A stretch of DNA of 64,000 nucleotides from Fluviicola sp. Its GTDB lineage: Bacteria; Bacteroidota; Bacteroidia; Flavobacteriales_D; Crocinitomicaceae. Position 1 is the stretch's first letter. Every line of letters starts with the position of its first letter. The notes below the pieces were generated by a model that was not told the DNA's origin, searched no databases, and worked only from the letters and a program-made list of their open reading frames with translations. The stretch lies in the NCBI GenBank assembly GCA_029866325.1, contig JARWZO010000016.1, positions 1 through 64,000 on the forward strand, written 5' to 3'. Positions 1-64,000 of this stretch are shown piece by piece. The translations under genes and the position numbers were made by a program.

Positions 1-609
1 GTCGCTCAATTCCATTGTTTCTGCGCTTGAAAGTTGTATGCTTTTTAATTGGAACAACTCCTTTGTAACCGGAGTATTTGTCTGTATTGATCGATTGAAC
101 TTCTGCTTCCAATAACGGATTGACAACCAGTCGCAGATTGACTTTTGATCGAGTGCCAACGGTCATAGAAAGCACCCGCTTCAATTCCTGACTCCAGGAA
201 TAAATCACATAAACTTCCGTTGATTTTTTTCTAATAAACGTGTGCAGTTCATCTACTTGAATGCGTTCCAAATCTCTTGGTATTGATGGGGGAGTGATGC
301 GATTAGCAATGCTTACTATTTTTCGTATAACAGTTACAGGTGAAATTCCTAAAATTCGCGCTGTTGACCGAATTCCCAAACCTTCTTTTTGAGTTGAACT
401 ATTTGTTGATCGAACTGACTTCCATAACCAATAGTTTTTGGGCTTTCAACTTTTGAAATCTTGCAAAACCGACACAAGAAACGTTGTTTTCCATAATTCG
501 TTTTCCCGTTTCGAACCAATTTATTCCCGCATGAACATTGATTTACAGTTTCATCAACTACCCTGAAACACGAGGTTTCATTTATGGTCTTAATTTTCGA
601 TTGTGGCAT
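1..609 (-). CDS. IS1-family transposase, InsA-InsB' arrangement joined by a -1 frameshift, 3' end outside window
   Basis: Transposase of an IS1-type element. The first frame (609 down to 349) encodes an InsA-like part with a zinc-ribbon-like pattern, CSCG then CRFC, and the motif GKTNYGKQRF. It would stop at 349, but the minus-1 frame continues without a stop to position 1 and encodes helix-turn-helix-like ARILGISPVTVIRK and then the InsB-like catalytic part with DELHTF and NTDKYSGYKG, which look like the first two acidic positions of the DDE triad. The frames overlap at CTC AAA AAG (about 388-400), an A-rich slippery stretch of the kind IS1 and IS3 elements use for programmed -1 frameshifting. 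ATG at 609 is preferred over the TTG at 618. The catalytic Glu is off the edge. A degenerate frameshift in a dead copy cannot be excluded. Confidence 0.8.
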
Positions 610-640
610 CTTTCGCAACTTGGGTGATACTTAAACACCC
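1..640 (-). mobile_element. IS1-family insertion sequence, one end (truncated by window edge)
   Basis: The minus strand carries an IS1-type transposase (see the CDS entry). The 5' end of the element probably lies near 630-642, where the minus strand reads GGGGGTGTTTAAG just upstream of the transposase start; IS1 ends commonly begin GGTG. The other end is outside the window, so neither the inverted repeat pair nor a target duplication can be confirmed. The hexamer TGATAC occurs at 625-630 and again at 643-648, either side of the presumed end. The exact boundary is a guess. Confidence 0.7.
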
Positions 641-641
641 C

Positions 642-887
642 CTGATACGAACATCATTCAAAAATGTTATCCCGTTGAAATTAAATGATTTAAATCGAAA
701 ACGAATCTATATCAACAACACTGAAACACTACCGAAACATTACCCACCATTTGAAGTATTACGATCATAACCAATTCGTTAGCCATTTAAACCAATTTCC
801 GAAATTGGAAATTGCATTAAAAATCTTCTTAAGAATGTTCCAAATAAAACGCAAGATTTTTTTCACGCTAATATACAATTTCGACAT
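642..887. other. Intergenic, AT-rich, no supported gene
   Basis: This lies between the 3' end of the RHS operon and the IS1 element. The longest minus-strand ATG frame I could find starts at 784 and encodes only about 24 residues. No terminator hairpin with a T-tract was recognised. It is the place where an immunity gene for a polymorphic RHS toxin would be expected, and none is seen. Confidence 0.5.
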
Positions 888-3800
888 TTATTGAACCTTC
901 ACTTCTTTAGTGTCTTCTTCCCAAGTTGCTTCATCAACTACAATCCAACTATTATTTGATTTCATCTCAATAATTCGCATCTCTTTATTTGTATTACCCA
1001 ATTCATATCTAGTGATGCGATATTCATTTCCAGAGTTCCCAAATAACTGAGTGTCAGTCCCAACTTCCCTCCATTTTGGAGGGATGACCTTCGGTTTTGC
1101 AACTATAACTGGGGCACTATTTGTTACTGGCAACGGTTTACTACCTGTCAAAGCATTAATTCTATCCACATCACCATTTTGCATCGGAGAATCAAAGGCA
1201 TTTAAGGAGTTCGCTGTTGCTTGACCATTACCATAATCACGGTCCGGTGTACGTATAATTTCTTTAGCAGTATTAACCTGTTTAGCGCCCGGAATAGGAA
1301 CACAATAACGTCTATAAAAACGACCTCTACTAACCCCCCCTGTACCAGGCATTCTAGTATTATCAAAAACAGCATTATTGGTTTCTATAGAGGGTCCTTC
1401 CCCGCCATTATCAGAACCAATATAACAGGTGCCTCCCCAATTAGGTCTATAATCTCGATGTGGGTTTCTGTTATAAGTATCTCCTTTCAAATCATCATAC
1501 GCCCAGTCAGGCGCACCCGTCTTCATAAAATGATCAAACTGCTCCCAAGAATCAGAAATAACAGTAGCAGCATCAGTTGCCGCCTGTTTGGCCGTAGAAA
1601 AATAGTCATACAAAATTTTACCCGCTTCCTCAAACTCTAAGCCTTCTAATTCCACCCCATCAATAACTCTATTCTCACTAAACGCATACGGTGAGTTGTG
1701 TGGATAAGATGCTGCTAATGGATCAATTGCAAAGAATCGTCCGATTCTAGGGTCGTGCATACGATACTCGTAATTAAGCGAGTTATTCACACCTTTTAGC
1801 TCATCATCTTTTTCTTGACCTTGAAATGAGTATCGATAGTCTGAAACGCTTCCGTTACGGTATGGGAGAACCTGACCAAAGGGGTAATAATCACTATAAC
1901 TCACCACATCCGGTTCAAAGAACGCCACAATGTTGCCACTTCCACCATTATCAGGCAATTTGCGATCCGTCACCACATTCAGCACGTTTCCGAGGTGGTT
2001 AGCCAATTCATACCGCTTATCACCTACTTGATTCGCTATTTCATAACTTGTTGGCGCACTGCTTCCCGTGCCAAACGCATCGCCCGGTCCTTCCAACGCT
2101 ATATTACTGATTGTAAAACTCATGTTGGCATTCGTGCTTTCAATGGCTAGCCATTTAATGCGCACTTTGTTGGGTGCATTAGCAGGAACGGTAAATGTTT
2201 CGCTGTAATGCCCTGCCGCGGTGCTGGCTGTGTTTACATACATACCTCCTACGCAGTTCCGCACTTCATACGATAATGCAACTACATTGGCTGTACCTAC
2301 TACATCAAAACTCAAGGTGTAACTTTCACCCGGCACTACATTCGCCGCAAATTGTGCACTCATGGCTGGGAACGTAACATCGTTGTTGCTAAACCGAACA
2401 TCGGGGGCATTATCACTGTTAAAATCTCCTGTAGTTGCCGTGGTGCCACTTACTTCGTAGTACCATTGACCCGTAGATGTGCACAAACCACCTACACTCA
2501 CCTCTGTAATTGGCGAGAGCGGTAAATAGTCTATGAGTTGTTCTAATGGCATTTCTTGTGATAGTTGTTCTTGACCAATACGGCTAGAGCCATATAGGTT
2601 TCTCTCCGAAAGATACAATTTATTTGCATTACTTTTCCATTCATACATACTCATGGGGTTGCCTTGCGCATCCAGTACATAAAAGGTCTTGGTGGTTTCA
2701 CCGCCTTGGCTCACTATTTTCGCTATACGGTGACCCATGGCATCGTATTCAAAATGAATCACTGTACCATCGGTTTTTTGCACTTCTTCTACTTTGTTGG
2801 TCACTTTCCACTTGATGAGTGAAATGCCTTCGTCGGTATCTTCTATCAGCTGACCAATGGCATCATACCCATAATTCCCTGGGTTCATGCTGTTGTCCAA
2901 ATCAACATTGCCCACAACACTAGCCCCTGCTTCATCGTCTACCCAGCTCAAACGGTTGTTTTCACCGCCGTTAAATCCTTCTTCGTATTTATATGCAAAG
3001 TCGTCCATCGGCACAGGCAAAGGATTACCAAGAGCATTTACAGAGAGGTTTTTCATGTGTTCTAGGTTTCCGTTGGCATCATAGCTGTATTCGCTCGCAT
3101 AACCACTCGCAGCAGGTGTCACACCCGGTGTTACTGCCTTAAACCCATCCATTTTTACAATACGGTTCAACTGGTCATACCCATAACGCGTTTGGTGCGT
3201 GTAGCCACCCGCAAGGTTTTCAATCTCATCGCTCATCAAGGTGTGCATTGCACGGATATTGCCGTTGTATAAGCTAGCACCCAAGTTTGTTGCGCCTTGC
3301 GAAAAGCCTAGCATTTCAGTGTTGTGCGCGTTGTAATCGCCATCAAAATAACTCAAGCTATAGCCATACGCATCTTTGCCGATGTTGCCATTGATACTCG
3401 CTCCAACGCCTTCATGACCCATCATCGTAGTGGCAGTGTTCTCTTCGCCATTCACTGTCTTTAACCAACCTTGTATGGTGTAAGCATAGTCACAGGCTTG
3501 CACTTTGTCATCGCCAATTTCGGTGCGTGCCAATGGGCCATGATGATAATAGAAATACTTGGCGTCTTGCTCAAATACTACGTCGTCTTTCGAGGTTTCT
3601 ACACGTGTAATCCGGTTATCCGAATCATACGCATAACGGTGGATAAACTGATCTTTTTTCTCGGGCTGATACACTACTTCGTTTACATTGCCACTCACCA
3701 AATCATAGCTGTACGCTAGGTGTTTGATGTGTTGGTTCAAGGCTAGCAAATTCACATCATTGTTGATCTGAATGAGGTGTTTCACGTTACCATGTACGTC

Positions 3801-6800
3801 ATAATCGTAGAAGGTGGCGTTGTTGTAGATGTTTTGGCTAGCCACATACGTTTCTTGGTAAATAACCCCAACAATGCGGTTGCGCGTGTTGTCAATGGCA
3901 TATTCGCTACCAAACAAGTTGGCTACCGGCAGGGTGCCACCGTTTGCAATTGGTGCGGTTATTCCCGCCAATTCATCGTAGATAGATCGGGTAACTTCTT
4001 CGCGAATAAGGGTGAAATTATCAGGGAAATTCGTTGCATTCACTCCGGGCGACGGTTCGTTTCCGCTTACGCCAACCAAGCGACCAATGTCATTAATACT
4101 GTGGCCAGACAAGGTTAGTTCGCCTGCTTCTACCACTCTACCCAAGAAATCGTAGCGGGTATAACTAAACTGGTTGTCTGCTTGTTGTTTGGCATTTTGA
4201 CTCATGATCAACCTGCCCAAAAAGTCATACGCAAAGCGGCTTTCGCCTCCATCAGGCGTTTTTTGATACACCAGTTGGTTCAAAGAGTTGTACAAATAAA
4301 CCGTTTCAAGCGCATGATCGGGAGCTTGCTTAACACTGCTTGCCGTATTGGCAATGGCTTCGGGTTGAGTAGCACGCACTTCATCTATGGCTTCGTAAGT
4401 AAGCGTAGATGTTTCGCCTACTTCCAAACGATCTACTCCTTTTGGCGGAACAGTTTGTATCAAGTTACCGGCACGGTCATAATAGTACAAGGTATAATGG
4501 TATTCCTTATCAGCGTGCGTTTCGCTAAAGGTTTCTACCAAACTGCTCATGGCATTAGCGATGTAATCTTCTACAAAAGAAGCGGCCATTTGCGCCAGGT
4601 AAATATCGTATTGGTTGTCTTGGTTTACCACATTCACAAATTGTTCCCATTGGTCGCAAGGAAACTCAACATTAAAGTCAGGGAAGGTAATCTCAGGGCT
4701 TCTTGCCGGGCAAATTTCAGGATTTGCAACCATATACACCAAGCCCACATAATCATTCCAAGTAGTGTTGGGGTTGGCAACGGTGTAGGTCAAAAATGCG
4801 GTTAGAGCCACTGTCAACTTATCATTGGAATAGCCGAGTGGCGTTGCTCCAAATTCCGACAAACTCAAATAGCGTGCATCATTTACACTGTGTACATTGA
4901 ACCCATTGAGATAGGCTTGATAAGCCGTTGCGATATAGGCATAGCTATTTTCACAAAACAGGGCATCAGTTGGCAAGTATTCTTCTGCAAAAATAGCGTT
5001 GCTGTATTCAGCAGCAAACTGGCTTTGCATATACGTCAAATAAGCTGTATAGGCTGTGTTGCAACTCAACGGAGGCTCAGGCAATGGGCGGCATTCGGTT
5101 GGGCATGGTTTCGGGTTTTGCAAACAGCTTCCTGTTCCGTTTAAGGTAATAGACGTTCCATTTGCCAAATGTGCCAAGCAGCTAAATGACGTGTTTCCTG
5201 TCATTGTTACATCAGAAACAGACACAATAGCTTGCCCCGAATTGTTGCCTGAAAGTGAAACTGCACAGAAAACGGTTGTGCCCACACACGATGTTCCAAC
5301 GGGTGCAATATTGCTAAACAATCCACCTGTAGTGAGTGTATAACTCATCAACACCGGGTTTTGCACATTCAAATAAGGGGCTAGCTCTTCCAAGACATCG
5401 GGTTGTGCGCCACAGCCAACAGTAGGTTCGGTGAGTAAAAAATTAAGGTAATTGGTCAAGGCTTCTTCTTTGGTCAAGCCTGGCACGCAAGGGCAACTAA
5501 AATCTAACGTTAAATTACGCCCGAAGTTGTATTCATATTGGTACGATCCGGAAACAGTAGTGAAACTATTGCCATCGAGGTAATTGATGTATAAGGTATT
5601 GTTGATGAAAGCCACCGAATTCAACACATCCAACCCACTTGGCAATGCACCGGAAAGTGTAAATCGAAGACTATTGATTCCTGCAGTCAATTGAATGTCG
5701 TTTCCTGGAAGATTTCCATCCCACACAGCCGCTGCATTTCCTAAATAGAATGGCAGCACCGAGTTTGTATAAGCTGGCTCGTTGGCTAAACTCACATTGT
5801 TTTGCGTCAGTTGTCCGTTGATGTGCAGGGTTTGCAGCAAGGTTTGCATAGCGGCTTCAAACTCTTCGTCTTTGTTGCAATTGGGGTCTAAACCACCATT
5901 GGCTTCAAAGGCAGTTTGGCACGCATCTAGGTTCACCGAACTTTGGTACGTAACAACGTATTCACGGGCACTTTCAGGTGTTGTCCCTGCTTTTATAATG
6001 AGCTGTACGTTGGTAGAATTAGGTACAGGATAACTGTGAAAAACGTTGTAAATTTTCCAATCTGTGGGTTGGTCTCCGTAATCTGTCCAAGGCAACAGTA
6101 GATCCAATTGCGGCACTATTACTGTTTGAGTAGATGAAGGTCCAACCGACGTAAAGGTGAGGTGTAAATCTGTTCCAATGATCGTTCCTGCAACGGTCAT
6201 GTTAGATGAATTTACAACCGGTGCTTGTCCGGCAAAGGCAGTAAATACATCAGGCGAAAGTTGCGGCAAACTAGCCATTTGCGTGGTAGTTGTCAATAAG
6301 TTTCCTACTGCTAATGCTTTGAGTAATTGCTCTATGTCTACCGTGAGTGGACACAAGCCTGTTTCTTCCCATGTAGCATAATCGGCGTCTTGCTCAAGAT
6401 CTGCAAACAACAATTCGGTTGGCAAGGCAGGGTTGTACATTGCATCTACACGAACAATGCGAATGGTTTTATCATTGTAAGCAGCCCCAGCTAAAGCATA
6501 AGGAGGTAAGTTGGCAGTGATCGGACCAGATGAATACGATTGAATATAGTTGTTCAATACCAGTGAAACCACATTTGGGAAATTGACTGCATCATTGGCA
6601 AATGTTGGAGCGATACCAACACTCACGCCGTCTTCACCAATAGCGCCATTAAACAACCCTACATTCACAGTGGTTGCACCGACAAGCGGAAAGTTAAACG
6701 TGATCGGACTCAAATGCTGAAAACCGTGAACGTCCATAAACAATTGATTGATCTTGGATTTGTAAGAGGTATAATACGATTTGTAGGTTTGCCAGATGGC

Positions 6801-9800
6801 ATCAATGTCGTTCGGGTAGTTCGTTGCCAAATCGCCCCATGTGATTGGTCCTGTAACGGTACAAGATCCACTGTAATCATTGCCACACAGCACTGTTTTA
6901 GCCGCATACTCAAGCATAGAAAGACCTGTGTTTTCATAATTGGCAAGTGCCTCTGTCATCAAGGAGTTTTTAAGCACAGTAGCTGTACCTCCGTTGATTG
7001 CCGTATGAACCGCATAAGTTTGATTAAAATACGGATCTATTGCCATCAAATCACCTGCTTGTAATAAGTCGAAGGTGTTAAAGGTTACTCCATCAACAGT
7101 TACTTCAAACGCACGAGCTACGCTGTATTTGTTGGCTTGTGTATTTACAAAATGATCAAACACATCACTTGTCATGTTTACCGGCACATTATTAATTGTA
7201 TTGATGGCAGTTTCGCCAGCACAAATATCCAAGGCGTATTGATACAGCGGGTATTCCGGGTGAAACTGAACTAACGCCTCTGCCCAGCTAGACTCAAATA
7301 CATCGGTGAAACTGCTTACTTCCAATAAATCTGTTGGAAGCACTTGATACGTTCCTGGTAGGTTGCCATTGGCCAATGCTGGAGTCACACCAGCAATTAA
7401 CGCAGGTTGATAAGTCGTTCCATCAAAGTTAACGCTTACGGTTGCCGCGTTGCCGTTTTCATCTAGGTAAACAGCATCTCGCCAGTTGCCCGTCAATTCA
7501 TTGGATTCATTAAAAATACTCAGCGGATCACCAGCCGCCAAACCGCCGTATTGTCCTTGCGGGTGGAAGTCACCGGCCATACTGCTTTGGTAGATTTCAC
7601 ATATACTCAACGGCTGACATGGTGCAATACAGTCGTTCAACGCTTGGTTGTATTTATTGGTGTAACTAGTTTCTTGTTCTTCTGTCAATTCTTGAACACC
7701 TTCCAACAAAGCTGCATCAATCAAGTAATCCGGTAATGAACCCAAAGCAGTAACACATTCTGCACAGGTTTGTCCGCAATCCACTTCCACTACATCTAAA
7801 AAGTGAGAAGGTGGCAGCAAACAAAGGTTACTTTCTGATAAATAATTGGCTTTATAAGCTTCCAAAGCCGCCTCGTTCACTTTAATTTCTTTGGTCAAGG
7901 TATAAGTTCCCTGTGGCAAGGTTTCTGTTTCTGCAAAGGTCAAAAATTCACCAACCGTTCCGCCAATTTGTATTTCGCTAATAGCTTCGTAGGTATGAAC
8001 GAAGAATTCTTGTCCACAATCGTTGCGTAAACTCAATGTGAGATCATACACAAAAGGATAGTGGATGTTTGTTCCGGTACACGACGCATCATATACATCG
8101 GTTTGAACTGTATAGCTAAAGTTAAAAATTCCATCTTGAATGGCTACAAATTGTGTCCCTAATCGCAAAGCATCATTGGCGATACCAAAACGTCCGGTAC
8201 TGATCAATTCATTGTCGTCTTGCGGTGTATCGGTATCAGTTGCATTCAATTTATTAAGCAAATCAGTGGTTGCCTGCAAGTGATTTCCGGCATCTTCCGA
8301 CTCTAAACTTGAAAAAGCAGTTTCGTTATTACCTGCCAATGCTGTGGCAACTACACGACCTTGTGCATCAAGGTAAGAAATGCTCACTTGCCCATTAGCG
8401 TCCACCACCATGTTTTTCTTGTAACGTTGCTTGTAACCCACTTTGTAGCCAAACAAACGATCTAATTCTTCTTGACTAGGTTGTGCATAATAATAAAACG
8501 TTTCATGACCGCCGCCAATTTTATGTGTTCCGCCCACACCGCTTTGGTTGCGAATACGACCTGTATTATCAGGTGTGTATTCTACCTGCGTGAAAGGGTA
8601 TTGCTGTGCATCCGGTACGTATTGCTGCCAATCGGTATCGGTAGTATGTGCGTCGGGCGAATAATAATTGGAAGCTCCTGTTGTGGTTGACATAGGAGAT
8701 GCCGGCACAACATCGCATGGAGCATTTTCTTCATCTTCCACTACCACTTCCCAATCAAAATCTTGGTGACTGTAGGTTTGATCGTTCGCATTGTTGTTCA
8801 GATCGGGATAATACTGAATGGCGGGGTTTTTCTGTGGAGCAGGCAACACCTGAATCACACCACGACCTTCATTGTCATAAACCGTTTCACCAACTACCGA
8901 TTGGTTATCTGAATTGATGCGTGTAACCGTTTGTCGACCCCGTAAGCTACCATCAAAGTATTGCGCTACTTCCTTTTTCTTGCCATCTTCGGCATAAGTA
9001 GCTTGGTATTGCCAGTTCTTTTTCTGCTCGTGTTCCTGATCGATCGTAATAACATTCGACCAATCGGCAACTACAGCTTTTGTCCCTGCAGTTCCACTCC
9101 AAACACCAAATTTATCTTGTTCAACTGCATCCATCCAACGTCCAACGCCACGCACTCGGTAAACGAGATAACCTTTTGCGAAGATTTGCGGTATGCGGTA
9201 ATGCTGCAAACTAGTGCGAATACGCGTGCTGTTACGTGCAAATTCTTGTTCAGTAAGTGTAAGATTAGACTGCGCTATTACTGTGTTTATATCAACATCA
9301 GAATAATTATCTACCCACGTCCATTCAACATCATAGTATTCCGCACCTTCCACATACGACCAACTCAACTCCAACTCATCAGCCGCACCTGTTGGAGTTG
9401 CTTGTTGGTTATAGGCAATAGTTTCAGTTCCGTTGGTTGCATAACTAATGAAATTATGCATTAAGACAGGTGTTTGTGCTTCATTGAGTTGGTAATAACG
9501 CTCGGCTGCTACACCCGCTTCCAAATACACATAATTGGGCATTTGTCCCGCGCTGACAACACCATTTACGCTTACACTCACCACCTGTATATCAAATTTA
9601 TACACTCCCAACATGCGGTAATCTTCGGCATCAACCGTTAGGTTGTTTCCTCCGGAGGTGTATTGTGCCTCTAAAAAAACAGTAGTTGGTGCCTGTGAAA
9701 CGCCAAAATTGGTATACGGAGTGATTTTCACTTGTACAATAACAGTTGTGAGACCTGCCGTATAGGTCATGTTTGGAACTTCTGCCAATCCTAATCGCAC

Positions 9801-9986
9801 ATAGCTATGTGATTTAGCATCTGCAAACACCCCATTGTTGAGAGTTGCAAAATCGCCATCCTGAATTTGCAGTTGACCACCGTAAATGGAATTTCCTTCC
9901 AATCGATGATTCCACAAAACATCTGCCCCCACTGCCGAAAAAACGGTGAAGAAAAGTCCGATCAATAATCCTACTAATGCTCGCAT
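888..9986 (-). CDS. Giant secreted DUF6443/RHS-repeat protein with RHS-associated core and unique C-terminal tail (3032 aa)
   Basis: Very large surface or secreted protein of the Bacteroidota RHS type. A signal peptide covers residues 1-21 ([20 protein letters not shown], then AD). Residues about 320-385 match the DUF6443 style ([20 protein letters not shown], then VIQVLPAP). A Cys-rich middle begins near 735 (CGQTCAEC, later GQYGGL). YD/RHS repeats run from about 1825 to 2650 ([46 protein letters not shown]). The RHS core lies at about 2715-2785 ([42 protein letters not shown]). The last 245 residues resemble nothing I know. In this family the tail is often a variable toxin or effector module, but no catalytic motif is recognised. 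It is the last gene of the operon, 100 bp after its neighbour. RHS assignment is firm; function is inferred. Confidence 0.9.
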
Positions 9987-10086
9987 TGTTGTTAATTTAA
10001 GCGTTTATCAATAACGAAACACACAACCAATTTAACTACTTGTTGTTGGTTAAGTGTTTTAAATTTATATAGCTGCTGCCCTAATC

Positions 10087-11334
10087 TCACTCGTTTTTCG
10101 GGTTGCTAGTTCTACTCTCTTGAATGGTCATAATACCATTAGCCGTTTCTTTTTTGATACGAATCAATTTCCCTTCTTTGTCATACTCATAAAAAGTAGC
10201 ATAGTTGTTATCGTCTAACTCGGCGGTTAACCAAAACGTTTCAGGATCGTTGACATACGATTTCATACTACCATTGAAGGGATGAATGCGAATGTCATCA
10301 AAGTAAGCATCTACTGAACCAACTGCGTTTGCAAGACGAATGTCGATTGTTTGCGTACCAACTGGAACTGTAAATTCTCCTACAATGCGCTGCCAGCCAT
10401 CGATGATGTCTCCAGTTGGTTTAAATTCAACCGACTGTGCCGTACCATTAAAAATCAAGTTCACCGACGTATTTGTATAGGTTTTTACTTGACTGGGATG
10501 GATTTCTTTTACCCATGCACTCACCCAATAGCGTTTGTTGGCGCTAGGACGAAAGGTAAAACACTGGTTACATTGCGTTGGATCATCTTCCGATTCGTGC
10601 CGAACATCAAATACTGTAACCACATTTAGCGGGCAAGTTGGTAAAGCGGTATTGCGTACCGATAATTCTGCCAAATGTTGTCCTTCGTTAAAGGTTTTGG
10701 TCAATAACGTAACGGGACCGGCGGTTGGCAAAGCAGGCGCGGCAGAAGTTCCAGCCGGAATAACCCTCTCACCATCAACCGACAATTCATACGTATAACC
10801 AATTGCCGGGGAGCCAAAATTGGAAAAATCCATCACCAATGAAATTGGATCTGTATCCAGTGGAACAGGATTATTAGGAGTAGCCACTAAATCAATACTC
10901 AAGGTATTTACGCGTACCAAAAAGGTAGTGGTAGTGGTAGTTGCATCGCAGATAGCATTCAAATTAGCTCCATTTGATGTGAGATTGACAGCATCTGACG
11001 AACAACTTACCCCATTTACATTAATCGTTGCTATAGCCGAAACCGAATAGGTATTGGTATTTTGATAGGTGTGTGTTACTTGTAAGGAGTTGGTTGTTTT
11101 CGTGGTACCATCACCCATCGTCCACACTACTGATTCAATCTGATACGGATCTGCTATGGAATTGGGACATACTGCTAGTGATAAGGTAACCGTTCCACCT
11201 TGAATACACCCGCCATTTGATGTTTCATTGCCATAAAACACCACTTTGGGGCAGGTTTGGGCTTGAATGGAAAACACTCCAGACAAGATTGTCAAACTAA
11301 CTATGATTAAACGCATCGTTCTCATTTTCTTCAC
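10087..11334 (-). CDS. Secreted PKD-domain protein with carbohydrate-binding-like module (415 aa)
   Basis: Secreted protein. A signal peptide ends near SIQAQ (residue about 26). A PKD-type fold spans about 45-105 (WTMGDGTTKTT, then VTHTYQNTNTYSVSA). After a linker, residues about 250-350 look like a galactose-binding-type beta module (KRYWVSAWVKE, GWQRIVGEFTVP, AYFDDIRIHPF). The C-terminus (ATFYEYDKEGKLIRIKKET, then IMTIQESR) is the ending I associate with large Bacteroidota RHS-neighbour proteins. The start is uncertain: GTG at 11334, or ATG at 11325 or 11316. It begins 7 bp after the stop of the 1865-aa gene and is probably co-translated with it. It may be a split-off C-terminal part of that protein (inference). 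Confidence 0.8.
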   Translation of the reverse strand: MKKMRTMRLIIVSLTILSGVFSIQAQTCPKVVFYGNETSNGGCIQGGTVTLSLAVCPNSIADPYQIESVVWTMGDGTTKTTNSLQVTHTYQNTNTYSVSAIATINVNGVSCSSDAVNLTSNGANLNAICDATTTTTTFLVRVNTLSIDLVATPNNPVPLDTDPISLVMDFSNFGSPAIGYTYELSVDGERVIPAGTSAAPALPTAGPVTLLTKTFNEGQHLAELSVRNTALPTCPLNVVTVFDVRHESEDDPTQCNQCFTFRPSANKRYWVSAWVKEIHPSQVKTYTNTSVNLIFNGTAQSVEFKPTGDIIDGWQRIVGEFTVPVGTQTIDIRLANAVGSVDAYFDDIRIHPFNGSMKSYVNDPETFWLTAELDDNNYATFYEYDKEGKLIRIKKETANGIMTIQESRTSNPKNE

Positions 11335-11341
11335 TATTAGG

Positions 11342-14300
11342 TTATGGTTGTGCCACTGGCGGACAAGCGATTCTTTTATTCAATGTAACGTTAGTTCCAC
11401 CTGTCACCTTAATACTGTATCTTCCTGTATGTGCCTGGGATGGATCGGCTTCGGCAAGCCCTCTAAAGCTAAAGTGTGTATTCGATTCACACCCTTCAAG
11501 TTCATAATCTTCAAAACCATCATATCCGATTTCGCGGTAACGCGTATTGGCACCCACAGCCATTGGCAAGGTGTTATTATAGCCGTATTGTGCAGCAGAA
11601 TAACGATTCAAGGCATCTCGGTTTTCAATTTCAAAACCATAAGGGCTGTATTTTGAAACCTCTGAAACAAAAGTCCAATTGGTGGCGTTGGTAAACCAAC
11701 TCTGAGAAGCCGATAGCTTGTAATACGGTTCAAACTTGGTGAAATACCCTTCTCTTCTCGGTGTAATTTCAGCTTGTTTATTTCTGCCCGTCAAGTAAGT
11801 TCTTGACGATTTCGTACGCCAAACTCCACGTTCATTTTTGCGGTACGGATTGTCGCCAACCCTTTTAATACCGCATTCACAACCAGCAGGCCAGTAGTCA
11901 GAATAATTAACAGTACCCGCATTGATGATTTTCCAATCATCCCAGCTATCACCACTCAAGAATGTTGTTCCAAGATTTGTAATATCCGCTCCATTAATGT
12001 CTTTGAGTGGGTTGCGCATTAAGGTAACATTCATAATTCCCGCCGACTGCAAATTGCGGTGTCCTGAACGAATAACAGTAAACGATCCACTTGCTCCGTT
12101 AATTGGTGCTCCCAAATCATTGATAAGTTTAAAGTTATTGCCTTGTACATCCGTCACCCATGCTTTTGGTCTGATGCCGTTTGCATTTGCAATTCCATAC
12201 ACCAACTCATCGCCATTAATCAAGAAATCTTTTGACATATAACCTGCCGGCAGGTTTTGCATAGAATATGTTGCACCGTTGGCTGCCAAGGTTCCTTCGA
12301 TACCAAGATTTAGAGCCGCTTGCGCCATTCCACTATACACCCAATGTGCCGGGTAATTAAATGTATAATACGGTTCGTTGTATTCATCCACCGTTTCTGT
12401 TACCAATACTTCGCCTGTCATGGCATCCCACGCCAAGTTGCGTGTATACACTTCGGCTCCATCTTCAAACGCAACTGTTTCTTTAAGAATTCCAAACGTA
12501 TTAATGACTTTGGTTGTAGAAACCGCTCGGAACTGGTCTTCTGTTTTGTTTATTTCCGGAATGAGAGAAGGTATCGCAATACCAATACCAGCAAAGAAAG
12601 CTCCGATGTTTCCTTGTACTGTGGGAATATAGGTTGTGCTCTTATTCTCACTAAAATCATGCACAATATCAGTTTCTACTCCGATGGTTTCCATTTTCAC
12701 ATCACCGTTCGGATAAATCACTTTCACTTTATTGTCAAGCGTGCCTTTATTGCGTGCAGGGTTGTTTGGTCCTGCAGCGGCATAACCATCATAGAAATAC
12801 TTCACACCGGAAATAGGTGTTGTTTGTCCGGCAGCATACACACTTTGTGCTTTTTGCTTACCGTTCATATCATTGAGGTGAATCACATAACCTTGTGAGG
12901 CTGTGAAATGTTTTTTGACATTGGCTTTCAAAACACTTTGAATCACATCCTTATCGTCTTCTTTGGCTTCCAATATGGTTTGGTCAACAATGGTAGGATA
13001 GTCGCGCGAGGTGAAAAACTCGGTGATGACACTTCCCGTTTGGTGTAGTTTTTTCACTTGCATGTTCGCCGTTGGTGCTTCACCCGCAACAAGGTTTGAT
13101 ACTCTAACTCGCCCATAAGTTACCTGCGGACTAGGGAAAAACGATTCACCAAAAGGCATTTCTACATAGTTTTCTTCATCTGGTGCCAATAAATGATTGG
13201 TTGTTGCAACAACTGGTTGCACAAATGGATTTTCCTTGTTCCCAACTGGTTCGTAGGTTGCCACACCACTCGACTTTCCATCTTCATTGGTGTACTCGTA
13301 TTGCTGACCATAATTCATGGTTTGGTAATCGCCCTGTCCCGGGTTCATTTCTTCCCACACATCGGTCATGCGCACTTCTTTCACGCGGGCACCACCGCCA
13401 CGTTTAAATCCGGTTGGTTCATTTAAACGAACCCACGATTTTTCTTTGATAAAACGACGACCTATTGATTTGTTTTCTAAGGTCACATTCGGTCCGGTAA
13501 AAATCTCTTTGAGGTTACTCAACACATTGGCAGAAAGCAACTCATTAACAATCGCTTGGATATCTTCCGAATCACCGTTTGGCTGGTTGCTATACACATG
13601 TTGACTCAAGTATTTTTTTCCAAAGTTCCACGCTGCTTTGGTAATTGGATTTACCTGTTTATCAGGGCTAACGCCTCCTTCACGTTTTACCGTTTTAATT
13701 GGAATGCTGAGATATCGTTTACCATTTCTGGTAAATATTCTTGGCGTTTCACTTGTATTCCATTCCGCATAACCTGTTACATAATCAAATTTGGCTTCGT
13801 TTAATGCATCAGGGGAAGTTGCGTCTCCACCGGCTTGCGTCATATTGGTTAAAAACCGGAAGTGAATAAGTCCATTTTCAAGGTTGCTTAAAAACAATTT
13901 TTCAATCGCATCATCATTATCATTATCAGCAAAAGAAGTAGGTATTTCCGCATACAAGTAGGTGTTTGGCGAATCATTCAAATCGTTGGCAAATAACACA
14001 TCGGAATCGGCACCAGTTATATTATCAGGATTATTATTCGTTCCAGCTCCCATTACTTTGTACATGCGGAGGGCATGCCTATCTTGCACATACTGGTAAT
14101 CATCCGATTCATACTTCACCGATATAAATCCGCCAGAAGGCAAGCTGATCTTTTTCATGCTCCAAACCGCAGCACGAACATCTTGAATGTCTTTGTCCTG
14201 TTCCGTAAACGGAAATTCGGCAGCAGTTACTGTGCTTGTATTGTCGCAATTTCCTTCATTGGGTTTGAAATTGCCCCAAGAGTCATATCCTTTGATGTTG

Positions 14301-16939
14301 TAAACCGGGTTTTCTTGAAGGTTATTAACCAAGGTAGCCGGATTAGAAACCGAAAATTCATCTTGTCCGCCTTGGTATTCATTGTAGTTAAACTTATACC
14401 CCGTGTATTTTCCCATTTTGGAATCGCGGTACGTGAAGTAAATCTTTTTCAAAGTCAGTTTACCTCCTTTATTCGAGAGCTCATTTTCAGCAAGGTTCTG
14501 TGTTCCATCATTGTTAGGAATACCTTGGCAAAGTGAATAGGAATACACAAAATTGACGGTTTTGATTGGAACTGCTGTGCCCGGATTGGCTTCATATTCT
14601 GCACGTGAATACAATCGGATTTTATCCAATTTATAGGAATGTTGCGTATTGTCACGCCCACCATTTTCGCCCAAAACACCTTTGGCATCTTTTCGTGCTG
14701 ATAAATCAAAAAAGGCAATATGTGTTTTGGTTTCTATTTTAGTTACATACAATTGCTCCTTTTCACCATAGACATAATTACCCATGTCATCTTTCGTATC
14801 AGTGTTCAAGCCTTGATTAAACGTAGCTTTGTTCTGATCATAAGGCACACGCCAGCGATAAGCTGCTCCAAGCTTATTTTCGTAAGAAAACTTAGTATAG
14901 CTTCCAAAATCATCTACCGTTGGTCCATCATTGTCTAAATCTTGGTAATCAGTTGACAGGATAGAAGACAGCAAATAAGTATGAGCATACGCTGGTGTGG
15001 TAGTTCGATTGAAGTTTTCATTATTGATCGAATTATCGGCACTATTATCGACTCCAGCCTGATAGTCAACCAAACCTGAATTGCAATTGGCATGTTGGGC
15101 ATCGCCATAAACAGAGAATGAGGCTTCTCTTTTTATTAGATTGTAGGCGGGAATACCGTAGATGTAACGCGCTCCATCGTTTCGGATCACTTGCACTTCG
15201 GCAGTATGGTGCGTTCTTGCTACTGAAGGCAAGGCATGTTCCGGATTTCCAGCTCTTTTCACACAAGGACCATAACCTACCCCCGACAAAACGTCTGAAA
15301 CAGTCAGATTATATATAGCTTGGTTGCGTGCCTGACGTTTGGTGCGTTTTGTGGCAGAACCAACACTTATAGGGTACTCATTTCCTTCAGCATTGTACTT
15401 GTATTTCAACTGATTGATAACGGTGCGTTGAAACTTGTTTCCCACATACGTTACACGAGTTGGTTCATAACCACCAACTTGATCAAACAATTCGTAATCT
15501 TGATCAACGCTTAAATCACCTACATTTTTAAAATGTACCTTCTCATAGCGCGGATTGTAGCCATACGTCTCTTTCAAATACTGCAAGATGTAATTGTCTT
15601 GCTCCCACACACCTGATCGGCTATCAGTGATTGATCCTTCGAAATCTGCACCATTATGGGCAGCATTTCCAACTCCAAATTCCAAACCAAGCGTTCCGGA
15701 AACAGCCAAATCTTGTACATCTGCATCATAGACATACCCTACTTGGTTACGATATGGTCGGTACATACCAGATACTCCCTGACCTTGCACCGAATAAATG
15801 TCGTACGTATAATTAGTCAAGTGTAAGTTGGTTGAATTGACACTAAACGAACCTTCTTTTTCGCGGTTAAAATCCAATATAGCTGTATTTCCGGCTTTAT
15901 CAGTATGTTGATATCCGTATGCAGGAGCAATTTTATTGCGTTCATCAGGAGCTACTGACTGTACTGTGCCATAAGCAGTAACTTCACCTTGCGCTTCACC
16001 ACCAAAAAACTCTGAACCCAAAGCGGCGTTGACGGTGAAACTTTCGTTGTTCATAGCCGTACGTTTATTGGGGGTATAGATATTGTCTGTGAAACCAATA
16101 GAAGAGCCTAGTGAACCCATTTTATCTACTTTTTCCCACTTACCATTCTTTCTTGCCAACACTTGGGATTTCTGTTGCATACCAAGTGTCATATTGGTAA
16201 GTCCTTGTCTGGAATTAATTGAAACTCCAAAATTGAGACCAACACTATTCAACCTGCTCTTTTCATTTTTCGATTTTCCATGTAATGAAAGTGTTGGCGA
16301 AATAGACAACCCATCTGGTCCTGATTCGGCATTAAAGCCAACAGAAGCCGTTTTACCCAAATCCAATTTAATGCCCACACTTGGCTTCATGGTGAAACCT
16401 GTATAGTTGTTATACATAACTGAAACACCATAAGAAATGTTTCCATCTGCATCATTGTCGGAATCATTATTCGCAGGCGGGATTGGTACCCCGTTAGCAT
16501 CTACTCCAAAAACATTGGGTGTAACCTTAAAACTGGCACCAACCGTTACATTGGGTTTCATGTGGTTTTCATACACCATTTCGTCTCCCTTAAAATCATC
16601 GGGAATACCACGCACATTGCGGTTAACCTGCCCAACCGACAGATTCCAACCAAGACCTACCCAAGAGGCTTCATCATCCATTCCAACTCCCGAAGAATAA
16701 GCAATGTTTAAAGGGTACCCACCCACATCCATCAAGGGAATATTGTAGTTCATATCACCGCTCGACAAATCAACCATATCGGAAGTGCCAATTGGTGTAA
16801 ACGACCCAAACTCGGGTTGTGCCGGACCGCCTGTGAGAGCAAGCGCACGCATTGGAGCAACTATTTCAGCAAGAATGCTTAGAATAAGATAAACACTTAC
16901 TACTTTGAAGGCTTTGCTTTGTTGAATACGTTGTATCAT
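11342..16939 (-). CDS. Giant secreted RHS-associated surface protein (1865 aa)
   Basis: The N-terminus has a long hydrophobic signal (residues about 10-35) followed by ALTGGPAQPEFGSFTPIGT, then DMVDLSSGDMNYNIPL and ASWVGLGWNL. This opening is a recurring signature of very large Bacteroidota proteins with SpvB-like beta-rich N-termini, recalled rather than searched. The middle consists of long beta-strand-rich segments (YDIYSVQGQGVSGMYRPYR, SLPSGGFISVKYESDDYQYV) without an enzymatic motif. The C-terminus (GYDGFEDYELEGCES, AHTGRYSIKV) looks like the start of a carbohydrate-binding-type module that ends abruptly with CPPVAQP, as if the rest were encoded by the next gene 7 bp downstream. The gap to the upstream lipoprotein gene is 24 bp. 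Probably exported to the cell surface together with the RHS protein. Function unknown. Confidence 0.85.
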   Translation of the reverse strand: MIQRIQQSKAFKVVSVYLILSILAEIVAPMRALALTGGPAQPEFGSFTPIGTSDMVDLSSGDMNYNIPLMDVGGYPLNIAYSSGVGMDDEASWVGLGWNLSVGQVNRNVRGIPDDFKGDEMVYENHMKPNVTVGASFKVTPNVFGVDANGVPIPPANNDSDNDADGNISYGVSVMYNNYTGFTMKPSVGIKLDLGKTASVGFNAESGPDGLSISPTLSLHGKSKNEKSRLNSVGLNFGVSINSRQGLTNMTLGMQQKSQVLARKNGKWEKVDKMGSLGSSIGFTDNIYTPNKRTAMNNESFTVNAALGSEFFGGEAQGEVTAYGTVQSVAPDERNKIAPAYGYQHTDKAGNTAILDFNREKEGSFSVNSTNLHLTNYTYDIYSVQGQGVSGMYRPYRNQVGYVYDADVQDLAVSGTLGLEFGVGNAAHNGADFEGSITDSRSGVWEQDNYILQYLKETYGYNPRYEKVHFKNVGDLSVDQDYELFDQVGGYEPTRVTYVGNKFQRTVINQLKYKYNAEGNEYPISVGSATKRTKRQARNQAIYNLTVSDVLSGVGYGPCVKRAGNPEHALPSVARTHHTAEVQVIRNDGARYIYGIPAYNLIKREASFSVYGDAQHANCNSGLVDYQAGVDNSADNSINNENFNRTTTPAYAHTYLLSSILSTDYQDLDNDGPTVDDFGSYTKFSYENKLGAAYRWRVPYDQNKATFNQGLNTDTKDDMGNYVYGEKEQLYVTKIETKTHIAFFDLSARKDAKGVLGENGGRDNTQHSYKLDKIRLYSRAEYEANPGTAVPIKTVNFVYSYSLCQGIPNNDGTQNLAENELSNKGGKLTLKKIYFTYRDSKMGKYTGYKFNYNEYQGGQDEFSVSNPATLVNNLQENPVYNIKGYDSWGNFKPNEGNCDNTSTVTAAEFPFTEQDKDIQDVRAAVWSMKKISLPSGGFISVKYESDDYQYVQDRHALRMYKVMGAGTNNNPDNITGADSDVLFANDLNDSPNTYLYAEIPTSFADNDNDDAIEKLFLSNLENGLIHFRFLTNMTQAGGDATSPDALNEAKFDYVTGYAEWNTSETPRIFTRNGKRYLSIPIKTVKREGGVSPDKQVNPITKAAWNFGKKYLSQHVYSNQPNGDSEDIQAIVNELLSANVLSNLKEIFTGPNVTLENKSIGRRFIKEKSWVRLNEPTGFKRGGGARVKEVRMTDVWEEMNPGQGDYQTMNYGQQYEYTNEDGKSSGVATYEPVGNKENPFVQPVVATTNHLLAPDEENYVEMPFGESFFPSPQVTYGRVRVSNLVAGEAPTANMQVKKLHQTGSVITEFFTSRDYPTIVDQTILEAKEDDKDVIQSVLKANVKKHFTASQGYVIHLNDMNGKQKAQSVYAAGQTTPISGVKYFYDGYAAAGPNNPARNKGTLDNKVKVIYPNGDVKMETIGVETDIVHDFSENKSTTYIPTVQGNIGAFFAGIGIAIPSLIPEINKTEDQFRAVSTTKVINTFGILKETVAFEDGAEVYTRNLAWDAMTGEVLVTETVDEYNEPYYTFNYPAHWVYSGMAQAALNLGIEGTLAANGATYSMQNLPAGYMSKDFLINGDELVYGIANANGIRPKAWVTDVQGNNFKLINDLGAPINGASGSFTVIRSGHRNLQSAGIMNVTLMRNPLKDINGADITNLGTTFLSGDSWDDWKIINAGTVNYSDYWPAGCECGIKRVGDNPYRKNERGVWRTKSSRTYLTGRNKQAEITPRREGYFTKFEPYYKLSASQSWFTNATNWTFVSEVSKYSPYGFEIENRDALNRYSAAQYGYNNTLPMAVGANTRYREIGYDGFEDYELEGCESNTHFSFRGLAEADPSQAHTGRYSIKVTGGTNVTLNKRIACPPVAQP

Positions 16940-16963
16940 AATGGAGTATTTTAAACTTCTTTT

Positions 16964-17551
16964 CTACTTATTAACTGTAAATCGCATCAGACCGGCACCA
17001 AACAATCGGTCATAATAGATAATGGTTGAAAGTTGGGTTGCCGACACGTCTTCAAAAAAGAGGAATGCGCGTACTTGACCTATTTGTCCTACACTTTTTT
17101 CATAGTGCACACCTGTCGGAGAAACTTTTTTCCCTGCTTGTTCAAGTGTAACATCGCTGGCAAGTTCACCTACCAAATACTGCGTTGCAGCTTCTTTGTC
17201 TAGTGTAATTTGGTCAGAATCCAAAATGTCTTTTTGCGATTTCGCGTGCTGAAACGTGGCAATCATTACTACTTCTTTTTTAAGGTCAGCGGTGTCTGAA
17301 GCAGCTACCTTTTCACCCTTTTTTGTCACAAAATCAAGCGCTGACATCAATTGGAATGAATAGGTGATTTCGTTGTGCGTTTTTGAATTACTCGAACCCA
17401 TTTTAGGAGTCTGATTGTTGTGCACCTCCAACACCTTTCCATTGCTTGAGCCAATGGCTGATTGATTTGCTGGAATAGTTGGCGCAGCATCTTGACATCC
17501 ACTAGTGAGTAGGATGATCAGAAACAAGAAAGGTGGTATCGCTTGTTGCAT
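16964..17551 (-). CDS. Putative lipoprotein, unknown function (195 aa)
   Basis: A short hydrophobic leader ends in LLTSGCQD, a lipobox with the modified Cys near residue 19. The mature part has a low-complexity linker rich in Ser, Asn and Thr (residues about 30-60), then a mixed alpha/beta domain with no motif I recognise; its end reads IIYYDRLFGAGLMRFTVNK. The ATG overlaps the stop of the OmpH-like gene by one base (TAATG), so translation is probably coupled. By context it may help assemble or anchor the giant proteins encoded next. That role is inferred only from position. Confidence 0.75.
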   Translation of the reverse strand: MQQAIPPFLFLIILLTSGCQDAAPTIPANQSAIGSSNGKVLEVHNNQTPKMGSSNSKTHNEITYSFQLMSALDFVTKKGEKVAASDTADLKKEVVMIATFQHAKSQKDILDSDQITLDKEAATQYLVGELASDVTLEQAGKKVSPTGVHYEKSVGQIGQVRAFLFFEDVSATQLSTIIYYDRLFGAGLMRFTVNK

Positions 17552-18039
17552 TACTTCGTGTATTCCTTATTAATATACGTTATTAGGTCTTTGGTAATGT
17601 CATTCTTATCATCCACATACATTACATTGCCTTGTCCATTCGATCCAAGAATGATAGAGTAACCCTTCTTTTTTCCAAATGCTTTAATGTATTCGTTTAA
17701 TCGTTTGTAAACGTCGCTGGTGTATTGTTCTGAAATTCCAGCAAATTTTTCATCAAATGCCAGTTTTCTCATTGTAAATTCTTTTTTGAGTGCCGCAATT
17801 TTTGCCGGATCAGTTGTTGCATTCAACTGAGCTCCTAACGAGTCTAAGCCCATTTGATCGGCACCAACCTGAGCCTCTAAACGTTTATCATAATCCTTTT
17901 TCATTTCAAATTCTTCAAAGACTTTGAAACTGTCCATAAAAACAATGTGTTCATCCGACTTTTTGTCTTCTGAACAAGAAGTCACGAAAAATGCCAAAAG
18001 CATTACTACTATTCCATGTATCAGGTGGTTTTTCATCAT
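17551..18039 (-). CDS. OmpH/Skp-like chaperone with lipoprotein signal (162 aa)
   Basis: Matches the size and layout of the OmpH/Skp family, periplasmic chaperones that hold unfolded outer-membrane proteins. After the leader comes a short beta strand (HIVFMDSFKVFEEFEMKKDY). A charged helical region at residues about 50-125 resembles the tentacle arms (MGLDSLGAQLNA, AALKKEFTMRKLAFDEKFAG), followed by a closing beta segment (GYSIILGSNGQGNVMYVDD). Unlike classical Skp it carries a lipobox (AFFVTSCSED, Cys near 22) and so is probably membrane-anchored. Its start overlaps the previous stop by 4 bp (ATGA). A dedicated chaperone for the giant proteins of the same operon is a plausible role (inference). 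Confidence 0.8.
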   Translation of the reverse strand: MMKNHLIHGIVVMLLAFFVTSCSEDKKSDEHIVFMDSFKVFEEFEMKKDYDKRLEAQVGADQMGLDSLGAQLNATTDPAKIAALKKEFTMRKLAFDEKFAGISEQYTSDVYKRLNEYIKAFGKKKGYSIILGSNGQGNVMYVDDKNDITKDLITYINKEYTK

Positions 18040-19388
18040 TTACTAAATCTCAAATAAAACACTTCATTTTTCTCATTGGTTACTTCCAACACATAACTTG
18101 CATTTGAAAGCAGGGCTGTTACACTCAATTCATAGCGATTATCGCCCAGTTTTCTAGGTAAAACCACTTGTGTTGAGCCAGCAACCGCAGCCGAACTCTG
18201 CACCGTTTTGTTTTCAAAATTCACGATGCGGTACGTAAGGTTTGTCGATTCAACGGGCACATATTCTTCGGTGTAATAAAACAATAATTTGGAGGTCGTC
18301 TTGTAATTTTCACCGCGCAATTGTCGTGTTAACTGCGCATAAACAGGTGATTCTTTGCAAGGGAAACTTGTGACAATAGAAGTCAATCCATCACTAACTA
18401 TAGACGAATAACCTCTTACATAGAGTTCATTGGTATGCGTAATAGAAAAGTTCTGAATGATATTCGAATTACCCGTGGTTGCACGAGCCTTTAAAGGAGT
18501 TGTTGAATTTTCCTGATAGAATTTTATGACTCCTCCCACACGCTCAACCCGCACACGTTCGGTTATCAAAACATTTTGAAGTTTATAAATCAACGCTCCA
18601 TTTTTCACATAAATGCCTTGTCCCGATATGTTGGTTGAATTGGCAGCCTTGCGGTATTCCAAATAGGCCCCCAATGAAGGATTAAACGTTGCTGCATTGT
18701 CTAAGGACAAATAAACACTCCTTGCTGCAGATGATGAAGAAAATTGAGCACCAGTTTCAAGAAAACCATTTGTGTTTACGACCCAATAATTGGCGCTGAT
18801 CCCAGACGCATACGTTACACCAGCAGTAGTAACATTTCTACTCATAGAAGATGCATTTGGTGTTGCAACCATGTCTGTTAAACTCGACCATGTAACATTA
18901 TAACCTACCGTAAAAGTTGAGGTTTGATAGACAATCGTTGGTTTACTAAAATTACCATTTCCCAAAATTCGTCTCACGTAAATGGAGGCAGAAATGGTAT
19001 AAACACCCGGTTTTAAATCTTCTTGCAATGCCAATGCTGAAATATCAAAAGCACCAGAAATAGTTGAGTTGCCAACTGTTCCGCCAAAATTGGTTGCCAA
19101 AACCAGCCCCATTGGACCAGTTTCCGCTTTTCGCAATTCGAACTTGGTACTTCCCAATACAAAATCATAATCCTGTGGAAAAGTCCAATTGGCAGATGGG
19201 GTTATTGTAGCAGTATAATTAGCTAGCATTGTTCCCGAAAAACAAGCTCTATTAGATGAAACTGTTTGAATACTTGCCGTAAATTGTGCGGCATTGACTT
19301 TAAAAGCCATCAGCAAGAAGAGTGAAAACACCCACTTATAAACAGTGTATCTTTTTAAGTATGGCGGTTGATAAATCGTTTGAATCAT
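18036..19388 (-). CDS. Secreted beta-rich protein of unknown function (450 aa from the preferred start)
   Basis: ATG at 19388 is preferred because it lies 4 bp after the stop of the upstream gene; an in-frame ATG at 19415 would overlap that gene by 23 bp. A signal segment (WVFSLFLLMAFKVNAAQF) follows a basic start. The rest is Ser/Thr/Asn-rich and predicted to be beta-stranded. It contains YNVTWSSLTDMVATPN, which resembles lectin-like or concanavalin-type modules that precede RHS-type Bacteroidota proteins, but this is weak. The C-terminal stretch (YVLEVTNEKNEVFYLRFSK) looks like the strand ending of a T9SS-type sorting domain. The stop overlaps the OmpH-like ATG by 4 bp. Function unknown. 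Confidence 0.75.
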   Translation of the reverse strand: MIQTIYQPPYLKRYTVYKWVFSLFLLMAFKVNAAQFTASIQTVSSNRACFSGTMLANYTATITPSANWTFPQDYDFVLGSTKFELRKAETGPMGLVLATNFGGTVGNSTISGAFDISALALQEDLKPGVYTISASIYVRRILGNGNFSKPTIVYQTSTFTVGYNVTWSSLTDMVATPNASSMSRNVTTAGVTYASGISANYWVVNTNGFLETGAQFSSSSAARSVYLSLDNAATFNPSLGAYLEYRKAANSTNISGQGIYVKNGALIYKLQNVLITERVRVERVGGVIKFYQENSTTPLKARATTGNSNIIQNFSITHTNELYVRGYSSIVSDGLTSIVTSFPCKESPVYAQLTRQLRGENYKTTSKLLFYYTEEYVPVESTNLTYRIVNFENKTVQSSAAVAGSTQVVLPRKLGDNRYELSVTALLSNASYVLEVTNEKNEVFYLRFSK

Positions 19389-19392
19389 CTGA

Positions 19393-19809
19393 TTATTGTT
19401 TATAGTAAACTTCATTTTCTATTTCCTCAGAACCAAGTTGTGTCACCCAAACTCGTACAAACAAGTTCGGATCAGAAAACGTTCCTAGTTCAAATTCAAA
19501 GATCTTCTCAATAGGATCATAAACAAAAGCTGTCAAAGTGGAAGAAGCAGTATCAAGCATTGATATACTGCCTTCAAATAATAATTGTTGATTTTCTCCA
19601 ACGGCAATTACTTGTGCGTGAAACGTTAATGAATCTGAAAAATCGGCAATACCTTCAACTTTGTAGTTGAACTCATTCTGACTCACAGTATCAATAACAA
19701 CCGGTGAAATATTGAAGTATTGGCCATAACTATCATTTGCTAGTGCGAAAAATGCAACGAAAAACAGCATTTTTATACTTCGAAATGGTGTAACGAAAAG
19801 TTGATTCAT
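19393..19809 (-). CDS. Small secreted protein, unknown function (138 aa), first gene of the RHS operon
   Basis: ATG at 19809 (MNQLFVTPFRSIKMLFF) is preferred over an in-frame TTG at 19836. The leader is hydrophobic (MLFFVAFFALANDSYGQ) with cleavage likely after YGQ. The mature part is acidic and likely all-beta (SDSLTFHAQVIAVGENQQLL, FEFELGTFSDPNLFVRVWVT). No family is recognised. It is the first gene of the seven-gene minus-strand operon, about 115 nt downstream of the predicted transcription start. Confidence 0.7.
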   Translation of the reverse strand: MNQLFVTPFRSIKMLFFVAFFALANDSYGQYFNISPVVIDTVSQNEFNYKVEGIADFSDSLTFHAQVIAVGENQQLLFEGSISMLDTASSTLTAFVYDPIEKIFEFELGTFSDPNLFVRVWVTQLGSEEIENEVYYKQ

Positions 19810-19931
19810 AGTGATAATACGTTGACAATAGAACAATTAGGATTAAAACCAAATACTAACTGAATAAACGAAAAACACTATTATTTGCGTTAGGCAAGTA
19901 TTCATTTAGACTGTTTGGGTTGAACCTGAAC

Positions 19932-19961
19932 CAAAACTACAAAAGAATCGTTAGAATCCAA
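19932..19961 (-). promoter_or_regulatory. Predicted Bacteroidota housekeeping promoter of the RHS operon
   Basis: On the minus strand TTG (19961-19959) is followed after 19 nt by TAGTTTTG (19939-19932), an exact match to the TAnnTTTG -7 element with normal spacing. Transcription would start near 19925 and leave a leader of about 115 nt before the ATG at 19809. Confidence 0.5.
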
Positions 19962-20162
19962 AAAAAATAGTTGAATTGGCGAAAATTCTTTAAAAAAATT
20001 ACACAAACAACTAACTATCAACATATTAAAGCCATTGAGTTACAAGAAATTGATTTAGTTGGTAAACAGAGCGTTTAAAAACGTCTGCTGCACCCAAATA
20101 TAATTACCCCTGTTATTCCTCACCACTTTTTTGTAATTTCCCTGTTGAATTACACCTTTGCC
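19962..20162. other. Divergent intergenic region between the RHS operon and the 1322-aa gene
   Basis: AT-rich, with no gene. The promoter of the minus-strand operon is listed separately. For the plus-strand gene no exact TAnnTTTG was found; the nearest candidate is TACACCTTTG directly before the ATG at 20163, which has two extra bases between TA and TTTG. Confidence 0.4.
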
Positions 20163-23100
20163 ATGAAATTATTAAGTGTTTTCGTCGTCCTTTTGCTGGC
20201 AGTTGGCTCTTTTGCCCAACCTTACGCAGGGAAACAACATGTTCCCGTTATCAGCGCTACGCGAGCTGCCGGATGCGCACCGCCCAATAAAACGACCTAT
20301 CTTGAACTCAACAATGTGCGCGCCATGGTGCATACTGCCGGAAATTTATGGCAGGTTCCGGGACAAAATTTCTCCCAATATGAAATTCCTAAAAACTCTA
20401 AAATCATGGCACTCTTTACTTCGGCGCTATGGTTGGGTGGAACGGATATCAACGGTCAGTTGAAACTGGCTGCATTGCGTTATAGAAACGGTCAGGATTA
20501 TTGGACAGGACCTCTTTCGGAAGAAACTGCTGAGATTGATCCTTCGGATTGCTCGAAATACGATCAACATTACATTACTAGTAAGGATTTGGTGCGCGAA
20601 TTTGACGCCTGGTTTACGGCCGGTGAGCTCGATCAGCAAAATGGAACCAACCTGCAAGCAACCAATTTCCCGAATTACAAAATTCCCGATTTCTTCAAAA
20701 CATGGCCCGCTCACGGCGATGTCACCAAAGGACAAAATTTCTACCTAGCCCCTTTCTACGACCGCGATCAGAACGGTATTTATGAATTTGAAAAAGGCGA
20801 TTATCCTTGGTATGATTTGAATAATGAAAAGAATTGCAAAGAAGACCGACGCGTTTCGTTGTATGGCGATTTGAACTTTTGGTGGGTGCTCAATGATAAA
20901 GGAAATATCCACACTGAAACAGGTGGTCAACCGATCGGAATCGAAATTCATGCCCAAGCATTTGCTTTTGCAACCAACGATGATATCAACAACATGACTT
21001 TCTACAATTATGAGTTGATCAATCGTGGAACTCAAACCTTATACAATACTTATTTCGGTGTGTTTGTAGACGGCGCACTAGGCGATCCGTTTGATGATTA
21101 TGTAGGTTGTGATGTCAATCGCGGACTGGGATATTTCTACAATGGCGATAACAACGATGGTGATAACATCGGTTTTAACGGTTACGGAACCACTCCGCCT
21201 GCAGTTGGTGTCGATTTTTTCGAAGGACCGTATCAAGACAATGATAATTTTGACAATGCTTATGGCATTGGAACAGATGAAGCGTTGAACGGAATCGGTT
21301 ACGGAGATGGTGTTGCCGATAATGAACGCTTCGGAATGCGTCGTTTTTTATATTACATTAATGTAGGTGGTGGTGCAAATCCGAATCAAACCGACCCTAA
21401 CAGCGCATCCGATTATTACAACTTCTTGCGCGGAAGATGGAAAGATAATACACCATTTTACTATGGTGGAAACGGTCACATTTCCGATCCCGACGCCGAT
21501 CCGAACCTTCCTTGCGATTTTATGTTCCCGGGTGATACTGATCCGCTCGGTTGGGGAACCGGTGGAAATCCACAACCTTTATGGACTGAACAAACGGCCA
21601 ACAATTTACCTTACGACAGACGTTTCCTGCAATCAGCCGGACCATTTATTCTAAAACCCGGTGCAGTCAACAACATTACTGTTGGGGTAGTTTGGGCAAG
21701 AGCAGCTTCGGGTGATCCGTTTGAGTCGGTAAAAACCTTACAAAAAGCAGATGATCGAGCTCAGGCCTTATTCGAAAACTGTTTCAAAGTGTTAGACGGA
21801 CCACACGCACCTGATTTGGCTATTCAGGAAATGAACAACGGGCTGATTTTAACCCTTTCAAACAGTTCTGCATCCAACAACTACGGTGAAAAATACATGG
21901 AATTTGATCCGTTTATCGTAGCAGATAGCACTGCCGACAAATTCTACCGTTTTCAGGGTTACCTCATCTATCAATTACAATCGAATGAGGTTTCCACTTC
22001 CGATTTGGAAGACCCCACAAAAGCGCGTTTGGTGGCTCAATGCGACAAAAAAGACGGCATTGGCCGCTTGGTAAATTTTGAATTTGATGAAGACTTACAA
22101 GCCTCTATTCCGGTTGAAAAAGTAGATGGCGCCAATGAAGGAATCAAGCACTCCTTCGTGGTTACGGAAGACCAATTTGCGTTTGGTGACAGGCGTTTGG
22201 TCAATTTCAAATCGTATTATTACATGGCTGTTTCCTACGCCCACAACAATTACAAAACGTATTTACCCGATCAGGGAGCCAATATTGACGGACAAAAACT
22301 ACCGTTCCTCGGAAGTCGAAAAGCGTCAATTGGTGAAGTAAAAGTAATGGTTGGAATTCCGCACAATCCGGTGGCTGAAGCTGCAGGAACTGCCCACTAC
22401 GCAGAATACGGTTTTCAACCTTCGATTACGCGTATTGATGGTATTGGAAACGGCATGAATTTCACCGATTTATCTACTGCATCGGAGCAAACGATTTTAC
22501 AACAAGGTTCACTCGACGAATTGACTTACGCAGAAAACCGCGCACCGATTAATGTAAAAATCATCGATCCGTTGAATGTAGCGGGTGGTTATTTCTCTTG
22601 TAAATTCAAAGACCCTGCTTCCGGAAACATCGATTCTTCCACTTGGGTCATTTACCGATACAATCAGCAAAACGGTAGTTTAATCGATTCCGTCACGTCT
22701 GAATTGACCATCACTGAAAGCAATGAACAATTAATTCCAAAATGGGGAATTTCGGTAGAAATCACACAAAATGAATATTACGAAGTAGCGGGCTCAGTGC
22801 CCGAATATCGAAAATATCCCGATCCGATTGGCAGCACTATCACCTTTTCGGATTCATCCAAACGATGGTTGAGTTTTGTGGAAGATGACGACGCCTTTTT
22901 CCCGACAAACTGGATTCGCAACGGGGTGTTTATTGCAGGAGCTGCCGAAGACGACCCCACGTTGGGTTATTTGAACCCGGCTTGTTACAACGACTTTACC
23001 GGACTCGATCCCGACAGAAATTATTCAAAATTCTTAAACGGAGGAATCACCCATTTCTCGCTTGTTGGAAGGCAATGCGCCTATATGCCAATTGCGATTC

Positions 23101-24131
23101 CAAGCTTCTTTACTTCAATCGGGAGTTCTGCATCACAAGGAACATTAGCCAGAGCGTCCGGCGTAGATATCGTGATCACATCCGACAAAAGCAAATGGAC
23201 CAGATGCGCAGTAATTGAATTGTGCTCGGATGCCAATTTAGCAATGGGCGGAGCACTTCCAGGAACGTTGAGAGCAAGTCAAAGTGTTGATAAAAACGGA
23301 AATCCTGATAATTCGCCAACTACCGGAATGGGATGGTTTCCGGGCTATGCCATTGATGTTGAAACCGGAAATCGTTTACACATGGCCTTTGGTGAAAACT
23401 CCTTCTTAGGATCGGATAACGGAAGCGATATGATTTGGAATCCGACCGAAAGAACAGTTGACGGTGATGGAACCCCTGTAATGGGTGGAATGCATCCTGT
23501 TTACGTATTCGGAGTAGGAATCAATGGCACTCCTTGCCCGAATTACGACGGAATCAACAATTGGGTGTATGATCAGTATGCCAATGAAACCAATACTTCG
23601 TACCGCGAATTGTACATGAATCTGATGTGGGTATTTCACCCTATTCACAATGAAACATACGGATTTCTGTCAACGGATGTGCGTTTGAAAGTGCGTTTGA
23701 ACAAAGAATATGCTGTTTACAATGCGACTGGTCAAAACAATGGACGACCGATGTATGGCTGGAATATGGACAATTACAAAACCGATCTTGCAAATGTAGA
23801 AGCTGCAACTTCGGTGCTGGATCTAATCAATATCGTTCCGAATCCGTACTATGCTTTTTCTGGATATGAGCGCAACAAGGTAGATACACGGATCAAGATT
23901 ACGAACTTGCCACGAACGTGTACTGTTTCGATCTACAATACCAGTGGCAAACTCATCAATCAGTTCAAAAAAGACAATGATGTCACTTACTTGGATTGGA
24001 ACCTGAATAACAAGGTTGGCATTCCTGTGTCGTCAGGTATTTATATCGTTCATGTCGACATTCCGGGTGTAGGTGAAGTGATTCGAAAAGCATTCATCGG
24101 TATGCGACAGCCAGATTTAGAAGGATTTTAG
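20163..24131 (+). CDS. Large secreted protein with T9SS/FlgD-like C-terminal domain (1322 aa)
   Basis: ATG at 20163 opens a clear signal peptide (MKLLSVFVVLLLAVGSFAQ); an in-frame TTG 18 bp earlier would only lengthen it. The body has aspartate-rich loops like calcium-binding repeats (FYDRDQNGIYEFEKGDYPW, YNGDNNDGDNIGFNGYG). The last roughly 100 residues (DLINIVPNPYYAFSGYE, VSIYNTSGKLINQF, DWNLNNKVGIPVSSGIYIV) form a FlgD-like or T9SS-type sorting domain. It is probably exported by the type IX system and cell-surface bound. It stands alone, divergent from the RHS operon. No enzymatic motif was seen, so the function is unknown. Confidence 0.85.
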   Translation: MKLLSVFVVLLLAVGSFAQPYAGKQHVPVISATRAAGCAPPNKTTYLELNNVRAMVHTAGNLWQVPGQNFSQYEIPKNSKIMALFTSALWLGGTDINGQLKLAALRYRNGQDYWTGPLSEETAEIDPSDCSKYDQHYITSKDLVREFDAWFTAGELDQQNGTNLQATNFPNYKIPDFFKTWPAHGDVTKGQNFYLAPFYDRDQNGIYEFEKGDYPWYDLNNEKNCKEDRRVSLYGDLNFWWVLNDKGNIHTETGGQPIGIEIHAQAFAFATNDDINNMTFYNYELINRGTQTLYNTYFGVFVDGALGDPFDDYVGCDVNRGLGYFYNGDNNDGDNIGFNGYGTTPPAVGVDFFEGPYQDNDNFDNAYGIGTDEALNGIGYGDGVADNERFGMRRFLYYINVGGGANPNQTDPNSASDYYNFLRGRWKDNTPFYYGGNGHISDPDADPNLPCDFMFPGDTDPLGWGTGGNPQPLWTEQTANNLPYDRRFLQSAGPFILKPGAVNNITVGVVWARAASGDPFESVKTLQKADDRAQALFENCFKVLDGPHAPDLAIQEMNNGLILTLSNSSASNNYGEKYMEFDPFIVADSTADKFYRFQGYLIYQLQSNEVSTSDLEDPTKARLVAQCDKKDGIGRLVNFEFDEDLQASIPVEKVDGANEGIKHSFVVTEDQFAFGDRRLVNFKSYYYMAVSYAHNNYKTYLPDQGANIDGQKLPFLGSRKASIGEVKVMVGIPHNPVAEAAGTAHYAEYGFQPSITRIDGIGNGMNFTDLSTASEQTILQQGSLDELTYAENRAPINVKIIDPLNVAGGYFSCKFKDPASGNIDSSTWVIYRYNQQNGSLIDSVTSELTITESNEQLIPKWGISVEITQNEYYEVAGSVPEYRKYPDPIGSTITFSDSSKRWLSFVEDDDAFFPTNWIRNGVFIAGAAEDDPTLGYLNPACYNDFTGLDPDRNYSKFLNGGITHFSLVGRQCAYMPIAIPSFFTSIGSSASQGTLARASGVDIVITSDKSKWTRCAVIELCSDANLAMGGALPGTLRASQSVDKNGNPDNSPTTGMGWFPGYAIDVETGNRLHMAFGENSFLGSDNGSDMIWNPTERTVDGDGTPVMGGMHPVYVFGVGINGTPCPNYDGINNWVYDQYANETNTSYRELYMNLMWVFHPIHNETYGFLSTDVRLKVRLNKEYAVYNATGQNNGRPMYGWNMDNYKTDLANVEAATSVLDLINIVPNPYYAFSGYERNKVDTRIKITNLPRTCTVSIYNTSGKLINQFKKDNDVTYLDWNLNNKVGIPVSSGIYIVHVDIPGVGEVIRKAFIGMRQPDLEGF

Positions 24132-24236
24132 TGTTTTCTTACTGTGAATTCAGTATTCTTCGTTGGGAAACGATCAGACTTACGTACAACTAATAGTAAT
24201 CGACTTAGTTTCCGTTATGGGTTCCTGCATTGATTC

Positions 24237-24443
24237 CTACCCCTCCAAAAAGATCAGCAACATTACCAAACCAAGAATCAACAACAATAAAAACAACTTC
24301 GGATCTCTGTAGAGCGGTTTTTTCGGACGTTTGGCAATGCGATCATACTGATGAGAAATCGTTGCAAAGTCCTTGTAACGCGCCATCTGCTCCTTGGTAG
24401 GTTCCTTGGGTTTCGTGTCGGTATTTACTTTGAACTTTCTCAT
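24237..24443 (-). CDS. Small single-pass membrane protein next to ECF sigma factor (68 aa)
   Basis: A charged N-terminal half (KPKEPTKEQMARYKDFATIS) is followed by one membrane helix at residues about 50-66 (LFLLLLILGLVMLLIFLEG) ending almost at the C-terminus. Its ATG overlaps the stop of the sigma factor by 4 bp (ATGA), so the two are translationally coupled. It has no zinc-binding HxxxCxxC motif or Bacteroidota anti-sigma fold, so calling it an anti-sigma factor would be speculation based on position. Confidence 0.7.
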   Translation of the reverse strand: MRKFKVNTDTKPKEPTKEQMARYKDFATISHQYDRIAKRPKKPLYRDPKLFLLLLILGLVMLLIFLEG

Positions 24444-25006
24444 ACTGTTTTATTCCATTGAAGTTTTATTTTCTCCAGTAACCGGTAAAGCCGCATCTTG
24501 GCATTGGCTTCACTGATACTGTAAATATCGGCTATTTCCCGAAAACTCATTCCTTGAAAAAACCGTAACTCGATCAAATCCATTTGCGTTTCCTCTAAGT
24601 TATTGATTATTGCAATGAGTTGTTCGATATCTTCTTGCGAAAAATCGGTTGACCCCGTTGCTTCTTCCACCATTCCAAGCAGTTGTCGGTCGTTGATTTC
24701 TACGAAGTAGTGCTTTTTCTGGCTTCTGAAAAACATGTTGACCTCGTTTTGCGCAATACGATACAGCCAGGCGGTAAAGGGCAAACCGCGATCTTCGTAT
24801 TGATTCAGATTCGCCATGGCTTTGATAAAAGTCTGTTGCACCAGATCTCCGGACACTTCTTCATTGCCGCCCAAGCGCTTAAAAATGAAGCGATACATCT
24901 GTTCAAAGTACCGTTCATACAGCAGGCCGAAATGCCGGTGATCTTGCTTTGCCAGCTCAATCAACTCGGCTTCGCTTATTGGTACGGGAGTTTTTCGTTT
25001 AAACAA
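24440..25006 (-). CDS. ECF-type RNA polymerase sigma factor (188 aa)
   Basis: Sigma-70 family, extracytoplasmic-function type. Region 2 lies at about residues 25-95 (FGLLYERYFEQMYRFIFKRL, DLVQQTFIKAMANL, FTAWLYRIAQNEVNMFFRSQ). Region 4 is at about 130-185 (LEETQMDLIELRFFQGMSFR, then EIADIYSISEANAKMRLYRL), a helix-turn-helix for -35 recognition. The only start in the right place is TTG at 25006. It is coupled to the small membrane protein that follows. The histidine kinase upstream on the same strand ends 88 bp away with a hairpin between them, so co-transcription is uncertain. Confidence 0.9.
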   Translation of the reverse strand: MFKRKTPVPISEAELIELAKQDHRHFGLLYERYFEQMYRFIFKRLGGNEEVSGDLVQQTFIKAMANLNQYEDRGLPFTAWLYRIAQNEVNMFFRSQKKHYFVEINDRQLLGMVEEATGSTDFSQEDIEQLIAIINNLEETQMDLIELRFFQGMSFREIADIYSISEANAKMRLYRLLEKIKLQWNKTV

Positions 25007-25052
25007 AATGGTTCGTTTTATAGCTGAATGCAGGTATTTGTAAAAGTAACAG

Positions 25053-25105
25053 TTGCCATTACTAAGTAAGCGCGGGACGCATCCCGCGCCTACTTATAAT
25101 GGCAA
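25053..25105. repeat. Large palindromic hairpin overlapping the histidine kinase stop codon
   Basis: Stem of TTGCCATTA (25053-25061), TAAGTA and GCGCGGGA, loop CGCA, then TCCCGCGC, TACTTA and TAATGGCAA (to 25105), with single unpaired bases between blocks. The right arm contains the last codons and the TAA stop (25094-25096) of the kinase gene. There is no T-tract on the minus strand directly after it, so it looks more like a REP-type dispersed palindrome than a simple terminator. Confidence 0.8.
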
Positions 25106-26650
25106 ACTAATCCTAAACGTCGTCCCTTTCCCCGGTTCTGAGCGCAATACAAAGACTTTTCCTTTGTGGTACTCGCGCACAATGCGTCTTACCAGCGACA
25201 ATCCAAGTCCCCAACCTCGTTTTTTAGTCGTATAGCCGGGCTGAAAGATCGTTTTAAACTGTTTTGGGTGCAATCCTTTTCCGGTATCGGTGATATCGAT
25301 GTGTGCCCATTCGGGAGTTGTGTGTACATCCACCGTGATAGCTCCGGTCGATTCCATGGAGTCAACCGCATTTTTGATAATGTTTTCCATTACCCATTCC
25401 AAGAGCGGAGGATTGTGGTTGACCACCACTTCAGAAGGTTGCAGAATCACATCCATGCTTACCTTATTCGAAATTCGCGGACGTAAATAATTCATCACCC
25501 GTTGAATGGTTTCTTGCACATCGCTTGGCTTGAGCTGCGCATCGGAACCGATTTTCGAGAAACGCTGAGAAACGGTATCCAGACGTTCAATGTCTTTCTG
25601 CATTTCGGCAATAATACTTTGATCTACGTCTTGCGTTTCGAGTAACTGAATCCATGCCATCAACGACGATAAGGGAGTTCCCAACTGATGTGCCGTTTCC
25701 TTCGCCATTCCGGCCCACACCTGATTTTGCTCGGCTTTTCGGAAGGTATTGAACAACAAATATCCGATTAGAATAAACAACCCTATGATCAGGAACTGAA
25801 TGTATGGATAGTATTGCAGTTGTTTCAATTCCTCACTGTCGTCGTAATACAGAAGGTTTGTTTTTCCTTCATCAAAGCGAATCAATAAGGGTTCATTGAT
25901 AAAACCCAGTTGTTGAATGGTCGCTTTCAAATGCGCACTATCAATGAGTTTATGCGACATATTCGACGCAATCAACGAATCGCTTTCTTTTTGCATCAAC
26001 AATACAGGTACAAGGCGAGAATCAGTAATCAATTCCTTGTTAAACGCCCCTATGAGTGAATCACGTTCGCGTTCCAGCTGCACGGTACGCCAAGAATCGT
26101 TGTAATAATAGGTCATGGAAAGTCCTTCCACTACTTCAATTGTAAAGGCTTGGTGGTTGACGTTCCAGGCTTTTGTTAATTTCAAGAGGCTGTCTTCGAA
26201 CAACTTGACCAATTGAGGTGACTTGACGTTCGGATACACTTTTCGGATATCAGCGGTATCGAAATCAAGATTGATGTGCCCTGACACTACATTCTGATCA
26301 TCCACCAAAATCACCGGAATGTCTTTATTATCATCGATTATACTTAACGGGAAATCATAATCGGGCATCGCATCACCCGGAATGGGTTTTGACACCTCGC
26401 GTGTGGCATCGAGGTACAACTGAATTTTCTTGCGTTCGTATTCGCGGAGCTGATTAAAGGCACGATCGGTAAATTCCACCAACTCAGCTTTCTTCTTAAT
26501 CGCGTCGGCCCATTGTTTCACACGCAATCGTTCGCGGTCACTAACACGTTGCACCACCGAATTGGAAACCCACAACGACACAGCCACCATGATGAGCGCA
26601 ATGCCCAGCAAAACAAGTTTCCATTTCTGTTTATTGGAGTATAAATTCAT
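25094..26650 (-). CDS. Membrane sensor histidine kinase (518 aa)
   Basis: ATP-dependent autophosphorylating sensor kinase of the inner membrane. One membrane helix lies at about residues 12-30, then an extracytoplasmic sensor region of about 250 residues with no recognised fold (VILVDDQNVVSGHINLDFD), then a second helix at about 280-302 (FLIIGLFILIGYLLF). The HisKA helix carries the phospho-acceptor His in KETAHQLGTPLSSLMAWIQL (about 315-335). The ATPase domain shows the N box (MENIIKNAVDSM), the G1 box (DTGKGLHPKQF) and the G2 region (KRGWGLGLSLVRRI). No response regulator gene is adjacent, so its partner is unknown. Confidence 0.92.
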   Translation of the reverse strand: MNLYSNKQKWKLVLLGIALIMVAVSLWVSNSVVQRVSDRERLRVKQWADAIKKKAELVEFTDRAFNQLREYERKKIQLYLDATREVSKPIPGDAMPDYDFPLSIIDDNKDIPVILVDDQNVVSGHINLDFDTADIRKVYPNVKSPQLVKLFEDSLLKLTKAWNVNHQAFTIEVVEGLSMTYYYNDSWRTVQLERERDSLIGAFNKELITDSRLVPVLLMQKESDSLIASNMSHKLIDSAHLKATIQQLGFINEPLLIRFDEGKTNLLYYDDSEELKQLQYYPYIQFLIIGLFILIGYLLFNTFRKAEQNQVWAGMAKETAHQLGTPLSSLMAWIQLLETQDVDQSIIAEMQKDIERLDTVSQRFSKIGSDAQLKPSDVQETIQRVMNYLRPRISNKVSMDVILQPSEVVVNHNPPLLEWVMENIIKNAVDSMESTGAITVDVHTTPEWAHIDITDTGKGLHPKQFKTIFQPGYTTKKRGWGLGLSLVRRIVREYHKGKVFVLRSEPGKGTTFRISLPL

Positions 26651-26787
26651 GTGCTACGAATGTACGAAAAACGTTGTTGAAGACCGAAAATTGTGTGGAA
26701 CGTCAGATCAGATTCCAACTTCTGTCAAAAACCAACATCAATCATTGGAAAGAATGCCACCTTTGTAAACTTGCAACTCAGATTCCT

Positions 26788-27462
26788 ATGAAATTTTTTA
26801 GCTGCCTTTCAGTATTGTTGATCAGCCAGTCTGTCATTGCTCAGGATGTACCCCAATCAAGGTTGTTTAATGAATTTTCGGTTTCAGGAAATCATTCGCT
26901 GGCAATTTCTAATGATTACCCATTAAAAAACACCTTTGGATACGGTGCTTCCATCTATCATTCTTATCATTTAGATCGAAAAATAAATCCTGTAGTAGGA
27001 ATTGAATACATTTCGACCCACTTTTGGATGGATAAAATAAGCGACGGAAAAACTACCTATTACACTGATGCTGATTTCTATTACCATCAGTTGCGAATAC
27101 CCTTTTCTCTTCGGTTTAATTGGGGAAAAAAATCTACTTTTTTTGTGGAGACAGGACTTTATTTAAGCATTGTTTTTTCAAACCAAATCATTGGTGATAT
27201 AAACCAGTACAAGAATAATATTTTCGTTACTGAACCTGTGCGATCTAAAATCTCATCGAATCCCGGGATTGGTCTTTCAATGGGAATCGGTGTTCAAATT
27301 CCACTTAAAAAAAAAAAAGGGTCACTTATTTTTCGATTCGATACAAACGAAGGCACAGGAAGAACGAATATGGGAGCAGGCAGCCCCAATGAATCAGTTA
27401 TTTTCTATAATCTTTATCTGCGGACTTCGGTCATTTATCGTTTGCCGGTAAAGCGGTTGTGA
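26788..27462 (+). CDS. Outer-membrane beta-barrel protein, PorT/OmpX-like size (224 aa)
   Basis: ATG at 26788 starts a signal peptide (MKFFSCLSVLLISQSVIAQ); the frame is open upstream but with no plausible protein. The mature sequence has alternating strands with aromatic girdles (FGYGASIYHSYHL, YYHQLRIPFSLRFNW, STFFVETGLYLSIVF) and ends in a strand (YNLYLRTSVIYRLPVKRL), typical of small Bacteroidota outer-membrane barrels. A run of 12 A at 27307-27318 encodes four Lys (PLKKKKGS) and could cause slippage. It is divergent from the histidine kinase, with 137 bp between the starts. Substrate and role unknown. Confidence 0.75.
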   Translation: MKFFSCLSVLLISQSVIAQDVPQSRLFNEFSVSGNHSLAISNDYPLKNTFGYGASIYHSYHLDRKINPVVGIEYISTHFWMDKISDGKTTYYTDADFYYHQLRIPFSLRFNWGKKSTFFVETGLYLSIVFSNQIIGDINQYKNNIFVTEPVRSKISSNPGIGLSMGIGVQIPLKKKKGSLIFRFDTNEGTGRTNMGAGSPNESVIFYNLYLRTSVIYRLPVKRL

Positions 27463-27513
27463 TCTCGGAAAAATCGGTTTCGGAAAATCAAATTCCCCAA
27501 TTCGCTAATTGTA

Positions 27514-27535
27514 GTGTTCGCAATATTGCGAACAC
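27514..27535. repeat. Perfect 22-bp palindrome
   Basis: Arms GTGTTCGCAAT and ATTGCGAACAC meet with no loop base. It lies 51 bp after the beta-barrel gene and 130 bp before fumarase. There is no T-tract behind it. It could be a dispersed palindromic repeat or an operator; the sequence alone does not decide. Confidence 0.7.
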
Positions 27536-27665
27536 CAAAAATCTAAACCATTGATTTTAAAATAGTTACAAAATGGAAGTCGCTTAAAAACAATTGCTTC
27601 ATCCCAATCTATTAAGCTAGAGGAATCTTTTTTCATTACCTTAGCGCTCCTCTAAAAAATGGATC

Positions 27666-29270
27666 ATGGCAGAATTTTTTTACCAGCAACCTTACCCACT
27701 TTCCGAAGACAAAACCGAGTACCGTAAGCTTACGAGCGATTATGTTTCGGTTGAAAAAGTAGGAAATCGCGAAATACTCACTGTTGACCCGAAAGCCTTG
27801 GAATTGCTGGCTGAAGAAGCGATGAGTGATGTTTCGTTTTACCTGCGTTCGGCCCATTTAGCAAAGTTGAAAGCTATTCTTGACGATCCGGAAGCGACTG
27901 ATAACGACCATTTTGTGGCTTACAATCTTTTGCAAAATGCAACAGTTGCTGCAGAAGGACAATTACCTTCTTGTCAGGATACAGGCACAGCTATCGTAAT
28001 GGCGAAAAAAGGAGAAAACGTTTACACCGGAGCTGAAGATGCCGAGCATTTATCAAAAGGAATTTTCAATACGTATCAGGAACGAAACCTGCGCTATTCG
28101 CAAATAGTGCCGTTGACGATGTTCGAGGAAAAAAACTCGGGCTCTAACTTACCGGCGCAGATTGATATTTATGCGGAAAAAGGTGGGAAATATGAGTTTT
28201 TGTTTCTAGCCAAAGGTGGCGGATCGGCCAATAAGTCGTTTTTATACCAGCGTTCGAAATCATTGCTCAACGATACTGCTTTAGAGGCTTTTGTTAAAGA
28301 AAAAATAATGGACTTGGGTACAGCCGCTTGTCCTCCGTATCATTTGGCATTGGTCATCGGCGGCACTTCTGCCGAGGCGAATTTATCGGTGGTAAAGAAA
28401 GCGTCTGCCGGTTATTTTGATAACTTGCCTACCGAAGGAAATATGGGTGGTCAGGCATTCCGCGATTTGGAATGGGAAGCTCGCGTAAACCGCATTTGTC
28501 AGGAAAGTACGATTGGTGCTCAATTTGGTGGAAAATATTTCACGCATGACGTACGGGTCATTCGTTTACCACGCCATGCTGCTTCTTGTCCGGTAGGATT
28601 GGGAGTTTCTTGCTCTGCAGACCGCAATATCAAAGGGAAAATCACCAAAGACGGTGTTTTTCTGGAACAATTGGAACAAAATCCGCGTCGTTTCTTACCG
28701 GAAATGCCACCACAATTGCATCCACCTGTAACCATCGATTTGGATCGCCCGATGAGCGAAGTATTGGCTGAATTGTCGAAATATCCTATCAAAACGCGGT
28801 TGAAACTCAACGGTACGCTGATCGTAGCACGCGATATGGCGCACGCCCGCATCAAAGAAATGCTTGATAATGGCCAACCGATGCCGGAATACTTTAAAAA
28901 TCATCCGGTGTATTATGCCGGACCTGCCAAAACCCCTGAAGGAATGCCTTCGGGAAGTTTCGGACCAACTACCGCCGGACGCATGGATTCGTATGTCGAT
29001 CAGTTTCAGGCAGCAGGCGGGAGTATGATCATGCTGGCCAAAGGAAATCGTTCGCATGAAGTGACAACCGCTTGTGGCAAACATGGTGGTTTCTACCTCG
29101 GCTCTATCGGTGGACCGGCAGCGATTCTTGCCAAAGAGAACATTTTATCGGTCGAAGTAATTGATTTTGAAGAAATGGGCATGGAAGCAGTGCGCAAAAT
29201 CACTGTGAAAGATTTCCCTGCATTTATCATTACGGATGATAAAGGGAATGATTTTTTTGAGCATTTGTAA
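27666..29270 (+). CDS. fum: Class I fumarate hydratase, iron-sulfur type (534 aa)
   Basis: Catalyses reversible hydration of fumarate to L-malate in the citric acid cycle, in the cytoplasm. It is a full-length single-chain class I enzyme: the alpha part occupies residues about 50-330 and the beta part about 370-530 ([40 protein letters not shown]). The three likely [4Fe-4S] ligand cysteines are in LPSCQDTGT (about 105), GTAACPPYH (about 223) and [11 protein letters not shown] (about 317). It is oxygen-sensitive in known members. ATG at 27666 gives the normal length. The gene stands alone and ends at a strong hairpin shared with the convergent gene. Confidence 0.95.
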
Positions 29271-29297
29271 ATTCATAAAAACATCTTAAAAACAAAG

Positions 29298-29341
29298 TGG
29301 GGTCGCGATAACTTGTCAGCCTAGGGCTGATCACGACCCCA
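29298..29341. terminator. Bidirectional hairpin terminator between convergent genes
   Basis: Outer stem TGGGGTCG (29298-29305) pairs with CGACCCCA (29334-29341); inner stem TCAGCC (29316-29321) pairs with GGCTGA (29325-29330). It sits between the fumarase stop (29270) and the stop of the minus-strand VWA gene (29350). Poly-T stretches are weak, so termination is inferred from position and stem strength. Confidence 0.7.
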
Positions 29342-29349
29342 AATTGTTT

Positions 29350-31320
29350 CTAGGATGTCCGTTGCAACACAACCTTCCCGCTTACCCAGGTTTTACCCAA
29401 CGGGTATCGAATAAGGTAAATTCCCGTAGCGTATTCACTCAAATCAATTTGAATGGTGCGATCTTTCTCTAGATTCGTCAACACTTGTAATACTTTCCCG
29501 CTGAGATCCGTAACATAGAGTTCGGTAATATCTACATCTGCGGTAATGTTTACAATACCGTTGGTCGGATTCGGATAATAATTCCATTTTACCGAAACGG
29601 AGTCTCTTGGTGTTTCATGAGGATCGACCACTACCACATTTCCTGCGGTATCCAATGAATCGGCTGGCGGCGGATAAGCCACTATAGAATCAGGATATGG
29701 CAAGTCGAGGTTTGGTAATTGTTGTTCGCAATCGGGCATGTAGGTATAACTTTTCAGAATACGAACCATCAATTTATTCAATGTTTCCACATCAAATTGG
29801 TCAGTTGTAGGCGCAATGTGCGAATCACCGATACCGCTATGATCCGTCAAAAAAGTATACGTTCCGTTTGTTCCCAAGGCAATAGAACGCATGAGGTATT
29901 CCGTTCCTTTGTCAATACCACTGGCGCCGATTGGTACAATGCGAATGCCTTTTTCGGCTGCTTGCAAAATCAAGCGTTGCAATTTTTCTTGTACTTGTGG
30001 ATTTTTGTGCGGAGGTGCATCCAGAATCAAAAACAACACACGTGTACGGGCATTTTCGCTCCAGTGTAAACCGTTGATGGCTGAATCGAGGGCAATTTCA
30101 ACCGCTTCTTCATAATCACCACCACCACCGGCAGATTGCTGCGAAATGTAGTCAACCGATGAAGATAAAATACGGTCGAAGTCCATGCTGCGCGTTGTAT
30201 AGATCTCATTGGCTCCGGCATCGCGGTAAAACACATTCGCAAAGCGGAAATTGAGTTTCGAGCTGATTTGTTTGGATTGGAAAATAATATCGTTTAATTC
30301 GGCTTGTAAGTAACTCAATTCGTCACCCATCGAACCGGTAGCATCTACCACAAATGCGATATCTACATTTTCGCTTGCCTCACAGGTTACGTCCAATACC
30401 AAGTGATTCATACTTTTCTCAAACGGTTTCACATCATTGATTTTGGAAATCTTACCATTGTAATCCACTTCGATGAAAAGACCTTGCGGAATCTCCGGAT
30501 TTACGTTCAACATCGTGAGCCACATTTCAGCTTTTCCGGTATTGTCGGTACGCGATTTGAATACCACGGAACCATCGCCTTTCATCAATCGCACCAAGGC
30601 ATCAGCAAGTGGAATACCATTTTGATTGTGCAATTCCAAGGTGTATCTTCCTTTTGGCGCGATGTTCCACACTTTCTGGTAATAGCTCAGTACGTTTCCG
30701 TTGTTGGTGTAATCCTGCCACAGGTTCCATTTCGCAAAATCGTTGATTTCTCCGGCAGTTAAGGCGCCGCTTCTACCCGGCAAACTTGGAATGCCGTCTG
30801 TATTCATCGATCCGCTGAGACCGGGACGAACTTCTCCAACGGTATGTTCATCGGGATAAAACCGTCTTGTATCATCCGATCCTTTACTTTTCGCATAACC
30901 ATCCGTAACGGGAGCTCCACTTAAATACTTTGCATTGATTTTTGCCATTTCATCTTTTTCACTACTCGAAGCGGCTTCCATTGCTTTGTTTAGATCGGTT
31001 CTAGCTTTTTGTTTAGCCGGATCTTCAGTCACTGTAAAATCGAGTTTTTCGTCGCGGCGAACACGAATTTCTTTGGTAATGGGTGTGTAACCGGAGTAAT
31101 TGACGACGCATTTATACACGCCCGTATCGAGCGCTACGTTGAAATTACCTTCGCGATCCGTCAAAACGGAGGCTACCAACTTTTCGCCTTGGTAAATATC
31201 TACGTTCCCGTAACCCAACGATTCATTGGTTCTGGCAGCGTTAAGATTACCGTTGATGGATTGTGAAAAACCGCTTTGGACAAAAAAGCCGAACGTCAAA
31301 AAAAGGAAAAACTGTTTCAT
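29350..31320 (-). CDS. Secreted von Willebrand A domain protein with T9SS sorting domain (656 aa)
   Basis: A signal peptide ends near SGFSQ (residue about 20). Residues about 21-92 form a carboxypeptidase-regulatory-like beta domain (GNLNAARTNESLGYGNVDIY, LTDREGNFNVALDTGVYKC). A von Willebrand A domain begins near 320 with a MIDAS-like DATGSMGDE, where Thr replaces the first Ser of the usual DxSxS. The C-terminus (NYYPNPTNGIVNI, LYVTDLSGKVLQVL, LSEYATGIYLIRY) is a type A T9SS sorting domain. The protein is likely displayed on the cell surface and may bind metal-dependent partners or take part in adhesion (inferred). Single gene with its own convergent terminator. Confidence 0.88.
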   Translation of the reverse strand: MKQFFLFLTFGFFVQSGFSQSINGNLNAARTNESLGYGNVDIYQGEKLVASVLTDREGNFNVALDTGVYKCVVNYSGYTPITKEIRVRRDEKLDFTVTEDPAKQKARTDLNKAMEAASSSEKDEMAKINAKYLSGAPVTDGYAKSKGSDDTRRFYPDEHTVGEVRPGLSGSMNTDGIPSLPGRSGALTAGEINDFAKWNLWQDYTNNGNVLSYYQKVWNIAPKGRYTLELHNQNGIPLADALVRLMKGDGSVVFKSRTDNTGKAEMWLTMLNVNPEIPQGLFIEVDYNGKISKINDVKPFEKSMNHLVLDVTCEASENVDIAFVVDATGSMGDELSYLQAELNDIIFQSKQISSKLNFRFANVFYRDAGANEIYTTRSMDFDRILSSSVDYISQQSAGGGGDYEEAVEIALDSAINGLHWSENARTRVLFLILDAPPHKNPQVQEKLQRLILQAAEKGIRIVPIGASGIDKGTEYLMRSIALGTNGTYTFLTDHSGIGDSHIAPTTDQFDVETLNKLMVRILKSYTYMPDCEQQLPNLDLPYPDSIVAYPPPADSLDTAGNVVVVDPHETPRDSVSVKWNYYPNPTNGIVNITADVDITELYVTDLSGKVLQVLTNLEKDRTIQIDLSEYATGIYLIRYPLGKTWVSGKVVLQRTS

Positions 31321-31386
31321 GATGCTGTGTTTGAGAGGTTAATACAGCCCATGGTTTATTTGGTTCAATTTGAGTTAGACAGTTTT

Positions 31387-31499
31387 TAAGTTTCATGAGT
31401 TTTTCAGTTCAATGAGTTGTAAACTTCGTAAAGCTCAACTGACAATTCTTGAATGTTTGAAACCGATAACTTACAAAACTGAAAAACTCATGAAACTTA
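31387..31499. repeat. Inverted repeat, 23-bp arms around a 67-bp loop
   Basis: The left arm (31387-31409) starts TAAGTTTCATGAG and ends TTTCAGTT; the right arm (31477-31499) is its exact reverse complement. A degenerate third copy of the arm follows at 31501-31523 (AAACTCAAGAAACTTAAAAA). It lies in the 209-bp space between two minus-strand genes and contains no reading frame of note. Confidence 0.85.
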
Positions 31500-31529
31500 G
31501 AAACTCAAGAAACTTAAAAAACTATAGAA

Positions 31530-34217
31530 CTAGTCAACAATAAACTCTTCCTCCTTTTCTTTCTCCTGCTGTTGCTTGAGTTTTTTGGTTTTTTCGCGGA
31601 GTTTTTCCAATGTTTTATTCGTTCGTTTTTTCTCTTCTGCCGGATCAATGGTTTCTTCTTTGTCGAAGTTTAAACGCAATTCTTCATGCGGTTGCTTCAC
31701 TTTGGGTTCGTAGCCTTTGATGGTGGAATCTTTTTTAAACAACCCGAACTCGGTTTTCAAGATAGACATTGCCTCTTGTTTGGCTGCTTCACGATTTTCT
31801 TTTGCCTGTTCTTTTTTGCTCTGGCCATCCCACACTATGGTAGGATTGTTCATTGAACCATACATACGCACATACAACCTGATTCCCGTTTCGTCATCGA
31901 TCACTTCGCCAAACTCCGATTCATCTCTTGCGATTTTCAGATCGCGTAGTCGGAACGCAAACTTGTAGTCAACTATGTTGTCAAAGGAATGCGTGCCTTC
32001 CGCTGTAATATCAAGTGCCGATGAATTGATCACCATTGATGGAATAATGATGTTACTATTGCTAATATAAATGGTGTTTTCAAGTGTTTCAAATGAAATA
32101 TCATTGAGTTTTCCTTCCAGCGCTTCAATTTCGCGTTTTTTAAGCACCAATCGCGTTTTGGGAGTTTTTAAACTAGCCGTTAATTCTTTAAACGCCAACA
32201 CATTGGTCAATTTTCCGTTGGTCACTTTCAGGTGAATCTGCGATACGATGCGATCTTTCAAAATACCGTTTCGCATATCAAAGGGCGCTTTCAGGTCCAT
32301 TTCCACTTCTGCTTTACCTGAAATATTGTCGGAAGTAATAACTTCTTGCTCAAAATTGTTCCATTCCTTGAACAAAGGCTTGAATTTCAAATCTTTTGAA
32401 TGGAGATTGGTTGCCATTTCGAAAAATTCGGGAGCGGTTTCAACCACGGCAAACGTTCCCTGAACGGAAGCTTCGGCATTTCGTCCAAACAATTGCTCGA
32501 TCACGATACTGCGGTGACCCACGTTCATGTTTCCGTGAATTTCTTTGAATTGATGTTCGCCAAGTGTAATATTTCCCACATCCAAGCGCACATCACCATC
32601 GATCATGGTTGGCAACAACCAATCGCGAATTGCTGCTTCTGAAACTTCACCCCCGCTTTCCTCGTTGTTGTTGAAATCGGCCAAGTCGATCAAACGACTT
32701 TGAGCAATTACTGTTACTGCAAGGTTTGATTTATCTTGCAAGAATTGATCAATGTGATCAAAATGTCCGTTGAGCTTTAAATCTGATCGCCCTAACTTAA
32801 CCGAAAGGTTTTCCAACGCAGCTTCGTGCCGGTCTAAAATCACTTTACCGTTGATTTGTTCAAATTTGCGCGCATCTCCCGTTAACTTAAGCGCTACTTC
32901 CTGCATGACTGCCGTGCCCGAACCGTCTTCTACTTCCACCGTTTGTTCACCCGATTGATCGGAAACGGTCGCTAGAGCAAAACGTGTGTCTACATTCACA
33001 TTTCCGGTAAGGGTTTCAATTTTCGGTAAACGGAACAAGGCGTGCAATACTGCCAGATTCACTGATCCATGCGCATCACCGGTATAACGCGGAGCCGAAA
33101 ATTTCCGAATGGCCAAATGGCCGATAAACGGTCCGCCAACGGTTCGAAAAGCTACTTTTTTGAGGTTCACTTCTTCTTTGTCTTTTCCTTTCATCGTGGA
33201 ATAATTTCCATCGACCTGCAGGTTACTAATGCGAAGATTTTGAGTCGGCTCTATCAGTTTTCCGTTTTTGACGTTGAAGGAACAATCGATATACGGATAG
33301 GCATCTACGCCCAATTCGCTGTTTACTTTCAGCATAAAACTAGCAGTGCCACTACCTTTAAATCGATCCAAGTGTTCTGTTTCTTTTACCGACAAATGAT
33401 TCGCCACTTCAGTAAGCGACAATTCGGTAGCCGAAAGCTTGGCGCGAACCGAGTTACTATCTACAAAAACGCTAATGTTAAAAGGCAATCCTGCCAAGTG
33501 TAAAATGCCATTGGGAAGTGAAACCGTGTTTTTGACTTTGTCGATGTGAATGTCAACAACCGTAGTTGCGGGTTGGTTTACGACAATCGGAATTTGACCG
33601 TTTTGAAGTTTTCTGATCTGAAAAGCAGCTTCGGTGTGCATGGTAAAGCGCTTGTCGGTAAATTTTCCACGCAGGTTCAATTGCTTGAAATCCGTAGAAT
33701 AAGTCTGTTCCTGCAAGGCATTGGTGTAACTGAACCGCAAATCGCTTATGGCAATCGATTTCAGCGTCAATTCAAAGGCAGACGCTTTGGTATCTTCAGA
33801 CGTTTTCACGATGTCGTAATTGACCTTGCCTTTTTTATTGACTTTCAGCTGCAGTGTTCCGGGGCTTACTTCTATCGATTTGACATTGTAGTTTTCATTC
33901 CAGATATCAATCGGGTTGAACTTCATGCGGATCATTTCCGAATACAGCAAAGTATCGCGGTGTGTGGCATGAGGCAATGCGTCGGGAATAAATACATCGT
34001 GAAAATCGAGTGAAACATTCGGGAAGGTTTTCCAAAAAGTGATGTCTACTTTCGATACTTCTACTTTCGCCTTTAGGTTTTTGTTGATTTCACCGATGGC
34101 ATAGTCAACAATTTCATCGTGAAAGATGTAAAGCCCGGCCGAAATGAGCAAAACGATACTTATAATGGTTCCGAAAAACCATTTCACCGTGCGTTTTAGC
34201 CATTTTGGGAAGTGCAT
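31530..34217 (-). CDS. AsmA-like family inner-membrane protein (895 aa)
   Basis: The AsmA-like family are large envelope proteins with one N-terminal membrane helix and a long beta-groove periplasmic body, linked to outer-membrane biogenesis and phospholipid transport. Here the helix lies at about residues 12-30 (WFFGTIISIVLLISAGLYIF), followed by AIGEINKNLKAKVEVSKVDI and TFPNVSLDFHDV, characteristic of AsmA starts. Repeating beta segments continue to about 830. The C-terminal 60 residues are highly charged (KKRTNKTLEKLREKTKKLKQ) and probably helical. A perfect TAACTTTG element lies at 34229-34222, only 4 bases upstream of the ATG, so the transcript may be almost leaderless. Substrate unknown. 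Confidence 0.85.
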   Translation of the reverse strand: MHFPKWLKRTVKWFFGTIISIVLLISAGLYIFHDEIVDYAIGEINKNLKAKVEVSKVDITFWKTFPNVSLDFHDVFIPDALPHATHRDTLLYSEMIRMKFNPIDIWNENYNVKSIEVSPGTLQLKVNKKGKVNYDIVKTSEDTKASAFELTLKSIAISDLRFSYTNALQEQTYSTDFKQLNLRGKFTDKRFTMHTEAAFQIRKLQNGQIPIVVNQPATTVVDIHIDKVKNTVSLPNGILHLAGLPFNISVFVDSNSVRAKLSATELSLTEVANHLSVKETEHLDRFKGSGTASFMLKVNSELGVDAYPYIDCSFNVKNGKLIEPTQNLRISNLQVDGNYSTMKGKDKEEVNLKKVAFRTVGGPFIGHLAIRKFSAPRYTGDAHGSVNLAVLHALFRLPKIETLTGNVNVDTRFALATVSDQSGEQTVEVEDGSGTAVMQEVALKLTGDARKFEQINGKVILDRHEAALENLSVKLGRSDLKLNGHFDHIDQFLQDKSNLAVTVIAQSRLIDLADFNNNEESGGEVSEAAIRDWLLPTMIDGDVRLDVGNITLGEHQFKEIHGNMNVGHRSIVIEQLFGRNAEASVQGTFAVVETAPEFFEMATNLHSKDLKFKPLFKEWNNFEQEVITSDNISGKAEVEMDLKAPFDMRNGILKDRIVSQIHLKVTNGKLTNVLAFKELTASLKTPKTRLVLKKREIEALEGKLNDISFETLENTIYISNSNIIIPSMVINSSALDITAEGTHSFDNIVDYKFAFRLRDLKIARDESEFGEVIDDETGIRLYVRMYGSMNNPTIVWDGQSKKEQAKENREAAKQEAMSILKTEFGLFKKDSTIKGYEPKVKQPHEELRLNFDKEETIDPAEEKKRTNKTLEKLREKTKKLKQQQEKEKEEEFIVD

Positions 34218-34569
34218 ACTTCAAAGTTAAGGAACGCCGACACTGTGTTGACATGTGTTTCAATAAGTAATCAACGCGCGATTCTTAATTTGTTTCAAGA
34301 ATTCCCGCGAATTGCAGGAATCTTTGTTTCCCACAAAGAATATTAAAGGCAATTCCCACAGATTCGCAGATTTTTTGCGCTCCTAACGGCAGCGCTAAAT
34401 GATCTGTAAACCATTACCCATGCGCTATTCCACAATAAACAGCGGTTGTAAAAAAGCGAGTACGTTAGGCGAGCCCTATCTGTGCATCTGTGGGAGGCAA
34501 CTCATTGGTAAGTCAATGTATTTCAAAAGAAATCACATGTGAATCAAGTCTATTCTTTATTTTTCAGTC
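34218..34569. other. Divergent intergenic region holding a dispersed repeat
   Basis: 352 bp between the AsmA-like gene and the phosphatase gene. It holds the -7 element of the AsmA-like gene (34222-34229), the imperfect palindrome ATTCC...GGAAT near 34301-34321, and a copy of the CCCACAGAT repeat (listed separately). The last 70 bp before the phosphatase start show no clear promoter. Confidence 0.5.
34331..34496. repeat. Dispersed CCCACAGAT inverted-repeat element, copy 1
   Basis: Terminal arms CCCACAGATTCGCAGAT (34355-34371) and ATCTGTGCATCTGTGGG (34478-34494) are an imperfect inverted repeat. Inside, GCGCTCCTAACGGCAGCGCT lies near the left arm and GCGAGTACGTTAGGCGAGC near the right arm. 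The same pieces occur in a second copy at 39141-39264 in the opposite orientation, while the flank CCACAAAGAAT (34331-34341 here) keeps the same orientation in both. Confidence 0.8.
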
Positions 34570-36459
34570 GTGAAACAACAAAAGAGTATACTTCGTCAGC
34601 TTCTTGTTAACATCCTACTGCCAGTGTTGGGATTGTTTTTGGTTGTTTTTTTCCTCACTTACCGCTATAACCTCAACAAACTGGAAAGCGATTCGCGTGA
34701 ACAAAAAGCCAACATTGTAGCAGAAACGAAGAATCTGATAGCGTATTTCGATTATGCCATGCGCTCGCACGAACGTTCATTTATTGATCGGATGCACCAA
34801 ACTGCAGATAGCCTACAAAAGCGTTTTACCGGGATTCGGCATCCGGAACAGGTAGATTTGTATGAAATCAGCCGTCAATTGGGACTGGATACTTCGCGGG
34901 AACATATTTATCTCATCAATCGAAAATTGGTCATCGTAAATACCACCTTTCCGAAAGATCTAGGGTTGGATTTCACGAAACTGAGTGACAACTATCTTTC
35001 TTTTTTCGGTGATCTTTTCCGGGTTGGGCGTTTCAAAGAAGATCGTTTCGGGCTGGAAATGAACACGGGACGCATCAAAAAATATGCTTTTTTAGCCACG
35101 AAAGACAAGAAATACATTATTGAATTGGGTTTTTATTCACCTGAGGCGGAAAACTATAGAAAGTTGTTACTTACGAAAATAGAATCATTAGGCAAACGCT
35201 ATTCGGGGATTGAGAAAGTAAATCTGTACCTAGGCGTAAAAGGAGCTCCGGATATCAACATGACCGACAAGCGCCAGATTAAAGCATATTTGAAGTGTTT
35301 GGAAAGTAAAAAACCGCAAGTGCTAATCACCGACAACGATCAAACCAAACACATAGAACAAACGGAATATTTATTTCTACCCGTATTGGAAACCAAGCTC
35401 TATGGAGGTTACATCCTTCAATTGAACACGAACAATTCGCAGGAACAATTTCTATTAAGCGAATTGTTTTGGCGCTTTCTGATTTTCTTTTTGTTGACCG
35501 GTATTATTCTTTCATTCATTGTGTACATCCGCGCAAAAAAAATAACCCGCCCGATCGTGCAGCTTTCCGAAATGACCAAAACGGTTAACTCCGTAAATCT
35601 GATGGAACACATCAACATTAAGGGAAGTTCAGAACTGGCGGCACTTTCGGAGAATTTCAACAATATGATTGATTCATTGCGTGTTTCTTATGAAGGCCTT
35701 GAAGAGAAAGTGGTCATCAGAACAAATGAATTATTTCAGCAAAAAGCACTAGTAGAACATAAAAATCAGGAGATTGTTGATAGTATCAATTATGCCCGTT
35801 TTATACAACTGGCAATGCTTCCTCCTAAGCTTGAAATCACATCGTATTTCAATGATTCATGCGTTTATTATGCGCCAAAAGACATTATTGCGGGTGATTT
35901 TTACTGGTTCGATCATGCAAATGATACTTCGTGGTTTGCTGTTGCAGATTGCACCGGTCATGGAGTTCCGGGAGCTATGGTAAGTGTTTTATGCATCAAT
36001 GCACTTCATCAGCAACTCGCGGAAGACAGAACCATTTCTGCTGGAATATTATTGGATAAAGTCCGTGATTTTGTGGTAAAAACACTCCATAAAGAACAAG
36101 GATCTATCAAAGACGGCATGGATATTTCGCTTTGTTCCTATCATCATCCGTCCAAACAATTACAATGGTCGGGAGCTAACAATGCACTGTGGTTGGTAAG
36201 AAACGGAGAACTGATTCCTTATCTTCCAAATAAACAACCTATTGGACTATTTGACAACGCCGAACCGTTTACTACACATCAGTTACAACTGAAAACAAAT
36301 GACTTAATTGTGCTTTTTACAGATGGCTATGCTGATCAATTCGGAGGTCCGAAAGGAAAAAAATACAAGTATGCCCCATTAAAGGAACTAATTGTTTCTC
36401 ATTCCAATATTCCTACAAAAGAACTTGAATCATTGCTGGAACAAACTTTTACTGATTGA
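34570..36459 (+). CDS. HAMP/SpoIIE-type PP2C serine phosphatase, cut short by an in-frame TGA (629 aa)
   Basis: Membrane-bound regulator with an output domain that dephosphorylates Ser/Thr, usually of anti-sigma antagonists. GTG start. Membrane helices lie at about residues 13-32 and 300-322 around an extracytoplasmic sensor. HAMP follows (KKITRPIVQLSEMTKTVNSV), then a short coiled coil and the SpoIIE phosphatase from about 420 with metal ligands in AGDFYWF and ADCTGHGVPGAMVS, and VLFTDGYADQFGG near 590. Translation stops at TGA 36457-36459 after LLEQTFTD, but the same frame continues KGNLEQTDDVCVMAIRISE to TAA at 36517-36519. The family normally has Trp at the stop position and a metal-binding Asp pair in the lost part, so the gene is probably damaged or read through. 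Confidence 0.88.
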   Translation: MKQQKSILRQLLVNILLPVLGLFLVVFFLTYRYNLNKLESDSREQKANIVAETKNLIAYFDYAMRSHERSFIDRMHQTADSLQKRFTGIRHPEQVDLYEISRQLGLDTSREHIYLINRKLVIVNTTFPKDLGLDFTKLSDNYLSFFGDLFRVGRFKEDRFGLEMNTGRIKKYAFLATKDKKYIIELGFYSPEAENYRKLLLTKIESLGKRYSGIEKVNLYLGVKGAPDINMTDKRQIKAYLKCLESKKPQVLITDNDQTKHIEQTEYLFLPVLETKLYGGYILQLNTNNSQEQFLLSELFWRFLIFFLLTGIILSFIVYIRAKKITRPIVQLSEMTKTVNSVNLMEHINIKGSSELAALSENFNNMIDSLRVSYEGLEEKVVIRTNELFQQKALVEHKNQEIVDSINYARFIQLAMLPPKLEITSYFNDSCVYYAPKDIIAGDFYWFDHANDTSWFAVADCTGHGVPGAMVSVLCINALHQQLAEDRTISAGILLDKVRDFVVKTLHKEQGSIKDGMDISLCSYHHPSKQLQWSGANNALWLVRNGELIPYLPNKQPIGLFDNAEPFTTHQLQLKTNDLIVLFTDGYADQFGGPKGKKYKYAPLKELIVSHSNIPTKELESLLEQTFTD

Positions 36460-36604
36460 AAAGGTAATCTTGAGCAAACAGATGATGTGTGTGTAATGGC
36501 TATTAGGATAAGTGAATAACTCAAAAAAGGCGATTAAATTCAGTCAGTAAAATCCTTGGTTAGATAATTTATTGATAATTTCACCAAAATTAAATTGAGC
36601 TATA

Positions 36605-37963
36605 ATGTTAAAAAAACCGCCTTTATTTCTATTACTCCTTGTAGTAATATTCATCACTAACACTGTTTCCGCTCAAACCGAATTAAAAGCCGATGGTGGT
36701 ACGTTCGAAGAAATAGCGCCTTGGGGAGATGGCTATCTTGGGGTTGTCAAAACACAAGCTGTTGCAGTAGTTCCGAAATTTCGATTGTTTCAATACTTTG
36801 ATAAAAACGGTGTACTAAAATGGAACAAAAAAATTATCCCGTTCAACTTTTTTAATACTACTGTTTGTCACCCTGAATCTGATCACGCTTACTTCGTAAA
36901 TATGCCCTTTGCCAAAACAGCCGCTACCGAAAAAACGTCTAAAACTGAGTTTCTTACTATTCACCAAATTGATCGATCTGGAAATGTAATTGAAAAATCA
37001 CTAACATATACAGATGAATTAAAGCCACTTGCAGATAACCTAAAAGATCTGAATCGATCATACATTGGATCAGTCAAAGATGGTTTTGTGATTGTTGTAT
37101 CCGCAGCACCAACATCATATTTTGTTGTTCGGGTAGATAGCAAGTTAAATGTTACAACCCAAACGATTGATGTCGAATGGGATGAAAGTAAATTTATTGA
37201 CCGCAAATTGTCTTTACCTAAGTTTGCCATTAATGATGACTACTTTACCATCATTCAGCTCAAAGTAGTTGAGGATAAAATTGAGGCCACAATGAATACA
37301 ATGAGCCTTTCTGATATAACGAATGTAACAACAACACGCAATCAACTTGCTTTTGACGATTACGCCTTCCACTACAATGTAGGAACTGACGTCAACTATT
37401 CAATTAGTGAAAAACAATTCGTCGAACACATGCGAGAAGATTGGAAAGGAAACACAATCTACAATTACACAACCCTAGGTTCGTATTTAGATTTCAATTA
37501 TGTTGGAGATCAGTTGAAATGTTATGGCTATTATAAAAATGTGAATTCAAGCACAGAAAAAGTAGAGAAAGAAGGCGTTTTGTTATACACGCTAAACCCC
37601 AAAGAAGAAACCGTTGTAGAACCAAATCCTATCGCGGTAAATGGGGATGAAAATGGCTCATTACGCCTCGGCTATTTTTGGGGCAAAGAAGATGAATTTG
37701 TTGCGGTTTCTCTTCAAAGGAATTACAACTTTGTTTTAGTAAGCTCATTAGAAGAAGAAAAAAAAATCAAAGGGAATGTATCTACTCCTCAAGTATTTGC
37801 ATCTTTTATTACTGGCAAAGAAGTGAATGAAAAAGATGAATTAAACGCCATAGCGAAAATAGGAATCCATTATGTTGGACTTAAGTTTCAAGGCATCGAT
37901 GATTATTTCGTAAAAAACGGATTAGGAACATCAGTAAGAAAAGTAACCATTTACGAATATTAA
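36605..37963 (+). CDS. Secreted protein of unknown function (452 aa)
   Basis: The signal peptide (PLFLLLLVVIFITNTVSAQ) has likely cleavage after SAQ. The mature sequence has repeated short beta segments (GDGYLGVVKTQAVAV, FRLFQYFDKNGVLKW, VGDQLKCYGYYKNV) that suggest a beta-propeller or similar fold, but no named family is recognised. There is no sorting domain at the C-terminus, which ends GLGTSVRKVTIYEY, so it may stay periplasmic. It is transcribed alone downstream of the phosphatase gene and ends before a terminator hairpin. Confidence 0.75.
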   Translation: MLKKPPLFLLLLVVIFITNTVSAQTELKADGGTFEEIAPWGDGYLGVVKTQAVAVVPKFRLFQYFDKNGVLKWNKKIIPFNFFNTTVCHPESDHAYFVNMPFAKTAATEKTSKTEFLTIHQIDRSGNVIEKSLTYTDELKPLADNLKDLNRSYIGSVKDGFVIVVSAAPTSYFVVRVDSKLNVTTQTIDVEWDESKFIDRKLSLPKFAINDDYFTIIQLKVVEDKIEATMNTMSLSDITNVTTTRNQLAFDDYAFHYNVGTDVNYSISEKQFVEHMREDWKGNTIYNYTTLGSYLDFNYVGDQLKCYGYYKNVNSSTEKVEKEGVLLYTLNPKEETVVEPNPIAVNGDENGSLRLGYFWGKEDEFVAVSLQRNYNFVLVSSLEEEKKIKGNVSTPQVFASFITGKEVNEKDELNAIAKIGIHYVGLKFQGIDDYFVKNGLGTSVRKVTIYEY

Positions 37964-37985
37964 TTGTTCTTCAATAAAGAAAAGC

Positions 37986-38017
37986 AAGGTCATCAATCTC
38001 AGGTTGATGGCCTTTTT
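37986..38017 (+). terminator. Rho-independent terminator
   Basis: AAGGTCATCAA (37986-37996) pairs with TTGATGGCCTT (38004-38014), with one T-G wobble and a 7-base loop, followed by a run of T. It serves the plus-strand gene ending at 37963 and may also stop the convergent minus-strand gene. Confidence 0.8.
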
Positions 38018-38037
38018 CTTGCCAAACGGTTAATCCT

Positions 38038-39114
38038 TTACCAATGCATTGTTTTCCGAACAAACACTTCCAACTCATTGGCAATGGATTGATGCTCGCC
38101 TGCCGTTGGATGAAAGGTGCATCCTGATCGATACATGCCCGCATAGGAAAATGGCAACACCTTATTATCACCTGTTTGATTCAACGCCTTAGCAATGGAA
38201 AAAATGTAATTTTTCATCACCGGTTTTAGTTCGGTATTGGCCATTGGGCTGGCACAGCAAATAATGGTTGACGTTTGATACCGCTGACGAATTGTTTTCA
38301 GAAAATCTATATACGTACTGCAAAAGATGGTAGAATCCTGCAAACCGTCGTTTTGTCCCAACGTAATTACCACCAAATCGGGATCTTTTCCGGGATGTTT
38401 CCATGTTTCACCGTTTTTCCGCAAGTCAATGCGATCATATACCTCGGGCATGGTGATTTGCGAACCGCAGCATGAACGCGACATGCCGATACCGGAAACG
38501 GCAGTCAATTCCCAATCTGCTTCTAAACGGCGCGAAAGTACGCATCCGAAACTCAGATAAGCATTGTGCTTATCGTACCATTGACCTTCGCCACACGTTA
38601 GTTGCGACTCATCGTTGCCGTTACCGCATGTAATGGAATCACCGATAAATTCAATGGAGCGATTTTTTGGTGGAAGCGGAAAAATGGAAGCGCAACTCAT
38701 TCCTACAAATTCAATATAGCCGATTGCGGCTTCGGTGTTTTTGCAAATGAGTAAGGTGTGTTTGGTGTCAGCCAAATCATCGGCTATCAGAATCACATTC
38801 CGTTCGGCCTTGAGTTGAATGCGTTGCGGCGGTAAATCATCGATCACCACTTCTATGTAATTGTGATGTGTTCCGTATTTAACCTCGTCCTGAATTTCTA
38901 TTTCGCAAAACGTTCCTGTAAACCCCACTTCAACAGCTGTTCCGGGAGCCCAGCAACGCGCAAATTGTTGATGAATGGTATCAAACCGTCCCATCAGCAG
39001 AAAGGCTTCATGATCGGCACCAAAAAAGCGAATCCCTTCTTTTTCAGTACGTAAACCGTAGATTGAAACACAGGAGGAAAGTAGTAATAGACTCAATAGA
39101 AAAGGCCATCGCAT
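38038..39114 (-). CDS. SGNH/GDSL esterase lipoprotein, carbohydrate esterase family 2-like (358 aa)
   Basis: Likely removes acetyl groups from polysaccharides. The start is ATG at 39114 rather than TTG at 39120. A lipoprotein signal (FLLSLLLLSSC) puts it on a membrane. The N-terminal beta domain (about 30-140) resembles the jelly-roll of family 2 esterases (WAPGTAVEVGFTGTFCEIE). The SGNH domain has the nucleophile block IEFIGDSITCGNGND (about 160), the VVITLGQNDG block (about 250) and the catalytic His in FHPTAGEHQ (about 336). A promoter with TTG (39146-39144) and TACTTTTG (39125-39118) sits 3 bases before the ATG, so the message may be nearly leaderless. No polysaccharide utilisation genes are nearby. 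Confidence 0.87.
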   Translation of the reverse strand: MRWPFLLSLLLLSSCVSIYGLRTEKEGIRFFGADHEAFLLMGRFDTIHQQFARCWAPGTAVEVGFTGTFCEIEIQDEVKYGTHHNYIEVVIDDLPPQRIQLKAERNVILIADDLADTKHTLLICKNTEAAIGYIEFVGMSCASIFPLPPKNRSIEFIGDSITCGNGNDESQLTCGEGQWYDKHNAYLSFGCVLSRRLEADWELTAVSGIGMSRSCCGSQITMPEVYDRIDLRKNGETWKHPGKDPDLVVITLGQNDGLQDSTIFCSTYIDFLKTIRQRYQTSTIICCASPMANTELKPVMKNYIFSIAKALNQTGDNKVLPFSYAGMYRSGCTFHPTAGEHQSIANELEVFVRKTMHW

Positions 39115-39117
39115 GGG

Positions 39118-39146
39118 CAAAAGTAACGAAAGATTCTAATCCACAA
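39118..39146 (-). promoter_or_regulatory. Predicted promoter of the SGNH esterase gene
   Basis: Minus strand TTG (39146-39144), 18 nt, TACTTTTG (39125-39118), which is an exact TAnnTTTG. The TTG falls inside the CCACAAAGAAT flank of the adjoining repeat element. The -7 box ends 3 bases before the ATG. Confidence 0.5.
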
Positions 39147-39264
39147 AGAATGGTAAAAGGAACTCCCACAGATGCACAGATTTTAGCTCGGCTAACGCAC
39201 TCGCCTTAAATCAGTCATAAAGCGCTGCCGTTAGGAGCGCAACAAATCTGTGCATCTGTGGGAG
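39141..39264. repeat. Dispersed CCCACAGAT inverted-repeat element, copy 2
   Basis: Perfect 21-bp terminal arms lie at 39163-39183 (begins CTCCCACAGATGCAC) and 39244-39264. The core is the reverse complement of the core of copy 1 (34331-34496): here GCGCTGCCGTTAGGAGCGC lies near the right arm and GCTCGGCTAACGCACTCGCC near the left arm. The flank CCACAAAGAAT at 39141-39151 is on the same side and strand as in copy 1. Confidence 0.85.
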
Positions 39265-39272
39265 CAAATAAT

Positions 39273-39290
39273 GCATCGGCTAGCCGATGC
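39273..39290. terminator. Perfect 18-bp palindrome after msrB
   Basis: GCATCGGC, TA, GCCGATGC forms a perfect palindrome 11 bp beyond the stop of the minus-strand msrB gene. It may serve as its terminator, but no T-tract follows on the minus strand, so it could equally be a small dispersed repeat. Confidence 0.5.
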
Positions 39291-39301
39291 AAATTGTGCT
39301 T

Positions 39302-39802
39302 TTACTTGATTACCGCCGGCAGATTCTTTGTTTTATTCGCCGGAACGAAAAGAATGGAACTTGTATTCACACAATAACGTGTGTCTTTGTCCGTAAATCC
39401 TTCGCCGGTAAATACGTGTCCTAAATGTCCGTGACAATTGTTGCAAATGATTTCCACACGCATACCATCAGCATCGGGCACGTTGGTTACAGCTCCCTCA
39501 ATTGCGGCATCAAAACTCGGCCAACCACAATGCGCTTCAAATTTATCCTCTGAGGTATAAAGTGGATTGTTGCATTGACGGCAGATGTATAAACCTTTAT
39601 CGTCTTTATCATAGTAATCACCGGTAAACGGTCTGTCGGTTGCTTTGTGCAAGATTACATCTTGTTCCTGCGACGTCAATTGGTTGTATTTTGCGTTTGA
39701 CTTTGGCATAATCTGTTCTGTTTTAGTTGAATCTTGTTGTGCGTTGCAAGAAGAAAGTCCGATGATTGAAAGGGTACATATTCCCAAAAATAGATGTCTC
39801 AT
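39302..39802 (-). CDS. msrB: Peptide-methionine (R)-S-oxide reductase MsrB, lipoprotein form (166 aa)
   Basis: Reduces methionine-R-sulfoxide in oxidised proteins. The preferred start is ATG 39802 (MRHLFLGICTLSIIGLSSC), giving a lipoprotein signal; ATG 39829 would add 9 residues. The SelR fold is complete: zinc-site pairs CRQC (about 74) and CNNC (about 119), substrate motif HCGWPSFDAA, GHLGHVF, and the catalytic Cys in RYCVNTSSI (about 142). The lipobox indicates envelope repair rather than a cytoplasmic role. Monocistronic. Confidence 0.95.
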   Translation of the reverse strand: MRHLFLGICTLSIIGLSSCNAQQDSTKTEQIMPKSNAKYNQLTSQEQDVILHKATDRPFTGDYYDKDDKGLYICRQCNNPLYTSEDKFEAHCGWPSFDAAIEGAVTNVPDADGMRVEIICNNCHGHLGHVFTGEGFTDKDTRYCVNTSSILFVPANKTKNLPAVIK

Positions 39803-39930
39803 GATCGATGTTTTTTCTAAGTTACGCATCAGGCTGTGAATTGGATTTTCTTTCCAAAGAAATTTTGAATTTTTAATGTTGAATGCTTAATTAGGTTTTA
39901 GGTAAGTTTTTAGAGTTGATTAGGCGAATT

Positions 39931-40001
39931 CATTCAACATTCAACATTCAACATTCAACATTCAACATTCAACATTCAACATTCAACATTCAACATTCAA
40001 C
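39931..40001. repeat. Tandem 7-bp repeat (ATTCAAC)x10
   Basis: Ten uninterrupted copies of ATTCAAC run from 39932 to 40001. They lie in the 319-bp divergent space between msrB and the ECF sigma gene. An inverted single copy (AATGTTGAATG) is found about 60 bp to the left. The unit length of seven makes it a variable-number repeat candidate. Confidence 0.95.
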
Positions 40002-40121
40002 AACAAAAAACAAGCATCGTTTCCCAATAAAATCGCCGTTTTTAAAAAAAATCAAAAAAAAACTAAAAATCGCTGTAACTTTATTGAGGCTTCTCGGTCT
40101 TACGAGAGATGATTATGCTAC

Positions 40122-40607
40122 ATGAACGCAAAAGACTACAATAACGCAATTGATCAATACGCAGATAATATCTTTCGTTTTGTGCTCAAACACACACGAA
40201 ACAAGATGCTGGCAGATGACATTGTGCAAGAGACTTTTGCAAAAGTGTGGGAAAAACATGAAGACATACAAGTAGAGAAAGCAAAATCGTACTTGTTTAC
40301 AACTGCCTACCATTGTTTGGTAGATGTGATGAAAAAAGAAGCTCGATCAGGAACCATAGATGGTATTGAACGACAAGGAACGCAGGAAAATGCACACTTG
40401 TTCGATATTCAGAAAGTGTTGCAGGAAGCATTGGAACGACTTCCGGAAATTCAAAAAACAGTGGTGCTGTTGCGCGATTATGAAGGATATCACTACGATG
40501 AAATTGCTGAGATAACCGGGTTGACCGAATCGCAGGTAAAAGTATATATCTTCCGTGCCAGACAGACATTGAAGACCTATTTAAAAGACATAGAATTAGT
40601 AGCATGA
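40122..40607 (+). CDS. ECF-type RNA polymerase sigma factor (161 aa)
   Basis: Short ECF sigma factor. Region 2 reads NAIDQYADNIFRFVLKHTRN, then ADDIVQETFAKVWEKHEDIQ (residues about 5-50). Region 4 (about 105-155) reads RLPEIQKTVVLLRDYEGYHY, then DEIAEITGLTESQVKVYIFR. ATG at 40122; 30 bp upstream is a small hairpin (TCTCG 40092-40096, CGAGA 40103-40107). The stop overlaps the next ATG by 4 bp, coupling it to the membrane protein that follows, which is likely its anti-sigma factor. The tandem ATTCAAC repeat lies 120 bp upstream and could influence promoter spacing. Confidence 0.92.
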   Translation: MNAKDYNNAIDQYADNIFRFVLKHTRNKMLADDIVQETFAKVWEKHEDIQVEKAKSYLFTTAYHCLVDVMKKEARSGTIDGIERQGTQENAHLFDIQKVLQEALERLPEIQKTVVLLRDYEGYHYDEIAEITGLTESQVKVYIFRARQTLKTYLKDIELVA

Positions 40608-41653
40608 ATATGCCCATAACGATAGAAAATTACGAAGCATTTTACTTGGATTACCTTGAGGGAAATCTGTCGGGTGAAACGCTGGTTGCATTTGAAGCAT
40701 TTTTGGCGGCTCATCCGGAATTATCCGTTGAGGAAGATGCGCTGGTTACGCTTCAACCTTCCGAAGAATCATTCGATGTGGTTCAGAAATTATCCATGAA
40801 GCAAGGTATAGACATGGGTGATCTGAACGAAGAAACGATTGAGTTTTTCCTCATTGCCCGTCAGGAAGGTTTGCTTTCTGTAGAGCAAACTGCTCACCTC
40901 AACCATTGGTTGGAAGCAAATGCACATTACCAGCAAGATGCACGTTTGTTTGCTTTAACAACATTCGAGGCAGACGCAGCTGTTGTTTATGAAGGAAAAG
41001 CTGATTTGAAAAAACCAATCGGAGGTCGCGTGATCCCGATGTGGTTTACCGGTTTGGCGGTAGCTGCAGGTTTGGCACTTTTGTTTACGATTGGAATGAA
41101 CCAAGGTGAAACAAATCAAGGGAAACCAACCAAAACAGAATCCATTGCCAAGACCGAGCAACATTCCGGCGAACAAACCAATCAGACAGCAACCAATAAT
41201 GGCGACAAGACCATTAAAATCAAAACACCGAAAGGAAAAAACACGCAGGTTGATCATCAACAACCTTCCAACGGTGGCAAAAAAGTAAACGAACATAAAC
41301 CGAATTCTCCGAAACGTCCTGTTTACCAACACAGCATTTTGCACGAAGGAACCGTATTGGCTTCATTGGAAAAACGTCAGGCACAATTCTCATCAGGTAG
41401 TGATAAAACAATTACACCGATGGTGATTCCACAGCCGACTAAAGTAGTACCTGAAACCTTACCGACCGAAGACTTGGCCGCAGTTTCGGTTGACGAAATG
41501 AAAAATCCGATCAAACCGGTAACTTCTCGCCTCTCGGAAACATTTAACACCCCTGTTGATCTTAGAACAGCCAAAGCCGCGAAGAAAAAAGGTGGTGGGT
41601 TTTATTTCAAAATCGGTAAACTGGAAGTTTCTCACCAAACAGCGAGTTTGTAA
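40604..41653 (+). CDS. Putative anti-sigma factor, single membrane helix (349 aa)
   Basis: The cytoplasmic N-terminal part (NYEAFYLDYLEGNLSGETLV, then AFEAFLAAHPEL) is the usual beginning of Bacteroidota anti-sigma proteins that bind the partner sigma factor. A membrane helix lies at about residues 142-165 (MWFTGLAVAAGLALLFTIGM). The periplasmic part is Lys/Thr/Gln/Asn-rich and likely disordered (about 170-240), ending in a short structured tail (GGGFYFKIGKLEVSHQTASL). It is translationally coupled to the ECF sigma gene. Sensing mechanism unknown. Confidence 0.8.
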   Translation: MNMPITIENYEAFYLDYLEGNLSGETLVAFEAFLAAHPELSVEEDALVTLQPSEESFDVVQKLSMKQGIDMGDLNEETIEFFLIARQEGLLSVEQTAHLNHWLEANAHYQQDARLFALTTFEADAAVVYEGKADLKKPIGGRVIPMWFTGLAVAAGLALLFTIGMNQGETNQGKPTKTESIAKTEQHSGEQTNQTATNNGDKTIKIKTPKGKNTQVDHQQPSNGGKKVNEHKPNSPKRPVYQHSILHEGTVLASLEKRQAQFSSGSDKTITPMVIPQPTKVVPETLPTEDLAAVSVDEMKNPIKPVTSRLSETFNTPVDLRTAKAAKKKGGGFYFKIGKLEVSHQTASL

Positions 41654-41685
41654 GATTCTAAGAGGGAACAAGCATTCAAAAAATT

Positions 41686-41760
41686 TAACCACATAGACCA
41701 CAATAGGAAACATAGTTTTCACATCTATTTTCTATGTTATCTATGTTCGCTATGTGGTTA
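41686..41760. repeat. Intergenic inverted repeat with TAACCACATAG ends
   Basis: TAACCACATAG (41686-41696) pairs with CTATGTGGTTA (41750-41760). Inside, AACATAG (41709-41715) can pair with CTATGTT at 41732-41738 or 41741-41747. It sits 32 bp behind the anti-sigma gene and may act as its terminator. The look is that of a dispersed intergenic palindrome common in Bacteroidota (recalled). Confidence 0.75.
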
Positions 41761-41868
41761 TTAAACAAATAGCATCTGCGGTAGTTGTTGTGTTTAATAG
41801 TTGTTGGAAAAGAAATTCTGAAAAAGGGATTTAAAACGAAGAAAACAACTATTTTTAGCCGAACCTAG

Positions 41869-43791
41869 ATGAAAGAAACATCCTTCATAGAGCAAAATAA
41901 AGAGAAATGGAAACGATTCCAGGAACTTGCGGCGAATAAGCAAGGCGACCCCGAAGAAATTGCCGATCTCTACTCCGATATTACGGACGATCTGAGCTAT
42001 GCCCAAACTTTTTACAATCGTAGAACAGTTCGCGTTTACCTCAATCAGATTGCGCAAGGCATTCACAATCTCGTACACAAAGAGCGCAGCGAATCACTCG
42101 GCAAGTTTTTTACCGTTTGGAAAACATCGCTTCCGATTGAGATTTACCGTTCACGTAAACACTTACTTTTTGCCTTGTGTTTATTTTTGTTTTGGGCTAT
42201 TTTGGGTGCTGTAACAACCGATTTTAATCCTGATTTTCCACGTGCGGTGATGGGCGACGGTTACGTTGATATGACCTTGAAGAATATCGCAAATGGAGAC
42301 CCGTTGGCAGTTTATCACAGCGATTCGCAGGTAAAAATGTTCTTCGACATTACCATCAACAACATTCGCGTAGCATTTCTCACCTTTATCTTAGGTGTCT
42401 TCTTTACTATTGGAACACACATCTTTATTTTCCAAAACGGAGTAATGTTGGGTGCTTTCCAATATTTCTTTCACCTCAAAGGTGTTTTGATTACTTCGTT
42501 TTTGGGGATTTGGATTCACGGTGCATTTGAAATCAGTGCCATAGTAATTGCCGGCGGAGCGGGAATCACACTCGGAAACGGCTGGCTTTTCCCCGGATCG
42601 TATACTCGGCTCCAAAGTCTCCAGCTTTCAGCCAAGCGCGGACTAAAAATCATGATGAGTCTAGTACCGTTTCTGATTGCTGCCGGATTTTTGGAAAGTT
42701 TCGTCACCCACAATTACTTGTTATTACCCGAATGGTCGAAATGGACGCTCATTATGCTTTCCTTTGGCCTAATTGTTTTTTATTACATCATTTACCCGGT
42801 TATCGTAGCGCGCAAGCACCCTGAATTGGTGTACGAACAAAATGTACCGCCACAAGAATATCAGGAACGCTTTAATCTGCACAAACTGCGCAGTTTTGGT
42901 CAAATGTTTGCTGATACTTTTGCGTTCTATCGCATTCACATCGGCAAAATCATCAAGATTAACCTGCTACTCACTTTACCATTGATTTTGGTCATGGTGG
43001 TGTTGCAAGATAGTGCCCGTTACGAAGATATTACGCACCAATACTGGTACGATTGGTCGGCACAGTTTGAAATCATGATGGGATTCGGAATGGGAAGCTT
43101 GCAGGATGTATTGGTAATGCTTGGTTGGACGTATGTGTTTGCCGTCCTGATGATTTCAGTGTTCTACGGTTTCAAGCATCAGGAAAAAAAGCTGAACTGG
43201 GGCACTTTTTTCCGGTTCTGTTTCAAACATTTATTCGGCGTCTGGCTCTGCAACTTCATGCTGTATGTGATGCTCTTTCTGGTACCTTGGTATTGGTTGT
43301 TCATCTGCGTATTCCTGATTCCGTTGTTTTGGCTGAACAGCGTTGGTTTGGTATTGGGGAATGAATCATTGGGGCAACGCATCCGCAACGGTTTTTCTTA
43401 TAGCGCCCGCGCCTACGGAAACACCCTTCTTTCAATTTCGGTTCTATCACTTATTTTGTTTTTGTTTGCTCAACCAATTGCGCTGGTGTTTAGTATTCAC
43501 GATGGTAATTTGTTTCAGGAACCACCAATGCCGGATTTGCTGGATCTGTTAGCTGATTTTGTCAAAAACATTTCACGCAATTTCACCGAAGACTTTATGG
43601 TTCCGGCCATGATTACTCGACAAGTGGTTTACCTCATTTTCATGTTCTTAATGCTTCCGTTCTTTGCCATCATGATGGGATTCATCTATTATGATATCCA
43701 TGAAAAAAGCAGTGCTCAAGGCTTAAAAACCGAATTTGAATCCTTCGGGAAACGCAAACGCAATCAGGAAACCAATATCGATTTTGACTAA
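41869..43791 (+). CDS. SpoIIM-like multi-pass membrane protein (640 aa)
   Basis: First gene of the MoxR/DUF58 cluster. The N-terminal soluble helices (EKWKRFQELAANKQGDPEEI, then ADLYSDITDDLSYAQTFYNR) and membrane region to about residue 300 match the stage II sporulation protein M family found in non-sporulating bacteria (VAFLTFILGVFFTIGTHIF, GIWIHGAFEISAIVIAGGAG). A second membrane half (about 340-620) has at least six more hydrophobic helices (LFGVWLCNFMLYVMLFLVPW), so the protein is about twice the usual size, perhaps through fusion with a second membrane module. Inner membrane. The exact role in this conserved cluster is unknown. Confidence 0.85.
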   Translation: MKETSFIEQNKEKWKRFQELAANKQGDPEEIADLYSDITDDLSYAQTFYNRRTVRVYLNQIAQGIHNLVHKERSESLGKFFTVWKTSLPIEIYRSRKHLLFALCLFLFWAILGAVTTDFNPDFPRAVMGDGYVDMTLKNIANGDPLAVYHSDSQVKMFFDITINNIRVAFLTFILGVFFTIGTHIFIFQNGVMLGAFQYFFHLKGVLITSFLGIWIHGAFEISAIVIAGGAGITLGNGWLFPGSYTRLQSLQLSAKRGLKIMMSLVPFLIAAGFLESFVTHNYLLLPEWSKWTLIMLSFGLIVFYYIIYPVIVARKHPELVYEQNVPPQEYQERFNLHKLRSFGQMFADTFAFYRIHIGKIIKINLLLTLPLILVMVVLQDSARYEDITHQYWYDWSAQFEIMMGFGMGSLQDVLVMLGWTYVFAVLMISVFYGFKHQEKKLNWGTFFRFCFKHLFGVWLCNFMLYVMLFLVPWYWLFICVFLIPLFWLNSVGLVLGNESLGQRIRNGFSYSARAYGNTLLSISVLSLILFLFAQPIALVFSIHDGNLFQEPPMPDLLDLLADFVKNISRNFTEDFMVPAMITRQVVYLIFMFLMLPFFAIMMGFIYYDIHEKSSAQGLKTEFESFGKRKRNQETNIDFD

Positions 43792-44653
43792 GTTCATTCC
43801 GTATATCATTTGTTTGTTGCTTCCGTTAACCGGCTGGAATCAAGACGGCGATTCCAAAGAATTGAAACGCAAATGGAAGGAAATCCATGAGCAGCACGGT
43901 TTTCAGAAAGCAAAAGATTACACTGGCCCTTCCGGCGATGGTTATATCTCGCCAACCGATATTAATGAAAGTCAACCCATTACTCCGGGAACAGGCAGTC
44001 AGCGCAATACGCCGTACAAGGGAATGCCTTATTCTTCGGCACAACAGCGGCAAGGGCGTAACCCCGGCTCTCAAGGACAAGGAGGAAACGGAACACTGCA
44101 AGCCGACCCAAACATCACTCCGCCCGAAGACATTGACATTCCTGAAATCGATTCACCCGATATTGATGCACCGGATATCGACGCACCCGAAATAGGTACT
44201 TCTTTCTGGAAAATTCTCGGAATCATTCTCCTCATCATTTTGGTGGGAATCATCATTTATTACATTCTCAAAAACAAACAACCTTCCAATCCGACTGTTC
44301 CGTTTGAACCGTTGGAAGAAGATTTGAATCCGGCTACAATTTCAAAAACCGAACTGGAATTGCGTTTGGAAGAAGCCATGCAACGTGGAGATTACCGCGA
44401 GTGCGTGCGGATTTATTTCCTATTCGCAATGAAAGATCTCATTCAACGCCGATGGATTTTCTGGAAAAAGGAAAAAACAAATATTCATTACATCATTGAG
44501 ATGCAAGGTCGTAAAGGTGTGCGCGAATTCGAAGAAATTGTGGGGCTGTATGATTTGGTTTGGTACGGCGATTACATCATTGATGAAGCTGCATACAACC
44601 GCATGCAACCGGTATTGGACGCCAATTATAAAACAATCGAACGCATCGCATGA
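43784..44653 (+). CDS. DUF4129-domain membrane protein (289 aa)
   Basis: Second gene of the MoxR/DUF58 cluster. A TTG start at 43784 gives a clean signal (LTKFIPYIICLLLPLTGWNQ) and an 8-bp overlap with spoIIM; an in-frame ATG at 43736 would overlap by 56 bp. Residues about 120-145 contain a Pro/Asp/Ile repeat (PDIDAPDIDAPEI). A membrane helix follows (about 150-172, ILGIILLIILVGIIIYYILK). The C-terminal DUF4129 domain is seen in LRLEEAMQRGDYRECVRIYF and LVWYGDYIIDEAAYNRM. The cytoplasmic domain is helical and probably interacts with other cluster members (inference). Confidence 0.82.
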   Translation: MTKFIPYIICLLLPLTGWNQDGDSKELKRKWKEIHEQHGFQKAKDYTGPSGDGYISPTDINESQPITPGTGSQRNTPYKGMPYSSAQQRQGRNPGSQGQGGNGTLQADPNITPPEDIDIPEIDSPDIDAPDIDAPEIGTSFWKILGIILLIILVGIIIYYILKNKQPSNPTVPFEPLEEDLNPATISKTELELRLEEAMQRGDYRECVRIYFLFAMKDLIQRRWIFWKKEKTNIHYIIEMQGRKGVREFEEIVGLYDLVWYGDYIIDEAAYNRMQPVLDANYKTIERIA

Positions 44654-46353
44654 ATCGGAGAGTCGTCATAGCGTTGTTGGCTTGTATGCTAATTGTTGGA
44701 GGTCTTTTTTGGTTCTTTGACTCACCTTCTGAGGCACAAATTCAAGCTGCCAAAAAACAAAAAAGCATTTCCAGTAAATGGATTCCGGAATACGTGATCG
44801 AATCGAAAGATCCTCGTGGATTGGGCTTTTTCAACGAATTGCTCAAAACACACCTTGAAGATTCGGTTTACGTGCTTCAACGTTGGTCGCAACTGGATTC
44901 AATCCCGAACCACGATAGCGCTACCTACATTTTTGTGGGTGAAGGATTCGGCATGTACAGTTATGAATTTGATGTCATTGATACCTATGTAGACAGCGGT
45001 TCAACCATTTTCATGGCCTTTGATCAGATTACAGACAACCTGTACGAACGCTATTTCGAACCGAATGCTTATTTGTGGGATTACAGCGACAAATTCTATG
45101 TCGCATTGGGTGACACATCGCTTGCATATTCGGCGGTTTTTCAAAACGACACTGTTCAGGCCGATTGGTATCCGTTCAGACCAAGCTGTATTAAAGATAC
45201 CCTTTACCGTGCATTTGCCTGGGGGATGAACTACCCAATTGCTTTTGAATCGGATCAGAAAAAAGGAAAAGTTATCATGCACAGTGTGCCGCGTTTGTTT
45301 TGCAATTATCAGGTAATTACACCCAACGGTTTTGCACATGCATCTATCATGTTGCGTCGCATTCCAAAAGACAAACCGGTGATTTGGATGGAATATGGCC
45401 GCCAATCAATGAATCAACCGATGACCAATGTCATGGATCCGTCGGAAGAAGAAGGTCCGGGTGAAGAAAAACAAGACAACAGTTACCTGCAATTCATCAT
45501 GAAAAATGAAGCACTTAGATGGGCTTTTCTTTATGGTATTCTGGTCTTTTTGCTCTACGTATTGTTTAGAGCCAAACGTCGCGAGGCGGTGTTGCCGGGA
45601 GTTGCTGAAAAACGCAATATGTCATTGGCTTTTGTGGATACATTGAGCAGTATTTACTTGTCGCGCAATTCGCCTTACAGTATTTTGTTAGTCTTGCGCA
45701 AAAACTTCTACGTGGCCATCAATCGTCATTTCTACATCGACCTGATCAACACCAAAAACCGGGAAGAAGATGTCAATCGCTTGATTGAAAAAGCTTCGGT
45801 TGAAGGAGATGAATTGCGAAAAGTATTGCGCTTTGTGGAAACAAACAAACCGTCTGAAGTCAATCAACATACCCTTTCGGATTTGTATCGTTACATCCGT
45901 CATTTTTACCTTGTAACGGGTATTTCAAAACCAAGCGCACAATTTGTTTCCGGTGATCAGCATGTGGTGATAAACCGCAGTATATTGCATGGCGGTGGGG
46001 GCATTTTAGTGGGACTATTCACCCTTATTCGCGGTTTATATTCACTTTCAATGGGAAGCGGATACGGAATTTTGCTGGTGATCTTAGCGTTTATCTTCCT
46101 ATACATCGGTTCACGGTTCATTTCATTACCGGTGGCCATTATCAAGGAACGCGAAATGATTGTTTATCATTCTCTTTTTGGAAAGAAAGTATTCGATATT
46201 TCAGCGGGATTGACGCCATTGACCGAACAAGGTGTTACAACACTTTCAGCCGAAAACGGCGATCAGGTAACAATACGACATTCATGGCTCTCACGATCGG
46301 GGAAACATGCCTTATTCCTTTTTGTAGAACATATTAAACACAAATCAGCATGA
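44650..46353 (+). CDS. DUF4350-domain membrane protein with C-terminal two-helix extension (567 aa)
   Basis: Third gene of the cluster, overlapping the previous stop by 4 bp. An N-terminal membrane anchor (about 5-25) precedes the DUF4350 domain (SKDPRGLGFFNELLKTHLED, FVGEGFGMYSYEFDVIDTYV) and a helix at about 300. The soluble helical part (LAFVDTLSSIYLSRNSPYSI) is typical. Beyond about residue 430 two further membrane helices (about 445-465, 475-495) and a PH-like beta domain (PVAIIKEREMIVYHSLFGKK) are added. I do not recall this tail in the usual family, so it is probably a fusion. Confidence 0.82.
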   Translation: MNRRVVIALLACMLIVGGLFWFFDSPSEAQIQAAKKQKSISSKWIPEYVIESKDPRGLGFFNELLKTHLEDSVYVLQRWSQLDSIPNHDSATYIFVGEGFGMYSYEFDVIDTYVDSGSTIFMAFDQITDNLYERYFEPNAYLWDYSDKFYVALGDTSLAYSAVFQNDTVQADWYPFRPSCIKDTLYRAFAWGMNYPIAFESDQKKGKVIMHSVPRLFCNYQVITPNGFAHASIMLRRIPKDKPVIWMEYGRQSMNQPMTNVMDPSEEEGPGEEKQDNSYLQFIMKNEALRWAFLYGILVFLLYVLFRAKRREAVLPGVAEKRNMSLAFVDTLSSIYLSRNSPYSILLVLRKNFYVAINRHFYIDLINTKNREEDVNRLIEKASVEGDELRKVLRFVETNKPSEVNQHTLSDLYRYIRHFYLVTGISKPSAQFVSGDQHVVINRSILHGGGGILVGLFTLIRGLYSLSMGSGYGILLVILAFIFLYIGSRFISLPVAIIKEREMIVYHSLFGKKVFDISAGLTPLTEQGVTTLSAENGDQVTIRHSWLSRSGKHALFLFVEHIKHKSA

Positions 46354-47483
46354 TGAATCAAGACGACAACCTCTCTTCCCAGCCCGAAGGGCAAGCGGGA
46401 TCAAGTGAAGGACAACAACCGGAGCATTCTCCCTACATGCCAAAAGATAATGTAACGCCCGAAGTCACTCCGCTGAGTGAAGTGTCAAATCCAGTGTCGG
46501 CTTCTGAACCGCATTTTCAACAACGCGATCAAACCGAATTGATTTGGGTAGCGCAGAAAGTAAACCGTGTTCGCGAAGAAATGCGCAAGTATGTGATTGG
46601 TCAGAGTGAAATGATTGAGTTGATGTTGGCCGGAATCTTTGCCAACGGACACTTGTTGTTGGAAGGGGTTCCCGGAGTAGCCAAAACACTTTCCGCAAAA
46701 GCGTTGTCGAAAGTGCTCGATGTGGAATTTTCACGAATTCAGTTTACTCCCGATTTGATGCCATCCGATGTGATCGGTACTTCGGTGTTCAACATGAAAG
46801 ACACGACCTTCAACTTTAAAAAAGGACCAATTTTCTCTAATATCGTTTTGATTGATGAGATCAACCGTGCTCCTGCCAAAACGCAGGCTGCTTTGTTTGA
46901 GGTAATGGAAGAGCGCCAGATTACGTATGACGGAAATCAGTATAAAATGAGTTTCCCGTTCTTGGTAATTGCTACCCAAAACCCTGTTGAGCAAGAAGGA
47001 ACGTACAATCTTCCCGAAGCACAATTAGACCGTTTCTTATTCAAGATCAAACTCGATTACCCGACCTTGGAAGAAGAAACATCGATCTTGTTGCGTTACA
47101 AAGACGATATCAAAACGCCTTCGTTGGATCAGATCACGCCTATTTTCAATGCTACCGAGTTGCAGAAAGTACAAAGCATTATTGAGAAAATCATCATTGA
47201 AGAACGTTTGATCTCTTACATTGCGCAGATCATCAACAAAACGCGTAATCACGGAAAAATCTACCTCGGTGGATCACCACGTGCTTCGTTGTCGATCATG
47301 AAATCTGCCAAAGCATTTGCAGCCATTCGCGGACGAGATTTCGTAACGCCGGATGATATCCAATTTGTTGCCATTCATGTGTTGAATCATCGTATGATCT
47401 TAACACCGGAAGCCGAAATGGAAGGTTCACCGATTGAAGACATCATTCGTGAAATCGTTCAATCCATCGAAGTTCCGCGTTAA
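46350..47483 (+). CDS. moxR: MoxR-family AAA+ ATPase (377 aa)
   Basis: Chaperone-like AAA+ ATPase that partners with DUF58/VWA proteins. Walker A is GVPGVAKT (about residues 104-111), Walker B IVLIDEINRAP (about 166-176), and sensor-type IATQNPVEQEGTYNLPEAQL follows with Arg in LDRFLF. The C-terminal lid is seen in GGSPRASLSIMKSAKAFAAI. The first about 60 residues are a disordered Gln/Glu/Ser/Pro-rich extension not needed for the AAA core. It overlaps the DUF4350 stop by 4 bp, and the DUF58 gene starts 3 bp after its stop. Confidence 0.93.
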   Translation: MMNQDDNLSSQPEGQAGSSEGQQPEHSPYMPKDNVTPEVTPLSEVSNPVSASEPHFQQRDQTELIWVAQKVNRVREEMRKYVIGQSEMIELMLAGIFANGHLLLEGVPGVAKTLSAKALSKVLDVEFSRIQFTPDLMPSDVIGTSVFNMKDTTFNFKKGPIFSNIVLIDEINRAPAKTQAALFEVMEERQITYDGNQYKMSFPFLVIATQNPVEQEGTYNLPEAQLDRFLFKIKLDYPTLEEETSILLRYKDDIKTPSLDQITPIFNATELQKVQSIIEKIIIEERLISYIAQIINKTRNHGKIYLGGSPRASLSIMKSAKAFAAIRGRDFVTPDDIQFVAIHVLNHRMILTPEAEMEGSPIEDIIREIVQSIEVPR

Positions 47484-47485
47484 TT

Positions 47486-48811
47486 ATGTTCGGTACCTTG
47501 CATCTCACACGGTTCTTTTTCCTCATCCAAGCGGTGGTGGTTTGCATCATTGGTGCTGCCTTCCTATTCCCGTGGTTGATGATTGTTGGAAAAACCCTTT
47601 TAATTGTTTCTGTTTTGGCAACAATTGTGGATGTAATGCTCATTTATTTACCGAAAGAACCGATTACTGTTCAGCGCCGTTTTCAGGAACGCATGAACTT
47701 AGGCGACAGCAATGCGGTTGAAGTGATTGTAATCAACCAAACGCTGCAACCACTGAATGCTTCTATTTACGAAGGTTATCCTGTGCAAATGCAACAGCGT
47801 TCCAAAGCATGGATTGCCTTATTACTTCCACGCAAACGGAAAACATTCCACTACGAATTCACCCCGAAAGAGCGTGGTCAATACCAGTTCAATGATGTCG
47901 TTGTTTTTGTGCGTTCACCGTTTTTCTTAGGTCAGCGTCGCATTACCGTTTCATTGGAGCAGCAAGTGGAAGTTTATCCTTCGATCTTGCAGATGAAACA
48001 ATACGAACTCAAGGTATTCCATCAGCAAACCCAATCGCAGGGAATTAAAAAAGTACGTAGAATTGGTAATACCAGCGAGTTTGAGCAAATCAAAAACTAC
48101 GTTCAAGGCGATGACGTGCGCACCATTAACTGGAAAGCCACGAGTCGCAAGAATGAACTAATGGTAAACCAATACCAGGAAGAGCGTTCGCAGCCTGTTT
48201 ATTGTGTCATCGATAAAAGTCGCCCGATGCAATTGGCTTTCGACGATATGTCGATGCTGGATTATGCCATCAACACCACACTGGTTTTCTCAAACATTGC
48301 TTTGCGCAAAGGCGATCGTGCTGGATTGATTACGTTTTCTGACAAAATCGGGACTTTACTTCCTGCCGATAAATCCACCGGACAATTGCGTCGCATTTTG
48401 GAAAATCTCTACAACCAACGCACCTTATTTAAAGAAGGAAACTTTGAGTTGTTGTACCAAACGGTACGCCGTCAGGTAAAAACGCGCTCTCTACTCATGT
48501 TGTTCACCAATTTCGAGAGCGAATTTGCCATGCGCCGTGCCTTGCCAATGTTGCAAAAACTCAACAAGCGTCATGTTTTGGTGGTGATTTTCTTCCAGAA
48601 CAACGAATTGGAAGAATGGGCACAACAGCCGGTTTCAACCATGAAAGACCTCATCCAGGCCACTGTAGCTGAAAAAATGAGCACCGTAAAATGGTCCATT
48701 GCCCGTGAATTGCGCCAGCACGGCATACAAACCATTCTTTCGCGTCCGGAAGATTTGTCGATTAATTCGATCAACAAGTATTTGGAATTGAAAGCGAAGG
48801 GAGGGATTTAA
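47486..48811 (+). CDS. DUF58 (VWA-like) protein of the MoxR cluster (441 aa)
   Basis: Fifth and last gene of the cluster. Two N-terminal membrane helices (LTRFFFLIQAVVVCIIGAAF, then IVGKTLLIVSVLATIVDVML) are followed by a beta domain and the DUF58 core near residues 190-250 (VRRIGNTSEFEQIKNYVQGD, DVRTINWKATSRKNELMVNQ). The VWA-like half carries VIDKSRPM and LITFSDKIGTLLPADK. MoxR and DUF58 proteins are thought to act as a pair in maturation of envelope proteins; no substrate can be named here. Confidence 0.9.
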   Translation: MFGTLHLTRFFFLIQAVVVCIIGAAFLFPWLMIVGKTLLIVSVLATIVDVMLIYLPKEPITVQRRFQERMNLGDSNAVEVIVINQTLQPLNASIYEGYPVQMQQRSKAWIALLLPRKRKTFHYEFTPKERGQYQFNDVVVFVRSPFFLGQRRITVSLEQQVEVYPSILQMKQYELKVFHQQTQSQGIKKVRRIGNTSEFEQIKNYVQGDDVRTINWKATSRKNELMVNQYQEERSQPVYCVIDKSRPMQLAFDDMSMLDYAINTTLVFSNIALRKGDRAGLITFSDKIGTLLPADKSTGQLRRILENLYNQRTLFKEGNFELLYQTVRRQVKTRSLLMLFTNFESEFAMRRALPMLQKLNKRHVLVVIFFQNNELEEWAQQPVSTMKDLIQATVAEKMSTVKWSIARELRQHGIQTILSRPEDLSINSINKYLELKAKGGI

Positions 48812-48905
48812 CCATTTTCCGCCTGTTTATCCAACTTGTGAAACTTTAACATCTAAAAGTCCTTTTCTCGTTTCGGGATAAGTAGGCTGTGCAGGAAAAT
48901 TTGTG

Positions 48906-48913
48906 TAATTTTG
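48906..48913 (+). promoter_or_regulatory. Candidate -7 element of the aldehyde dehydrogenase gene
   Basis: TAATTTTG is an exact TAnnTTTG, 22 bp before the ATG at 48935. No TTG is found at the usual 19-21 nt upstream, so the -33 box is weak or absent. Confidence 0.35.
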
Positions 48914-48934
48914 CAGATCCAAAAGCAATAGTAT

Positions 48935-50491
48935 ATGTCAGTTACAGCAACAGCTCCTGGAATTCAGGAAACGCTTAAAACCCTCGGAATAGAAGCTATT
49001 AACCGCGGGGCATCAACAGGAGGTCATTGGTTCAATACCCGTGGTCCGCAAATCGATTCGATTTCTCCGGTCGACGGTCAATTAATTGCCTCTGTGCATG
49101 CAGCAACTGAAGCCGAATACGAAGCCATTATCATGAAAGCGCAAGAAGCATTCAAGGTGTGGCGCACAATTCCTGCTCCGAAACGTGGAGAGGTAGTTCG
49201 TCAGCTAGCTGAAAAAATACGTGAATACAAACAACCGCTTGGTGAATTGGTTTCTTTCGAAATGGGGAAATCGTTGCAAGAAGGTTTAGGTGAGGTACAA
49301 GAAATGATCGACATCTGCGATTTCGCGGTTGGTCTTTCGCGTCAGTTATATGGTTTAACAATGCACTCTGAGCGTCCGAGTCACCGTATGTACGAACAAT
49401 ATCACCCGATTGGAATTGTAGGAATTATCTCTGCATTCAACTTCCCGGTTGCCGTTTGGAACTGGAACACAGCTCTTGCTTGGGTGTGTGGTGATGTGTG
49501 CGTTTGGAAACCGTCTGAAAAAACGCCTTTAACTGCTATTGCTTGTCAGAAAATTGCACAAGAAGTATTTGCAGCAAATGACGTTCCTGAAGGAGTTTCT
49601 TGTTTGTTGATCGGTGATGCAGAAATCGGAAAATTAATGTCGAATGACGTTCGTGTTCCATTGGTATCTGCTACAGGTTCAACTCGTATGGGGAAAGCCG
49701 TTTCACAGGCGGTAGGAGCGCGTTTAGGAAAATCATTATTGGAATTGGGTGGAAACAACGCTATTATTATTGCTCCTTCTGCCGATTTGAAAATGGTGGT
49801 TCCGGGCGCAGTTTTCGGTGCAGTTGGAACAGCAGGACAACGTTGTACATCTACTCGTCGTTTGATCATTCACGAAGAAGTTTACGATAAAGTACGCGAT
49901 GCAATTGTAAAAGCATATGGACAATTGAAAATCGGGAATCCGTTGGATCAAAACAATCATGTTGGTCCGCTGATCGATAAAGATGCCGTAACAGCTTACG
50001 AAAACGCATTGAAGCAAGTAGTTGCCGAAGGTGGTAAAGTAATTGTAGAAGGCGGTGTATTGAGCGGTGAAGGATACGAATCGGGTTGTTATGTAAAACC
50101 GGCCATTGCAGAAGCTGAAAATCACTTCCAAATCGTTCAACACGAAACATTCGCTCCGGTAATGTACTTGATGAAATATTCCGGTGGTGTTGAGAATGCA
50201 ATTGCGTTGCAAAATGGTGTTCCACAAGGATTATCATCAGCTATCATGACAAACAACTTACGTGAAGCAGAAGCTTTCTTAGCTGCAACCGGTTCCGACT
50301 GTGGAATTGCCAACGTAAACATCGGTACTTCAGGTGCTGAAATCGGTGGTGCATTCGGTGGTGAAAAAGAAACAGGCGGTGGCCGCGAATCAGGCTCAGA
50401 TGCTTGGAAAGTGTACATGCGTCGTCAAACGAATACCATCAACTATTCCGATTCGTTGCCATTGGCACAAGGAATTAAGTTTGATTTATAA
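48935..50491 (+). CDS. amaB: ALDH7-type aldehyde dehydrogenase, likely alpha-aminoadipate-semialdehyde dehydrogenase (518 aa)
   Basis: NAD-dependent oxidation of an aldehyde, most likely 2-aminoadipate 6-semialdehyde in lysine breakdown, as in the ALDH7/antiquitin family. The full ALDH fold is present: NAD-binding region with SAFNFPVAVWNWNTAL and WKPSEKTPLT, VSATGSTRMGKAV, the general base Glu in LLELGGNNAI (about 268-275), the catalytic Cys in GTAGQRCTSTRR (about 304), and GGAFGGEKETGGGRESGSDA near the C-terminus. ALDH7 membership is my judgement from the N-terminal layout and NFPVAVWNWN. ATG at 48935. It is followed by a terminator and not in an operon. Confidence 0.88.
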   Translation: MSVTATAPGIQETLKTLGIEAINRGASTGGHWFNTRGPQIDSISPVDGQLIASVHAATEAEYEAIIMKAQEAFKVWRTIPAPKRGEVVRQLAEKIREYKQPLGELVSFEMGKSLQEGLGEVQEMIDICDFAVGLSRQLYGLTMHSERPSHRMYEQYHPIGIVGIISAFNFPVAVWNWNTALAWVCGDVCVWKPSEKTPLTAIACQKIAQEVFAANDVPEGVSCLLIGDAEIGKLMSNDVRVPLVSATGSTRMGKAVSQAVGARLGKSLLELGGNNAIIIAPSADLKMVVPGAVFGAVGTAGQRCTSTRRLIIHEEVYDKVRDAIVKAYGQLKIGNPLDQNNHVGPLIDKDAVTAYENALKQVVAEGGKVIVEGGVLSGEGYESGCYVKPAIAEAENHFQIVQHETFAPVMYLMKYSGGVENAIALQNGVPQGLSSAIMTNNLREAEAFLAATGSDCGIANVNIGTSGAEIGGAFGGEKETGGGRESGSDAWKVYMRRQTNTINYSDSLPLAQGIKFDL

Positions 50492-50513
50492 GAAAAACCA
50501 TTCATTTAGATAC

Positions 50514-50539
50514 AAAGGCTGCCTTCGGGTGGCCTTTTT
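50514..50539 (+). terminator. Rho-independent terminator after aldehyde dehydrogenase
   Basis: AAAGGCTGCC (50514-50523), loop TTCG, GGTGGCCTTT (50528-50537) with two G-T wobbles, then T-tract to 50539. UUCG tetraloop. Confidence 0.85.
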
Positions 50540-50624
50540 CGTTTTAGAACCTAAAATCAGCTTTGAGAGCTCATTGCGGTGAGATTGATCATTTTTAGCT
50601 TATCAAGCTTTGTTGAAACTAAAT

Positions 50625-50655
50625 TTGACTTTTAACGTAGTAGTATGTAACTTTA
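50625..50655 (+). promoter_or_regulatory. Predicted promoter of the 97-aa gene and T9SS protein
   Basis: TTG (50625-50627), 20 nt, TAACTTTA (50648-50655), one mismatch to TAnnTTTG. The ATG follows 19 bases after the box. Confidence 0.5.
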
Positions 50656-50674
50656 TGCTGTAAACTAACATGTT

Positions 50675-50968
50675 ATGAGATTACTACTCCTAATTTTGAC
50701 GCTCGTATCATTATCCGCGACAGCGCAACAGAATTCAACTTCCAGAATGGAGCAATCGGCCGGAATCAATTATTTTTCGCGATTAGGTGTTGATTACGAA
50801 ATCAAAGACAACCCTTCACCCGATCCGGATGTAATCGCATTGATTCCCTTTGAAACGTATAATCGCCAGCGCCATTCCACAATGGATTTGGAATTTACTG
50901 ATCCTACAACCAATTACGTGATTGTCCTCTATTCCGAGGAAAAATGCAGGTTGAATAAACAACAATAA
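50675..50968 (+). CDS. Small secreted protein, unknown function (97 aa)
   Basis: The signal peptide (MRLLLLILTLVSLSATAQ) has cleavage likely after TAQ. The mature part of about 79 residues has few charged clusters and no cysteine before the end (EEKCRLNKQQ). No family is recognised. The gene lies 5 bp before the next gene and shares its promoter, so the product probably works with the T9SS protein encoded downstream. Confidence 0.7.
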   Translation: MRLLLLILTLVSLSATAQQNSTSRMEQSAGINYFSRLGVDYEIKDNPSPDPDVIALIPFETYNRQRHSTMDLEFTDPTTNYVIVLYSEEKCRLNKQQ

Positions 50969-50973
50969 ACGCT

Positions 50974-52425
50974 ATGAGAATCCTATTACTTTTCTTCGTT
51001 TTTGCGTCATTTGGCGTTTTAGCCCAAACGTATACACATCCTACAACTGGTATTAGCAGTACTTACGCCGGTGCTTGTATGGTGAACACATGCTCAGGAA
51101 CCTACTATGACAATGGTGGTGCGGGTGGTAATTACGCAGCGAATATTAACGCTATTTACCGAACTTTTTGTCCAAGTACGGCAGGAATGTGTGTCCGGGC
51201 GACTTTTACCTCGTTCTCAATGAACGATACGTACTTTTTGTGTGGTGGACCAAGCTCTTGCTGTGATTATTTATCGGTTCTCAATGGTCCGGCTCAAAAT
51301 TCTCCTGCTCTATACAACAACTGTACAAGCTCTCCGGGAACCATTACAGCTTCTTCTTCAAGTGGTTGTTTAACTTTCCGACATACTACTGACGGTAGTG
51401 TGCAATTAGGAGGCTGGGCCGCAACGCTTTCTTGTGTGGCTTGTGCTGGTGGTCCAACAGGTTTAACCAACAATGATTGTGGAAATGCAGTTCAAGTATG
51501 CGTAGATACGCCATTTTCAAGTGCTTCAACCGGTCCGGGATTAGCATCAGACGGTTGTTCCGGGTGTACTTCTTCCGGTGGCGAAGTTTACTCCAGCTGG
51601 TACAAATTTCAGGTAGCCAGCAGTGGTACCCTAGGTTTCATTATCGACCCAACAAACAATGCGGATGATTACGATTTTGCGTTATACGGACCGGGAGCTG
51701 CCTGTGGTGCTCTAGGGGCACCTATTCGATGCAGTTACGCAGCCAATACCAGCAATACCGGTATGGGTAACGGAGCTGTAGATGCATCTGAAATTGTAAC
51801 AGGTGATGGCTGGACAAGTACATTGGCAGTAACTGCCGGACAAATCTTTTATTTAATGGTAAATAACTGGAGCCCAACAGCCAGCGGATTCTTGATGGAC
51901 TGGACTTTAACAGGTGGCGCTTCTCTCAACTGTACACCTTTGGCCGTAGATTTAACTTCGTTCGAATGCTCGCAAGATGAACAATTCATTAACGTTCATT
52001 GGGTTACTCAAAGTGAAACAAACAGTGATTTCTTCAAATTGGAAAAAAGCACCGATGGTGTGAATTATGTAGAAATGGTGCGTACCAAAGGGCAAGGTAA
52101 TTCTTCCATGCCAACCGATTATTTCATCGTGGATGCATATCCTGAACTTGGTGTAAATTATTACCGCCTTACGGAGGTAGATCTTTCAGGAATGGAAACA
52201 GTGTTCAACATTACTTCTTGTGAGACTACTGTTACCGATGCACGAATTGTATCTATGACAATTTACGACATGAACGGTCAACGAGTATGGGAATCAGAAG
52301 AAGATACCGAAGATGTCAAAGCTGCTCTTAAAAGCTCTATGATTCCTGCGGGAGTGTATATTTTGGAAACAGAAGACATTTACCACAAGGTGAAGCGCAT
52401 TAAGTTTGTGCAGTTGGATCGATAG
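50974..52425 (+). CDS. Secreted Cys-rich protein with CUB-like N-terminus and T9SS sorting tail (483 aa)
   Basis: The signal peptide (MRILLLFFVFASFGVLAQ) precedes an N-terminal CUB-like segment with repeated Cys (CMVNTCSGTYYDNGG, CGGPSSCCDYLSVLNG). A second domain at about 170-320 (NNDCGNAVQVC, GEVYSSWYKFQVASSGTLGF) resembles Bacteroidota pre-peptidase-type modules. A fibronectin-like spacer (VHWVTQSETNSDFFKLEKST) leads to the C-terminal T9SS sorting domain (IVSMTIYDMNGQRVWE, MIPAGVYILETE). Probably released or attached at the cell surface by the type IX system. Target unknown. Ends before a clear terminator. Confidence 0.85.
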   Translation: MRILLLFFVFASFGVLAQTYTHPTTGISSTYAGACMVNTCSGTYYDNGGAGGNYAANINAIYRTFCPSTAGMCVRATFTSFSMNDTYFLCGGPSSCCDYLSVLNGPAQNSPALYNNCTSSPGTITASSSSGCLTFRHTTDGSVQLGGWAATLSCVACAGGPTGLTNNDCGNAVQVCVDTPFSSASTGPGLASDGCSGCTSSGGEVYSSWYKFQVASSGTLGFIIDPTNNADDYDFALYGPGAACGALGAPIRCSYAANTSNTGMGNGAVDASEIVTGDGWTSTLAVTAGQIFYLMVNNWSPTASGFLMDWTLTGGASLNCTPLAVDLTSFECSQDEQFINVHWVTQSETNSDFFKLEKSTDGVNYVEMVRTKGQGNSSMPTDYFIVDAYPELGVNYYRLTEVDLSGMETVFNITSCETTVTDARIVSMTIYDMNGQRVWESEEDTEDVKAALKSSMIPAGVYILETEDIYHKVKRIKFVQLDR

Positions 52426-52456
52426 AATTTCTATGATTACAATTTATTTCTAGATT

Positions 52457-52484
52457 AAAGTCTGCTTAAATGGCAGACTTTTTT
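52457..52484 (+). terminator. Rho-independent terminator
   Basis: AAAGTCTGC (52457-52465), loop TTAAATG, GCAGACTTT (52473-52481), then T-tract. It ends the unit of the 97-aa and 483-aa genes, only 12 bp before the next start. Confidence 0.88.
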
Positions 52485-52495
52485 AGTTTTAGTGA

Positions 52496-52984
52496 GTGAA
52501 ACAACTTCTTTTTCAACCGATGCAACAAGTCATTTTGATCATATACACTTTCTTTTCTCTACTAATTCCGGCAGCTGTCAATGCACAAGTGCCATTTCCT
52601 GATATTTTCAAAACAGAGGTCGCGTTTGATGCGTTTTTTCAACAAATGCAGAGTCACGAAGAAATTGGAAATAAGCGCCTTATTGACGAAGTAGAAACGC
52701 GCGACATTCACTATGATTCTTTTATACCAGCATTCGATGAATCGGGTCAGTTTAATTCCATCAAATTGGAATATTCCGATGGAAAACAATGTGTGATACA
52801 ACGTACATCTGAGAACACATTTATCTTGCAAAAAGGTCGCAAAAAACTCCGAAAACGCTGTTATACGATCTCATTGCAAGCAGGAGCGACCAACAAAAGC
52901 AGAAGTATTATGCTTTGGGACCAAACCTGGTTGTACATTCAACAAATGGCCGGACTCCCTACTCCCTCTTCTTCCCAACTCTAA
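52496..52984 (+). CDS. Small secreted protein, unknown function (162 aa)
   Basis: GTG at 52496 or ATG at 52520 leads into a signal peptide (VILIIYTFFSLLIPAAVNAQ). The mature part is basic towards the end (LQKGRKKLRKRCYTISLQAG) with no recognised fold. Its last 26 bases overlap the 3' end of the convergent TonB-receptor gene. The signal peptide supports it as a real gene. Confidence 0.65.
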   Translation: MKQLLFQPMQQVILIIYTFFSLLIPAAVNAQVPFPDIFKTEVAFDAFFQQMQSHEEIGNKRLIDEVETRDIHYDSFIPAFDESGQFNSIKLEYSDGKQCVIQRTSENTFILQKGRKKLRKRCYTISLQAGATNKSRSIMLWDQTWLYIQQMAGLPTPSSSQL

Positions 52985-55415
52985 AATCAATGCGGTAATA
53001 GAAAATGGGTAAGAAGCCCAATTGTGTTCGCTCAGCTATAGGCTCTGCAGAAGGATCTGCAATATTCGGTGCGTAAGCTAAACTCAACAAATTCGGTGTA
53101 TTGAATAGATTCACCAAATCCAACCCGATTTCGTGGGTCATTTTCGCAGCGTTGTATTTCCAGTTGATCTTCACATCAGCCCGGAAATAATCGCGGAATT
53201 GGCGCTCGTTGAACAACGAATCGGAGAAAATCAATTCATTGGCTTCTTTTGAAGCATCCAAATTTACATAACCATAGCGTTTTCCTCCCGCCACAGTTAC
53301 TTTCGCACCCAAAGAGATGGATTGCTTGGCATTGATCTTAAATTCTTTCCCAAACAAGATATTCGAGGTATATAAACCGTTGTAAGATGTGCTTCGTTCA
53401 ATGCCATCGCTACCAACATATTTTGAATCGTAAACAGATGTCGTAAACAACAGGAAGAATGTTTTACTGAAGTATTTCTGAACAGTCAATTCGATTCCGT
53501 AGTTGGTTCCCGTTCCTGTATTTTTTAGCGAATCGGGGAAGAAACGTGCGAAACCGCTTCCTTGATTGATAATGGAAAACGATGATGGTGTTACCGTAAC
53601 CGGAACATTGTACAAATATTGATAATATACTTCTGTGCGAACAGATATCCCGTTTTTAAAGGCTTTTTCGTAACCAACAGCGGTGTGTACCGATTTCGAG
53701 AAATCCATGTTTTTGTTCTGGTAAACCTTGTTGCCGTTGGCATCCAGTTTGTGATAGGTGTATGTATAATACGGTTGCGTCTGACTGTGTAATCCCGCTC
53801 CGGCAAATACTCGTTGTCCGTTTTTTAGACTGTATTTCCAGCCCAAACGTGGTTCAACAGGACTCAAACTATTGCTTAACGAAAAATACTGGCTGTGAAG
53901 CCCCGCAGTAATGTCCATGTTCTCTGAAACACGGTATTTCCATTGCACAAAAGGCTGCACCATTACTGAGAATCCGGTGTAATCCCAGCGATTGATAAAT
54001 GCGGTATGCGCTGTGTTTTTCACGCTGTCGGCCATGCTGAAATACAAACCGTCTACATTTACCCCGAATCGCAGTAAGTGTTGTTTATTGATCTTGTGAC
54101 TCACAGCTGTGTAAGCCGATCCGCGAGTCGTTTTAAACTGGTAACCCATCAACGCGTAGATCGAATCTACCCGAACGTTTATCTCTTGAACTCCATTCGT
54201 GTTAACCGTATCTAGGGAACGAATCAAGAAATCGTGGTGCGAATGTTGTTCATCAAACGCAGACGAAAGCGTAGCGGTGAGAAAGGTCTTTTCGGAAATG
54301 GATTTTTTGTAGGTTACACCTGCAACACCCATCGTAGTACCGAAATACTGATCACGGTCGCCCTCTCCGTATAGTTCTTCCGAAAGCGTTGTTTTATCCG
54401 AAATCAAAATCTCGATTTCGCTTTTTCCACCTATCGCCCATAACGACAATGCCGCGCCTTTTTTCAGAGGGAAATTGAACTTAAATGCACCGTCGCCATA
54501 TACAGGCACGGCATCCGTTCCGATTTTGATTCCCATAAACTGAAACAAACTCAGTGTGGAATAACGTCCCATGACCAAATAACTGGCTCGACTTCCTTTT
54601 TTCAACGGACCTTCAGCAGATATTTCCGTTCCGAGAAAGCCGAATTGGCCGGTTAATTCATGCTGATTACTGTTTCCGTTTCGCAATTTTAAATCAAAAA
54701 CACCGGATAATGAATTTCCATACTCTGCCGGAAATGCCGACATAAAAAAATCGGAATTCGCCAAACTTTTATTGTTGATGATCGAAACAGGTCCGCCGGT
54801 ACTTCCCGAAATGGCAAAATGCGACGGATTCGGAATATCGATTCCTTCTACTTTGTAAACAACTCCCAAGGGCGAATTCCCACGAATTACAATGTCATTT
54901 CTAGAATCGTCAGCTCCCTGAACTCCGGCAAAATTACTGGCCATCCTGGCGGGATCCCCACGCGAACCGGCATAGCGTTCTGTTTCCTCAACCGAGAATT
55001 GCTGCGAAGAAACCGTTGCCATTTCATTGATGATTTCGCCTTGTTTTCTACTGGTAATTACTACCTCTTCCACTTCAGTAATAAACTCCTGCATCTTCAC
55101 ATCAATCACACTTTCTTTACCGGAATTCACGATAATATCTATCGATTTTGCTTGATAAGAACCAAGAGTGGCAGTAAGATTGTGTTTTCCAACAGGTACA
55201 TTCGCAATCTCAAACAAACCGTCGGGATCGGTCAATGCACGCAACAATAAGGTTGTATCGGAAGTATTGATTTTTACATAAACACCGTAAAGCGGAAAAT
55301 CAGTGTCGGCATCTTTCACCACACCGCGAACGGTTTGGGTTGGCGCCTGACTAAAAGCCGGAGTAATAAACAGCATCACACAAGATGCAACTATCCATCT
55401 ATTGATCGTTTTCAT
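52959..55415 (-). CDS. TonB-dependent outer-membrane receptor with carboxypeptidase-regulatory-like domain (818 aa)
   Basis: Energy-coupled uptake channel of the outer membrane. The signal peptide ends near PAFSQ. Residues about 27-112 are a regulatory-like beta domain (VRGVVKDADTDFPLYGVYVK). The plug (about 130-260) shows GDPARMASNFAGVQGADDSR, then NDIVIRGNSPLGVVYKVEGI, with the barrel beyond (VFDLKLRNGNSNQHELTGQF) ending in a terminal aromatic strand (FYYRIDFRVGKKRE). It is shorter than SusC-type receptors and no SusD gene is present. It may work with the peptide-binding lipoprotein encoded 126 bp upstream on the same strand. Substrate unknown. Confidence 0.92.
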   Translation of the reverse strand: MKTINRWIVASCVMLFITPAFSQAPTQTVRGVVKDADTDFPLYGVYVKINTSDTTLLLRALTDPDGLFEIANVPVGKHNLTATLGSYQAKSIDIIVNSGKESVIDVKMQEFITEVEEVVITSRKQGEIINEMATVSSQQFSVEETERYAGSRGDPARMASNFAGVQGADDSRNDIVIRGNSPLGVVYKVEGIDIPNPSHFAISGSTGGPVSIINNKSLANSDFFMSAFPAEYGNSLSGVFDLKLRNGNSNQHELTGQFGFLGTEISAEGPLKKGSRASYLVMGRYSTLSLFQFMGIKIGTDAVPVYGDGAFKFNFPLKKGAALSLWAIGGKSEIEILISDKTTLSEELYGEGDRDQYFGTTMGVAGVTYKKSISEKTFLTATLSSAFDEQHSHHDFLIRSLDTVNTNGVQEINVRVDSIYALMGYQFKTTRGSAYTAVSHKINKQHLLRFGVNVDGLYFSMADSVKNTAHTAFINRWDYTGFSVMVQPFVQWKYRVSENMDITAGLHSQYFSLSNSLSPVEPRLGWKYSLKNGQRVFAGAGLHSQTQPYYTYTYHKLDANGNKVYQNKNMDFSKSVHTAVGYEKAFKNGISVRTEVYYQYLYNVPVTVTPSSFSIINQGSGFARFFPDSLKNTGTGTNYGIELTVQKYFSKTFFLLFTTSVYDSKYVGSDGIERSTSYNGLYTSNILFGKEFKINAKQSISLGAKVTVAGGKRYGYVNLDASKEANELIFSDSLFNERQFRDYFRADVKINWKYNAAKMTHEIGLDLVNLFNTPNLLSLAYAPNIADPSAEPIAERTQLGFLPIFYYRIDFRVGKKRE

Positions 55416-55541
55416 AGTATTAGCATTTGTACCGCAAAACTGTTACAATTTTCATTCACCGAAAAACGGAAAATCAGGTTCTGAAAACCAGTGTTGCGAA
55501 TATCCGTACAACAGCTCATCCGTTTGAACAAGTAATGGTAC

Positions 55542-57281
55542 TTACTGAATGGATTTCAGGTATTCTTCTTTTGTCCAATCGTGCAAGTACACTTCTTTCA
55601 AGTCCAACAAGCCCATTGGGTTGTTATGCAGGTTTCTTACTCTGGAATAAACCAACTGAATATCACCCGAATACCATAATACAATGATCGGCGGATCTTG
55701 CATCAATACTTTTTCAGCTTCGTTGTACAGACGATAACGCTCTTTCTGACTGCCTGCAGCACGCGCCTTTTCAAACAACTCATCAAACATGGGGTTTTTA
55801 TACCGTGCTTGATTCAGTCCGGAAGGTTCGTCTTTGGAATCCGGAACGGTTTTACCATAAAAATTACTCAGGAACGTTTCAGGGCTCACATAATCGGCGA
55901 ACCAAGCAGTGCGGAATAAATCTCCCCGGGCATAACGCGCATCCTCGTCCTTTTGCTCAAAGGTCGAACCATCAATGTTTACGTTGATTCCAAGGGTTTG
56001 GAAAATTTCTTCGGAAATTTCTTCAGCCACCGCAGAGTGAATGTCCCCAATATTAACTCGCAAATTGACACTCCCAAAACCTTTTCCTCCCGGATAGCCC
56101 GCCTCGGCAAGTAATTGTTTCGCTTTCTCAGGATCGTAATTGTAGCCAACTGCTTTAATTGCCTTAAAATCATACCCTTTAAAGGATGAACTCAACGGTG
56201 GAACGATTCCAAAGATACCGTCTTCATAAGCCTGACCACGGAGCACGTATTGGGTAATTTTATTTCGATTAATCGCATAGTTGAATGCCTGACGCACACG
56301 CACATCTTTAAAGCGCGGATCTGTCATATTAAAGAAATAATAGTTGGTAGCCATTAACGCATTGTTGTTCAATAACATCAATGGTGGTTTTGAATTAAAA
56401 TCTTTGATTCTTCCTTCCAGCATTTGTGTTATGCGGCTTGTAGGTAAGGTATTGATAATGTGCGTTTCACCCTTTTCGAATAATTCCAATTGCTCCAGCT
56501 TGCGATTATCGGCAATAAAGATCACACTATCCAGGTATGGAAGCGCATTCCCCTTTTTGTCAGTGAGGTAATAATCCTGATTCTTAAGCAAGATAATCGA
56601 CGCAGGTTCGCCTTTCGTATATTCATTGTAAACAAAAGGTCCGGTTCCGATCAAATCGGCTTCTTTATTGGCCGTAACTACCTTTTCTGAAACAATTCCA
56701 ACATTGATGCTTGCCAGTTTGCTGATAAAATTAGCATCTGGACTTTTCAGCGTTAAGGTAATCTCATTTCCATTGGTTTTTATACCGCTGATTGATGTTG
56801 CTCTGTGTTTATAAAAAGCCTCTGCTCCCTTTAACTGTTCGCCCAAAATCGACAAATAAGCTACAGAAGGAGAACCTTTCTCGTTAGGTAAACATGCTTT
56901 TTCAAATGTAAAAACCACATCTTTTGCTGTCATTTTTCGTTCCTCTTTTGAAGAAAACACTTCGTGTTCGTGAAAAAGCACATCGTCACGCAGTGTGAAC
57001 GTATATGACAATCCGTCAGGGGAAACGTTCCACGATTTTGCCAACTGCGCTCTGATACTCAAGTCGTCAGGATTGAAGCTAACGAGACATTCTACAATTT
57101 GAGAAAGCACTGTAGCCGAATATACATCAGTAACTTCACGAGCCGTAAATGTCTTTGGTTCATTATCTATAGACATTTTCAGACAACCGCCTGCATGCTC
57201 AAATTGTTTTCGGTCGGAGCTTTCACTACAAGAAATGAAAAGCAGTAAAAGTGGCACTAATATAAGAAACGATAACTTCAT
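55542..57281 (-). CDS. Family 5 oligopeptide-binding lipoprotein, OppA/DppA-like (579 aa)
   Basis: Substrate-binding protein of the peptide ABC type. Lipobox in LLLLFISCSES (Cys about 18). Typical blocks are AKSWNVSPDGLSYTFTLRDD, VLFHEHEVF, MTAKDVVFTFEKAC, the hinge region VRVRQAFNYAINRNKITQYV, and YDPEKAKQLLAEAGYPGGKG. No permease or ATPase gene is nearby, so it is either served by a transporter elsewhere or acts in another way. It is transcribed on the same strand before the TonB receptor (126-bp gap). Promoter elements precede it at 57302-57332. Confidence 0.9.
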   Translation of the reverse strand: MKLSFLILVPLLLLFISCSESSDRKQFEHAGGCLKMSIDNEPKTFTAREVTDVYSATVLSQIVECLVSFNPDDLSIRAQLAKSWNVSPDGLSYTFTLRDDVLFHEHEVFSSKEERKMTAKDVVFTFEKACLPNEKGSPSVAYLSILGEQLKGAEAFYKHRATSISGIKTNGNEITLTLKSPDANFISKLASINVGIVSEKVVTANKEADLIGTGPFVYNEYTKGEPASIILLKNQDYYLTDKKGNALPYLDSVIFIADNRKLEQLELFEKGETHIINTLPTSRITQMLEGRIKDFNSKPPLMLLNNNALMATNYYFFNMTDPRFKDVRVRQAFNYAINRNKITQYVLRGQAYEDGIFGIVPPLSSSFKGYDFKAIKAVGYNYDPEKAKQLLAEAGYPGGKGFGSVNLRVNIGDIHSAVAEEISEEIFQTLGINVNIDGSTFEQKDEDARYARGDLFRTAWFADYVSPETFLSNFYGKTVPDSKDEPSGLNQARYKNPMFDELFEKARAAGSQKERYRLYNEAEKVLMQDPPIIVLWYSGDIQLVYSRVRNLHNNPMGLLDLKEVYLHDWTKEEYLKSIQ

Positions 57282-57301
57282 GATTTCTTGCGATTAAGTC
57301 A

Positions 57302-57332
57302 CAAGATTAGTAAAAAAAAAAACGAATAACAA
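57302..57332 (-). promoter_or_regulatory. Predicted promoter of the oligopeptide-binding lipoprotein gene
   Basis: Minus strand TTG (57332-57330), 20 nt, TAATCTTG (57309-57302), one mismatch to TAnnTTTG. The ATG at 57281 follows about 20 nt downstream. Confidence 0.45.
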
Positions 57333-57490
57333 CCGGAAAGACAATCAACAAAGTGACATGTCGAAACCAATTAAGTGTTGTAATTAAAAAAATACCTATA
57401 TTCGACCAATAATAGTGGAGCTTCGACTAACGTGGAATATTTGTAAAGCAACTAAGTTTACTGTTTTTTAAATATTTGATACGTAAAGTT

Positions 57491-57521
57491 TTGGTTTTCT
57501 GAAAAATTGCTATTATACTTG
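57491..57521 (+). promoter_or_regulatory. Predicted promoter of the 269-aa secreted protein gene
   Basis: TTG (57491-57493), 20 nt, TATACTTG (57514-57521), one mismatch to TAnnTTTG. The ATG at 57549 is 27 bp further. Confidence 0.5.
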
Positions 57522-57548
57522 CGACTGTTTTAGTAGTAGCTGCTAATC

Positions 57549-58358
57549 ATGATGAAACTTAAAAAAATACTCTTACTCTCAGTCTTCACAGCGTTCATAG
57601 GCTCTGTAAGCCACGCTGCGTTGTCAATTGAGGGAAGTTATCAGGGGAAAAACCTCTACGTTCAAAATCCTGAAGATGGTGATGGATTTGGTTTTTGTGC
57701 AACAAAGGTCACCGTGAACGGAGATGTGATGCCTGGTGGCTGTAGTTCAAACGCGTTTGAAATTGATTTTTCACTCTTTAACATTGAGATTGGTGAACCG
57801 GTCTTTATTGTCATTGAGCATAGCGACGGTTGTAAACCTACCATTTTGAACCCGGAGGTATTGCTTCCGAAGAGCACGTTCAATACGGAGTCAATTTCTA
57901 TCTCACCTTCCGGTGCGTTGATTTGGAAAACAACCAATGAGCGTGGAAAATTGCCATTCTTTGTTGAGCAATATCGTTGGAACAAATGGGTGCAGGTTGG
58001 TGAAGTTCAAGGAAAAGGTACTTCCGGTACTAATTCTTACGAATTTCAGGTAGCTCCGCATTCAGGTGAAAACACGATTCGTGTTGTTCAGGTTGACCAT
58101 TCAGGTACAAAACGATCTTCGAAAGAAGTGAAGTTTACCTCAACGGTTCCTGCTATCGAAAAGAATCCGGTGAAAGTGAAAGATGTGATCAACTTTACTG
58201 CTGGTGGAAAACCGATCGAAACGAAGTATGAAATCTACGATGCTTACGGTAATATCGTGAAAAAAGGTGTTGGTACTTCAGTTCCATGTGGTAACTTGTT
58301 GAAAGGTGCTTACTACATCAACTTCGATAACAAAACGGAAAAATTCTTTAAAGGATAA
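57549..58358 (+). CDS. Secreted protein of unknown function with sorting-tail-like C-terminus (269 aa)
   Basis: The signal peptide (MMKLKKILLLSVFTAFIGSV, cleavage near SHAA) precedes a first beta domain with Cys-containing loops (GFGFCATKVTVNGDV, MPGGCSSNAFEIDFSLF). Residues about 105-190 form a fibronectin-like or similar module (GALIWKTTNERGKLPFFVEQ, YEFQVAPHSGENTIRVVQVD). The end (KYEIYDAYGNIVKKGVG, LLKGAYYINFDNKTEKFFKG) follows the T9SS type A plan in shortened form. Single gene with its own promoter and terminator. Function unknown. Confidence 0.78.
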   Translation: MMKLKKILLLSVFTAFIGSVSHAALSIEGSYQGKNLYVQNPEDGDGFGFCATKVTVNGDVMPGGCSSNAFEIDFSLFNIEIGEPVFIVIEHSDGCKPTILNPEVLLPKSTFNTESISISPSGALIWKTTNERGKLPFFVEQYRWNKWVQVGEVQGKGTSGTNSYEFQVAPHSGENTIRVVQVDHSGTKRSSKEVKFTSTVPAIEKNPVKVKDVINFTAGGKPIETKYEIYDAYGNIVKKGVGTSVPCGNLLKGAYYINFDNKTEKFFKG

Positions 58359-58376
58359 TCTTCCCAAACAATATTC

Positions 58377-58409
58377 AAAACCCTCTTGTGCTTCACGAGA
58401 GGGTTTTTT
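58377..58409 (+). terminator. Rho-independent terminator
   Basis: AAAACCCTCTTGTG (58377-58390), loop CTT, CACGAGAGGGTTTT (58394-58407) with one wobble, then TT. The methylmalonyl-CoA epimerase ATG is 32 bp further. Confidence 0.88.
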
Positions 58410-58440
58410 ATTTCCTGTAACTTGCTATTTTTACAGCGCT

Positions 58441-58848
58441 ATGATGAACAAAATCGAACATATCGGAATTGCTGTGAGCAACCTTGAGGAGGCCATTAAA
58501 ACCTATGAGCAATTGCTTGGCACACCGTGTTACAAACAAGAAGAAGTAAGTTCCGAAGGTGTGAAAACAGCCTTTTTCCAAGTGGGTGAATCGAAAATCG
58601 AACTGCTGGAAGCAACAACGGAAACCAGCCCGATTGCTTCCTTCATTGCAAAAAAAGGACAGGGAATTCATCACATTGCATTTGACGTTTCGGATATTGA
58701 ATCGTCTATGGCCGAACTGAAAGACCAAGGATTTCAATTACTCAACGAGCATCCCAAATCCGGTGCCGATAATAAATTGGTCGCATTCCTGCATCCAAAA
58801 TCATCCAACGGTGTGTTGGTGGAATTGTGTCAGGAAAAAAGAGATTGA
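58441..58848 (+). CDS. mce: Methylmalonyl-CoA epimerase (135 aa)
   Basis: Interconverts (R)- and (S)-methylmalonyl-CoA in propionate metabolism; cytoplasmic. It is a glyoxalase/VOC fold of normal length from ATG 58441; the frame is open upstream through the previous terminator, which is not coding. Metal ligands are seen in IEHIGIAVSNLEEAI (His about 6), GIHHIAFDVSDI (His near 80) and VLVELCQEK (Glu near 130). The 3' end overlaps the convergent HAD gene by 19 bp. No mutase gene lies in the window. Confidence 0.93.
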   Translation: MMNKIEHIGIAVSNLEEAIKTYEQLLGTPCYKQEEVSSEGVKTAFFQVGESKIELLEATTETSPIASFIAKKGQGIHHIAFDVSDIESSMAELKDQGFQLLNEHPKSGADNKLVAFLHPKSSNGVLVELCQEKRD

Positions 58849-59450
58849 ACCGTTTCGCCAGGTTTCAGGTGAATGGCTTGTAATCCGATTGTAGCCGCTC
58901 CGGCAACATGCTGTGGACTGTCGTCTATAAAAACCGTAGTAGCAGGATTCAGACCTTGTTCTTGGCAAACGCGACTGAAAATAGCAGGATCAGGTTTTCG
59001 CAAGCCCATTTCACACGAAAGGTAAACGTGTTCAAAATAATCTTCCAAACGCTGATGACCAACGGTTTTTTCCAGTGAACGACGCACAGCTTCCATGTGC
59101 AAGGTATTGGTGTTGCTCAATAAAAAAATACGAAAGTGCTTTTTTATTTCCAGTAACCATTTCAACCTATCTTCCGGAAAGTCAAGAATCATAGCATTCC
59201 AAGCATGTACTACTTTATTCCCACTTGTACCTTGTGGCAACTGGTCCAATAAACGATTGATAAAGTGAAACGATGAAATGGCTCCCGTTTCAAAACGATC
59301 AAACAAGTCGGTTTGCTGCAACTGCGAATAAGTCGCATCAAAATCAGTCAATCCAAGATCAATAAAAGCTTTGCTTGTGAGTTGATAATCAAGGTTGATT
59401 AAAACTCCCCCCAAATCAAAAATTATCGCTTCCGTTTCTGTAGTTACCAT
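58830..59450 (-). CDS. HAD-superfamily hydrolase, YihX-like (206 aa)
   Basis: Phosphatase-type HAD fold, class IA variant. Motif I is AIIFDLGGVLINLDY: the nucleophile Asp is present and the +2 Asp is replaced by Gly, as in the YihX/epoxide-hydrolase-like branch. Motif II is LLSNTN, the motif III Lys lies in LRKPDPAIF, and motif IV is VFIDDSPQH. Length is normal. ATG at 59450, with an exact TACTTTTG 4 bases upstream (59462-59455), so the transcript may be nearly leaderless. The substrate cannot be told from sequence. Confidence 0.9.
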   Translation of the reverse strand: MVTTETEAIIFDLGGVLINLDYQLTSKAFIDLGLTDFDATYSQLQQTDLFDRFETGAISSFHFINRLLDQLPQGTSGNKVVHAWNAMILDFPEDRLKWLLEIKKHFRIFLLSNTNTLHMEAVRRSLEKTVGHQRLEDYFEHVYLSCEMGLRKPDPAIFSRVCQEQGLNPATTVFIDDSPQHVAGAATIGLQAIHLKPGETVQSLFS

Positions 59451-59517
59451 GCCGCAAAAGTAAACTATTTACCAATTCCTGCTTTTAAGCGGAAATCTTC
59501 TGTATTTTAGTTTCATA

Positions 59518-59862
59518 ATGGCATTACCGGCAACAACTCCAGAAATTTGGCAAGAACTGAGGTCACGCGTTAGCGAAGAAGAACTCGTCTCAGCGGTCTA
59601 TCATCAATTAAAATCCGATATTGAACGCTCAGGGTTGGTCATTCCTTTCGCTAATAACGTTTCTACTGATTTATGGAGCCATGAACTTGCCGTTTGGCTA
59701 CCAAGTATTTCTGCCACAGCACTCCACTCCTATCTCTACCTTGTGGATTTGCCAGAAAAATGGCTAAACATGCTCCAAATTTCGGATCATTTCTTTGAAG
59801 AGCTAGCTGCAGCCATTCTTTACCGAGAAATGGTGAAAGTTTACTACAAAATGAACTACTAG
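59518..59862 (+). CDS. Small protein of unknown function (114 aa)
   Basis: Likely soluble and helical, without signal peptide (MALPATTPEIWQELRSRVSE, EELVSAVYHQLKSDI, WLNMLQISDHFFEELAAAIL). Two His and several Trp are present, but no motif is recognised. It is followed after 9 bp by a large palindromic repeat. It is divergent from the HAD gene. Its reality rests on length and plausible composition only. Confidence 0.6.
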   Translation: MALPATTPEIWQELRSRVSEEELVSAVYHQLKSDIERSGLVIPFANNVSTDLWSHELAVWLPSISATALHSYLYLVDLPEKWLNMLQISDHFFEELAAAILYREMVKVYYKMNY

Positions 59863-59870
59863 GGTTAATT

Positions 59871-59937
59871 GAAAATGGAAAATGCATTTGTAGGGGCGAG
59901 TCGCGACTCACCCCTGCAAATGCATTTTCCATTTTTC
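59871..59937. repeat. Large dispersed-type palindrome between the 114-aa gene and sucA
   Basis: Arms AAAATGGAAAATGCATTTG (59872-59890) and CAAATGCATTTTCCATTTT (59917-59935) are perfectly complementary. Within them lie AGGGG/CCCCT and the palindrome GAGTCGCGACTC (59898-59909), with only two mismatched positions. It is a 67-nt almost perfect hairpin. It is open in the sucA frame and creates a false N-terminal extension of that protein. Confidence 0.9.
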
Positions 59938-60003
59938 GTCGAAAACGTAACATGCCTTCGGCAGAATTGTGTTAATTTTACACACCCATTATTGTGCACA
60001 AAC

Positions 60004-62727
60004 ATGGATAAAATAACTTACGTCGGAAATGCAGACGTGAACGCGATTGACCACTTGTATCAATCGTATAGACAAGATCCCGAAAGCGTGGATATCGGCT
60101 GGCAAAAATTCTTTGAAGGATTTGATTTTGCTCGTACGAACTACGAAGATGGCGGGGAAATTCCTGAAAACTTCCAAAAAGAGTTTAAGGTCATTAATTT
60201 GATCAATGGGTACCGTTCGCGCGGACACTTGTTTACCAAAACAAACCCTGTTCGCGAGCGCAGAAAGTATGAACCGACACTGGCCATTGAAAATTTCGGG
60301 TTAGAAAGCGGAGATTTGGAAACCATCTTTCAAGCTGGTGAGCAAGTTGGTATTGGGGCGGCTTCGCTCAAGGATATCATCACACATTTGGAGGAAACGT
60401 ACTGTCAATCGATCGGAATCGAATACATGTTTATGCGCGAACCGGATCGTTTGGATTGGTTCCTGAACAAAATCGAGATGAAAAATCGTCCGCAATTTGA
60501 CAGCGCACGAAAACTCAATATTTATAAAAAACTGGTTGAAGCGGCTAATTTCGAGTCGTTTTTAGGCAAAAAATATGTTGGTCAGAAACGTTTTTCTGTT
60601 GAGGGTGGAGAAGCCCTGATTCCCGCATTGGATGCCTTGGTTGAAAAAGGAGCATCTTTAGGTGTTGAATACTTTGTGATGGGAATGGCCCACCGTGGAC
60701 GTTTGAACACCTTGACCAATATCTTCAAAAAACGTCCGAGCGATATTTTTTCGGAATTTGAAGGAAAAGAATTTGATTATGACGGTGCATTCGACGGTGA
60801 TGTGAAATACCACCAAGGATTTACCAGCGCCATAGAATCAAGTACAGGAACATCCATTGGTTTGACCTTGGCACCGAATCCATCGCATTTGGAGGCAGTT
60901 GACCCTGTAGTTCAGGGAATTGCACGCGCCAAGCTAGACCATGTTTTCCACGACGAAAAGAAAGTATGCCCGGTAATGATTCACGGAGATGCAGCTGTTG
61001 CAGGCCAGGGAATCGTTTACGAAATGGTGCAAATGGCGTTATTGGATGGTTACCGCGCTGGTGGAACTGTTCATATTGTGGTGAACAATCAGGTTGGTTT
61101 TACCACCAACTACCTCGATGCTCGTTCTTCTACTTACTGTACGGATGTTGCAAAAACAACGCTTACACCGGTTTTCCACGTAAATGGCGACGATGTAGAA
61201 GCAGTGATTCAAACCATTGAAATTGCGATGGAGTACCGTCAGCACTTCCACCGTGATATTTTCATTGACTTATTGTGCTACCGAAAATACGGTCATAATG
61301 AAGGTGATGAGCCTAAATTCACACAACCGAGTTTGTACAACATCATTGCAAAACATCCGAATCCGAAAGATATTTACCTCAAACAATTGTTGGCCGAAGG
61401 AGTTATTACCGCCGATAAAGCCAAACAGGTAGAGGATGAATACATTAATTTTCTGGAGACTGAATTTGACATTGCTCGTCAAAACGAAAAAGCGGTAGTC
61501 TGGGATTTCCTAAGCAAAGCTTGGGAGGGATTCCGTCACAGTAAGTCCGAAGATTTCGACCAATCGCCTGAAACGGGTATTGCCAAAGCGAAATTGGAAG
61601 AATTGGGTCGTAAATTGGCTACTCTTCCAGAAGGAAAGAAATACTTCCGCAAGATTCAAAAAATCTTTGAGGATCGTTTAAACGCGATCAATAACAACAA
61701 CTTGGATTGGGGAACGGCTGAAATGCTGGCTTACGCAACGTTACTTGAAGAAGGACATGCAGTGCGTATTTCAGGTCAAGATGTTGAACGCGGAACATTC
61801 TCTCACCGTCATGCTGTTGTAAAAACGGAAGACACGGAAGAAGAAATTGAAACATTGAATCTGCTTTCTGATAAACAAGCCAAATTCTCGATCTATAACT
61901 CCTTGCTTTCCGAATACGGAGTGCTTGGATTTGAATACGGTTATTCACTCGCTACTCCGCAAGGATTAACAATCTGGGAAGCTCAGTTCGGTGATTTCTT
62001 CAACGGCGCGCAAATCATGGTGGATCAATTCATCACTGCCGGAGAAGACAAATGGTCTACCCAAAGCGGTTTGGTGATGTTGTTACCACACGGTTATGAA
62101 GGTCAAGGTGCAGAGCACTCAAGCGCACGTATGGAGCGTTTCTTGCAGCAATGTGCCGATGATAATATTCAGGTGGTGAATACATCAACGCCTGCAAATC
62201 ATTTCCACTTGTTACGTCGTCAGATAGCTCGACCGTTCAGAAAACCGTTGGTGGTGTTCTCTCCGAAAATGTTATTGCGCTATCCGGCTGCAACTTCTAC
62301 GTTAGAAGAAATGGCAAGCGGACGTTTTCAGGAAGTAATCGACGATGCTGCTGCAAAAGTCGGACAAGTAGAAACCTTGGTTTTCTGTTCAGGTAAATTC
62401 TACTACGAATTGAAAGAAAAAGCGCAGGAATTAGGTATTGATTCGATGGCATTTGTGCGTGTTGAACAGCTTTACCCGTTACCGCAAAAGCAAATAGAAG
62501 CAATAGTTGCCAAATACAATGCTAAAAATGTTGTGTGGGCGCAGGAGGAACCAGCCAATATGGGCGCTTGGACGCATATCGCAATGAATTTGCGTCATAT
62601 TCCATTCCACGGGGTTTGCAGAACGGCTTCGGCTGCTGCTGCAGAAGGTTCTAAAAAACTTCATGAGCGCAGATTGAAAAAACTGTTTGCCGATGTATTT
62701 GCATTTGCATCAATAACAGCGAAATAA
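60004..62727 (+). CDS. sucA: 2-oxoglutarate dehydrogenase E1 component (907 aa)
   Basis: Thiamine-diphosphate-dependent decarboxylase that feeds the E2 lipoyl domain; citric acid cycle, cytoplasm. ATG 60004 (MDKITYVGNADVNAIDHLYQ) is chosen because this is the usual Bacteroidota beginning; a longer frame would read through the palindrome at 59871-59937. Seen in order: the N-terminal E2-binding helix, MAHRGRLNTLTNIF (about 226), HGDAAVAGQGIVYE (about 325), NNQVGFTT (about 363), YRKYGHNEGDEP (about 426), then the transketolase-like half with HGYEGQGAEHSSARMERFLQ (about 695) and WAQEEPANMGAW. Followed 25 bp later by sucB. Confidence 0.96.
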   Translation: MDKITYVGNADVNAIDHLYQSYRQDPESVDIGWQKFFEGFDFARTNYEDGGEIPENFQKEFKVINLINGYRSRGHLFTKTNPVRERRKYEPTLAIENFGLESGDLETIFQAGEQVGIGAASLKDIITHLEETYCQSIGIEYMFMREPDRLDWFLNKIEMKNRPQFDSARKLNIYKKLVEAANFESFLGKKYVGQKRFSVEGGEALIPALDALVEKGASLGVEYFVMGMAHRGRLNTLTNIFKKRPSDIFSEFEGKEFDYDGAFDGDVKYHQGFTSAIESSTGTSIGLTLAPNPSHLEAVDPVVQGIARAKLDHVFHDEKKVCPVMIHGDAAVAGQGIVYEMVQMALLDGYRAGGTVHIVVNNQVGFTTNYLDARSSTYCTDVAKTTLTPVFHVNGDDVEAVIQTIEIAMEYRQHFHRDIFIDLLCYRKYGHNEGDEPKFTQPSLYNIIAKHPNPKDIYLKQLLAEGVITADKAKQVEDEYINFLETEFDIARQNEKAVVWDFLSKAWEGFRHSKSEDFDQSPETGIAKAKLEELGRKLATLPEGKKYFRKIQKIFEDRLNAINNNNLDWGTAEMLAYATLLEEGHAVRISGQDVERGTFSHRHAVVKTEDTEEEIETLNLLSDKQAKFSIYNSLLSEYGVLGFEYGYSLATPQGLTIWEAQFGDFFNGAQIMVDQFITAGEDKWSTQSGLVMLLPHGYEGQGAEHSSARMERFLQQCADDNIQVVNTSTPANHFHLLRRQIARPFRKPLVVFSPKMLLRYPAATSTLEEMASGRFQEVIDDAAAKVGQVETLVFCSGKFYYELKEKAQELGIDSMAFVRVEQLYPLPQKQIEAIVAKYNAKNVVWAQEEPANMGAWTHIAMNLRHIPFHGVCRTASAAAAEGSKKLHERRLKKLFADVFAFASITAK

Positions 62728-62752
62728 TTGATTACTAGTTAAAGAAAGAAAT

Positions 62753-64000
62753 ATGTCTATCCTTGAAATGAAAGTGCCTAGTCCGGGCGAATCGATTTCT
62801 GAAGTGGAAATTGCAACATGGCTGGTAGCTGACGGTGACTATGTAGAAAAAGATCAGGCTATTGCTGAAGTGGATTCAGACAAAGCAACCTTGGAACTTC
62901 CTGCTGAAGAAAGCGGTGTCATCACTTTGAAAGCGGAAGAAGGTGAAGTGGTAAAAGTAGGTCAGGTAGTTTGTCTCATTGACACATCTGCTGCCCGTCC
63001 CGCCGGTTCGGCTCCTGTAGCAGAAAAAACCGTTGAAGCGGTAAAAGAAGTTGCTCCGGCTACTGAAAAAGCAGCTCCTGCTCCAAATCCGGGACCTGTT
63101 GCAACACCTGCCAACGATAGCTACGCGAAAGGAACTCCTTCTATCGCTGCGGCAAAAATCATGGCTGAAAACAACATTCCGGCGGCAAAATTGAACGGTT
63201 CAGGAAAAGACGGTCGCATTACGAAACATGACGTTGTAAGTGCCATGGCCGCAGGTTTCCCTGCAGATGCAGCGCAAGGCTGGGGTGGTACACGCGAACA
63301 ACATCGTGAAAAAATGTCGATGCTACGTAGAAAAGTAGCCGAGCGTTTGGTGCACGTGAAACAAGAAACGGCCATGTTGACCACCTTTAACGAGGTTGAT
63401 ATGAAACCTATCATGGATTTGCGTTCAAAATACAAAGACAGTTTTGCAAAGTTCCACGAAGTGAACCTTGGGTTTATGTCGTTTTTCACGAAAGCGGTAA
63501 CAGAAGCTTTGAACCTATTCCCAGCCGTAAACGGACAAATTGATGGAAACGAAATGATTTTCCACGATTACGCCGATATCGGTATTGCTGTTTCATCTCC
63601 GAAAGGATTGATGGTACCAGTAGTACGCAATGCTGAGCAAATGAGTTTAGCTGAAATCGAACGTGAGATCAAACGATTGGCTATTAAAGCCCGCGATGGA
63701 AAAATCGCACCGGATGACATGACCGGCGGAACCTTTACCATTACCAATGGTGGTGTGTTTGGTTCCATGTTATCTACTCCGATCATCAACCCGCCACAAT
63801 CGGCTATTTTGGGAATGCACAACATTGTTGAGCGACCTGTTGCCATTGATGGTAAAGTAGAAATCAGACCAATTATGTATGTTGCATTGTCGTATGATCA
63901 CCGTATCATCGATGGAAAAGACTCAGTTGGTTTCTTGGTGAAAGTAAAAGAAATGCTAGAGAATCCGGAACGTATGATTTTTGGCGGTAAAGACCCTTTA
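62753..64000 (+). CDS. sucB: Dihydrolipoyllysine succinyltransferase E2, 3' end cut by window edge (416 residues seen)
   Basis: Transfers the succinyl group from the lipoyl arm to CoA, forming the core of the 2-oxoglutarate dehydrogenase complex. The lipoyl domain covers residues about 1-80 with the lipoylated Lys44 in [11 protein letters not shown] Pro/Ala-rich linker follows, then the E3/E1-binding domain (about 126-165, [20 protein letters not shown]). The catalytic domain begins near 185, with [34 protein letters not shown] and the active-site His/Asp in [11 protein letters not shown] (about 380). The frame is open to the last base, so only a few residues are missing. Co-transcribed with sucA. 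Confidence 0.95.

What the first reader, a model, noticed from the sequence alone, without database searches (positions are those of the whole stretch)
888..19961. Seven-gene operon coupling an OmpH/Skp-like lipoprotein to giant RHS-type surface proteins
From the promoter at 19932-19961, seven minus-strand genes follow with overlaps or very short gaps: two secreted proteins, a Skp-like lipoprotein, a second lipoprotein, and the 1865-, 415- and 3032-aa proteins. A dedicated chaperone plus lipoproteins upstream of giant proteins suggests a self-contained export and display system. I do not know a described system of this composition.
Basis: partly seen in the sequence, partly recalled or inferred. 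Interest (0 to 1): 0.7.

Follow-up and report, generated by a model that had tools for sequence, protein, structure and literature searches.

The report
Skp-equipped RHS toxin operon, type-II-secretion-linked
A seven-gene bacterial operon makes a multi-part toxin-like complex with its own chaperone, and in related bacteria this operon tends to occur together with one particular protein-export machine, which probably sends it out of the cell.

Summary
In detail: seven minus-strand genes (888-19809) follow one Bacteroidota-type promoter with gaps of -23 to 100 nt. The order CTD protein, OmpH/Skp, lipoprotein, giant, PKD protein, RHS giant recurs, with losses, in 40 loci fetched from relatives and 80 named loci. 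The last protein looks like a polymorphic-toxin carrier: of 253 pairs, 0 are similar in the last 150 residues, against 247 in a stretch before.

"Self-contained" export is not supported. A type II secretion system (T2SS) goes with the giant: 25 of 26 T2SS genomes have it (119 examined), and all 19 genomes with OmpH beside a giant have a T2SS. Where both share a contig they are usually within 13 kb. Here the T2SS lies on another contig, divergent from a second RHS operon. T9SS is near universal (117 of 119), so it cannot discriminate, though gene 2's family ends in a T9SS-like sorting domain.

Best reading: a Tc/RHS-like multi-chain toxin with its own Skp, exported by a T2SS. The composition was reported once, in Flavobacterium psychrophilum (PMC5808330). 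New here: breadth of conservation, linkage statistics, anatomy of the giant. Secretion, toxicity and chaperone function are untested.

The parts
19932..19962 (-). Promoter-like element TTTG-N19-TAnnTTTG
   Evidence: one of two strict matches on the minus strand in 880-20150, the other inside a coding sequence
19393..19809 (-). Gene 1, 138 aa (ATG start), small secreted protein by eye; similarly sized genes stand at this place in several relatives, a sequence relative in one (L091)
   Evidence: no Pfam/NCBIfam match
18036..19415 (-). Gene 2, 459 aa secreted protein by eye; its family (38 slot-2 proteins scanned) has DNRLRE in 18 and CBM96 in 16, and a divergent T9SS-type-A-like C-terminal domain
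17551..18039 (-). Gene 3, 162 aa OmpH/Skp family, lipobox by eye
   Evidence: PF03938 E 4.3e-14; 25 of 25 aligned family members match OmpH; Skp structure 1sg2 by family profile E 5.8e-15
16964..17551 (-). Gene 4, 195 aa lipoprotein (lipobox by eye), conserved in position
   Evidence: model pLDDT 85; no PDB match at E<=1e-3
11342..16939 (-). Gene 5, 'giant' 1865 aa; some relatives match SpvB or DUF6531 weakly
   Evidence: model of residues 33-1130 pLDDT 78; top Foldseek match SGS1, an RHS-like cage by recall
15614..16552 (-). Within gene 5 (residues ~130-442): 12 predicted strands of 10 or more residues, 10 of them with alternating hydrophobic/polar residues across 47 relatives, as in a membrane beta-barrel
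10087..11334 (-). Gene 6, 415 aa PKD protein; fused to the giant in many relatives
   Evidence: PF00801/PF18911
9987..10086 (.). 100-nt gap where most relatives carry a ~235-aa secreted gene (absent here)
888..9986 (-). Gene 7, 3032 aa RHS protein (DUF6443, RHS repeats, Rhs core)
1641..1889 (-). RHS-associated core (TIGR03696), residues 2700-2782
891..1640 (-). Variable C-terminal tail after the core, the expected effector domain; no domain match

Best explanation
The operon makes a multi-chain RHS toxin, related in plan to the B and C parts of Tc toxins, plus its own export helpers. The giant (gene 5) with the PKD protein (gene 6) would form one part of a protein shell. The RHS protein (gene 7) would form the rest and carry a variable C-terminal effector inside. 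All chains would enter the periplasm by Sec. The Skp-like protein (gene 3) and the lipoprotein (gene 4) would keep them, above all the giant's amphipathic strand-rich segment, from aggregating. A T2SS, encoded in this genome on contig C30 beside a second RHS operon, would then export the complex. The T9SS-type protein (gene 2) would be exported separately and act as surface anchor or adhesin. Shown here: gene content, conservation, variable tails, Skp membership, linkage to the T2SS. Inferred: export route, shell assembly, chaperone role, toxicity, anchoring.
For: Order recurs in loci of relatives and named genomes; counts per gene. T2SS and giant: 25 of 26 T2SS genomes have the giant, 40 of 119 genomes have the giant, Fisher 2.7e-14; by genus 15 of 16 T2SS genera, 53 genera in all, p 1e-6. 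Wider sample: 25 of 32 strong-GspE genomes against 22 of the other 313 have a giant hit, p 4e-19. All 19 genomes with OmpH next to a giant have a T2SS, against 6 of 21 giant genomes without it, p 1.4e-6. Of 14 relatives with GspE and a giant on one contig, 13 have them within 12.4 kb; of 19 such pairs in the wider sample 15 are within 13 kb (the own genome is in both sets). In the own genome the T2SS is divergent from a second giant/RHS operon. Of 52 named loci with enough flank, 12 show GspE or GspD within it, and 10 of these 12 have OmpH (28 of the 52 do). In Pelagihabitans, Tenacibaculum, Psychroserpens and Algibacter loci the T2SS genes run on the same strand up to OmpH. Variable tails: 0 of 253 pairs against 247 of 253.
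Against: 15 of 40 giant-bearing relatives and 22 of 47 in the wider sample have no T2SS by this search, so another route must exist for those versions. Many giant hits of the wider sample are weak (E down to 1e-4) and cover only about 80 N-terminal residues, so some may be other RHS proteins. Seven strong-GspE genomes of the wider sample have no giant hit. In G007 T2SS and giant are 494 kb apart, in G405 148 kb. Six of 25 T2SS-plus-giant relatives have no OmpH beside a giant. The 40 stretches fetched from relatives hold no GspE or GspD themselves; adjacency there rests on coordinates. Gene 2's family carries a T9SS-like signal. Evidence for a Tc-B-like giant is weak: SpvB in 2 of 22 members, best E 0.0033, none in P0003; no Tc structure by profile; Foldseek query TM 0.13. 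No ORF of 80 aa or more that could be an immunity gene lies between gene 7 and the IS ORFs. No GspC relative was recognised in the own T2SS cluster. The genomes are related, so the p-values overstate independence.
Confidence: 0.6

Rival explanations
1. T9SS route: the T9SS-like C-terminal domain of gene 2 carries the RHS complex through the SprA translocon in trans, with the operon's Skp acting like SkpA. The T2SS neighbour serves something else.
For: Gene 2 family against canonical CTDs of the same genome: hhalign probability 96%, E 4e-9, two controls 0.1-0.2%; Por_Secre_tail in 10 of 38 slot-2 proteins. SkpA is a structural part of the T9SS translocon in F. johnsoniae (PMC10994853, passages). 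TANFOR polymorphic toxins sit beside CTD proteins and were proposed as T9SS cargo (PMC7073777, parts 1-3 of 6). In the Psychroserpens locus L137 a 345-aa protein with a canonical-looking T9SS tail (by eye) lies between OmpH and the lipoprotein.
Against: SprA is in 117 of 119 relatives whether or not they have the operon, while the T2SS tracks the OmpH-type operon 19 of 19. L126, L131, L133, L134, L137 and L147, with T2SS and OmpH, have no hit to the gene-2 CTD profile, though L137 has the other tail just named. P0006 itself matches neither PF18962 nor TIGR04183.
Confidence: 0.2
2. Own-surface display: the giant is itself an outer-membrane protein whose 12-strand segment is a barrel placed by BAM with the help of the OmpH-like gene, holding the RHS protein on the cell surface.
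For: Alternation of hydrophobic and polar residues in 10 of 12 long strands over residues ~130-442; Foldseek matches to TonB receptors, secretins and NalP; Skp normally serves outer-membrane proteins (PMC10994853 passages).
Against: The barrel and secretin matches shown have query TM 0.03-0.10 and probabilities of 0.6 or less (50 of 954 rows seen); the model was not shown to close a barrel; the alternation scores use the best 10-residue window of each strand, and two strands outside the segment alternate as well; it gives no role to the T2SS.
Confidence: 0.15
3. Ordinary neighbourhood: RHS genes and T2SS genes sit in the same variable islands and are not functionally tied.
For: F. psychrophilum CC-ST10 carries the cluster as one of its specific gene clusters (PMC5808330); an IS1-type transposase fragment abuts the window operon.
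Against: Co-occurrence and close spacing hold over many genera.
Confidence: 0.05

Closest known systems
Flavobacterium psychrophilum CC-ST10 T2S cluster (FPSM_02418-02439; PMC5808330, passages read)
   Same: T2S genes, OmpH-family chaperone, two proteins with ABC-toxin domains, putative adhesin, dedicated translocation already proposed
   Different: One species, a short passage; the passages I saw give no wider conservation, linkage statistics, variable tails or anatomy of the giant
Tc (ABC) toxin B and C subunits
   Same: Two large chains from neighbouring genes, RHS repeats and core, variable C-terminus; weak SpvB match in 2 of 22 giants
   Different: No A (pore) subunit recognised in the operon; each chain appears to have its own Sec signal (by eye); PKD subunit, Skp and lipoprotein added; SpvB not found in the window protein
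TANFOR polymorphic toxins of Bacteroidetes (PMC7073777, parts 1-3 of 6 read)
   Same: Bacteroidota toxins with Sec signals and variable tails beside T9SS CTD proteins
   Different: No TANFOR domain in the window proteins; RHS body instead; T2SS linked
SkpA of the T9SS extended translocon (PMC10994853, passages read)
   Same: Skp homologue tied to a secretion machine in Bacteroidota
   Different: SkpA is a translocon part bound to SprA and SprE; here the gene is inside a cargo operon and tracks the T2SS
Bacteroidota T2SS of Cytophaga hutchinsonii (PMC5553014, passages read)
   Same: T2S-D, E, F, G and candidate L, M, C in Bacteroidota
   Different: Studied for cellulose use; 'Rhs' does not occur in the held main text

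Membership tests
OmpH/Skp chaperones | Skp/OmpH domain | tested here: met
   PF03938 E 4.3e-14; 25 of 25 aligned members; Skp structures by profile
OmpH/Skp chaperones | Holdase activity for envelope proteins | not testable with these tools
   needs biochemistry
RHS polymorphic toxins | YD/RHS repeats and RHS-associated core | tested here: met
   PF05593 E 3.6e-11, TIGR03696 E 2.5e-9
RHS polymorphic toxins | Conserved body with variable C-terminus | tested here: met
   23 closed RHS ORFs over 2000 aa: 0 of 253 tail pairs similar; 247 of 253 body pairs; 150-aa control 129 of 253
RHS polymorphic toxins | Immunity gene downstream | tested here: inconclusive
   Small same-strand ORF within 150 nt in 11 of 22 relatives; none of 80 aa or more in the window before the IS ORFs
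Tc (ABC) toxins | SpvB domain in the B subunit | tested here: inconclusive
   None in P0003; 2 of 22 members, best E 0.0033
Tc (ABC) toxins | A subunit (pore) encoded with B and C | tested here: not met
   No gene of the seven matches a Tc family in Pfam or NCBIfam; the rest of the genome was not searched for one
T2SS substrates | Sec signal peptide | tested here: inconclusive
   Signal-like N-termini judged by eye only
T2SS substrates | Secretion lost in T2SS mutants | not testable with these tools
   only genomic linkage tested
T9SS substrates (gene 2) | Type A C-terminal domain | tested here: inconclusive
   P0006 alone no match; slot-2 proteins 10 of 38 PF18962, profile comparison of 30 of them 96%
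T9SS substrates (genes 5 and 7) | C-terminal sorting domain | tested here: not met
   no CTD match at E<=0.1
TANFOR toxins | TANFOR domain TIGR02542 | tested here: not met
   no match at E<=0.1

The most novel reading that the evidence does not exclude
A widespread, dedicated 'T2SS-RHS' weapon of Bacteroidota: a T2SS whose main cargo is a multi-chain RHS complex, with a cargo-specific membrane-bound Skp that keeps a membrane-pore-forming segment of the giant silent in the periplasm, so that after secretion the giant itself supplies the pore that other Tc-like toxins get from a separate A subunit.
Probability: 0.22. Interest if true: 0.85.

Novelty: new variant of a known kind. Interest (0 to 1): 0.62.

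Why it matters
How RHS giants of Bacteroidota leave the cell is, to my knowledge, open. The window's giants have signal-like N-termini (by eye) but no T9SS signal match, and the 2012 polymorphic-toxin survey files signal-peptide toxins under 'T2SS/Sec-dependent', with no signature neighbourhood gene (PMC3482391 table 1, passage). A conserved T2SS-Skp-RHS association gives one testable answer and proposes a cargo for the little-studied Bacteroidota T2SS. It would also suggest that Skp can serve secreted toxins, not only outer-membrane proteins.

Tried and rejected
Single-protein search of genome contigs with P0003 found no relative; the alignment A6 did (best 80 of 552 kept). Profile search of solved structures with the giant family gave three matches, laminarinase and xylanase chains, best E 0.0033, at the C-terminal end. 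Fold search of the lipoprotein gave no match at E<=1e-3. SprA as a discriminator was rejected: near universal. The ~235-aa gene: one of 36 members matches LolA_like at E 0.0034, too weak to use. L103 and L112 genes after the giant were checked for TANFOR: none. Literature searches. Of the six papers I opened (PMC10994853, PMC7073777, PMC3482391, PMC5553014, PMC5808330, PMC5524665), PMC5808330 describes the composition; PMC5524665 (passages) reports a partial T2SS and an RHS core protein in F. columnare without linking them in the passages seen. The other listed papers were seen as listings only. The library states that it holds no bioRxiv preprints.

Corrections to my own steps: alignment A1 (38 rows) held mis-slotted barrel-like proteins; 8 rows (L086, L103, L104, L105, L106, L110, L112, L114) were dropped before the CTD comparison, leaving 30, each trimmed at an end motif of my choosing. 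The first comparison had some canonical rows read in the wrong orientation; one search repeats it with 29 of 30 canonical rows (L222 dropped). One search counted 20 OmpH-operon genomes; G021 has its OmpH on contigs without a giant, so recounts 19. The presence sets and coordinates were copied by hand from the listings; the 1e-80 cut for T2SS-type GspE in the wider sample is mine. Of the 25 T2SS-plus-giant relatives, 11 have the two on different contigs and give no distance; in the wider sample 7 of 25. The HMMs were built mainly from the 40 relative loci, so counts in those are partly by construction. One search recognised my core pattern in only 7 of 23 RHS proteins; therefore used fixed distances from the end for all 23.
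Full report
The window is the start of contig C13 of a 4.68-Mb draft genome. Fluviicola belongs to the Crocinitomicaceae, so the window probably comes from a Fluviicola-like member of that family.

Observation. The seven genes are present on the minus strand, with gaps of -23 to 100 nt, behind a strict match to the Bacteroidota promoter pattern. Pfam and NCBIfam identify OmpH (gene 3), PKD (gene 6) and RHS/DUF6443/Rhs core (gene 7). Genes 1, 2 and 5 have no match at E<=0.1; gene 4 has two matches far below their cut-offs.

Conservation. The giant is in 40 of 119 relatives, and the best OmpH matches lie directly upstream of giants. I fetched 40 loci from relatives and 80 named loci, whose record titles include Flavobacteriales, Chitinophagales, Cytophagales and Sphingobacteriales. 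The recurring order is secreted protein, OmpH, lipoprotein, giant, PKD (separate or fused), ~235-aa protein, RHS. In the 40 loci the family profiles find OmpH in 24, lipoprotein in 34, ~235-aa gene in 36, RHS in 37 and CTD protein in 32. In the 80 named loci, many cut by contig ends, they find 32, 52, 62, 61 and 41. The window operon lacks the ~235-aa gene.

Gene 7 as toxin carrier. I took the 23 RHS proteins, the window's included, that are closed ORFs over 2000 aa with E<1e-30 to P0001. No pair of 253 is similar in its last 150 residues. 247 of 253 pairs are similar in the stretch 900 to 400 residues from the end, and 129 of 253 in a 150-residue control stretch. Eleven of 22 relatives have a small ORF within 150 nt downstream. 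In the window the sequence after the stop runs into two short ORFs at the contig end, one of which matches IS1 transposase; no immunity gene is visible.

T2SS. In several marine Flavobacteriaceae the genes just upstream of OmpH are T2SS genes: in L131 GspF (T2SSF, E 3.9e-41), a pilin (N_methyl, E 9e-5), GspE (E 9e-121) and secretin (E 3.4e-35), and in L126 a PilN-like protein. Searching the same 119 relatives with GspE and GspD gave the same 26 genomes (in G050 both matches are weaker); 25 have the giant. All 19 genomes with OmpH beside a giant have the T2SS, against 6 of 21 giant genomes without. In a wider phylum sample of 345, 25 of 32 genomes with a strong GspE have a giant hit, against 22 of the other 313; many of those giant hits are short and weak. 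Where GspE and a giant share a contig they lie within 12.4 kb in 13 of 14 relatives and within 13 kb in 15 of 19 pairs of the wider sample; exceptions are G007, G342, G405, G459 and G124. In the window's own genome the T2SS (minus strand, G000:C30 about 98.7-109.5 kb; no GspC relative recognised) is divergent from a second giant/RHS operon that lacks OmpH, lipoprotein and ~235-aa gene. The window operon would use that T2SS in trans. These genomes are related, so the p-values are guides; collapsing to genera keeps 15 of 16 (p 1e-6). Of 52 named loci with enough flank, 12 show GspE or GspD; 10 of these 12 have OmpH, against 28 of the 52.

T9SS. SprA is in 117 of 119 relatives and so cannot discriminate. 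Gene 2's family nevertheless ends in a domain related to T9SS type A sorting domains (96% by profile comparison, two controls 0.1-0.2%; 10 of 38 slot-2 proteins by Pfam). A mixed model is possible: the T9SS exports the adhesin or anchor and the T2SS exports the toxin.

The giant. Its residues 33-1130 were modelled at pLDDT 78. The best Foldseek match is mosquito SGS1 (E 5e-5, query TM 0.13), which I recall as an RHS/Tc-like cage; most of the other rows shown are outer-membrane barrels and secretins with low scores. Across 47 relatives, 10 of the 12 strands of 10 or more residues in residues ~130-442 alternate hydrophobic (66-91%) and mostly polar (3-12% hydrophobic) positions; two do not. Scores use the best 10-residue window of each strand, and two strands elsewhere alternate as strongly. 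This hints at a barrel-forming segment and would give an Skp a natural client, but closure of a barrel is not shown. SpvB and DUF6531, both found at RHS/Tc N-termini (recalled), match 2 and 4 of 22 giants with best E about 0.003, none in P0003.

Versions without OmpH. For 6 of the 15 giant-bearing relatives without T2SS I fetched a locus (L086, L105, L106, L110, L111, L114). None shows OmpH. In five of them an upstream protein ends in barrel-like sequence by eye, and a ~250-aa protein follows in several (for similar named loci). Pfam gives no convincing assignment for two such large proteins. A different exit route there is possible and was not followed.

Prior art. PMC5808330 (passages of section 17) reports in F. 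psychrophilum CC-ST10 a ~35-kb cluster with T2S genes in two opposite loci, FPSM_02426 and FPSM_02429 with ABC-toxin domains, a putative adhesin and an OmpH-family chaperone, and suggests a dedicated role in translocation. So the composition is in print for one species. I found no general description in the ten library searches listed under Tried and rejected; that library holds open-licence papers only.

Verdict. Real, conserved and functionally coherent; a new variant of RHS/Tc-like polymorphic toxin systems tied to a T2SS, with secretion, assembly and killing all still inferred.

Noticed in passing
window 2-379 (-): IS1-type transposase fragment (PF03400, E 3.6e-7) at the contig edge, just downstream of the RHS gene.
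   Followed up: no
L095 (G000:C30:108500-128400) and L204: Second giant/RHS operon of the same genome, lacking OmpH, lipoprotein and ~235-aa gene, divergent from a T2SS cluster.
   Followed up: yes
L086, L105, L106, L110, L114, L164, L183 upstream of the giant: OmpH-less operons carry a ~640-800-aa protein with a barrel-like C-terminus (by eye); possibly another exporter.
   Followed up: partly
L126, L133, L147 (genes beside the lipoprotein): Proteins of 316-994 aa that share a C-terminal 'HLxNIPSA...LLEKIEELTLY' coiled-coil-like tail, near the place of the CTD protein.
   Followed up: no
L207 14382-15374, L205 6277-7281, L126 6283-7239: Conserved ~320-aa lipoprotein-like protein with weak Ig/PKD-like matches inside the Bacteroidota T2SS clusters, a possible lineage-specific T2SS part.
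   Followed up: no
window 29350-31320 (-): 656-aa protein with a von Willebrand A domain and a T9SS sorting domain.
   Followed up: no
whole genome G000: 150 T9SS sorting-domain matches were scored of 253 candidates, the ceiling of the search, so the T9SS cargo set is large.
   Followed up: no
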